Source of the DNA: an uncultured Prevotellaceae bacterium
GTDB lineage: Bacteria > Bacteroidota > Bacteroidia > Bacteroidales > Muribaculaceae
Assembly (NCBI GenBank): GCA_900318065.1
Contig: ONIY01000021.1
Span: 1 to 34,642, forward strand
Direction: 5' to 3'
DNA length: 34,642 nt
The position numbers were made by a program, and so were the translations under genes. A model generated the notes under the pieces. That model did no database searches and was not told the DNA's origin. It saw only the letters and a program-made list of their open reading frames with translations. Of this stretch, positions 1-34,642 are shown one piece after another (position 1 is the first letter of the stretch; the number at the start of each line of letters is the position of its first letter).

Positions 1-7
1 TATTAGC

Positions 8-202
8 ATGGCAGAAAATAAGATAGAACTAAAATCAGTAAGCGAACTTCTTGGCATGAAGTTCTTTATACCAAGTTACCAGAGGGGATATAGATGGACA
101 AAGCAGCAAGTAGAAGATTTGCTTAATGACATCAATGAATTCAAGCCTCAAAAAACCAGGAACCGCACTTGTTGCATAGCGGTTCCTGGTTTTTTAATCT
201 AA
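8..202 (+). pseudogene. N-terminal remnant of a DUF262-family gene
   Basis: The reading frame opens with about 45 residues typical of the N-terminus of DUF262 (GmrSD/ParB-like) proteins. They include F19, I21-P22 and the signature Y24-Q25-R26-G27-Y28-x-W30, followed by an amphipathic stretch with E36-D37-L38-L39. Full-length DUF262 proteins have several hundred residues and often act in nucleotide-dependent DNA restriction or defence. Here the similarity stops near base 145, and the frame then runs through a perfect hairpin and ends at 202, so the gene is cut down to about a tenth of its size. The A+T-rich composition differs from the GC-rich genes to the right. I read it as the stump left by a large internal deletion. 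A functional small protein is possible but unlikely. Whether the lost part lies elsewhere in the genome cannot be seen. Confidence 0.6.
150..195 (+). terminator. Perfect 17-bp hairpin with A and T tracts, likely bidirectional terminator
   Basis: Arms 150-166 and 179-195 are exact reverse complements (core CCAGGAACCGC) around a 12-nt loop. The left arm begins with six A and the right arm ends with six T, so the structure would terminate transcription from either side. It lies inside the broken DUF262 frame, probably the original gene's terminator now fused to its start. Confidence 0.8.
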
Positions 203-291
203 GTTGTTTACGCTCAGTTGTTTGATAAATTAGGCTGCGGTTCAGAAGTCTCAAACAAGTTTGGACTTCATTCACCTTGCACTAATTATCT

Positions 292-381
292 CTCACTTAA
301 TCACAATGTTGAGCTTCGCTCGAAGTTGTTCTCGCTCGGGATAACTTGAGCAAGCTCAGTTCTCCACTCACTTAATCACAA
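292..381. repeat. 15-bp direct repeat copying the stop-codon end of the next gene
   Basis: CTCACTTAATCACAA occurs at 292-306 and again at 367-381. The second copy is the very end of the minus-strand gene at 368-2218 (codons for V-I-K and the stop). The 60 bases between them hold two short hairpins, CTTC-GAGC-GAAG-like near 314-325 and TGAGC-AA-GCTCA near 347-358, which may help end transcription of that gene. The rest of 203-367 shows no gene. Confidence 0.55.
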
Positions 382-2218
382 CTTTGCGGCCATTGTGGAT
401 GTAGATGCCGGGAACGGTGGGCATAGTGTTGAACTTAACGCCCAGGAGGTTGTAGTAAGCATTGTCGGCCTTGTTGTCAACACCCACTGTGTTGATGCCG
501 GTAACCTCCTTGGTGACTGTCATCACGAGAGGCTCAACAAGTCCCTTGCCTCCTGTGGAAGCGGGCTGCTGAACAACAGTGATGGTGTATTTGCCTTCAT
601 CCACAAGCTTGAAGTTTGACCCGTCAACGAGCTGAATGGGCTGGTCGAGCAGTGCCTCGTTTATCTCGAAGTAGCCCACGCCGTTCACGTCAATGCCACC
701 AAACCACTTCCATCCATTCGACGAAGTCTCGTCGGGGGTGATGAGTTTGAACTCGGTGTTGGCATCGAGCTCGATGGTTACGGTAAACGCATCGTTCTCC
801 AGCGTCATAGGCACGCGACCCTCGGTATTCTGCCAGTTCCAGCCATTGAAGCTACCCACCAGGTAGAGCTCATCGATTGTGGGCTCGCCGCCACCTTCGG
901 GCAGGGTGGTAAACAATGTGCTGGCTGTCCATGGACTTGTGTAGCCATCTTGATCAACGCCACACACCTGAACTTCATACTGAGTGTTTGGAGTCAAATT
1001 GAAGAGGGTGTAAGGATTGGTCACGTTGTTGTTCTGTATCCACTCGTTTTGAACAGCGCCCGAGGCATCGGGGACAGTGACTTCGATATCGTCGATGTCG
1101 AGCCAGAACTGGTCGGTGCAGTTGTAGTGACGAATGGCGAGGTAGCCATAGCCGTCAAGCTCGCTCAAGTCGGCAACATACTGCTGATACTCGGGCATTG
1201 AGGTATAGATATCTGAGATGGCAACAAAGTCGTTGACCGAGGTCCACTCATCGCCTTGATAGACATATACCTGGAATTGCTCGCTGATATAGGAGGCATT
1301 GTCCTCTTGCGAGCAAGCCCAGAACGAGAACTGGCCACCAAGCTTCACCTTGGGAGTGATAATCCAGTTGTCGGGGGTGAGGGCGCCAGTACTGCTGTCG
1401 TAACTTGCCGAGTACATGATGCCAGCACCACTGTGGGTCTTAACCTTGTCGTTGATCCATGTCCAGCCCTTGCCGTCGCCATCGGCATCCACAAGGGTGA
1501 ACTCGGCTGCCTGATCCTCGGTCTCAAAGTCCCAGAAGCGATTGTTGTCCGTCACATCCACATATTCACGGTAACGCAGGTTGTGGTTGCCCAGCTCGCT
1601 GGTCCACGACACTTGAGCCCTGTCGACATCGGGCACTACAGTGACATCGGTGGGAACAGCAACTTGATGATTCTTATACACTACCAGGTTGTAAGAGAAC
1701 AGCAAGAATATCATCTCATCGGGAGAAATGGATTCAACATAGATATTGTTAAGTCCATACTGATTAGTGCTAGGATTGTACACAAACAAGAGGTTGTTGT
1801 AGGTTGTGGCATCGCTCGAACCGTTGGCATAGATTCCATAGTCGCCATAGGGGCCACAATACTGACCTTGGGCAAAAGTAACAAGATTGCCAGTCTTTGT
1901 ACCTTTAATCCATGCATTTGGGCAAGTTAATACCACGCCCTTGAAGTAAATGTCATCGCCATCAAAGGCTACCGAGATGGGGTTATCGTTCACAAAGGGG
2001 ATGCCGCTCTCGCCATAATAGTAGACGCCATCAATTGCCCAGTCATCTTCGATGATAGCCGTCTCGGGTGGGGTTACCAGCACATCGTCTTTAGTGAAAA
2101 CAGGTGCATTTCTCTTTATTCCGGGGAAAGGCACCACAGTGCCCTGGGGAATAAGTTGTGCTAACGATGCAATGGCTACAACACATGCCATTGCAAGAGT
2201 TGAGTAAAAACGTTTCAT
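368..2218 (-). CDS. Secreted multidomain adhesin-like protein (fn3 split by choice-of-anchor J, SusE/F-like module, C-terminal sorting tail)
   Basis: A 616-residue protein with an N-terminal signal peptide (about residues 1-21). After a region of unknown type (about 35-180), a fibronectin type III fold starts near 185 and ends near 440. Its two halves are separated by a choice-of-anchor J/cleaved-adhesin domain (about 225-385), recognisable by DNWIITPKV and FWLDIDDIEV. From about 447, YLVGSFNGWNW marks a SusE/SusF-like carbohydrate-binding module. The last ~30 residues (YNLLGVKF ... GIYIHNGRKVVIK) match the C-terminal tails common in secreted proteins of Prevotella and relatives, thought to be read by the type IX secretion system. 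Expected location is the cell surface or outside the cell, binding glycan or protein. It is monocistronic, with its own promoter at 2262-2292. The ligand is unknown, and no catalytic motif is visible. Confidence 0.8.
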   Translation of the reverse strand: MKRFYSTLAMACVVAIASLAQLIPQGTVVPFPGIKRNAPVFTKDDVLVTPPETAIIEDDWAIDGVYYYGESGIPFVNDNPISVAFDGDDIYFKGVVLTCPNAWIKGTKTGNLVTFAQGQYCGPYGDYGIYANGSSDATTYNNLLFVYNPSTNQYGLNNIYVESISPDEMIFLLFSYNLVVYKNHQVAVPTDVTVVPDVDRAQVSWTSELGNHNLRYREYVDVTDNNRFWDFETEDQAAEFTLVDADGDGKGWTWINDKVKTHSGAGIMYSASYDSSTGALTPDNWIITPKVKLGGQFSFWACSQEDNASYISEQFQVYVYQGDEWTSVNDFVAISDIYTSMPEYQQYVADLSELDGYGYLAIRHYNCTDQFWLDIDDIEVTVPDASGAVQNEWIQNNNVTNPYTLFNLTPNTQYEVQVCGVDQDGYTSPWTASTLFTTLPEGGGEPTIDELYLVGSFNGWNWQNTEGRVPMTLENDAFTVTIELDANTEFKLITPDETSSNGWKWFGGIDVNGVGYFEINEALLDQPIQLVDGSNFKLVDEGKYTITVVQQPASTGGKGLVEPLVMTVTKEVTGINTVGVDNKADNAYYNLLGVKFNTMPTVPGIYIHNGRKVVIK

Positions 2219-2261
2219 GATTAAATGGTTAGGTGGTTAATAGTTGTTTTTTAATTTGTCG

Positions 2262-2292
2262 CAAAGTAAATAAAAATTTTATAACTATACAA
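2262..2292 (-). promoter_or_regulatory. Bacteroidota-type promoter for the 368-2218 gene, with palindrome over the -33 box
   Basis: Read on the minus strand: TTG at 2292-2290, a 20-nt spacer, then TTACTTTG at 2269-2262, one mismatch from TAnnTTTG, about 45 nt before the start codon. The -33 box lies inside the palindrome TAACTAT-ACA-ATAGTTA (2282-2298), a possible operator. Confidence 0.6.
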
Positions 2293-2698
2293 TAGTTAAC
2301 CATAAATTCAGGTTTTGTGTTTTTAGTTTATATGGTTCTCCCATTATAATTTGTAGGGTTTCAGCCCGCAGTTTTGGCTCAACCGTAATCTAATCTGCCC
2401 AAAAACATTTTTTTCTTCAAGAATTAGTTTTTCGGGTAATCGCTTGCTTGGGTCAAGAATTTTTATTTAATTTGCATACACGTTGTGCATGTTTTGATAG
2501 GAAATCGCTTGCTTAGTCCATGCTAAACTACTGTTATTAAACAACATGCACTCTGTTTACTGACTTTTTAATATTGCCATCGGAGTGATTATTTCAAAAT
2601 TGAAACTTAGCATAATTCTAACCTTGCAATGATTGTCGCGTGTCCGATGGTGTTTTAAACTACTGAAACCAAAACAATAACCATAAAACAAGTCCATC
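2293..2698. other. AT-rich intergenic region with a 12-bp direct repeat
   Basis: No gene is visible in these 406 bases between divergent genes. AATCGCTTGCTT occurs at 2438-2449 and 2503-2514, 65 bp apart in the same orientation, a possible pair of regulator sites. I found no clean TTG-N20-TAnnTTTG promoter for the gene at 2699. The best -7-like box, TAACCTTG near 2618-2625, has no -33 partner at the right distance. Confidence 0.4.
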
Positions 2699-5600
2699 AT
2701 GTATAAGATTGAAAACCATCCTATTATTGATCTTCCAAAAGAAGAGTATGTGGAATTCCAGTTTGAAGGACGCACCGTCCGTGGTCAGAAAGGTAAAACC
2801 ATTGCCGCCGCCCTTCATCAAGCAGGTCTTATCGTTCACAGCCACAGCACAACTGGCCGCAACCGCAGCCTTGAGTGCGGTATAGGCAAGTGCGGTGCCT
2901 GCGAAATGCTTGTCGACGGTCAGGTGCGACGCATCTGCATCACCAGCGTCGACGGTGTGAAAGAGGTGCGCGAGATCCCCAAGGACTACATGCCCCAGGG
3001 CAAGACGCGTGCCGCCAGTGAGACAAAGGTCTACAAGACCACGGTAGCCATCATTGGCGGTGGTCCTGCCGGCCTTGCCTGCCGTGAGCAGCTCACTGCG
3101 CTGGGAATCCCCAATATCGTAGTCGACAACAACGCTACCGAGGGTGGCCAATTCAACATGCAGACCCACCAGTTCTTCTTCTTTGAGAAGGAGCAGAAGT
3201 TTGGTGGAATGCGCGGCTTCGACATCGCCAAGACTCTTGCTGGCGACAACCACGACGGCATCCTGCTCAACAACACCGTGTGGGACCTGCTTGAGGGCCG
3301 ACGCATTGCCCTGAAGAATATCGTGACCCAGGAGGTGAGCTACATCGATGCCGACCATCTGGTGGTTGCCACTGGTGCCGTGCCTTTCATGCCTGTATTT
3401 GAGAACGACGACGTGCCTGGCGTTTACACCGCAGCGGTGTTCCAGAAGATGATGAACCAGGAGCACACCCTGCTGGGCAAGCGCGTGCTCACGGTGGGTG
3501 CCGGTAACATTGGCTACCTCACCAGCTATCAGGCAATGCAGGCTGGCGCAACCATCAAGGCGATAATCGAGGGTATGGACCATGAGGGAGGCTTCCCCGT
3601 ACAGGCCAACCGCGTGCGCCGCTTGGGCATCCCCATCATGACATCGCACGTGCTGCTGCGCGCTATCCCTAACGAGGACTACACCGGCGTCACTGGCGCC
3701 GTGATTGCCGAGTGCCGCAACTTCCAGCCCATTCCTGGCACCGAGCAGGTGATCGACGACATCGACATCATCAACATCTGCACTGGTCTTATCCCCGACA
3801 ACCAGTTGCTCGTGAAGGGCCGCTCGGTGTTTGGACGCAACGTGTATGGCGCGGGCGATGCCGTGCGCATTGGCGAGGGCACCAGTGCCGTGCTGCGTGG
3901 CAAGCAGGTGGCCTATGAGGTGGCTCAGGAACTGGGATTGCGATTCCCCTATGAGGACTATCTGGAGGTTTCGCGACAGTATATCGACTCGCAGCAGCGT
4001 CCCGTGCGCCTGCTCGACGAGCCCCGCATCCCCAGCGAGGAGCGCATGGCACTCAAGCCCTATGTGAAAATCAACTGCCTCTATGGCTTCGCTTGCAACC
4101 CCTGCACATTCTCTTGTCCGCAGGGTGCTATCACCAAGCCCACCACATCTTCGGTGCCCACTGTCGACTACAACAAGTGCATTGGCTGCATGCAGTGTGT
4201 TAACCACTGCCCAGGTCTTGCCATATTTGGTTACGACAAGCGCAAGAATGTGGTGTTCCTGCCTGTAGAATATGAGGTGGAAGAGGGCAAAGAGGTGTTC
4301 CTCGTTGACGACAATGGCGCCAAGGTGGGCGAGGGAACCATCGAGAAAGTGCTCAAGAAAGACAACAAGACCAACGTGGCCCGCGTCAAGGTGGCTCAGG
4401 CCGAAGACCTCAACCAGGTGAACGGCTTCATCCTCAAGGAGCGCTACCCTGAGCCTCTGAACCTGCGTCCTCTCACCAATCCCCAGGAGGGCAAGGCATT
4501 TGTGTGTCACTGTGAGGACGTTGACGTGAAGACACTGCTCTCCGTGGTGGGCGACCGCAAGTATATCTCGGTCGACGAGCTCAAGCACACCACACGCATG
4601 GGTATGGGTCCCTGCCGTGGCAAGCGATGCGTGTCACGAGCTAAGCAAATCCTGCGCGCCCATGGCATTGAGGTGACTGGCGACAGCACTCCACGCGCAC
4701 CACTCGCCAACCAAGTGACGCTGGGCGACGTGTACAGCGGAGAAACTCGCGAGACCTTCATCTTCGAGCATGGCTCGGTGATTGAGAAAGCCGAGACCGA
4801 GATCCTCGTTGCCGGTGGTGGCATGGCAGGTAGCGCAGCATTCCGCTATTTTGCCGAGGCTGGCAAGCGCGTCATCCTCGTCAACTACGACCGTGGCTCT
4901 ACATGGCGATGCATTGGCGGTGGCCGTCCCGCTTTCTCCAACCCCGACATCAGCGACATCGCGATGCACAACCTGGAGATCTTCCGCGACGACCAGCAGC
5001 ATTGCAACATCGACCTGAAGATGACACGCTATGTCAACCTCGTGCACGACGACGAGACCTATCGCTCTCTCGACGCATCACGCGCATGGAGCGAGGCACG
5101 CATGATCGACCGCAAGGACTTCACCAAGGAAATCTCGCCTTACTGGAACCCCAACGACAACATCTACAGCCACGCCTTGATTTCCGAGAACTGCTGGCAA
5201 GCCACTCCGGGACGCACCATCGAGTATGTGCGCACCGTGGGCAAGCAGCATGGCGGTGAGGTGCTCGAGGACTGCGAGGTGCTTCATGTGGAGCGAGCCG
5301 GCGACAAGTTCCGCGTGCTCGTGCGTCGTCACGACAAACACTATGTGGAGTACACCTGCGACCACTTCGTCAATGCCATGGGATGGGGCTCAGAGAAGTT
5401 CACCGACATGCTGGGCATCGACACCCAGCTCTTCCCTGTTAAGCACCAGGCATTCATCACCCGCCGATTGCCCAACATGGGCGTGAACGGCGACTCGCTC
5501 GACATGATCATCGACCGCCGGCACTACAAGGGATTCAACGCCGTCTACGGCCAGCAGTTCCTGCACACAGGACAAATCATTGGCTGCGCTTCGCCCGACT

Positions 5601-5920
5601 GCGACCCCTATGAGGCTCGACAGAACCTCAAGTACAACAGCGAGGCATTCCTCAAGATTGTGAGCGAGATGTTTGCACAGTGGATCCCCAACCTGGCATC
5701 GGTAGGATTCCACGCAGTGTGGGCGGGCTACTACATCGAGCCACGCTACATCATCGACCCCGAGGTGGGATTGCTCACCGGCTTGCGCGGTCACGGATTC
5801 ATGCTGGGACAGTACCTCGCCAAACTCTATGTAGACAAGTACCTGGGCAAGCCCGTTCCTGCCTACATGAAGGACCTCGCCATTGGCGGCAAGGGCCTGA
5901 GCGAGAACGCATTCCAGTAA
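2699..5920 (+). CDS. Fused iron-sulfur flavoprotein dehydrogenase (HcnA-HcnB-HcnC-like single chain)
   Basis: A 1073-residue soluble enzyme with no signal peptide. Order of parts: an HcnA-like [2Fe-2S] ferredoxin domain (C60, C65, C68, C80); a pyridine-nucleotide-disulfide oxidoreductase domain with an FAD-binding GxGxxG at G120-G122-G125 and a second dinucleotide site at G267-G269-G272; two 4Fe-4S motifs (C460/466/469/473 and C494/497/500/504); a BFD-like [2Fe-2S] module (C603, C605, C639, C644); and a C-terminal D-amino-acid-oxidase/HcnC-like FAD domain starting at G706-G708-G711. In hydrogen cyanide synthase, opine oxidases and hydroxyproline/proline dehydrogenases these parts are separate subunits. 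The 8Fe-ferredoxin segment adds an internal electron wire. The likely reaction is oxidation of an amino or imino acid with electrons passed to a carrier. The substrate cannot be told from sequence. The ATG start follows an A-rich leader, as is usual here. Confidence 0.85.
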   Translation: MYKIENHPIIDLPKEEYVEFQFEGRTVRGQKGKTIAAALHQAGLIVHSHSTTGRNRSLECGIGKCGACEMLVDGQVRRICITSVDGVKEVREIPKDYMPQGKTRAASETKVYKTTVAIIGGGPAGLACREQLTALGIPNIVVDNNATEGGQFNMQTHQFFFFEKEQKFGGMRGFDIAKTLAGDNHDGILLNNTVWDLLEGRRIALKNIVTQEVSYIDADHLVVATGAVPFMPVFENDDVPGVYTAAVFQKMMNQEHTLLGKRVLTVGAGNIGYLTSYQAMQAGATIKAIIEGMDHEGGFPVQANRVRRLGIPIMTSHVLLRAIPNEDYTGVTGAVIAECRNFQPIPGTEQVIDDIDIINICTGLIPDNQLLVKGRSVFGRNVYGAGDAVRIGEGTSAVLRGKQVAYEVAQELGLRFPYEDYLEVSRQYIDSQQRPVRLLDEPRIPSEERMALKPYVKINCLYGFACNPCTFSCPQGAITKPTTSSVPTVDYNKCIGCMQCVNHCPGLAIFGYDKRKNVVFLPVEYEVEEGKEVFLVDDNGAKVGEGTIEKVLKKDNKTNVARVKVAQAEDLNQVNGFILKERYPEPLNLRPLTNPQEGKAFVCHCEDVDVKTLLSVVGDRKYISVDELKHTTRMGMGPCRGKRCVSRAKQILRAHGIEVTGDSTPRAPLANQVTLGDVYSGETRETFIFEHGSVIEKAETEILVAGGGMAGSAAFRYFAEAGKRVILVNYDRGSTWRCIGGGRPAFSNPDISDIAMHNLEIFRDDQQHCNIDLKMTRYVNLVHDDETYRSLDASRAWSEARMIDRKDFTKEISPYWNPNDNIYSHALISENCWQATPGRTIEYVRTVGKQHGGEVLEDCEVLHVERAGDKFRVLVRRHDKHYVEYTCDHFVNAMGWGSEKFTDMLGIDTQLFPVKHQAFITRRLPNMGVNGDSLDMIIDRRHYKGFNAVYGQQFLHTGQIIGCASPDCDPYEARQNLKYNSEAFLKIVSEMFAQWIPNLASVGFHAVWAGYYIEPRYIIDPEVGLLTGLRGHGFMLGQYLAKLYVDKYLGKPVPAYMKDLAIGGKGLSENAFQ

Positions 5921-5969
5921 TCAAACCATGCGCATGAGACTCGGGCATTGATTTCCGAGCCAGAAAAAC

Positions 5970-6001
5970 TGCCCCCGAAAGTTGTCCAATTTTCGGGGGC
6001 A
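5970..6001. terminator. Bidirectional terminator between convergent genes
   Basis: Arms 5970-5980 (TGCCCCCGAAA) and 5991-6001 pair perfectly around a 10-nt loop. On the minus strand the stem is followed by CAGTTTTTCTGG, a T-rich tail, so it suits the GH3 gene best. It also closes the flavoprotein gene, which ends 50 bases before. Confidence 0.8.
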
Positions 6002-6084
6002 TGTTATACTTATCCTTTTCAAATTTTCCTAAAACGCACAAAAAGGAATGCTATTCTCTTCCTCCAAAAAAGGCGCAACACCAA

Positions 6085-7605
6085 TTACGCATTGTGCATT
6101 AGTTCGAGCATCTGGTCGATTGTGGTGCGGTTGTTGTTCAGGCGGGGCACTTTGCGCTGGCCGCCTAGTTTGCCGGTTGAGGCAAGCCACTGGTCGAAGA
6201 GTCCGCGGCGAGCCACAATCACTTGCGGCGGGTCGAGGAAGATGCTCTGGTAGCGCTTTGCCTGGTAGTCGCCGTTGTCCTCTTGCAGGTACTTGTCGAG
6301 CAGGGCGGCAAACTCGTCGATGCTCGCTGGCTCTCGCTCAAACTCCACAAGCCACTGGTGGCGACCCTTGCTGCGGTCGCCGGCATAGACGGGTGCGGCA
6401 GTGTAGTTGAGCACCTGCGCTCCAGTCTCTTGTGAGGCGCGGGTAATCGCCTTGTCGGCATTATGTACCATCAGCTCCTCGCCAAAGGCATTGATGAAGC
6501 TCTTGGTCCTTCCGGCAATGTTGATTTTCACGGGGTTTAGTTGCTCAATGTGCACCGTGTCGCCAATGCGGTAGCGCCACAGTCCGTTGCACGCGGTGAT
6601 GACGAGTTCGTAGGTCCTGCCCTCCTCTATCTCCCAAATGGGCAGCACGTCGGGGTGGTCGCTGTCCACGTCGCTCAGCGGGATAAACTCGTAGAACACG
6701 CCCACGTCGAGCAGCAGCAGCATCGCCGTGGTGCTCCAGTCGCTCTGCGTGGCAAAGAAGCCCTCGCTGGCGTTGTAGGTGTTGAGGAAGTGCATCTTGC
6801 TCATGTCGCACAGGCGTTCATACTGCTCGCGGTAGGGCTCAAATGCTATGCCACCGTGGAAGAACACCTCCAAGTGAGGCCACACCTCATGGATGCAGTC
6901 CTTGCCAGTGGCCTTGAGCACTTCTTTTAGCACGGTGAGGAACCACGAGGGCACTCCGCTCAGGTTGGTGATGTCCTCGCCCTTGCTCGCCTCGACCAGC
7001 GCCGGCAGCTTCACCGCCCAGTCCTCGAGCAGCGCAACCTGCTTGCTGGGCACGCGAAACCAGTTGGCAACTGGGTTGATGTTGTTGATGAGCGTTGCCG
7101 AGAGGTCACCCACACGGGTACCACTGGGCAGGTTGAGCTCGTTGGCAAACGACCCTCCCAGTATCATTGCCTTGCCGGCAAAGAGGCGGCTCGCGGGGTT
7201 GAGGTTAAGGTAGTGCGACACCACATCACTGGCGCCACGGTAGTGGTTCCAGCGCAGCGACTCGGGGGTGATGGGAATGTACTTGTGGTTGCCGTCGCTG
7301 GTGCCCGAGGACTGCGCGAAGTTGAAGCAGCGGCCGGGCCACAACACGTCTTTCTCGCCACGCACCATGCGCATGATTTGAGGCTGCAAGTCTTCGTAGC
7401 GATAAAGCGGCACGCGGGTGGCAAACTCCTTATAGGTGCGACAAGTAGAGAAGTCATACTTGCGGCCAAACCACGTGAGCGCAGCCTTCTCCACCAGGCG
7501 CACAAGCTGCTCCTGCTGCACAGCATCGGCATGGTCGATGTAGCGGGCATGGTCCTTCAGTCGGGAGAGCAACCGCGGTCTTGCTATGGGTGTAAAATTT
7601 ATCAA
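6085..7605 (-). CDS. GH3-family acyl-adenylate-forming enzyme
   Basis: 506 residues, normal length for bacterial relatives of plant GH3 acyl-acid amido synthetases. The three adenylation motifs are present: the phosphate-binding loop S99-S100-G101-T102-S103-D104-G105, the ATP/acyl site YNASEGFFA near residue 275, and YRIGD near 345. Family members activate a carboxylic acid with ATP and transfer it to an amine. The substrate of the Bacteroidales form is not known. No signal peptide, so cytoplasmic. The only start that fits is a TTG at 7605, because a stop codon lies nine codons upstream in frame and no ATG lies between. It has its own promoter and terminator and no operon partner. Confidence 0.85.
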   Translation of the reverse strand: MINFTPIARPRLLSRLKDHARYIDHADAVQQEQLVRLVEKAALTWFGRKYDFSTCRTYKEFATRVPLYRYEDLQPQIMRMVRGEKDVLWPGRCFNFAQSSGTSDGNHKYIPITPESLRWNHYRGASDVVSHYLNLNPASRLFAGKAMILGGSFANELNLPSGTRVGDLSATLINNINPVANWFRVPSKQVALLEDWAVKLPALVEASKGEDITNLSGVPSWFLTVLKEVLKATGKDCIHEVWPHLEVFFHGGIAFEPYREQYERLCDMSKMHFLNTYNASEGFFATQSDWSTTAMLLLLDVGVFYEFIPLSDVDSDHPDVLPIWEIEEGRTYELVITACNGLWRYRIGDTVHIEQLNPVKINIAGRTKSFINAFGEELMVHNADKAITRASQETGAQVLNYTAAPVYAGDRSKGRHQWLVEFEREPASIDEFAALLDKYLQEDNGDYQAKRYQSIFLDPPQVIVARRGLFDQWLASTGKLGGQRKVPRLNNNRTTIDQMLELMHNA

Positions 7606-7633
7606 TTCTTTATGCTCACTTGGAAATTTTCCT

Positions 7634-7666
7634 CAAAAATACAAATAATTCTAGAAATCAAGCAAA
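7634..7666 (-). promoter_or_regulatory. Promoter of the GH3-family gene
   Basis: On the minus strand TTTG (7666-7663), a 21-nt spacer and TATTTTTG (7641-7634) match the Bacteroidota consensus exactly. The expected transcript start near 7628 leaves a leader of only about 20 nt before the TTG start codon, which supports that start. Confidence 0.7.
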
Positions 7667-7728
7667 TTCTGCCATTTTTATTTCGCAAAAAGGCCACACA
7701 CATGGGGGCACCCTCCGGCTATTGCGTC

Positions 7729-7758
7729 ATTATTCTCCGAAGTTTTTCGGAGAATAAT
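7729..7758. terminator. Perfect 13-bp hairpin downstream of the serpin gene
   Basis: ATTATTCTCCGAA (7729-7741) and its exact complement (7746-7758) flank a 4-nt loop. It starts 30 bases past the serpin stop codon and is the likely terminator, although the T tract is poor. A near copy of one arm, TTATTCGCCGAA, sits beside it at 7764-7775. Confidence 0.55.
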
Positions 7759-7787
7759 TTGGTTATTCGCCGAAATACCCATCACTG

Positions 7788-9062
7788 TTAGGGCTTATTG
7801 CCGCAGAATTGTCCTGCTTGGAGGATGGCGTGGGTGGTGGTGTCGTAGATGAAATAGAGGAAGGGGTGGTTGGCGGTGAACTGTGGATGCATTGCCTTGA
7901 CCAAGAAGCTCTGGACTGTGACTCCGCTCGCCTCGGTGCCATGCTCGTTGACGGTGATCCTGGTGTCTTGCGTGAAGCGGTTGATGTAGGCTTTCTCGTT
8001 GCTGAGTTTGGAGAAATTGGCTCTCTCGTCAAATGCCGTGGGCATCAAGTCCCTAAGCATCTCGCGCATGTCGAGGCTGCAGTCGGTCTCAAAGCGTGGC
8101 AAGCTCAAGTCCACATCGGCCCGAGTGGTTTTCAGCCCCGCAATGATGTTGTCGAAATCCTTAGCGCTCATCGATGCCACAAATTTGTTGATTTTCATGT
8201 CTTTTGGCAAGACAATGAGCATGCGCAGCTCGCTGTTGTCATATTTCTTCGCCACCGCCTGGCACTTGCTGTCCTCGTAGTACTCCTCGCGAAAGTACTG
8301 GAACATCGTGGGCACTTGAGTGGTGGTGCCGTCGTCGCAAGTGAAGTCTCTATCCCAAGTGTTGTTCTTGTCGAAGGGGGCTTGCCACAGTGCCTTGAAC
8401 TTCATGTAATTGATAAGGTAGGCAACCTCGTTGACATGAGTTTGCTTGACAATATCCTGAAATTCGCCTCCCGACTGCTGCTTAATCCAGTCATTGAGCT
8501 GCCGCGTCGCCTCGGCGGTGCCAAAGTCTAGATTGGCCACCTGGGCATTATATCCTCCTTCAATGGCCTTGACAAAGGCTGGATTGACGGGAAATCGCTT
8601 GCCCAGTGCCAGATAGTTGCTCATCGCCACCGATGGGGCGAAACGTGCCATGTAGTGGCTATAGAAAGAGTTGGCAGCCGCTGTTTGCCCTATCAGCGCC
8701 TCAATCTCCTTGAGCGTTGCTCCGCTGGCGCCGTTGCTCGTCATGGCAAGGGCATAGCTCACACTCAGCGGCGAGAACGTGAAGCTCTTGTAAGGCTCAG
8801 TCTCCGACTGCTTTTTCAGGATAGTAAAAGCCAGGTCGTTGACCTTGCTTGCGCATAGCCCGTCGCCAGTGGTCACGTCAAGAGGTTTGTCGCTCTTCAC
8901 CACTTGCGAAGTGACTGTAGCCTTGCCGCTTCGTCCTTTCTTGGCGACCCTGTGATGCCTCACTTTTCTTACCTCGCTTGCACACGCTCCCAGCGAGTTA
9001 CCACTCAAGAAACCCACCAGCAGCAATATTACCAATATGTGATATCTTCTTGCCATGATCAT
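7788..9062 (-). CDS. Serpin-family serine protease inhibitor, probable lipoprotein
   Basis: 424 residues, full serpin length (core about 68-424). The N-terminal signal ends in a lipobox-like L24-G25-A26-C27, so the protein is probably lipid-anchored in the envelope, followed by a basic linker (about 31-60). The hinge G375-T-E-A-S-G-V-T fits an inhibitory serpin. Aligning the reactive loop to alpha-1-antitrypsin, with the same 12-residue spacing to the conserved PF, puts P1 at K389 and P1' at A390, which predicts trypsin-like targets. Inhibitory serpins act once, trapping the protease after loop cleavage. In a gut commensal this could protect against host or rival proteases. Start: ATG at 9062; the ATG two codons later (9056) is equally plausible. 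The gene lies 87 bp downstream of the carbohydrate-binding-protein gene on the same strand. Confidence 0.9.
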   Translation of the reverse strand: MIMARRYHILVILLLVGFLSGNSLGACASEVRKVRHHRVAKKGRSGKATVTSQVVKSDKPLDVTTGDGLCASKVNDLAFTILKKQSETEPYKSFTFSPLSVSYALAMTSNGASGATLKEIEALIGQTAAANSFYSHYMARFAPSVAMSNYLALGKRFPVNPAFVKAIEGGYNAQVANLDFGTAEATRQLNDWIKQQSGGEFQDIVKQTHVNEVAYLINYMKFKALWQAPFDKNNTWDRDFTCDDGTTTQVPTMFQYFREEYYEDSKCQAVAKKYDNSELRMLIVLPKDMKINKFVASMSAKDFDNIIAGLKTTRADVDLSLPRFETDCSLDMREMLRDLMPTAFDERANFSKLSNEKAYINRFTQDTRITVNEHGTEASGVTVQSFLVKAMHPQFTANHPFLYFIYDTTTHAILQAGQFCGNKP

Positions 9063-9076
9063 TTGATTTATTTTAA

Positions 9077-9111
9077 ATGTGCCTCGGGGCTTTCAGGGCT
9101 CCGAGGCACAT
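9077..9111 (-). promoter_or_regulatory. 11-bp hairpin between the carbohydrate-binding gene and the serpin
   Basis: Arms 9077-9087 (ATGTGCCTCGG) and 9101-9111 pair perfectly with a 13-nt loop. On the minus strand it follows the stop codon of the upstream gene and is followed by TTAAAATAAAT, so it may terminate that gene. It also starts where the candidate serpin promoter would begin transcription, so it could be a 5'-terminal leader hairpin. Confidence 0.6.
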
Positions 9112-9117
9112 GGTTTA

Positions 9118-9148
9118 AAAAAGTATTTGGGTTATTCTAGGCGTCCAA
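9118..9148 (-). promoter_or_regulatory. Candidate serpin promoter
   Basis: On the minus strand TTG (9148-9146), a 20-nt spacer and TACTTTTT (9125-9118), one mismatch from TAnnTTTG. It would give a leader of about 50 nt that starts with the 9077-9111 hairpin. Confidence 0.45.
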
Positions 9149-9149
9149 C

Positions 9150-12100
9150 TTATTGAGCAGTAAAGCTGGTGAACGAAGTCGTTCCCTGATGGCTGCTGCC
9201 CAGGTAAACACCGTGCCATGCTGTAGTGGCATCGGTGGGTGCCGTGGTGCTATACTTGATGGTGTAGCTCTGGTTCTTGGTCATGCCCTTGGCAGTGAAG
9301 AGCGAGAGCGAACTCGATAGACTTGCCTCCATGCTGTAGGTAATCAGGTTGGTGCCGCTGGAGTTGGCAATGGTGTAATATCGACCCGTGCTGTAGCTCA
9401 GCGAGCTGGTGCTCAGGTAGTAGCCCTGCACAGCGCTGCCTATGCCGCTGGAGCCTCCCCAGCCACCACCGCCGCCCTGGCTTGCTCCAGCGCTGATGGC
9501 GTAGCCGTTGCCAGTGATGGTGATGTAGCTATTGTTGTCGCAGTCGAGGCCTTCCTCGGGAGCGCCATTGCTGGTGTAGGCAAGGATGCATCCATCGCCA
9601 ATCTCGATGGCCCCCGAGCGTCCGTAGTTGCTGTCGACTGCATCGTTGCCAAAGCTATAAACAACAGTCACGCCACCTGCAAACTTGATGGGTCCAGCGC
9701 AGTTCATACCATCGTCGTAGGCCTTATAGTAGTGGTTACCACCATTGATGGTTATGCTGGTCTTCGACTCGATGCCCTCGGCGCCATTGGTCGCTGTTGT
9801 TACCTCGCTCTGTCCACCGTTGATAATGATGGATCCCATAACCTTGATGGCCTTGGCGCTGCCTGAGACACCGCCGCCACCGCCGGGACCCCATCCGCCA
9901 CCGCTGCTGCTACCAGCAGCGCTACCGGTAGTGATTACTGTGAGAGTGGGACCTTCGCCGCCGCTCACGCCTTGCACGTAGTTGCCGTTTACCTTGATGC
10001 CCTTGCCTCCAGCGCCAGTCATCTTAATATAGATGGTTCCGCCCAGCAAGTTCATGTTGCCGTCGGTCTTGAAGCCCTTAGCGGTGTAGTAGTCGCTATT
10101 GCCAGCCGACTGTGCCGCACCAGTATTGTTGATGGTGATAGAACCGCCATTGGTGGTGATACTGTTAGTAGAGACACCCTTACCAGCCACTCCGCTCGAG
10201 TTAATCTTGAGGATACCGTCGTTCATCACGAAGTCGACTGCCTTGATGCCGCTGCTGTAGCTGGCATCGCTGTTGATGACCTGCATAGCACCACTAGGAG
10301 TGAGAGTGATGTCGCCGCCATTGATGGTAACGGTGGCCTTACTCTTGATGCTCTTACTCATCGAACCACTGTTGGCAACAGTGATAGTACCAGCATTGAT
10401 GGTGATATTTCCGTCGGCCTTGATGCCAGCAGCGTTATAGCTTGTGCCAGTGTCCTCGCTGATGTCGCTTGTGCCTCCATATTGCGAGGTAACATTGCTG
10501 ACAGAGAAAGTGCGAGTGCTGCCTGATGTTGTATAGCTGCTGCTAATCTGATAATAGATGTCGCTGCCACTGGTGGGACCATTGAAGGTTGACGACTGGA
10601 TAGCATAGGTGGTGCCGTTGTAGCTAGTGTAGTTGTCACCCTTAATATAATAGGTGCCGCTTGCTGCCTGGCCAAAGTCGTAGTAGTAGAACGTGAGTGT
10701 ATTATAACCCGAAGTCTTTTGAACGGTGTTGTTGGTGATATTAGCCACCAGGGTTCCGTTGCTGTTGTAGAGGTACATGCTGGAGTTGGTCCACGCATTG
10801 CTGCCACCGCCGCCAGGATAACCGCCACTAGAAGGTTTAGCGACATAGAGCCTGTAGGAACCAGTGGTCTCGCCACCGCTAGAACTACCCGCCTCGGCAG
10901 TGCCGCCTTGTCCGTTGGCCTTGATATTGATGGTTGTAGTGGCATTAGCCTCGTCGATGGTGATAGTGCCGTCGGCATTCAGGCCCTTGCCGCCTTGTGC
11001 GGTATTGGTGAGTTCAACGCTACCGCCATGGATGAGGATGTCGCCGCCAGCCTTCACGCAGGTGCCGTAGTCGATGTCGCCATCGCCAGCCACCAGGTTA
11101 CCGCTCTGCACCATCTTGAGAGTGCCCTTGAGCATGATGAAATTAGTAGCCGCCTTGATGCCCTTGCCACCAGCGCTGCTAATGGTCATATCGATAGTGC
11201 CATCCTTGAGAGTCACCTCGCCGGTGTTCTCCTCTTCTTCCACAACCACGTCGTTGTCGTCGGTCTCCTGGCTCACCTGGATGCCGTCGTCGGCAACGTT
11301 CTTAACGGTCACCTTACCGCCATTCTGCAGGTAGTACTGGTTGATGTTGAAGCCATCGCCCTTAGAGCCCAGGATGTTGATCTCGCCCACGGTCTTCTTA
11401 ATCTCGACATACTCCTTGCCCCAGAAGGCATGGCTCGAATTGCCCGTGATGTTGAGGATACCCGCGCCCTTGAACTCGGTGTGACCCTTCACGGCGAAGC
11501 AGCCCTTCTGCGAGCCGCCAGTGCCGTCGGTGAGGTTGCTGGTAGTTCCCTCCACCAGTTCCACTGCGATGCGCTTGCCGTCGCGAATGTTGATGGCAGC
11601 GCTGTCGGGGTTGTTAAGAGTGACGCCGTTGAGACGCACGCTAATCTTGAGGCTACCGTCCTGATAGAACGATCCATTGGTAGAAGAGCCCGCGAGAGTG
11701 TAGGTAATCTCGTCGGCCACATTAGCGTCTTGCAGAGCCACCACATGAGCGCCGTTGACGCTGGCGGTCATGTTCTTGGCAATATTACCAGCCACAATCA
11801 CCTGAGCGGTGTTGCCGTTGTAGGCCACATCCACAGTGTTGTCGGCCACAGGAGTGTTGTCGACATAGATCTCGTCGACGTCGGCAATATTGAACGTCTT
11901 GCCCTGGGCAGTGAACGCTGTGCCGCCAGTGTAGCTAATGGTGTCGAGCTGAGCGGTGGTGAACGCCCACTTCACGTTGCCGGTAACCACCCACATCGTC
12001 TGGTCGCCCTCGGTAATCTCCCCCACGGTAGCAGTGCCGCCTGAGGTGTTACCCGAGTCGCCATTCAACAGAACATTGTAGAGCAGTGTCACATCGCTCG

Positions 12101-12479
12101 ATGTAACATTGCCGTCGCCGTTAAGGTCGCTGGTGGCGAGGAACGTCTCGTCGCCCGAGAGCAGGTAGTTGTAGATAGCAGTGATGTCGCTAGAGGTTAC
12201 CACGCCGTCGCAGTTGACATCGCCAAAGACGCCACCGCCCTCGCCGTCATTGCCCAGGCCAAAGACCATATACAGAGCGCTGGCGAGACTGGTGCTGCCA
12301 GTTTGCTGAGTGCCATTGGTGGCAACAATCTTGCCATTCTCAAATTTCAGTGTCAGGTCCGTCGCCGGATAAGACACCTCGGTACCATTGTTAAGGCCCA
12401 CATTCAGGTAGGGATAAATCGTTGCCGTGGCAACAATCACGCCCACCGAAACGAGTAAGGTTAGGATAGCTTTTTTCAT
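9150..12479 (-). CDS. Large secreted Cthe_2159-like carbohydrate-binding protein with N-terminal dockerin-like repeats
   Basis: About 1109 residues from the ATG at 12479; another ATG two codons upstream (12485) is possible, but the MKKA signal start favours 12479. The signal peptide is followed by a LTLKFENGKIVATNG preamble seen in many Prevotella-type secreted proteins. Two dockerin type I-like calcium loops then follow near residues 83-140 (DVNCDGVVTSSD and DLNGDGNVTSSD). The body (about 215-1010) is rich in Gly, Ser, Thr and Asn, with repeated short strands such as GDITIN, GGSITIN and GIKA, as in the parallel beta-helix of Cthe_2159, a calcium-dependent pectin/cellulose-binding protein. 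Glycine runs occur near 545-560, 860-880 and 1010-1020. It is probably extracellular and polysaccharide-binding; no hydrolase active site is visible. It has its own promoter and may read into the serpin gene. Confidence 0.75.
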   Translation of the reverse strand: MKKAILTLLVSVGVIVATATIYPYLNVGLNNGTEVSYPATDLTLKFENGKIVATNGTQQTGSTSLASALYMVFGLGNDGEGGGVFGDVNCDGVVTSSDITAIYNYLLSGDETFLATSDLNGDGNVTSSDVTLLYNVLLNGDSGNTSGGTATVGEITEGDQTMWVVTGNVKWAFTTAQLDTISYTGGTAFTAQGKTFNIADVDEIYVDNTPVADNTVDVAYNGNTAQVIVAGNIAKNMTASVNGAHVVALQDANVADEITYTLAGSSTNGSFYQDGSLKISVRLNGVTLNNPDSAAINIRDGKRIAVELVEGTTSNLTDGTGGSQKGCFAVKGHTEFKGAGILNITGNSSHAFWGKEYVEIKKTVGEINILGSKGDGFNINQYYLQNGGKVTVKNVADDGIQVSQETDDNDVVVEEEENTGEVTLKDGTIDMTISSAGGKGIKAATNFIMLKGTLKMVQSGNLVAGDGDIDYGTCVKAGGDILIHGGSVELTNTAQGGKGLNADGTITIDEANATTTINIKANGQGGTAEAGSSSGGETTGSYRLYVAKPSSGGYPGGGGSNAWTNSSMYLYNSNGTLVANITNNTVQKTSGYNTLTFYYYDFGQAASGTYYIKGDNYTSYNGTTYAIQSSTFNGPTSGSDIYYQISSSYTTSGSTRTFSVSNVTSQYGGTSDISEDTGTSYNAAGIKADGNITINAGTITVANSGSMSKSIKSKATVTINGGDITLTPSGAMQVINSDASYSSGIKAVDFVMNDGILKINSSGVAGKGVSTNSITTNGGSITINNTGAAQSAGNSDYYTAKGFKTDGNMNLLGGTIYIKMTGAGGKGIKVNGNYVQGVSGGEGPTLTVITTGSAAGSSSGGGWGPGGGGGVSGSAKAIKVMGSIIINGGQSEVTTATNGAEGIESKTSITINGGNHYYKAYDDGMNCAGPIKFAGGVTVVYSFGNDAVDSNYGRSGAIEIGDGCILAYTSNGAPEEGLDCDNNSYITITGNGYAISAGASQGGGGGWGGSSGIGSAVQGYYLSTSSLSYSTGRYYTIANSSGTNLITYSMEASLSSSLSLFTAKGMTKNQSYTIKYSTTAPTDATTAWHGVYLGSSHQGTTSFTSFTAQ

Positions 12480-12524
12480 AAGCATTATTTCATTATTTTT
12501 GTGATTATATTTTTTTGTAACTTA

Positions 12525-12555
12525 CAAAGGTATCATTATTAGATAAATAACGCAA
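12525..12555 (-). promoter_or_regulatory. Promoter of the carbohydrate-binding-protein gene
   Basis: On the minus strand TTG (12555-12553), a 20-nt spacer and a perfect TACCTTTG (12532-12525), about 45 nt before the start codon. Confidence 0.8.
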
Positions 12556-12593
12556 TTTTTTTCAACCAAAAAGGTTATTTTTAAAACGAAGAT

Positions 12594-12677
12594 GGGAGAT
12601 CGAGGGTCGGGGATCGGGGATGGGGGGAGAGGGGAGAGGGAAGAGGGAAGTGGGAAGTGGGAAGTGGTGAGAGGGCG
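12594..12677. repeat. Twelve G-rich heptads in unbroken 7-nt register
   Basis: The segment divides exactly into 12 heptads that drift stepwise: CGGGGAT-like (units 1-5), then GAGGGAA (units 7-8), GTGGGAA (units 9-10), then GTGGTGA and GAGGGCG. The plus strand is nearly pure purine. No open frame is credible. It is the left arm of a longer quasi-palindrome that ends at 12757. Confidence 0.85.
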
Positions 12678-12721
12678 CTCGAATGCTCGAATGCTCGAAC
12701 GCTCGATTGCTCGAATGCTCG
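12678..12721. repeat. Octad array, five and a half units of CTCGAATG type
   Basis: Five 8-nt units (CTCGAATG, with variants ending AACG or ATTG) plus CTCG. All share a TCGA core, which is self-complementary. The same octad recurs at 15473-15544 and, more degenerate, at 31555-31626. Confidence 0.9.
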
Positions 12722-12757
12722 CCCCCCATCCCCGACCCTCGATCCCCGATCCCCGCG
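12722..12757. repeat. C-rich heptads complementary to the left arm
   Basis: Five heptads of CCCCGAT type. Read as reverse complement they use the same words as 12594-12628 (ATCGAGG, GTCGGGG, ATCGGGG, ATGGGGG) in permuted order, so the two arms can pair as a long imperfect hairpin around the octads. Confidence 0.8.
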
Positions 12758-12802
12758 CCGAAGGCGCCACTTAACACTTAACACTTTACCCTTAACACTT
12801 AA
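12755..12802 (+). repeat. 48-bp cassette, copy 1: GCGCC palindrome plus five CACTTAA heptads
   Basis: GCGCC-GAA-GGCGC (12755-12767) is followed by exactly five heptads (units 1, 2 and 5 CACTTAA; unit 3 CACTTTA; unit 4 CCCTTAA). The array ends 3 nt before the -33 box of the C69 gene promoter. Copies 2 and 3 are at 30189-30236 and 32437-32484. Confidence 0.85.
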
Positions 12803-12805
12803 AAT

Positions 12806-12837
12806 CTTGCTTGTTTTGTGAATTATTTCTACCTTTG
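12806..12837 (+). promoter_or_regulatory. Promoter of the C69 dipeptidase gene
   Basis: CTTG (12806-12809), a 20-nt spacer and a perfect TACCTTTG (12830-12837), 23 bases before the ATG. Confidence 0.8.
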
Positions 12838-12860
12838 CGGTAGATAAACTTTTAGACAAG

Positions 12861-14498
12861 ATGAAGAAGACATTTAAACTTATCACAGCGTTGTCACTGG
12901 CAGTGGCGATGCTTCCTGCGATAACAGCAACAGCTCAAGTAGATGAATCGACACCACAAGGGCGTGCGCGGCTGTCGTGCACCAGTATCATGGTGGGCAA
13001 GAACGCCAGCACCGACGGCTCGGTGATGACGTCGCACACCTGCGACTCGTGGTACCGCACCTGGATGACCATGACACCGGCACGCGACTACGAGCGCGAC
13101 ACGGTGACCGCCATCTACGAGGGCCGCATGCACACCCAGAGCGCAAGCGACAGCACCAAGATGTATGTCAAGGGCACTATTCCCCAGGTGCGCCACACCT
13201 ACCGCTACCTCGACACCGCCTATCCCTGCATGAACGAGAAGCAGGTGGCGATGGGCGAGACCACCATTGGCGGTCGCGACACGCTGCGCAACAAGGCGGG
13301 CATGTTCTACATCGAGGAACTCGAGCGCATAGCCCTGGAGCGCTGCTCCACAGCCCGCGACGCGATAGCCACCATGGGTCGCCTTGCCGAGAAATATGGC
13401 TACGCCGACAGTGGCGAGTGCCTCACCGTTGCCGACCCCAACGAGGTGTGGATTTTCGAGATCTTTGGCGCTGGTCCCAAGAAGGTGGGCGCCGTGTGGG
13501 CAGCCGTGCGCATCCCCGACGACGAGATAGCGGTGTCGGCCAACATCTCGCGCATTGGCACGCTCAACCTCAATGACAAGAAGAACTACATGGCGTCGGC
13601 CAACGTGAAAGAGGTTGCGCGCCAGCTCCAGCTGTGGGACGGCAAGGAGGAGTTCAACTTCTTCAAGGCCTACAGCGGCGAGAACTACTTCCATGAGAAG
13701 AAGAACTACAGCGTGCGCGAGCACTATATCATGAACGCGCTGGCACCATCGCTCAACCTTAGCGACACCGTGGCATGGCTGCCGCTGAGCGTGAAACCCG
13801 ACGCCAAGGTGAGCCCTGAGCAGGTGATGCAGCTGCTGGGCAGCTACTACGAGGGCAGCGAGAAGAACCTGAGCGGCCGTCACCTCATCCCCAACCCCAA
13901 GCGCAAAGACAAGAAGGGTAACCTGGTGGAGAACGAGCCCGACAGCATAGTGTCGCCCTTCAGCAACCCATGGATGCGCCCCGACGAGATAAACATGTAC
14001 TACGCCATGGGCGACTCGGCGATGAAGAACATTCGCACGGTGAGTGTGCCCTGGTGTGCCTACAGCACCGTGATCCAGCTGCGCTCGTGGCTCCCCAACG
14101 AGGTGGGCGGCGTGGCATGGGTGGCACTCGACAACCCTGGCGAGAGTCCTCGTTTCCCAATCTTTGCCGGCACCACACGGCTGCCCAAGCTGCTGCAGGT
14201 GTGCGGCCAGCACAGCGACCGCGAGGATGCGGCACTGTGGCACTACCGCAAGGCCAACCGCCTCGCCACCGTGCGCTGGGGCAAGTTCCGCAGCCTGCTC
14301 GAGCCACAGCGCGACTATTTCATGGCAAAGGGCCAGCGCGAGCTGCCTTTTGTTGTTCAGGCATGGCATAATACCAGCGACGCCAAGGATGCCGAGACAT
14401 TGCTCAATGGCTATGTCGCCGACTTCTTTGGCGCAACAATAGTTCGCTGGGATGAACTCGCCCGAGACCTGTGGCGACAGAACTGGACGGGGTTCTGA
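12861..14498 (+). CDS. Secreted C69-family dipeptidase
   Basis: 545 residues. A signal peptide (about 1-25, ending ATAQ) is followed by a short propeptide and the Ntn-hydrolase nucleophile C40, in the context RLSCTSIMVGKNAS-TDGS typical of peptidase family C69 (PepD/dipeptidase A). In the family the propeptide is removed so that Cys becomes the N-terminal catalytic residue; the enzyme then cuts dipeptides. The downstream elements GYADSGECLTVADPNEVWIFEIFG (about 187-210) and SANISRIG (about 227) are conserved family blocks. Length matches periplasmic Bacteroidota members. It is transcribed alone from the promoter at 12806-12837. It is flanked by GCGCC-palindrome elements in opposite orientation (12755 and 14504). 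Confidence 0.9.
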   Translation: MKKTFKLITALSLAVAMLPAITATAQVDESTPQGRARLSCTSIMVGKNASTDGSVMTSHTCDSWYRTWMTMTPARDYERDTVTAIYEGRMHTQSASDSTKMYVKGTIPQVRHTYRYLDTAYPCMNEKQVAMGETTIGGRDTLRNKAGMFYIEELERIALERCSTARDAIATMGRLAEKYGYADSGECLTVADPNEVWIFEIFGAGPKKVGAVWAAVRIPDDEIAVSANISRIGTLNLNDKKNYMASANVKEVARQLQLWDGKEEFNFFKAYSGENYFHEKKNYSVREHYIMNALAPSLNLSDTVAWLPLSVKPDAKVSPEQVMQLLGSYYEGSEKNLSGRHLIPNPKRKDKKGNLVENEPDSIVSPFSNPWMRPDEINMYYAMGDSAMKNIRTVSVPWCAYSTVIQLRSWLPNEVGGVAWVALDNPGESPRFPIFAGTTRLPKLLQVCGQHSDREDAALWHYRKANRLATVRWGKFRSLLEPQRDYFMAKGQRELPFVVQAWHNTSDAKDAETLLNGYVADFFGATIVRWDELARDLWRQNWTGF

Positions 14499-14503
14499 TT
14501 TAT

Positions 14504-14551
14504 GCGCCTGCGGCGCGAGGATTGGGGATCGGGGATTGGAAATCGGATTCA
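14504..14551. repeat. Inverted palindrome element with five G-rich heptads
   Basis: GCGCC-TGC-GGCGC (14504-14516) is followed by five heptads of GGGGATC/GGGGATT type (14517-14551). Read on the minus strand it gives C-rich heptads leading into the palindrome, the same order as 12730-12767, so it is an inverted relative of that element. It starts 5 bases after the C69 stop codon and may also act in termination. Confidence 0.75.
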
Positions 14552-14570
14552 CTTGACTCTCCCGTCTCAC

Positions 14571-14597
14571 TTGACTCACTTGACTCACCTGACTCAC
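14571..14597. repeat. Three 9-nt tandem units TTGACTCAC
   Basis: Two exact units and a third with C for the first T. A fourth, degenerate unit may precede them at 14553-14570. No gene is present in 14499-14766. Confidence 0.75.
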
Positions 14598-14604
14598 TGA
14601 AGTT

Positions 14605-14721
14605 CCTCTTCGAGGCACATTTCCTAATCGCTGTATATCACCAAGCTGCGAGGGTCTTCGACCCTCTTGCATGGTGTTACTAATGAATAGCTTCTTCGAA
14701 GCATTTGACCTCTTCGAGGTC
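14605..14721. repeat. Cluster of four short hairpins with a constant C-TTC-G centre
   Basis: CCTC-TTC-GAGG (14605-14615), GAGGGTC-TTC-GACCCTC (14650-14666), GCTTC-TTC-GAAGC (14690-14702) and GACCTC-TTC-GAGGTC (14707-14721). The stems differ but the centre is the same. They lie between convergent genes and may stop transcription or protect the 3' ends of either transcript. Confidence 0.65.
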
Positions 14722-14766
14722 GTCTCTCGGAGTTTTGCAAGGGACTTCTAACAAAATGAGGATTCA

Positions 14767-15333
14767 TTAGCGTTTTGTGATAGACTCTATTGTGGGGATG
14801 GTGTTGAGGAGGCTGGCGTGGAACTGGTAGGTGCCTGAGGCGGGGCGCACTACGCAGCGGGCGGTGATGAGCTGCGGCGGCGTGACGGCGGCGCTCACCA
14901 GGAGCAAGCGCGAGCCGTAGTCGATGACAGCGGGGTTACAGGCTCCGCCACGCGTCCACTTGTTGAGCTGCACCATTGCCTCGCGGGAGCTGGGCTCAAG
15001 GAATGTTGTCACGCTTCGCTCCCACCCATTGAGTCTCCATTCCACTGGCCGCACGCAGTACTGTGGCGGGGTGGCTTCTACTGTGCCGTCGATGCACGCC
15101 TGCAGCAGCACGTCGCTTTTCACGTCCTGCACTGGCAGCAGGTGGCACGGTGCGGTGTTGAGCAGCTGTGCATACCACTGCTTGATGTGGGTGGTGAGCA
15201 AAGCGTCGATGTCGACACCGTCGTCCCACTCCACGGCGCAGTCGCGGCGCGGAGTGTCGAGATGCATGAGCTGCTTCCACAAAGCCAGCATCTCACTTTC
15301 ATTAAGGTTGTAGAATTGATTGCTGTTTTCCAT
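14767..15333 (-). CDS. Hypothetical protein, 188 residues
   Basis: I do not recognise this gene. The frame is open up to 15453, but its first 40 codons run through the promoter and repeats. The ATG at 15333 (MENSNQFYNL), which has a leader of about 25 nt behind a consensus promoter, is the sensible start. The protein is soluble, with no signal peptide or membrane span, and has about five cysteines. The N-terminus looks helical (NESEMLALWKQL); the rest has mixed strands and a C-terminus rich in small and hydrophobic residues. Codon use is like its neighbours. It is transcribed alone. No function can be proposed. Confidence 0.65.
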   Translation of the reverse strand: MENSNQFYNLNESEMLALWKQLMHLDTPRRDCAVEWDDGVDIDALLTTHIKQWYAQLLNTAPCHLLPVQDVKSDVLLQACIDGTVEATPPQYCVRPVEWRLNGWERSVTTFLEPSSREAMVQLNKWTRGGACNPAVIDYGSRLLLVSAAVTPPQLITARCVVRPASGTYQFHASLLNTIPTIESITKR

Positions 15334-15364
15334 GATAATCCTTTTTATATTAAACAATGTGTGA

Positions 15365-15396
15365 CAAAGGTAAAAAGAGGCACATGGGAAAAGCAA
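15365..15396 (-). promoter_or_regulatory. Promoter of the 188-residue hypothetical gene
   Basis: On the minus strand TTG (15396-15394), a 21-nt spacer and a perfect TACCTTTG (15372-15365). It fixes the start of the gene at 15333. Confidence 0.8.
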
Positions 15397-15423
15397 GGTT
15401 AATTTGCTACGAGGGGGAACGAT

Positions 15424-15472
15424 GAAGGACGAAGGACGAAGGACGAAGGACAAAGGACAAAGGACAAAGGAC
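15424..15472. repeat. Seven heptads: four GAAGGAC then three AAAGGAC
   Basis: Perfect tandem heptads in one register, the purine arm of a composite array that ends at 15618. Read toward the minus-strand gene it is pyrimidine-rich and lies just upstream of the promoter. Confidence 0.95.
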
Positions 15473-15544
15473 GAACGCTCGATTGCTCGAATGCTCGAAC
15501 GCTCGATTGCTCGATTGCTCGAACGCTCGATTGCTCGATTGCTC
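15473..15544. repeat. Nine octads of GAnnGCTC type
   Basis: Nine exact 8-nt units varying only at positions 3-4, in the order AC, TT, AT, AC, TT, TT, AC, TT, TT. This gives a higher-order 24-nt period. The junction between units reads CTCGA, so each unit contributes a TCGA core. Confidence 0.95.
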
Positions 15545-15548
15545 GATT

Positions 15549-15618
15549 TCCCTTCCTTGATATCCTATCCTCTCCCCTCCATCCTCGATCCCCGAGCTTC
15601 GATTCCCGAGCTTCGATC
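15549..15618. repeat. Ten pyrimidine-rich heptads
   Basis: The segment divides into ten 7-nt units that drift from TCCCTTC through CTCCATC and CTCGATC to alternating CCCGAGC and TTCGATY. It is the right arm of the composite array. Confidence 0.8.
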
Positions 15619-15621
15619 CCC

Positions 15622-15665
15622 CGGAAAAAGAACAAGCGGCTGCATCGCTTTGATGCAACCGCTTG
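15622..15665 (-). terminator. Terminator of the first SusCD operon
   Basis: On the minus-strand RNA, arms 15665-15652 and 15646-15633 form 14 pairs (one U-G) around a 5-nt loop, followed by TTCTTTTTC. It sits 25 bases past the SusD stop codon. Confidence 0.85.
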
Positions 15666-15689
15666 AATTTTTAGATCTGAACTAGATGA

Positions 15690-17402
15690 TTACCATCCTG
15701 GGTTCTGGCCAATCTGTGGGTTGAGGTTAGCCTGATCGTTAGGAATTGGGAACAGGATGTACTTGTCGTCGTAGATGCGCTCTGCACCGTTGTTCTTGCA
15801 GTTGATGTAACCATCGGCGTCAACATTAATGTCGTCGATATCAACACCTTGTGCATCAAATCCACCAACATAAGCACCACGGCTCAGGTTGGGATAACGC
15901 TGAGTGTCGAGCTTGTCGAGCTGGTTCCAGCGCTGGAGTGAATAGTAACGGTCGTTCATGCAGTACATCATCTCAACGCGGCGCTCACGGCGAACCTCCC
16001 AGATGAGGTTGCTAACGCCCATGTTGTTGGCTGGGTCGGGCTCGGGATTAATCGAGAGACTTGGCATGCCAACGCGTGCGCGCAGCTTGTTGATAGAGTT
16101 GTCCAGGTCGCTCTGAGTGCAGTTACCCAGCTCGGCGCAAGCCTCGGCATAGTCGAGCAGAATCTCGGCATACCAGAAGATGGGCGCGTCGCTGTAGTTA
16201 CCGTTGGTAGACTGACGCTGCGAGTTGTCGTTTGAATACTTCTTGTTGTCAAAGAGCATCACACCGTAGCCAGTAGAGGCAGTAGACTGAGCACCACCAA
16301 AGCGTGCGTAACCGCAGCCAGGGAACTGAAGGATGCTATCAACGGCAGCAGTCAAACGTGGGTCGCGGTTAGCCAGCACATCAACGATGTTGATATACTT
16401 AGCAGCGCCATAGCCCGAATGGTCGTCGATCACAACAACTTTACCCTTGTCGCTCTTGTCCATAGAAGTGGTAGCCAGAGGCTTGCCATCGCGGAAGAGG
16501 TAGCTGTCGAAAGCGTCCTTGGTCATACCGTTAACCTGAGTAGAACCGCAGGTGTAGTCGATAGTACCATGACCCATGATGCCTTGCACATAGTGCTTGT
16601 AGAGGATCATCTCCTTGTTGCCCGAGAGGTCGTCGTCGTCGAAGTTAGACTTGTAGTCGCTATTGAGCTCAAAGTTGCCCGATGCCATGATTTGCTGGCA
16701 AGCGGCCTTAGCCTCGGTGAGATAGGTAGTGGCACGGCTTGCGTTCTTGGTAACATACTTGCTGTAGGTACCCTCGAAGAGGCAAATCTCGGCCTTCATA
16801 GCCAGAGCCACCCACTTGTTGTAGGCAACGCGCGAGTTGGCGTCGGCAGTAATGTTGGCAACAGCAAAGTTCAGGTCCTCAAGCACCTTGTCCATCACGT
16901 CGTTGCGTGGCTGGCGTGGCCCGTAGAGGATGTCCTCGTCGGTAGCGTCGAGTTCCTTGTCAACATAGTAGCAGTCGCCATAGGCACGCACCAGCTTGTA
17001 GTGCTGCCAAGCGCGGTAGAGGCGTCCAATGCCAATCCAGTTGTTCTTGGCGGCTTCGCTCATCGACTCAATTCCAGGAACGGCAGAGATCAGAGTGTTG
17101 GCACGGCGAATCTCCACATAGGGAGTGTTCCATGCGCCCGAGGAACCAGGCACCGAGGTGAAAGTCCAGTTGGTGATACCAGTAGAAGCCTGGTCATCGT
17201 TCAGAGTATTGAAATAGTAGTCGCCACTACCCGAGCCATAACCTGTGAAGGTGTTGTAGAAGTAGTTGGCAAACAGTTTCACGTTAGTTTCGCTGGTGAA
17301 GTAGTTCTGCTTGGTAAACTTATCGTATGGTTCGGTATCCAGCAAGTCGGAACAAGATGTGAACATCAAGCCTGTCACCAGTAATAATGCTAATTTTTTC
17401 AT
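15690..17402 (-). CDS. SusD/RagB-family nutrient-binding outer-membrane lipoprotein
   Basis: About 570 residues from the ATG at 17402; the frame is open to 17468, but the signal peptide MKKLALLLVTGLMFTSC starts at 17402. C17 is the lipidated cysteine, followed by SDLLDTEP, a classic SusD start. The middle and C-terminal parts fit the SusD/RagB fold, with helical TPR-like repeats (for example AWQHYKLVRAYGDCYYV near 145 and WEVRRERRVEMMYCMNDRYYSLQRWNQ near 490). The protein caps the SusC channel encoded just upstream (68-bp gap, same transcript) and captures a ligand, often a glycan. The substrate is unknown because no degrading enzyme lies nearby. Confidence 0.93.
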   Translation of the reverse strand: MKKLALLLVTGLMFTSCSDLLDTEPYDKFTKQNYFTSETNVKLFANYFYNTFTGYGSGSGDYYFNTLNDDQASTGITNWTFTSVPGSSGAWNTPYVEIRRANTLISAVPGIESMSEAAKNNWIGIGRLYRAWQHYKLVRAYGDCYYVDKELDATDEDILYGPRQPRNDVMDKVLEDLNFAVANITADANSRVAYNKWVALAMKAEICLFEGTYSKYVTKNASRATTYLTEAKAACQQIMASGNFELNSDYKSNFDDDDLSGNKEMILYKHYVQGIMGHGTIDYTCGSTQVNGMTKDAFDSYLFRDGKPLATTSMDKSDKGKVVVIDDHSGYGAAKYINIVDVLANRDPRLTAAVDSILQFPGCGYARFGGAQSTASTGYGVMLFDNKKYSNDNSQRQSTNGNYSDAPIFWYAEILLDYAEACAELGNCTQSDLDNSINKLRARVGMPSLSINPEPDPANNMGVSNLIWEVRRERRVEMMYCMNDRYYSLQRWNQLDKLDTQRYPNLSRGAYVGGFDAQGVDIDDINVDADGYINCKNNGAERIYDDKYILFPIPNDQANLNPQIGQNPGW

Positions 17403-17470
17403 ATTTTGCATAGTCATTTGAATGTTAATAAATAAATGCTGTTGATAATTCTTCAATTGTATAGTCAATA

Positions 17471-20400
17471 TTAGAAATCAACTTGAATACCAAACGAATA
17501 AGAACGCATGATTGGGTCGATACGTCCCCAAACGCCGTTACCGTAAGCACCCTCGCCATTGTTCATCTCGGGGTCAATACCGGTGCCATTGTTGTGGTTA
17601 ATGATATCGAATGCGTTGTTGATAGCAGCGTAGATGCGCAAGCGGTCGATGTAGATCTTGCGTGTGATGTCTCGAGGCAGAGTGTAACCCACGGTGATGT
17701 TCTTCATGCGCAGGTAGGCCATGTTAACGAGATATCTGGTCTGTGGATAGAAGTTGAACTTACCACCACTGAGGATGTTACCCGAAGCGTTACCTTGGCC
17801 AGCACCACCGTCCCACATGCGTGGGAAGTCGGCATCCTGACGAATCACGCCAGCGTTGAACTCAGCCTCGGTGATATAGTTGGTCTGGTTAGCATAGAGC
17901 GCATCGGCACCACGAGTCATAGGCATTACGAATGCCGACTGAGTCCAGAGTTTGCGCTTGCCCACGCCCTGCAGATAGATGTCGAGGTCAAATCCCTTCC
18001 AGTCGCCACCCAAGCGCAGTGAGTACTGGAAGCGTGGAGTGCTGTTACCAATCTTGATAAGGTCGCCATGATCCTCGGCAGTACCCTTACCCCAGTCAAT
18101 CACGCCATCACCGTTCTGGTCCACAAACTTGATGTCACCAGGGCCATAAACGAATCCGTTGCTCTCGAGCTTGGTTTGGCTGGCTACGTTATTATTATAG
18201 ATCCACTTGCCAGTTGTAGGATCCTTGCCTGTGAAGTCGCTGAAATCGAAGTAGCGGTCGGTCTCGAAGCCCCAGATCTCGCCATACTCCTTGCCCGAGT
18301 AGTTAGTGTTAACCAGGTTGTTGCTGTCCCACTCAGTAACCTTAGTCTTGTAGTCACTGATGTTGAAAGTAGCATAGAGGTTAACATCGCCAAAGCGACG
18401 GCGCCAGTCGAGAGTGAACTCCCAACCACGAGTGCGCAATGAGCCAGCGTTCTCCCATGCAGCCGAGGCACCCAGCACGTTAGGCATTGCCTTGCCAGGA
18501 GCGAGCATGTCCTTAGTGTCGCGCTGATACCAGTCGAACGAAACGTTGAACTGTCCGTTGAGGAAGCTCAGGTCGATACCCACGTTGGTGGTTTTGATCT
18601 TCTCCCATGTGAGCGACTTAGAAACCAGCTTAGGAGCCGTGAAGTAGTCGTAGCGCGAGTTGCCAGCACCCAGCCAGCTAACGTCGTTGGCTTTCTTAGC
18701 CATAGTCTCGAGGAACATGTCCTGACCAATCTCCTGGTTACCAATCACACCATAAGAAGCGCGAATCTTAGCATTGCTGATGATCTTGCGGATAGGATCC
18801 CAGAAAGCTTCCTCGCTGATGCGATAGCCCACCGAGAAAGATGGGAAGAATGCCCACTGGTCACCACTTGGGAACTTGCTCGAGCCATCGTAGCGTCCGT
18901 TCACCTCAAAGAGGTACTTGCCCTTGTAGTCGTAGTTGATACGTCCAAAGAAGCCAGCCGAGCCCTGGTGGGTGTGCTGGTGAGTGTAGGTGTAGTCCTC
19001 GTTGGTGAGCGCGAGCTCAGGCATGTTGATGTCTTGCAGGCCATGACGCTCGTAGTAGAGGTACTCATAGTCGGCCTTGTCAAGGTTGGCACCAGCCATA
19101 ATGTTGAGGTTGTGTGCCTCGTTGAATGTCTGGGCATAGTTGAAGTAGCCGTTGAACACCTGGTTTTGATAAACGCTGTGGTCGCTCTCAATCCATGTAG
19201 AAGTTACGAGCGTGCTGGTGGGCGCCTTAGGTGCCAGACCCCAAGTGTTGTAAAGAGTAACGGGCAGACCCACATCTTTATACTTGGTGTTCTTGCGGAT
19301 GAAGGTGTAGTCGCCGTTGAAGGTGAGACCATGCGAGAGGTCAATCTTCAAGAAGCCTGTCATACGCAGGTTGTTCATGTGGCGCATGCGGTCACCACCT
19401 TGCTTGCGGTAACCAATCATTGTGCGAGCGTCATACTCCTTGCCGTCGTCGGGATTCACGAAGTAGCCATAAGGGCCAAAGAACGAACCCCAGCGCCACA
19501 GGTACTGATAACCTGCGTTGCCATAGTTCTGGCGGTTAGAAACGCCATCATAGGTGCGGTCGTTGTAGGCGATGCGAGTACCAATGAGCAACCAGTCGGT
19601 AGCTTGAACCGAGAGGTTGGCAGCAGCGTTGTAGCGCTTGATCTTGTCGGGGTTGAAGTTGTGCAAGCCCTGACGCTGGTTGTAACCAAACGAAACATAG
19701 TAGTTGGCACGTCCTGAGTTACCAGTAACCGAGATGTTGTGGCTCTGTGCTGGAGCGTGCTTGCTGAACATGATGCCGCCCACGTCCCAGTTGGCATAGT
19801 AGCCATACTCGTCGTAGTCGTCACCGTAGACCATCTCGCGGTAGGGAGCCCTGGTGTCGCCGTGCTTGGCAATCCAGTTGTTGATACCAGCCTGGAACTC
19901 ATCGCTGTCCATGTACATACCGAAGAGCTCGGCAGCATTACCCTTGCGATAGTTGTCGTCGATAAGGGCCTGAACCTGAGTGGGCACGTTGGGATACTCA
20001 GGCAGAGTGGTAGCCTGGCTCCACGAGAAGTTGTTCTTGTAAGATACTCTCACGTTGTCCTTAACGTGACCGGTCTTGGTGGTGATCAATACAACACCAA
20101 ATGCGGCGCGAGTACCATAGATCGAGGTAGAGGCAGCATCCTTCAATACCGAGATTGTCTCGATATCGTTGGTGTTGAGGTAAGACAGGTTGTCGGTGGG
20201 CACACCGTCCACTACATAGAGAGGAGTAGATGTTCCGTCATTAGACAGAGTACCGATACCACGAATCACGAGCGATGCCTCAGAGTCGATGCGGCCATCG
20301 TTGTTAAGAATGGTAAGACCAGGCACAGTACCTTGCAGGGCCTTGCTCACGTCGGTCTCGCTCTTCGACTCGAGAGTCTTGGTAACGTCGACGTTGCTCA

Positions 20401-20785
20401 CGGCGCCGGTAAGGTTGGCCTTCTTTTGCTGACCATAACCCACAACAACCACCTCGTCGAGCAAGGCGTTGTCCTGTGCGAGCTTAACGTTGATGTTAGT
20501 TCCTGGGTTAACAGTCACGGTTTTGTAGCCGACATAGGAGATTTGGATTTTACTCTTACCACTGGCACGCATGGTGAAGCGTCCGTTAATGTCGGTAGCA
20601 GTGGCGCGTGTAGTACCAACTTCCGAAACAGTAGCGCCAATGGCGGGTTCCCCATTCTCATCGACAACGGTACCCGACACATTGACCAGCTGTGTCGACA
20701 TGGCTTGAGGTGCCTGCTCGGCATGCGAGTAGCTTAAACTACCACATGCAAATAACAATGCACCCAACAAAAAATACTTTTTCAT
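17471..20785 (-). CDS. SusC/RagA-family TonB-dependent outer-membrane transporter (first pair)
   Basis: About 1104 residues from the ATG at 20785; a GTG two codons earlier (20791) is possible. After the signal peptide comes a carboxypeptidase-regulatory-like beta-sandwich (about 35-105, SGTVVDENGEPAIGATV), the TonB-box segment LLDEVVVVGYG near 110, a plug domain (about 120-225, with LYVVDGVP and SVLKDAASTSIYGTRAAFGV) and a 22-strand barrel ending in an aromatic F. There is no STN domain at the N-terminus, so it should not signal through an anti-sigma factor. It imports the ligand captured by the SusD partner using TonB energy. It is first in a two-gene operon with a consensus promoter at 20916-20946. 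Confidence 0.95.
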   Translation of the reverse strand: MKKYFLLGALLFACGSLSYSHAEQAPQAMSTQLVNVSGTVVDENGEPAIGATVSEVGTTRATATDINGRFTMRASGKSKIQISYVGYKTVTVNPGTNINVKLAQDNALLDEVVVVGYGQQKKANLTGAVSNVDVTKTLESKSETDVSKALQGTVPGLTILNNDGRIDSEASLVIRGIGTLSNDGTSTPLYVVDGVPTDNLSYLNTNDIETISVLKDAASTSIYGTRAAFGVVLITTKTGHVKDNVRVSYKNNFSWSQATTLPEYPNVPTQVQALIDDNYRKGNAAELFGMYMDSDEFQAGINNWIAKHGDTRAPYREMVYGDDYDEYGYYANWDVGGIMFSKHAPAQSHNISVTGNSGRANYYVSFGYNQRQGLHNFNPDKIKRYNAAANLSVQATDWLLIGTRIAYNDRTYDGVSNRQNYGNAGYQYLWRWGSFFGPYGYFVNPDDGKEYDARTMIGYRKQGGDRMRHMNNLRMTGFLKIDLSHGLTFNGDYTFIRKNTKYKDVGLPVTLYNTWGLAPKAPTSTLVTSTWIESDHSVYQNQVFNGYFNYAQTFNEAHNLNIMAGANLDKADYEYLYYERHGLQDINMPELALTNEDYTYTHQHTHQGSAGFFGRINYDYKGKYLFEVNGRYDGSSKFPSGDQWAFFPSFSVGYRISEEAFWDPIRKIISNAKIRASYGVIGNQEIGQDMFLETMAKKANDVSWLGAGNSRYDYFTAPKLVSKSLTWEKIKTTNVGIDLSFLNGQFNVSFDWYQRDTKDMLAPGKAMPNVLGASAAWENAGSLRTRGWEFTLDWRRRFGDVNLYATFNISDYKTKVTEWDSNNLVNTNYSGKEYGEIWGFETDRYFDFSDFTGKDPTTGKWIYNNNVASQTKLESNGFVYGPGDIKFVDQNGDGVIDWGKGTAEDHGDLIKIGNSTPRFQYSLRLGGDWKGFDLDIYLQGVGKRKLWTQSAFVMPMTRGADALYANQTNYITEAEFNAGVIRQDADFPRMWDGGAGQGNASGNILSGGKFNFYPQTRYLVNMAYLRMKNITVGYTLPRDITRKIYIDRLRIYAAINNAFDIINHNNGTGIDPEMNNGEGAYGNGVWGRIDPIMRSYSFGIQVDF

Positions 20786-20793
20786 ACGCACAT
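20782..20793 (-). promoter_or_regulatory. Three-codon mini-ORF overlapping the SusC start
   Basis: On the minus strand ATGTGCGTATGA reads Met-Cys-Val-stop, and its TGA overlaps the SusC ATG (ATGA) in another frame. The otherwise almost identical leader of the second susC-like gene has AAG in place of this ATG, so it lacks the mini-ORF. Confidence 0.4.
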
Positions 20794-20915
20794 GTTTTTG
20801 TTAATGATTAAAACAATTTAATTATTTGGTATTAAAAAATTTATTTACTCTAATAATCAGCTTCTTTATACAACAATTTCAAAAAAAATAGTAATCTCGT
20901 TAAGTAAAAAACATG

Positions 20916-20946
20916 CAAATTTAATGATTCTTTCCAATTATTCAAA
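20916..20946 (-). promoter_or_regulatory. Promoter of the first SusCD operon
   Basis: On the minus strand TTTG (20946-20943), a 19-nt spacer and TAAATTTG (20923-20916), an exact consensus match. It leaves a leader of about 120 nt rich in A and T. Confidence 0.8.
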
Positions 20947-21285
20947 CTTTTTGCATAAAAAAGTTAACAAAAGTGCAATAATCATTACATAATAACATCA
21001 CCAGCCCGCTTTCACTGGAAACATCAAAGCACCACGTGCAAAGAAAAACAAGACTGTGCCAGTGCCAGGAAAAAACACGATATTGGGGCGCTGTTGACCT
21101 AATTGTTTTAAATTAATGTTTAGGATATTTAAATTACCCTCTCATAAAAATGAAACATTATGGCATGAATATACCCTCCACATTATATAATATGCAAAAA
21201 ACTGGGCAAAATGTGTTGTAGAATTATGTTATAAAACATATTTGTTAACTATTTATTACATTTTCAATTTTTTCTCACGAAAATA
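20947..21285. other. Central part of the divergent SusCD control region
   Basis: About 340 AT-rich bases with no gene between the two divergent promoters. The 11-bp palindrome GCAC-CAC-GTGC lies at 21029-21039, and its core ACCACGTGC occurs again at 21342-21350 inside the leader hairpin of the second operon. These could be sites for a shared regulator. Confidence 0.4.
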
Positions 21286-21317
21286 CTTGCAAAAACAAAA
21301 AAACTTTTCCAAATTTG
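21286..21317 (+). promoter_or_regulatory. Promoter of the second SusCD operon
   Basis: CTTG (21286-21289), a 20-nt spacer and CAAATTTG (21310-21317), one mismatch from TAnnTTTG. Transcription is expected to start near 21322, which gives a leader of about 148 nt. Confidence 0.65.
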
Positions 21318-21321
21318 CATC

Positions 21322-21367
21322 TTAATAGTGAAGAAGGCACCACCACGTGCCTGCTCTACACTATTAA
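21322..21367 (+). promoter_or_regulatory. 5'-terminal two-tier stem-loop in the second SusC leader
   Basis: The outer stem TTAATAGTG (21322-21330) pairs with 21359-21367 (9 bp). After a small internal loop the inner stem AGGCAC (21335-21340) pairs with 21347-21352 around a 6-nt loop. The structure begins where the transcript should start, so it would cap the mRNA and could protect it or act as a regulatory leader. A run of six T follows at 21377-21382. Confidence 0.65.
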
Positions 21368-21469
21368 AAACGAGTATTTTTTAGGTTTAGAATGACGAGA
21401 AAATTTTTCAGGATTATAGAGAATTTTTTAAATACTAAATCAATTAATTATTAACAAAAACAAGTGCGT

Positions 21470-24400
21470 ATGAAAAAGCAAATTGCATTGTTGGCTGCGT
21501 TAGTGCTGGCATGTGGAGCTCCTATTGGCACTGCCTCATGGCAGAGCACAGGCTTTACTGCAAGCGCGCAGAACAGCAAAGTGACCGGTGTCGTTCGTGA
21601 CGGCAACGGTGAGCCGCTAATTGGTGCGACAGTACAAGTGAAAGGCACAAACCGTGTTACTGCCACCGACATCAACGGCAAGTATTCAATCCAGGCTGCT
21701 CCTGGTAGCACCCTGGTAATCAAGTATGTGGGCTCTCCCACTCAAGAGGTGAACGTTACCGGCACCAGCATGGACATCACCATGGACGATGCTAACAACA
21801 CCCTCGACGAGGTGGTAGTAACTGCCCTTGGTATCAAGAAAGACCGCAAGTCGCTCGGTTATGCCGTTGACGACCTGAAGGCCGAGGAGCTGATGCGCAA
21901 CAAGAACACCAACGCCATCAACTCTCTCGCCGGTAAGATTGCCGGTGTTACCGTTACTCAGTCGAGTGGTGCTGCCGGTTCGGGTGCCCAGATCATCCTG
22001 CGTGGTGGTACATCACTCGAGCGCGACAACCAGCCACTCTTCGTTGTTGATGGAGTAATCTACGACAACTCGGCATCGGTAATTGGTAACTCGGCATTCG
22101 ATGGTATGCTCTCGACTGCCACCACCAACTCTAACCGTGTGATGGATATCAACCCCGAGGATATCGAGAACATGAGCGTGCTCAAGGGCCCTGCCGCCTC
22201 GGCACTCTATGGCTCTCGCGCTGCCAACGGTGTTGTTATTATCACCACCAAGAAAGGTCAGGAAGGCCATGTTGAGATTAACTTGAACGCCAAGTACATC
22301 ACCACATGGGCTAAGTACCTGCCTGAGACCCAGACCAAGTATCGCCGTGGTTACATCGAGCAGCACTACAATGCCGATGGTACCTTCAAGGACTTCAGCT
22401 ACGACGACCGCTCTTACAGCTCGTGGGGCGCTCCCAGCACCGACCAGACCTATGACAACATAGGCAACTTCTTCCAGCACGGTGGAGCTTGGGACACCAA
22501 CTTGAGCATCAGTGGTGGTACCAAGACTGGTAGCTTCTTCCTCAGTGGCTCGTTCTACGATCAGGATGGTATCATCCCAACCACTGGCTACAAGAAGGCA
22601 ACCTTCCGCTTCAACGGCGAGCAAAAGTATAAGATCTTCACCTTTGGTGCCAACGTAGCCTACAGCCAGGCTCGCACCGTGAAGACCCTCACCAGTGCAC
22701 AACTCTACAACGATGCTGGTGGCGGTACTATGTACTCGGTTTACAACTGGAACCCATTCGACGACATGAGGGTTTACCTCAACGAGGATGGCTCACGCGC
22801 AAGTCTGCGTCCCGACCTCATGCCATGGGAAGAGCGCAACAATCCTTACTGGATTCTCAACAAGGACCGTCTCACCGACAACACCGAGCGCTTCACCGGT
22901 AACTTCAACATCAAGGCCGATCTCTTCGACTGGTGGTGGATTAGCTACCGCATGGGTATCGACTCTTACACTACCGAGAATGCCAATAAGCTCGCTGCTG
23001 GCGGCACTCACAAGGAGCAGTGGAAGAATGGTATGTACAGCGAGAACTCGCTGCGCTACCAGTACCTCTCAACCAACTTGATGACCAACTTCACCAAGCA
23101 GTTTGGTGACTTCAACTTCAACCTCATGCTCGGTACCGCTACCGAATATACCAAGAACAACCGCAACTCGCGCATGGCTTGGAACTTCCAGGTGCCCGAC
23201 TTCTTCTCGTTCGACAACGCACTGAAAGACGACCGCGACTTCAGCCCCTACAAGAGCCGCAAGCGCCTCGTGGGTGTCTTTGGCGAGTTCCGTGTTGACT
23301 GGCGCAACGCCATCTTCTTGACAGTGACTGGCCGCAACGACTGGTCGTCGACTCTGCCCAAGGAGAACCGCAGCTACTTCTACCCATCGGTGAGCGGCGC
23401 TATCGTCTTCACCGAGCTCATGGGCGACTCACGCCCCGACTGGCTCACCTTCGGTAAGGTGCGCGCCAGCTGGGCACGCGTGGGTAAGGACACCAGCCCC
23501 TACGTTACCAACACCTATCTGTGGCCCGTTGGTACCTATCTGAATGGCATGACCGGTGTGGGTAATACATGGACAACTGGTAACCCATTCCTCAAGCCCG
23601 AGATCACCGAGTCGACCGAGGTTGGTCTTGAGATGCGCTTCTTCAACAACCGTCTGCACTTCGACTACGCGTTCTACACCAACAACTCTTACAACCAGAT
23701 TATGGAGCCTCGCTTGTCGAACTACATTGGCTACATCCTGCGCAAGGTTAACGCCGGTGACGTTTACAACAAGGGTATGGAGTTCACCATTGGTGGTATT
23801 CCCGTTCAAACCAAGGACTTCACTTGGGAGACCAGCTTGAACCTCTATGGCAACCGCGGTACTGTTAAGAACCTGCTCGATGGTATGAACATCCTCTATG
23901 TTACCGACGTTCAAGTGGGTAGCGCACGCGCTGCTTCGTTCAACAATGGTAACTTCATGGCAATCAGCGGTAGCGAGCTCGACCGTGACCCCAACGGCAA
24001 CCTCATCCTCGACAGCAACAACATGCCCACCGGTGGCAAGAACGATAAGCTCGAGATTGGTAACCGTGAGCCTCGCGTGGCTGGTGGTTGGAACAACACC
24101 TTGACCTGGAAGGGATTCTCGTTCAACATGCTGTGGGAGTTCCGCTTTGGCGGTCATGTTTACAACGGCACTTACTACTCGATGGTTGCCAACGGTACTG
24201 CTAAGATGACCGAGGACCGCGACCAGCTCACCATCAGCGGTGTGCACCAAACCGGTACTCAGGATGTCACCAATCCCGATGGCACAATAACCAAGGTTCC
24301 CATCTACGGCGATGTTGAGGACTTCACCTTCAAGGCTGGTCAGCTCTATGACTATAACGGCAAGCAGACTCCAGGTGAGTGGATCATCAACAACTACTAT

Positions 24401-24697
24401 CAGGACTACTACCTGCGCGAGAGCTCCAACTTCATGAAGAAGGTTAACGCTCTGCGCCTGCGCACCATCTCTCTCTCTTACAGCCTGCCACAGTCGCTGC
24501 TGGCTAAGACCAAGTTCATCAAGGGCTGCACATTCAGCGCTGTTGCTAACAACCTGTTGCTCTTCACCAACTACGACGGCGATCCCGAGGTTGCCGCTGC
24601 TGGTGCTGGTTCTATTGGTTCTTCTTCGGTGGGTATCGACTACTGCGGTGTTCCATCTACTGCAAGTTTCGCATTTGGTGTAAACCTCACTTTCTAA
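21470..24697 (+). CDS. SusC/RagA-family TonB-dependent outer-membrane transporter (second pair)
   Basis: About 1075 residues from the ATG at 21470 (a GTG at 21464 is possible). The parts are: signal peptide; carboxypeptidase-regulatory-like domain (about 38-105, VTGVVRDGNGEPLIGATVQV); TonB-box region TLDEVVVTALGIKK near 110; plug (about 120-260, with LFVVDGVIYDN and SVLKGPAASALYGSRAANGV); and a barrel ending in VNLTF. The TALGIKK...KSLGYA sequence places it in a different SusC subgroup from the divergent neighbour, one that usually pairs with SusD-like_2 proteins, as here. No STN domain. Codon use is that of a highly expressed gene. It is the first gene of a two-gene operon. Confidence 0.95.
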   Translation: MKKQIALLAALVLACGAPIGTASWQSTGFTASAQNSKVTGVVRDGNGEPLIGATVQVKGTNRVTATDINGKYSIQAAPGSTLVIKYVGSPTQEVNVTGTSMDITMDDANNTLDEVVVTALGIKKDRKSLGYAVDDLKAEELMRNKNTNAINSLAGKIAGVTVTQSSGAAGSGAQIILRGGTSLERDNQPLFVVDGVIYDNSASVIGNSAFDGMLSTATTNSNRVMDINPEDIENMSVLKGPAASALYGSRAANGVVIITTKKGQEGHVEINLNAKYITTWAKYLPETQTKYRRGYIEQHYNADGTFKDFSYDDRSYSSWGAPSTDQTYDNIGNFFQHGGAWDTNLSISGGTKTGSFFLSGSFYDQDGIIPTTGYKKATFRFNGEQKYKIFTFGANVAYSQARTVKTLTSAQLYNDAGGGTMYSVYNWNPFDDMRVYLNEDGSRASLRPDLMPWEERNNPYWILNKDRLTDNTERFTGNFNIKADLFDWWWISYRMGIDSYTTENANKLAAGGTHKEQWKNGMYSENSLRYQYLSTNLMTNFTKQFGDFNFNLMLGTATEYTKNNRNSRMAWNFQVPDFFSFDNALKDDRDFSPYKSRKRLVGVFGEFRVDWRNAIFLTVTGRNDWSSTLPKENRSYFYPSVSGAIVFTELMGDSRPDWLTFGKVRASWARVGKDTSPYVTNTYLWPVGTYLNGMTGVGNTWTTGNPFLKPEITESTEVGLEMRFFNNRLHFDYAFYTNNSYNQIMEPRLSNYIGYILRKVNAGDVYNKGMEFTIGGIPVQTKDFTWETSLNLYGNRGTVKNLLDGMNILYVTDVQVGSARAASFNNGNFMAISGSELDRDPNGNLILDSNNMPTGGKNDKLEIGNREPRVAGGWNNTLTWKGFSFNMLWEFRFGGHVYNGTYYSMVANGTAKMTEDRDQLTISGVHQTGTQDVTNPDGTITKVPIYGDVEDFTFKAGQLYDYNGKQTPGEWIINNYYQDYYLRESSNFMKKVNALRLRTISLSYSLPQSLLAKTKFIKGCTFSAVANNLLLFTNYDGDPEVAAAGAGSIGSSSVGIDYCGVPSTASFAFGVNLTF

Positions 24698-24749
24698 TGC
24701 ACCCGTTACTTATTTCTATTAGTTAAGAACTTACTAAAACATTTAGAAT

Positions 24750-26681
24750 ATGAAATTTTTCAAAGTTTTATTCATAGCGGGTGTGGCTGCCTTGTCGCTC
24801 TCTTCGTGCAACGACTGGCTCGACGTGAACAACGACCCTAACACCCCAACTTCGGCCGATGCAAGCCTGAACGCTCGCTGCGTCTACATGCAGCACTACA
24901 GCATTGCATCCTACATGATTCCTTCGTCTAACACCGCTTACTATTGCGGACAGTTGGCTACTTACACCGGCGGTCAGCAAACCGCTGCCATGAACTGGAA
25001 CCTGGGTGGCTCTAACCGTGCCAATAATGCACAGCAGTGGTTCCTCGTGCCAGTGGGCGGCAACTTGCCCGACCTCTACAACCAAGCTATGGAGCAAGGC
25101 GCTTACCACTATGCAGCCATGGCTTGCTACATGAAGGCCTTTGGCTTCATGAACATGACCGACCTCTTTGGCGAGGCTCCTTTCGATGAGGCTTTTGGCG
25201 CTGCCACCAACCCCAAGTACAACACCGGCAAAGAGGTGTTCATGGGATGTATCAACCTCATCGACGAGGCTATCGAGCTCTTCCAGCGTCAGCAAGACCC
25301 AGCCGTTACTCCACTTAGCGCAGGCGACATGTGGAACGGCGGCAACACCGACAAGTGGGTGAAGCTCTGCTACCTGCTCAAGGCTCGCTGGCTCAACCAC
25401 CTGAGCAAGAAGGCTACCGGCAGCTACAAGGACGGCAAGTACGACCAAGCCGAGATTCTCGCTTGCCTCGACAAGGCCATGAAGAGCAATGCCGACAACA
25501 CCATCGTCTATCACGAGGACAACAACAGCAGCACTTGGGACCACGAGGGATGGGACGAGCCTGTTGACTACTCTACCCTCTACTCGTGCATCGGCATGAA
25601 CAACAACCGCCTCTTCGTTTCGAAGTACTTCTACGACAACCTCACCAACTTTGACGGCAAGGGCATCGAAGACCCACGTGCCGACAAGTTCATTCCCTGG
25701 TGCCGCTCGGTTAAGAGCGAGAGCACTCCCGCCGAGGTTAAGTGGAGCCCCAATGGCCTGTGGCGCCGCTCGCTGGGTGTTGACCTCTCAACCAACATCA
25801 TCAGCAACGGTGGTCCTTATCCATCAACTTTTGCTATCAAGATGTATGACAAGAATGGCAATGCCACTGACAAGGAAGCCGATGCTGTTAGTTTCGACAA
25901 AATTGGTTGGATTTGCGACACCAAGAACGAGGAGCGCAAGGGCGACACCCTCTACGTGCAAGGCCAGTCAGGTTCTACTGGCTACGGCGCTGGCAAGGAC
26001 ATGCTCATGCGCAGGCGCAGCTACAAGGGCGCTGCTCTCGACGAGAGCGCTCTCTCGGGTGTGTTCTGGACTCGTCCCACTAGCCCAACAGTGGTTGGCT
26101 CTTACGCCGAGTGCTGCTTCATCAAGGCCGAGGTTCTCTTCCGCCAGGGCAACAAGGGCGAGGCTTTCAACGCCTACAAGGAAGGCATCCGCGCTCACAT
26201 CAATTTCGTTAACGACGTGTGCAAGATGTGGGTTGGCGGCGACGCTTCGCTCGCTAGCATTCCTTCGTTTGCTCCAATGGCACAGGCCGACATCGACAAC
26301 TTCCTCAACAACGCCATTGGCACTGCCGGCGACCTCACTTTGGCTAAGATCATGACCCAGAAGCAGTTCGTTGTCTTCCTCACCACCGAGCAGTGGAACG
26401 ACATGCGACGCATGGATTACGACCCAGCAATCTACATGGGATGGCACAAGCCTTTCATGTATGAGAACACTGCCAGCTACTGGACCTACTGCCCACAAGG
26501 CAAGTATCCACGCCGCTGGAACCAGGCAAGCTACGAGAAGGACTACAATTCTGCCAATCTCCTGGCTATTGGTGAAATGGTTCCTGGAGCCTACGACATT
26601 CCTGCGGGCAAAGATGGCTTATGGTACCTGAGCGACCAAATCTGCACTCTCCCCGTTTGGTGGGACAGCACACAAGAGTAA
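24750..26681 (+). CDS. SusD-like_2 outer-membrane lipoprotein
   Basis: 643 residues. Signal peptide MKFFKVLFIAGVAALSLSSC with lipidation at C20, then NDWLDVNNDPNTPT, the usual start of the SusD-like_2 family. Further family blocks are GAYHYAAMACYMKAFGFMNMTDLFGEAPF (near 115-145) and the helical QFVVFLTTEQWNDMRRMDYDP near 535-555. It caps the SusC transporter encoded 52 bp upstream on the same mRNA. The ligand is unknown; SusD-like_2 proteins are not tied to one nutrient class. The operon ends at the strong hairpin at 26732-26775. Confidence 0.92.
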   Translation: MKFFKVLFIAGVAALSLSSCNDWLDVNNDPNTPTSADASLNARCVYMQHYSIASYMIPSSNTAYYCGQLATYTGGQQTAAMNWNLGGSNRANNAQQWFLVPVGGNLPDLYNQAMEQGAYHYAAMACYMKAFGFMNMTDLFGEAPFDEAFGAATNPKYNTGKEVFMGCINLIDEAIELFQRQQDPAVTPLSAGDMWNGGNTDKWVKLCYLLKARWLNHLSKKATGSYKDGKYDQAEILACLDKAMKSNADNTIVYHEDNNSSTWDHEGWDEPVDYSTLYSCIGMNNNRLFVSKYFYDNLTNFDGKGIEDPRADKFIPWCRSVKSESTPAEVKWSPNGLWRRSLGVDLSTNIISNGGPYPSTFAIKMYDKNGNATDKEADAVSFDKIGWICDTKNEERKGDTLYVQGQSGSTGYGAGKDMLMRRRSYKGAALDESALSGVFWTRPTSPTVVGSYAECCFIKAEVLFRQGNKGEAFNAYKEGIRAHINFVNDVCKMWVGGDASLASIPSFAPMAQADIDNFLNNAIGTAGDLTLAKIMTQKQFVVFLTTEQWNDMRRMDYDPAIYMGWHKPFMYENTASYWTYCPQGKYPRRWNQASYEKDYNSANLLAIGEMVPGAYDIPAGKDGLWYLSDQICTLPVWWDSTQE

Positions 26682-26731
26682 TCTCAAGCATGTGACAGTT
26701 CCTCCCATCTGGAGGAACAACACATAAACGC

Positions 26732-26775
26732 AAAAAGCGTGGCACGCTCACCCCGAGCGACGCCACGCTTTTTTT
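26732..26775 (+). terminator. Strong terminator of the second SusCD operon
   Basis: AAAAAGCGTGGC (26732-26743) pairs with 26762-26773. An inner CGCTC/GAGCG stem closes the loop, and seven T follow at 26769-26775. A smaller hairpin, CCTCC-ATCT-GGAGG-like (26701-26715), precedes it. Confidence 0.9.
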
Positions 26776-27000
26776 GTGACCTGAAGCGATTTACAAGAAA
26801 ACTATTAGTGCTGGAAATAATTGCGGTTTCCCCTGCAAATCATTGATTATATAGGCCAATTGTGCTGACCGCAAAATAAGAAGAGGGGACGGTAAAGCCC
26901 GTAGGGCTGATGCTAGTGCTCTTTTTTACTGGACAATGAATCACAAAAACCACACAACGAAGTGTTTTCATCTATAAAAATCATGTGATTGTAGATTTCA
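26776..27000. other. Intergenic region with a short GC hairpin and T run
   Basis: No gene. AGCCC-GTA-GGGCT (26896-26908) is followed 13 nt later by six T (26922-26927), possibly a weak backup terminator. Nothing else stands out. Confidence 0.4.
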
Positions 27001-27033
27001 TTTGGTGCGATTAAACTTATTGCAGTACTTTTG
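27001..27033 (+). promoter_or_regulatory. Promoter of the 27100 barrel gene
   Basis: TTTG (27001-27004), a 21-nt spacer and a perfect TACTTTTG (27026-27033). The leader is about 60 nt. Confidence 0.75.
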
Positions 27034-27099
27034 CGTCGTAATTATACCTGATCCTGTGATTAGGGCACACTATTATGAACCCCAAAAACATTATAGTAT

Positions 27100-30099
27100 A
27101 TGAGAGAAAACTTTTCAAGAATAATTATTGCGTTAATCCTGGTGGTGGCATGCAGCAGTGCCAAGGCTGCCGTGATTAACGGAATCCTGGTTGACGCCAC
27201 CGACACCACCGAGCTCATGCAGGCCAACGTGCAACTGCTCAAGGCCGACAAGGACAGCACCTATGTGATGGGCACCATCACCGACATGAACGGTGTGTTC
27301 AACCTGGAGAATGTGCCCGAGGGGCGCTACCTGGTGAAATGCAGCTACATAGGCTATGAACCCACCATCAAGCGCGTGAGCGTGGGTGCCGACGGCCGCG
27401 ATGTGAACCTGGGCATGATTTATGTGAGCCAGAACACCGTGGTGCTCAAGGAAACCGTGGTGATGGGCGTGAAGACCGCCATCACCGTCAAGGAGGACAC
27501 CATAGAATATAATGCCGACACCTACAAGACCCAGGCCAACGCCGTGGTCGAAGACCTCTTGAAGCGCATGCCTGGCGTGGAGGTGAGCAGCGACGGCAAG
27601 ATTACTGCCAACGGCAAGGAGGTGAAGAAAATCCTCATCGATGGCAAGGAGTTCTTTAGCGACGACCCCACCATGGCGTCGAAGAACATCCCCGCCGACA
27701 TGATCAACAAACTACAGGTTATTGACCGCAAGAGCGACCTGGCACGACTCACTGGCGTGGACGACGGCGAGGATGAGACAGTTATCAATCTCACCGTGAA
27801 AAAAGGCATGAACAACGGGTGGTTTGGCACCGTCACTGCAGGCTATGGCACCGACAAGCGCTACCTGGGCAATGTGATAGCCAACTACTTCAACAATGGC
27901 AACCAGTTCACCTTTACCGGCAATGCCAACAACACCAACAACGTGGGCTTCACCGACGGTGGCTCCTCGCGCTTCCGCCGCTTTGGTGGCGACCGAGGCA
28001 TCACCACGTCGCAGATGCTGGGATTCAACTTCAACGTGGGCTCGAAGGAAGACGACCACCTGCGCCTGGGTGGCGACCTCACCTACTCGCACACCAGCCG
28101 CGACACTCGCACCTCGACCAGCCGCCAGAACATCTTCACCGACTCTACCAGCTACCGCGACGCCTTGTCGGTAGCGCTCGACAAGACCCACAACATTCGC
28201 GGTAACTTCCGCCTCAAGTGGGAGATAGACTCGTGCAACACCATCGACTTCAGGCCCAACTTCCAGTTCAACTTCTCTCACAGCGAGAGCAGCGACACCT
28301 CTATGACGCGCGCCGGCGATGCCATGCGCACCCCCGTGAACCGCAGCCTGAGCTACTACGACAACCACGGCAAGAGCTACGAGTTTGGCGGCCGACTGAT
28401 CTACAACCACAAGTTCAAGTATCATCCTGGGCGCAGCTACAGCATGTTCCTCAACTATAACTACAGCAACATTGACGAGGACGGCAACACCTACACCAGC
28501 AACCGCTACTACCTCGTGGGCGAGGACGAGACCATCGACCAGGTGTATGACAACCTGCGCAAGACCAACCGAGTGAACGGCCGATTGAGCTGGACCGAAC
28601 CGCTGGGCGATGTGAAGAAAGCCAACTTCCTCACCCTGTCCTATAGCGCTAACTATAGCGTGACCAAGGCCAACAAGAGCGTCTACGACATCACGCGCTA
28701 TGCCAGCCAGGCTGTTCCGGTGCCACAACTGCGCATGAACAGCATCATGCTCGACGTTGCCACCAACACTACCCTGCGCAACATGATTGCCAGCACCTAT
28801 GGCACCTATGCCCTGCAAGACGCCAACCTGCTGAGCGAGATCATCGACATTGAGCTGGGCGACGAGATTGACCGCATCTTCAACGAAGAGCAGAGCAACG
28901 ACTTCCGCAACCAGTTCTTCAACCAGGACTTCCAGATTGGATACCAGAAGGTGACCAAGGAATACAACCTCAACCTGGGATTCTCGGTGACATCGGCAAT
29001 GTCGAAGAGCACCGACCTCATCAACAGCGCCCGCAACATTCCCGCGCGCTGGGCATGGGCAGTGGCACCCTTTGCACGCTTCCGTTACAAGTTCTCCAAG
29101 ACTCGCAACCTCGCCATCGACTACCGCATGCGCAGCAGCCAGCCCTCGATAGCACAGTTGCAACCCGTTGCCGACGTGAGCAACCCATTGAACATCGTGG
29201 TTGGTAACCCCGAGTTGAAGCCCACCTTCACCCATCGCATGAGCGTGCGCTTTAGCGACTTCAACCAGGACAACCAGCGCAGCATCATGGCAATGGTGCA
29301 CGCCAATGTGGAGCAAAACAGCATCATCAGCACCATCACCAACGACCCAACCACTGGTGGACAACTCACCACCTATGCCAACACCAATGGCGTGTGGGAC
29401 GCAATGGCAATGAACATGGTGAGCTTCCCATTCAGCTCCAGCAAGGCTTGGTACTTTAACAGCAACATCTTTGCGCGACTGTCGCAAACCAAGGGTTACA
29501 CCGACGGCGAGTACAACCGCAGCACTGGACTGAACCTCAACATCGCACCAGGTATTGCATACCGCACTGCCTACTTCGACCTCGAGCTTCGTCCACGCTA
29601 CGGCTACCAGCTCACTCACAACACTATGCAAAACAGCCGCGACCGCAACGTCCACACCTGGGGAGCAATGTTCAACGGCACCTACTCGGCACCATTTGGA
29701 CTGGTGATAAGCACCGACCTCAACTTCAGCTCCACCTCGGGCTACAGCACAGGCTACGACACCAAGCAGTGGATTTGGAACGGCTCTATCGCCTATCAGT
29801 TCCTCACGGGAAAGAAGGCATCGATACAGCTCTCGGTCTACGACATCCTGGGCCAGCAGAAGAACATCAGCCGCACCCAGACGGCAAGCTACATCCAGGA
29901 CGCCATCTACAACTCGCTGGGACGCTATGGCATGCTCACCTTCACCTACCGCTTCACCACCTTTGCCAAGGGGCAAGAGCCTAAGAGCAACAACAACGAG
30001 TTCCGTGGTCCTGGTGGTCCTGGCGGTCCACCTCCCGGTGGTGGCGGTCGCCCAGGCGGAGGCCGTGGCGGCTTTGGAGGCGGCAGGCCCCCATTCTAA
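27100..30099 (+). CDS. TonB-dependent-receptor-like outer-membrane barrel protein (OMP_b-brl_3 type) with Gly/Pro-rich tail
   Basis: 999 residues. Signal peptide (about 1-24, ending SSAKA), then a carboxypeptidase-regulatory-like domain (about 25-110, with GTITDMNGVFNLENVPEGRYLVKCSYIGYE near 57-86). The plug follows at about 115-235, with DLLKRMPGVEVSSDGKITANGKEVKKILIDGKEFF near 150-184, a stretch characteristic of these receptors. The barrel runs to about 967, where TFTYRFTTF looks like the last strand. A low-complexity tail of Gly, Pro and Arg (about 972-999) then ends in PPF. There is no SusD partner, so it is not a SusC pair member. It may import or assemble an unknown ligand. It is transcribed alone from the promoter at 27001-27033. 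Confidence 0.88.
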   Translation: MRENFSRIIIALILVVACSSAKAAVINGILVDATDTTELMQANVQLLKADKDSTYVMGTITDMNGVFNLENVPEGRYLVKCSYIGYEPTIKRVSVGADGRDVNLGMIYVSQNTVVLKETVVMGVKTAITVKEDTIEYNADTYKTQANAVVEDLLKRMPGVEVSSDGKITANGKEVKKILIDGKEFFSDDPTMASKNIPADMINKLQVIDRKSDLARLTGVDDGEDETVINLTVKKGMNNGWFGTVTAGYGTDKRYLGNVIANYFNNGNQFTFTGNANNTNNVGFTDGGSSRFRRFGGDRGITTSQMLGFNFNVGSKEDDHLRLGGDLTYSHTSRDTRTSTSRQNIFTDSTSYRDALSVALDKTHNIRGNFRLKWEIDSCNTIDFRPNFQFNFSHSESSDTSMTRAGDAMRTPVNRSLSYYDNHGKSYEFGGRLIYNHKFKYHPGRSYSMFLNYNYSNIDEDGNTYTSNRYYLVGEDETIDQVYDNLRKTNRVNGRLSWTEPLGDVKKANFLTLSYSANYSVTKANKSVYDITRYASQAVPVPQLRMNSIMLDVATNTTLRNMIASTYGTYALQDANLLSEIIDIELGDEIDRIFNEEQSNDFRNQFFNQDFQIGYQKVTKEYNLNLGFSVTSAMSKSTDLINSARNIPARWAWAVAPFARFRYKFSKTRNLAIDYRMRSSQPSIAQLQPVADVSNPLNIVVGNPELKPTFTHRMSVRFSDFNQDNQRSIMAMVHANVEQNSIISTITNDPTTGGQLTTYANTNGVWDAMAMNMVSFPFSSSKAWYFNSNIFARLSQTKGYTDGEYNRSTGLNLNIAPGIAYRTAYFDLELRPRYGYQLTHNTMQNSRDRNVHTWGAMFNGTYSAPFGLVISTDLNFSSTSGYSTGYDTKQWIWNGSIAYQFLTGKKASIQLSVYDILGQQKNISRTQTASYIQDAIYNSLGRYGMLTFTYRFTTFAKGQEPKSNNNEFRGPGGPGGPPPGGGGRPGGGRGGFGGGRPPF

Positions 30100-30111
30100 T
30101 TGCCAGTTTTT

Positions 30112-30151
30112 AGTAGAGCAGTTGAGTAGTAAAGTAGTAGAGTAGTATAAT
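30112..30151. repeat. Five octads of AGTARAGT type
   Basis: Five 8-nt units in one register (AGTAGAGC, AGTTGAGT, AGTAAAGT, AGTAGAGT, AGTATAAT), starting 13 bases after the barrel gene's stop codon. They resemble the TCGA octads with TA or TG in place of TC. Confidence 0.7.
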
Positions 30152-30188
30152 AGTTTTCTAAAAACTCGTTCCACGTACTACTTTCCAC

Positions 30189-30236
30189 GCGCTGCAGGCG
30201 CTACTTAACACTTAAAACTTTACACTTAAAACTTAC
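30189..30236 (+). repeat. 48-bp cassette, copy 2: GCGC palindrome plus five CACTTAA-like heptads
   Basis: GCGCTGCAGGCGC (30189-30201, one T-G wobble in the stem) is followed by exactly five heptads (30202-30236) of TACTTAA, CACTTAA or AACTTTA type. It lies upstream of the 30331 gene in the same orientation as copies 1 and 3. Confidence 0.85.
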
Positions 30237-30241
30237 TATTG

Positions 30242-30273
30242 GCGAGTTGTCACACACGATTATGACAACTCGC
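30242..30273. promoter_or_regulatory. Perfect 11-bp inverted repeat upstream of the 30331 gene
   Basis: GCGAGTTGTCA (30242-30252) and its exact complement (30263-30273) flank 10 nt. A -7-like TACTATTG (30234-30241) lies directly before it, so the repeat could be a 5'-terminal RNA hairpin or an operator. No good -33 box is visible. Confidence 0.5.
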
Positions 30274-30330
30274 TAAAATATTTGGCGGCTTATTGCGTTT
30301 TTAAAGAAAACATTAACCAATATAACTCTC

Positions 30331-31506
30331 ATGAGAAGACTGGTATTCATAATAATGTGTGCTGCGATTGCTATGACGGCGGCGGCAAGTAACGACGACA
30401 TCAAGCTGTGGAGCGATGGACCGCTTAACTGGAGCGACTTCCACCAGATGCTGCCTCCCACCTCGAGCGAGCCGTCACGGCTGGAGGTGGAACTGAGCGC
30501 TACCCCACTCGAGAGTGGCGACCGAGTGCGCCTGGAGGCGCGAGCCATCATGCATCGCAACAGCTCGGCAACAAGCGCCGCGCAAAGCACCCCCGAGCGC
30601 CTGCGCTACCACCAGCTGCAGTTTGACTTGCTGGAACTGATGCGCCGCAACTTGCAGCAAGAGATAAACAATGGCATCGACGGTGCCACGGTCGAGAAGC
30701 GCGTGAAATACTATCAAGACCTGTACCGCCAGCGCTCACGACAGATAGCCCAGGAGACACGCAACGGAAGCCTCGAGGCAGCCCTGAGCAGCTGGGAAGA
30801 CAATATCGAGAGTCAGCTCAGCAGCCTTGGCACCCCGCAAGTGCCTCAGGTCACCACTATGCAGGGATGTTATGGCGTGATAGCCGGTGTGGGTTATGAA
30901 TCGCCCACGGGCAAGCTGCGCGACAACTTTGGCGGCAGCGTGATGTTCCACGTGGGATTCACGGGAGGTTACAAGAATTTCAAGGCAAAAGCCCAGGTGG
31001 CATTTGGCCAGCCTTCCTACCGCAACGACAACATCTTCAACGTTGCCCCCGACAGTGAAGGCCGACCACTTCAGGGCAACAACTCGAGCAGTGCCACCCA
31101 CATCGATGCCAGCCTCCAGGTGGGATACACCGTGCTCACTGCGGGACGCCTGAGCATCACCCCTAATGTGGGAGCATTCTACAACCTCTACAAATGGGAT
31201 GTAGCCAACTACGCTTGGGACAAGGACGATGAAGGCCGCGACGTGCGCAACACCACCAGCATCGAGAATCGCAACCTGCATAACATCAGCTTCATAGCAT
31301 CGATAGACTTTGACATCAACCTCAACAGTGGCGTTACTAACACCTCGCTCACGGGCTCAAGCCACCGCGAACGCTGGACATCGTCGCTGCGCATCACACC
31401 ATGGGTGGCACACAGCAAGTTCAACAAGTGCGACCCCACAGTGAGCGGCATGATGGTGGGCATCAACGTGAGCTACCTGGGACTCGCCAGGCTACTGAGA
31501 ATGTGA
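30331..31506 (+). CDS. Exported protein, DUF922-like N-terminus without the protease motif, plus barrel-like C-terminus
   Basis: 391 residues. Signal peptide (about 1-19). The N-terminal half opens with LNWSDFHQMLPP (about 33-44) and has H-Q-L-Q-F-D-L-L-E-L in a long helix near 93-102. This resembles DUF922 secreted zinc-protease-like proteins (LxWxDF ... HExGHFDIxE). Here the zinc ligands corresponding to HExxH are replaced (Y-H-Q-L-Q), so it should be catalytically dead. The helix continues to about 150. The C-terminal half (about 180-391) has alternating strands (GVIAGVGYESPTG, SVMFHVGFTGGY, HIDASLQVGYTVL, SFIASIDFDINL) like an outer-membrane beta-barrel, with a last strand near GMMVGINVSYLGLARLLRM. 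The role is unknown. The DUF922 link is my inference from motif spacing. Confidence 0.6.
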   Translation: MRRLVFIIMCAAIAMTAAASNDDIKLWSDGPLNWSDFHQMLPPTSSEPSRLEVELSATPLESGDRVRLEARAIMHRNSSATSAAQSTPERLRYHQLQFDLLELMRRNLQQEINNGIDGATVEKRVKYYQDLYRQRSRQIAQETRNGSLEAALSSWEDNIESQLSSLGTPQVPQVTTMQGCYGVIAGVGYESPTGKLRDNFGGSVMFHVGFTGGYKNFKAKAQVAFGQPSYRNDNIFNVAPDSEGRPLQGNNSSSATHIDASLQVGYTVLTAGRLSITPNVGAFYNLYKWDVANYAWDKDDEGRDVRNTTSIENRNLHNISFIASIDFDINLNSGVTNTSLTGSSHRERWTSSLRITPWVAHSKFNKCDPTVSGMMVGINVSYLGLARLLRM

Positions 31507-31508
31507 CA

Positions 31509-31557
31509 ATTAAGTGTAAAGTATTAAGGGTAAAGTATTAAGGGTGAAGTGTTAAGT
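31509..31557. repeat. Seven purine-rich heptads starting 2 nt after a stop codon
   Basis: Units alternate ATTAAGG and GTAAAGT, with variants ATTAAGT, GTGAAGT and GTTAAGT. They are the reverse-complement sense of the CACTTAA heptads in the 48-bp cassettes. Left arm of the third composite array. Confidence 0.88.
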
Positions 31558-31626
31558 AGTGGAGCAGTAATGTAGTCGAGCTATCGAACGGTGGAGCGGT
31601 CGAACAGTCGAGCACTCGAGCAGAAG
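31555..31626. repeat. Nine degenerate octads of AGCnnTCG type
   Basis: Nine 8-nt units in register. The clearest are AGCTATCG, AGCGGTCG, AACAGTCG and AGCACTCG. Shifted by four, they read NNTCGAGC, the same word as the octads at 12678 and 15473 in reverse complement. Confidence 0.75.
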
Positions 31627-31634
31627 AGTGGCCA

Positions 31635-31697
31635 TCCTTTGTACTTTATCCTTCGTCCTTTGTACTTTGTCCTTCCACTTCTTTAGTCTTTTTACTT
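31635..31697. repeat. Nine pyrimidine-rich heptads of TCCTTTG type
   Basis: Units TCCTTTG, TACTTTA, TCCTTCG, TCCTTTG, TACTTTG and TCCTTCC, then three decayed units. They are the reverse complement of the GAAGGAC/AAAGGAC heptads at 15424-15472 and form the right arm of the array, ending 17 nt before the next promoter. Confidence 0.82.
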
Positions 31698-31714
31698 TTT
31701 TAAACTTTATTATT

Positions 31715-31745
31715 CTTGCAATTATAAAACTTTATTCTACATTTG
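31715..31745 (+). promoter_or_regulatory. Promoter of the DUF4294-queE operon
   Basis: CTTG (31715-31718), a 19-nt spacer and a perfect TACATTTG (31738-31745). The leader is about 27 nt. Confidence 0.75.
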
Positions 31746-31777
31746 CACGCTCAAAGTAATGTAAAGCCCCACTTGCG

Positions 31778-32416
31778 ATGAAGAACAGACTTTCCATATT
31801 GATAATTCTTGCCTTTGCAGCCCTGGCTCCTCAGTTTGCCATGGCGCAAAGCGGAGAGTCGTCACCACCGCTGCCATCGGTACTCAACAAGGTGGTGGCA
31901 AAGTGGGGATTTGCTGTTAATGCCAAGGGCGACACCATCTACAAGGTGATATTGAACAACATCACCGTCTACCCTCCCGAGCGATTCAAGAACAAAGAGG
32001 AGGAGGAGTTCTACTGGCGCACTGTGCGCGACGTGAAAAGGACTCTGCCCTATGCCAAGCTCATCAACGCCACACTGCAAGAGACCTATGAGTACCTGGA
32101 GACCTACCCTACCCAAAAGGAGAAGGAGGAATACCTGCAACGATTTGAGAAAGTGGTCTTTAACCAGTATAAGCCCGAGATGAAGAAACTCACGAAGAAT
32201 CAAGGCAAGACACTTATCAAACTCGTGAACCGCGAGACCAACCAGCGCAGTTACTACATCGTGAAAGCCTTCCTGGGCACTTTCAGGGCAGGATTCTGGC
32301 AGACGTTTGGCCGCTTCTTTGGCGTGAACATGCGAGAGGGCTACCACCCCGAGAGCAACAAGAACGATGCAATGTTAGAACGCATCTGCGTGCGCGTGGA
32401 GCAAGGATCAATTTAA
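31778..32416 (+). CDS. DUF4294 domain-containing exported protein
   Basis: 212 residues. Signal peptide ending AMA-Q near residue 24. The rest matches the DUF4294 family of Bacteroidota: GDTIYKVILNNITVYPP (about 51-67), the charged helix KNKEEEEFYWRTVRDVKRTLPYAKL (about 71-95), KLTKNQGKTLIKLVNRETNQ (about 135-154) and the C-terminal FRAGFWQTFGRFFGVNMREGY (about 169-189). The family's function is unknown; location is probably periplasmic. It shares a transcript with queE, which starts 70 bp downstream with no promoter between, although a functional link is not evident. Confidence 0.88.
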   Translation: MKNRLSILIILAFAALAPQFAMAQSGESSPPLPSVLNKVVAKWGFAVNAKGDTIYKVILNNITVYPPERFKNKEEEEFYWRTVRDVKRTLPYAKLINATLQETYEYLETYPTQKEKEEYLQRFEKVVFNQYKPEMKKLTKNQGKTLIKLVNRETNQRSYYIVKAFLGTFRAGFWQTFGRFFGVNMREGYHPESNKNDAMLERICVRVEQGSI

Positions 32417-32436
32417 TTTGTAACTCCTAATCCCCC

Positions 32437-32484
32437 GCGCCACAGGCGCTACTTACCACTTAAAACTTAACACTTAACACTTAA
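32437..32484 (+). repeat. 48-bp cassette, copy 3, ending 2 nt before the queE ATG
   Basis: GCGCC-ACA-GGCGC (32437-32449) is followed by exactly five heptads (TACTTAC, CACTTAA, AACTTAA, CACTTAA, CACTTAA). AA and then the queE start codon follow, so the heptads fill the ribosome-binding position. CCCC before the palindrome recalls the C-rich heptads that precede copy 1. Confidence 0.88.
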
Positions 32485-32486
32485 AA

Positions 32487-33074
32487 ATGTATCCTGTCAA
32501 CGAAATATTCTATTCACTTCAGGGTGAAGGGTTTAACACTGGAACGGCTAGCGTGTTTGTGCGCCTGAGCGGGTGCAACTTGCGGTGCGCCTTCTGCGAC
32601 ACTAATCACCAGCCACACACCATGATGTCGCTGCCCGAAATCGTAGACGAGGTGATGCGCTACCCCAGCGCGCCGCTCATCGTACTCACCGGTGGTGAGC
32701 CAGCACTGCACATCGACGACAAGCTCATCAAAGCCCTGAAAATGACAGGAAAGACCATCGCCATTGAGACCAACGGCACCCTACCGCTGCCCGAGGGCAT
32801 CGACTGGGTGACCCTATCGCCCAAGACAGCATTCCAGGGCGGCAACTCGCTGCCATGCGTGCTCACCAGCTGCAACGAATTAAAGGTGGTCTACACTGGT
32901 CAGGACCTGAGCCAGTACGACAGCATCGAGGCACAGCACCGCTTCCTCCAGCCTTGCTACGTCGACGATCCAGAGCAATGCCGGGAAGGGCTTGACGCCA
33001 CAGTAAAAGCGGTGCTCAACAACCCCAAGTGGAGGCTGTCGCTACAAACTCACAGAATAATAGGAATCAGATAA
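32487..33074 (+). CDS. queE: 7-carboxy-7-deazaguanine synthase (radical SAM)
   Basis: 195 residues, the compact form of the family. Catalyses the SAM- and Mg-dependent ring contraction of 6-carboxytetrahydropterin to 7-carboxy-7-deazaguanine in queuosine/deazapurine synthesis. The substrate-binding start NEIFYSLQGEGFNTG is present. The 4Fe-4S radical SAM motif is C30-x3-C34-x2-C37, followed by D38-T39, which binds Mg. LTGGEP (67-72), IAIETNGT (about 92-99) and VTLSPKT (about 109-115) are further SAM and substrate sites. No queD, queC or queF is nearby. Second gene of the operon that starts at 31715. Its usual A-rich leader is supplied by the heptad array of cassette copy 3. Confidence 0.95.
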   Translation: MYPVNEIFYSLQGEGFNTGTASVFVRLSGCNLRCAFCDTNHQPHTMMSLPEIVDEVMRYPSAPLIVLTGGEPALHIDDKLIKALKMTGKTIAIETNGTLPLPEGIDWVTLSPKTAFQGGNSLPCVLTSCNELKVVYTGQDLSQYDSIEAQHRFLQPCYVDDPEQCREGLDATVKAVLNNPKWRLSLQTHRIIGIR

Positions 33075-33081
33075 AACAACG

Positions 33082-33117
33082 AGAACGTCACCCGACCTAT
33101 AAGGCGGGTGACGTTCT
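33082..33117. terminator. Bidirectional terminator between queE and the convergent gene
   Basis: AGAACGTCACCCG (33082-33094) pairs perfectly with 33105-33117 around a 10-nt loop. T-rich tails lie on both sides (TTGTCTTCTT on plus; CGTTGTTTTATC on minus). Confidence 0.85.
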
Positions 33118-33139
33118 TGTCTTCTTGCCAGCATCAAAA

Positions 33140-34474
33140 CTAAAACTCCTGGTCGATGAGTTCAATGAACATCGACCCCACTTCTCGCAGCACTATCATG
33201 TGGCGGCGCTCACCCACCATCTGGCTCATGTAGAGCTCAAATCCTTCGTCGGTCACGGCAAGGCCCTGCAACTCGGGCAGCGCATTCATGAAGTTGCCCT
33301 TGTCGCCTGGCGTCCACAGCCAGTTACGGCTTTTGTCAATGAGGGCATACTGGTCGTAGGTCGACACCAGCCGGTTGCCAATGAAGCACGCCACCACAGC
33401 GAGCGCCACGTTGCCTTGAGGCTTGAATTCCACAGCATAGAGGCGGCGGTCGCTCTCTTCAAGATTGGCAAGCCAGCGAGCGTTGTTGATTGCCCTGCCG
33501 CCAAAGTGCTCACTCACCACCTGCTGCTTCTCACGCTCCATGGGAGTAACGCGCTCGGGATATTTCCAGCGGCTGAAGGGCATCATGTTGTGGGTAGCGA
33601 GGTACTCGTCGGTAGCAAGGATTGGAAACAGCTCGTTCTCCTTATAGCCCTTAAACATGGTCTTTATGTCATTGGCGTTATCGAGCGAGTACACAAGCCG
33701 GCTGCCACCATCGCTCTTGAGCGTGGCATCGCCCACCTGCTTCTTGAAAATGATGTGACTATACTTTGCTGCATCAAGCCTTGACGCGGCACTGGTAGCA
33801 AACTCGTTGGCCTTATAACTGGCATACACCATGAGTGGCAGCTGCGACAGCGTGATGTCTTCCTTTGGGTCCAGATAGTTGCCTATCTTGCTAAAGGCAA
33901 TCCATGCCATCGTCTCAGAGTTATATACCTGCGGCACCTCGTTTTTCTTCAGTCCCTTGTCGAGTTCCTTCTGCACCTTATTGAGTTTCATCTGTTTCCC
34001 TTTTTCGTCAAGATACACTTCCTGTCCGTCAATATTCTGCATCGTGAATCCCAGCGGCTGCAGTTTTCCATCGTCCAGCCGGTAGAACTGCGCTCCAGTG
34101 AACTCGCCATCCTTGTTGCTGCTTGTGACGATAATCACGCCGTTGCGTATTGCCACGTCCACATGCTCTCCGGCAGCATTGTAGCCCACATCGAGCAGTT
34201 TGCTGATGCCATGAGCACACGAGAAGATGCATCCATAGCTATCGTCAAAAGTGCTCACCCACAGCACGTTTTGTCCATCTTTCCCCGTGGGCACTGCACA
34301 AAACTTCTCGGGACGCTGATGCTTGCGAGCATGAGCCTGATCAAAGTCCTGAATCAATCGAGCCATGTTATAGGCATAGGGGTTTATCGACTCAAAATCA
34401 CTGCCTTGAGCACCAGCTCCACAAGCCCAGAAACTCGATATAATCAATGCTGCTATAAAGCCACAATACTTCAT
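33140..34474 (-). CDS. Exported hypothetical protein, 444 residues
   Basis: I do not recognise the family. A signal peptide (about 1-22, ending GAGA-Q) points to the periplasm or outer surface. The mature part is soluble and mixed alpha/beta. Residues about 65-180 alternate short strands with charged turns (VLWVSTFDDSYGCIFSCAHGIS, VDVAIRNGVIIVTSSN). A lysine-rich helix, MKLNKVQKELDKGLKKNEV, lies near 160-180, followed by regions rich in Tyr and Trp. No catalytic motif stands out. It is transcribed alone. A -7-like TACTTTTG lies at 34541-34534 but without a good -33 box, and it overlaps the rRNA terminator, so the gene may depend partly on read-through from the rRNA operon. Confidence 0.75.
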   Translation of the reverse strand: MKYCGFIAALIISSFWACGAGAQGSDFESINPYAYNMARLIQDFDQAHARKHQRPEKFCAVPTGKDGQNVLWVSTFDDSYGCIFSCAHGISKLLDVGYNAAGEHVDVAIRNGVIIVTSSNKDGEFTGAQFYRLDDGKLQPLGFTMQNIDGQEVYLDEKGKQMKLNKVQKELDKGLKKNEVPQVYNSETMAWIAFSKIGNYLDPKEDITLSQLPLMVYASYKANEFATSAASRLDAAKYSHIIFKKQVGDATLKSDGGSRLVYSLDNANDIKTMFKGYKENELFPILATDEYLATHNMMPFSRWKYPERVTPMEREKQQVVSEHFGGRAINNARWLANLEESDRRLYAVEFKPQGNVALAVVACFIGNRLVSTYDQYALIDKSRNWLWTPGDKGNFMNALPELQGLAVTDEGFELYMSQMVGERRHMIVLREVGSMFIELIDQEF

Positions 34475-34543
34475 ATTATTTATAATGAAAGGTTACTATA
34501 CTAAGATTGATAAATACAAGAAAAGTTTAACCACAAAAGTAAC

Positions 34544-34580
34544 AAAAAAAGAGAGCCCGGGGATTTCTCCTCGAGCTCTC
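34544..34580 (-). terminator. rRNA operon terminator
   Basis: On the minus strand GAGAGC...GCTCTC (34580-34551) forms a long stem with one U-G pair and one mismatch around AGAAAT, followed by seven T (34550-34544). It lies just after the 5S 3' end. Confidence 0.9.
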
Positions 34581-34585
34581 CGTTA

Positions 34586-34642
34586 GGGGGCGATTACCTA
34601 CTCTCCCACTTTCGCAGTACCATCGGCGTGGTGAGGCTTAAC
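34586..34642 (-). rRNA. rrf: 5S ribosomal RNA, 3' part
   Basis: On the minus strand the block ending GGGAGAGTAGGTAATCGCC, with CGCCGATGGTACTGCGAAAG before it, is the conserved 3' half of bacterial 5S rRNA (loop E, helices IV and I). The 5' half lies beyond the window edge. 23S and 16S are expected further right. Confidence 0.93.

Follow-up and report, generated by a model that had tools for sequence, protein, structure and literature searches.

In the genome under study (G000), that of an uncultured gut bacterium, many intergenic gaps contain mosaic arrays of short tandem repeats, mostly with units of 7 or 8 nt. Six such spacers lie in the window, i.e. the whole stretch of 34,642 nt analysed here, and a first-pass annotation had described all six as dividing into units of exactly 7 or 8 nt whose letters change step by step along the array.

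Lag identity, scored against 500 dinucleotide shuffles for each of the six spacers, agreed with the units given by TRF and bore out a 7 or 8 nt period in five of them, in one weakly. Lags 7 and 8 stood out at 12594-12802 (z=10.7 and 6.8) and at 15424-15618 (z=5.7 and 7.3), lag 7 at 32450-32484 (z=5.5), and lags 21, 8 and 7 at 31509-31697 (z=6.0, 5.3 and 3.5), the weak case being 30112-30236 (lag 8, z=2.7; lag 7, z=2.2). The sixth spacer, 14504-14597, where lag 9 (z=5.0) was ahead of lag 7 (z=3.6) and lag 8 gave z=-1.6, is therefore mainly a 9 nt array of TCACTTGAC (Table 1). The proposed octad words NNTCGAGC and AGTAGAGY are present in these spacers. The degenerate heptad NAAGKRN, to which most heptads had been assigned, is a real word but a minority one: of the 847 nt that the six spacers comprise, 224 lie in runs of at least two such units, and in the 681 kb of G000 on which our distribution and block figures rest, the words that fit it (T and D below) make up only 43 of 167 heptad blocks. 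The array at 30112-30236 lies between a stop codon (30097-30099) and the terminator-like hairpin at 30242..30273, and Rfam gave no match in the window at gathering thresholds.

Table 1. Repeat blocks and hairpins in the spacers of the window
Feature	Position	Strand	Basis or remark
Heptad blocks R (GGATCGG), then S / GGGAAGT	12596..12675	+	TRF units, block detection
Octad block O (TCGAGCAN; + reading GCTCGAAT)	12677..12721	-	TCGA-N4 pattern
Inverted heptad block R (CCCCGAT)	12723..12755	-	near inverted repeat of left R block
Hairpin H, GCGCCGAAGGCGC, joined to block T	12755..12767	.	junction copy 12754-12772, 1 mismatch
Heptad block T (CACTTAA on +), 5' of C69 peptidase gene at 12861	12768..12802	-	
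Hairpin GCGCCTGCGGCGC, directly past C69 gene stop codon	14504..14516	.	read in sequence
R-like 14-nt pair, then 9-nt array TCACTTGAC	14519..14598	.	lag identity
Heptad block D (GAAGGAC/AAAGGAC)	15424..15475	+	
Octad block O, 24-nt higher-order period	15477..15548	-	
R-type block, 14-nt period (TCGATCCCCGAGCT)	15585..15621	-	
Octad block Q (AGTAGAGT)	30112..30151	+	
Heptad block W (GTTCCAC on +), 21 nt	30168..30188	-	ends read by eye
Hairpin H, GCGCTGCAGGCGC	30189..30201	.	junction copy 30188-30206, 1 mismatch
Heptad block T	30202..30236	-	
Terminator-like hairpin GCGAGTTGTCA...TGACAACTCGC	30242..30273	.	like hairpin by eye in related spacers
Heptad block T	31510..31558	+	
Octad block O / AGTCGAGC	31574..31623	+	
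Heptad block D (CCTTTGT/ACTTTGT on +)	31634..31675	-	
Hairpin H, GCGCCACAGGCGC	32437..32449	.	junction copy 32436-32454, 1 mismatch
Heptad block T, end 2 nt before ATG at 32487	32451..32484	-	

The period spectrum of G000 showed an excess at 7 and 8 nt in other intergenic regions as well, i.e. 79 noncoding runs of period 7 and 23 of period 8 vs 0-2 for every other period from 2 to 13. The arrays are indeed confined to gaps between genes, as had been claimed: with a custom-written gene caller, period-7 runs occupied 5.88 % of noncoding and 0.082 % of coding DNA. A first, cruder ORF caller had placed 25 of 104 period-7 runs inside 'coding' ORFs, some of which were spurious ORFs lying on arrays. 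Two of the 42 repeat clusters listed were runs of N, leaving 40. Among spacers of at least 60 nt, arrays were found in 69/192 between tandem, 14/54 between convergent and 8/61 between divergent genes (tandem vs divergent, p=0.0007; convergent vs divergent, p=0.099). The 69 tandem spacers showed no side preference, with 41 arrays closer to the stop and 27 closer to the start codon (p=0.45).

About ten words make up the arrays, i.e. the heptads TTAAGTG (block T), RAAGGAC (D), GGATCGG (R), GTGGAAC (W), GAGAGGG (S), TCAGTTA (P), GTTTATG (M) and GTGCATT, and the octads TCGAGCAN (O) and AGTAGAGT (Q). Regions are not built of one unit length or word family; blocks of 7, 8 and 9 nt units of several words form ordered chains, often in a recurrent order with short hairpins and linkers (block detection, 681 kb). 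Eight of the 28 oriented block pairs listed exceeded the maximum of 1000 label-and-strand permutations, among them P+Q+ (10; expected 0.5, maximum 4), D+O- (6; 0.3, 3), Q+S- (5; 0.3, 3) and the same-word pair N+N+. The junction between block T and its hairpin, AAGTNGCGCCTGCGGCGCG, occurs at 84 places in G000 vs 0-3 in each of 60 relatives, which identifies the composites as a lineage-specific dispersed family, restricted to one of the 61 genomes; a linker occurs at 15 places vs 0-1, and the reversed control patterns for both gave no match in G000. As for MITE features, neither element ends nor target-site duplications were identified, and no fixed ends were noticed on reading.

A CRISPR array would have repeats of 24-48 nt and unique spacers, while the units here are contiguous and 7-8 nt long. 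Carriage by phages was dismissed given that the junction pattern occurred in three contigs of the viral collection, GC-rich and free of heptads in the 140 nt around it, and the linker in none.

Each word has a fixed core, most positions of which are 85-100 % conserved, and one to three free letters. Variation thus falls on set free positions of the word, and the stepwise change along arrays that had been described was not found: neighbouring units were no more alike than in within-array shuffles in any of nine word families (lag-1, p 0.16 to 1.0; a tenth family with two arrays was dropped), and progressive drift was rejected on these unit-order tests. Since consensus-based block detection can favour some variants, the unit tests were repeated with core-only detection, under which a lag-2 excess in GGATCGG (p=0.005) was absent (p=0.20). 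TCAGTTA arrays alternate with a 14 nt step (lag-2, p=0.001), and the free positions of this word are linked (p=9e-6); those of RAAGGAC are weakly linked (p=0.044) and those of most families independent.

Units are nearly exchangeable between arrays, the similarity within and between arrays being close (e.g. 0.23/0.17, 0.37/0.37 and 0.15/0.12). Simulations gave 0.64 within vs 0.20 between for separate loci dominated by slippage, 0.30/0.28 for exchange between loci and 0.28/0.20 for slippage equal to mutation. Together with the lack of neighbour similarity, the near-equal likeness between loci is evidence against both stepwise drift and growth at separate loci dominated by slippage. Modest within-array homogeneity in four of nine families (R, S, P and O; p 0.003-0.032) means that local slippage acts too. 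Copies share little of their unit order past the unit adjoining the hairpin (T, p=0.0098, chiefly from the first unit; M, p=0.26; P, p=0.02, four loci), so that whole-array copying is not directly visible.

The relatives were represented by one genome per species, and in this comparison no copy was caught moving. In 12 distinct DUF4294 upstream spacers (identical ones dropped), the start-proximal part was alike and the remainder differed by eye. At spacer 30100-30330, two relatives have about 20 nt where G000 has the array between stop codon and hairpin, and a terminator-like hairpin of the type at 30242..30273 was seen by eye in eight of the nine related spacers recovered. Period spectra of seven other Bacteroidales, resting on 48-200 kb each, were led by period 7 in four (G011, G010, G058 and G060) with differing words; in G060 it reached 125 vs 110 per Mb for period 10. 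In G030 it was just under period 10 (55 vs 60), in G052 period 8 led and in G043 there was no period-7 run. Counts of word patterns in relatives are unreliable, since the reversed pattern used as control is, in several of the genomes, a heptad word too and sometimes more frequent than the query word.

On balance, we lean slightly towards the arrays being nearly neutral composite extragenic repeats that grow in register and are copied from spacer to spacer. Tandem blocks in a 7 or 8 nt register, small hairpins and linkers would have come together in this lineage as a small number of composite types, namely (TTAAGTG)n - GCGCCTGCGGCGC - (GTGGAAC or GGATCGG)n - (TCGAGCAN)n - inverted heptads, and (TCAGTTA)n - (AGTAGAGT)n - inverted (GAGAGGG)n - linker - inverted (GTTTATG)n, which would then have been copied into many spacers. 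Replication slippage would add, remove and swap the units of a block in register, and similar arrays at different loci may also trade units through template switching or gene conversion, so that each array would sample a single genome-wide pool of unit variants. Purifying selection would exclude arrays from genes and make them rarer between divergent genes. We infer from these patterns both that the composites are neutral and that template switching or gene conversion copies them, and slippage no faster than mutation fits the unit statistics too. According to an idea published in 2007 (cited in both PMC4679880 and PMC4692102), 7 nt corresponds to the stretch held by the DNA polymerase.

That slippage and point mutation acted independently in each spacer, with a polymerase favouring 7-8 nt steps and the shared words due to convergence or old descent, is unlikely, although the lead of period 7 with other words in four of seven Bacteroidales, the modest homogeneity in four families and the simulation with slippage no faster than mutation would all fit. 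So would one spacer (L084, L089) in which a relative has two ACAGTTC units and another relative, by eye, about seven variable units of this kind that resemble a drifting series, which is what growth from a seed would give. Against it stand the lack of excess neighbour similarity in all nine families, an identical non-periodic junction at 84 places and a block order common to many loci; junctions and block order already contradict it as a complete account. The first-pass view that slippage of one unit per locus is insufficient thus holds, given the junctions recurring at 84 and 15 places and the simulations. We likewise consider it improbable that a Y1 transposase (RAYT/TnpA-REP) mobilises the composite hairpins as REP elements, with the heptads as passengers. 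The genome has six Y1_Tnp hits, and a RAYT-like ORF (G000:C9, L245/L246) is flanked on both sides, in the same orientation, by the hairpin AGGTCGCAAGGCRCCGCCTTGCGA with heptads adjoining; this hairpin has 19 copies in G000 and three in the 60 relatives, and a like hairpin follows three of the 11 linker copies listed. However, among 23 of 26 RAYT-like loci that were examined (20 from relatives, three own), L246 alone had period-7 arrays within 450 nt, and a RAYT as general heptad maker was rejected on this count. The commonest hairpin, GCGCCTGCGGCGC, was not found in the flanks read beside L243, L244 and L246. It is preceded by AAGTT, AAGTA or AAGTG, the last letter varying, and so has no fixed GTAG tag, unlike a REP palindrome, in which the tetranucleotide tag is constant (GTAG or CGTC); the heptad-rich G060, moreover, has no match to the RAYT of G000:C9.

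Even less probable is that the arrays are under selection as binding sites or as structures of mRNA 3' ends, each word having its own conserved core. The conserved cores with their one to three free positions would suit such sites, and two of the six spacers in the window are more stably folded than 7-nt-block shuffles by over 2 sd (12594-12802, -98.3 vs -83.9, sd 4.6, i.e. 3.1 sd; 30112-30236, 2.4 sd), but the other four stay below 2 sd and about ten unrelated cores occur in a single genome. The non-repeat linker is equally uneven (divergence 0 to 0.6 per position, 20 copies), which weakens the case for selection on the core, and in related species the corresponding spacer has the promoter-side part or the terminator-like hairpin but not the composite. 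A long hairpin from inverted arms is true of 12594-12802 but was rejected as a general design, P-Q-S'-M' being without self-complementary arms by its words. Selection on helical spacing, as proposed at first, is not supported either, given that neither 7 nor 8 nt is the DNA helical repeat. It is quite improbable that some further cellular process lays down the 7 and 8 nt units instead of merely duplicating them, its template or recognition step setting the core and the free letters being near-independent draws, which would leave neighbours no more alike than in shuffles and units of other loci almost equally similar. Still less probable is templated, error-prone addition by a telomerase-like polymerase of low fidelity at set template positions; templated, error-prone addition was one of two possibilities raised in the first-pass annotation, and no candidate was found for it. 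It would account for variable letters at set positions, for their restricted alphabets, for the near-random order of units and for the independence of free positions in most families, and the variable telomere repeats of some ciliates resemble this pattern. But neither of the two RVT_1 hits of the genome has heptads within 500 nt to either side, the arrays sit within multi-word composites containing hairpins and the free positions of TCAGTTA are linked. A DGR or retron origin was rejected as well, with no heptads near the RVT_1 hits and core adenines nearly invariant. In diversity-generating retroelements, variation falls only on adenines of the template repeat, whereas the adenines at positions 2 and 3 of D are 98 % and 93 % conserved and non-adenine positions vary.

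Among known systems, the small dispersed repeats of Nostoc, a subject of Elhai in 2008, are reportedly small hairpins often embedded in tandem heptamers; the hairpins here are 13-24 nt long and of other sequence. Tandem heptanucleotides of the Calothrix type presumably go by the name STRR. Three of them occur in the single Calothrix genome (as cited in PMC4692102 and PMC4679880), resembling the several words per genome seen here. Intergenic heptameric repeats with variable letters are already published (PMC4692102, PMC4679880), whereas the first-pass annotation knew of no named element of this form. As far as the available text of PMC4692102 goes, Xanthomonas and Nostoc carry heptameric, mostly intergenic repeats (GGGAATC, GGGGAYT), the Xanthomonas units, (GGGANTN)n, being heterogeneous with positions 1-4 and 6 conserved. 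They share with our arrays the 7 nt intergenic unit of conserved and variable positions, the rarity between divergent genes (7-8 %), the inverted (convergent) pairs and the extensive variation of length and sequence between sister species. In contrast, that text describes one word family per genome, vs about ten here plus 8 and 9 nt blocks ordered with hairpins and linkers, and most of its repeats are found between identical gene pairs in the two species, near the upstream ORF, vs no side preference here. TAACTGA, the complement of our word TCAGTTA, likewise forms intergenic heptamer arrays, i.e. direct repeats in Beggiatoaceae, cyanobacteria and five Bacteroidetes, some of the latter with other heptamer repeats in the same spacers (PMC4679880, in the portions available). 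In the Beggiatoaceae genome, repeats of related heptamers are rare, and most arrays lie just upstream of start codons; TCAGTTA here, in contrast, has two variable positions and forms one block within a composite. As in the REP/RAYT systems (PMC6006769, PMC3733652), one dispersed hairpin family (19 copies) flanks a RAYT-like gene on both sides; unlike there, the commonest composite hairpin is a different one, and the 20 RAYT-like loci examined in relatives are not in heptads. What is known, therefore, is the heptameric intergenic repeat with core and variable letters; what is new is the unusually varied, ordered composites of this genome.

Heptanucleotides were the commonest class of long simple sequence repeats of 5-11 nt in most genomes of a 2007 survey (cited in PMC4692102 and PMC4679880), and the cause of this bacterial preference for 7 nt units, reported in 2007 (as cited in PMC4692102), is still a hypothesis. 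A genome in which some ten words occur at many loci, each combining a fixed core with free positions, makes the question measurable, and the birth of units, their exchange between loci and the turnover of words can be counted in strains. Heptad arrays can also mislead the prediction of ORFs, promoters and terminators. Finally, the composites suggest a route by which simple repeats come to act like a dispersed family restricted to a single lineage.

The first-pass annotation had read six intergenic spacers as divisible into units of exactly 7 or 8 nt. When lag identity was compared with 500 dinucleotide shuffles per spacer, a period of 7 and/or 8 was strong in four of them, i.e. 12594-12802, 15424-15618, 31509-31697 and 32450-32484, and present, if weak, in 30112-30236; the reading fails for 14504-14597, which is chiefly a 9-nt array. 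TRF recovers identical units in the window spacers. The excess at both periods recurs in the other intergenic regions of the genome (2,985,043 nt in 97 contigs, 93.85 % complete, with the window being all 34,642 nt of contig C16). In 368 kb, noncoding runs with at least 75 % lag identity numbered 79 at period 7, 23 at 8, 55 at 14, 11 at 16, 45 at 21, 30 at 28 and 20 at 35, with 0-4 at all other periods between 2 and 40. The crude ORF caller of this count also assigned 25 period-7 runs to ORFs. With a better gene caller and 681 kb, period 7 covered 5.88 % of noncoding vs 0.082 % of coding DNA and period 8 1.27 % vs 0.026 %, the remaining periods between 5 and 12 each covering <0.5 % of noncoding DNA, in keeping with the proposal that the arrays are confined to gaps between genes. 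Genome-wide, AAG-N4 iterated to four AAGs occurred 430 times (reversed pattern, 103) and TCGA-N4-TCGA-N4-TCGA in 206 places (control, 0).

These arrays are assembled from about ten words (40 clusters read, 200 blocks classified by word) that follow one another in order: 52 of 106 chains had at least two blocks and 30 at least three, and 8 of the 28 oriented block pairs listed were commoner than in any of 1000 permutations. Two composite types recur (Table), type B or parts of it forming the window spacers at 12594, 30112, 31509 and 32450. With two mismatches permitted, the genome contains 84 TTAAGTG-hairpin junctions (control 0), against 0-3 in each relative (n=60; control 0-1); the type A linker was found 15 times here and once in all 60 relatives. 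Within the 681 kb lay 19 junction and 11 linker copies.

Table. Composite types, variable-letter words and selected genes of the source genome (G000; C, contig; L, locus)
Feature	Location	Description
Type A composite		TCAGTTA - AGTAGAGT - inverted GAGAGGG - linker - inverted GTTTATG
Type B composite		TTAAGTG - hairpin GCGCCTGCGGCGC - GTGGAAC or GGATCGG - TCGAGCAN - inverted GGATCGG or RAAGGAC
Variable-letter examples		TCAGT[T/A][A/T/G]; GTTTAT[G/A/T]; [G/A]AGAGG[G/T/A]
Further variable-letter examples		[A/G]AAG[G/T]AC; TCGA[G/A]C[A/G]N
RAYT-like Y1 transposase gene L245/L246	G000:C9:19321-20301	hairpin AGGTCGCAAGGCRCCGCCTTGCGA at C9:19199 and C9:20545; 19 genome copies
Reverse transcriptase L274	G000:C29:52239-52835	435-codon frame; upstream GCGAATGCGAATG-rich stretch
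Reverse transcriptase L273	G000:C20:67187-67864	best PADLOC matches RT-Protease_XI and other defence-system RT models
GH3-family protein	window 6085-7605	three GH3 Pfam domains
Serpin gene	window 7788-9062	Pfam E 4.3e-82

Each word combines little-varying letters with one to three highly varying ones. The suggestion that words change step by step along an array was not borne out: with units detected by core letters alone, neighbour similarity at the free letters did not exceed that after shuffling in any of the 9 families (p 0.16-1.0; a tenth, GTGCATT, with two arrays, was left out). Similarity within/between arrays was 0.70/0.78 for TTAAGTG, 0.41/0.37 for RAAGGAC, 0.26/0.18 for GGATCGG, 0.37/0.37 for GTGGAAC, 0.38/0.24 for GAGAGGG, 0.23/0.17 for TCAGTTA, 0.34/0.43 for GTTTATG, 0.19/0.09 for the TCGA-N4 octad and 0.15/0.12 for the octad following TCAGTTA, with a significant but modest within-array excess in GGATCGG, GAGAGGG, TCAGTTA and the TCGA-N4 octad. 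In simulations, fast slippage dominating separate loci gave 0.64/0.20, and exchange between loci 0.30/0.28; with slippage as fast as mutation the values were 0.28/0.20, and with slower slippage 0.20/0.20. Judged against these values, the neighbour and similarity tests show that units act nearly like samples of one common pool, while the simulation test taken alone is also compatible with slow local slippage. In families with two or more free positions these were mutually independent, with the exception of TCAGTTA (p=9e-6) and, to a weak degree, RAAGGAC (p=0.044). TCAGTTA units also alternate with a step of two (p=0.001). In TTAAGTG arrays the hairpin-adjacent unit is common to copies (pairwise agreement 0.83, 12 loci), and beyond it copies have little in common. 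Since the linker is as unevenly conserved as the words (divergence per position 0 to 0.6, 20 copies), the core-and-free pattern need not imply selection and may be old polymorphism in a young family.

Among spacers 60 nt or longer, arrays occupied 69/192 tandem, 14/54 convergent and 8/61 divergent ones (divergent vs tandem p=0.0007; convergent vs divergent p=0.099), and are therefore rarer between divergent genes. Adjoining genes are ordinary by Pfam (ten window proteins), among them a Cthe_2159/dockerin protein, a C69 peptidase, a SusD-family protein and DUF4294. The window also encodes a GH3-family protein and a serpin (Table); plant auxin conjugation is what the GH3 family is best known for. 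For the DUF4294 protein, the top named matches come from uncultured Muribaculaceae, 'Prevotellaceae' and Bacteroidales MAGs, many of rumen origin; one relative resembling Bacteroidales versions stands in a public record titled Lachnospiraceae, possibly a mislabelled MAG. Among 12 distinct spacers preceding DUF4294 (our own and 11 related), compared by eye, the start-proximal part is similar and the remainder different: several carry CTCTCNC-type heptads, one carries TTAAGTG and some have no clear array, and the composite is seen only in the source genome. In spacer 30100-30330 the array has the stop codon on one side and a hairpin, GCGAGTTGTCA...TGACAACTCGC, on the other. Of 13 related loci tried, four lacked an upstream-gene match; a similar hairpin was readable in 8/9 recovered, and at the array site two relatives have about 20 nt, one has two ACAGTTC units and another roughly seven similar, variable ones.

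On the favoured reading, arrays grow in register and trade units between loci, and composites spread by copying from spacer to spacer. As a candidate agent, the genome offers a Y1 transposase system, with one hairpin family on both sides of one Y1 gene (Table), which looks like a REP-RAYT pair. None of 22 other RAYT-like loci examined (20 from relatives, two own) was set in heptads, and RAYT is therefore at most a partial answer. L243 and L244, two more RAYT-like genes, have other short repeats at their flanks, of a CTGTGCCACGGC-type with a period of about 24 and a ACAAGCCACACT-type with a period of about 12. Neither of the two RVT_1 matches in the genome had heptads within 500 nt on either side. 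The stretch upstream of L274 may be a template repeat, and the locus resembles a diversity-generating retroelement.

Intergenic heptameric repeats are already known from two reports (PMC4692102, PMC4679880). As there described, Xanthomonas arrays resemble ours in having a 7-nt unit with some positions conserved and others variable, in being rare between divergent genes and in forming inverted pairs; they sit near the upstream ORF, usually with the same gene neighbours in both species, and vary extensively in length and sequence (PMC4692102). Our TCAGTTA is the complement of TAACTGA, which has been reported from Beggiatoaceae, cyanobacteria and five Bacteroidetes, some of these genomes carrying other heptamers within the same spacer (PMC4679880). 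No description of ordered multi-word composites was found in the open-licence literature, judged by titles and abstract openings. On that basis, the ordered composites are taken as a new form of a known type of repeat.

Period 7 leads in 4/7 other Bacteroidales sampled, with partly different words, ones like AACACTT and AATGCAC being common to some genus members. In G060, a genome of another Bacteroidales family, period-10 arrays are nearly as frequent as period-7 arrays, and period 10 also occurs in another genome, G030. G060 has its own composite, in two copies, in which GTTGATG, AATCTGA and TTTATCC-like blocks surround a linker peculiar to it and common to both copies. Given this composite and the lead of period 7 elsewhere, the architecture, from the few clusters read per genome, may be more general than its words.
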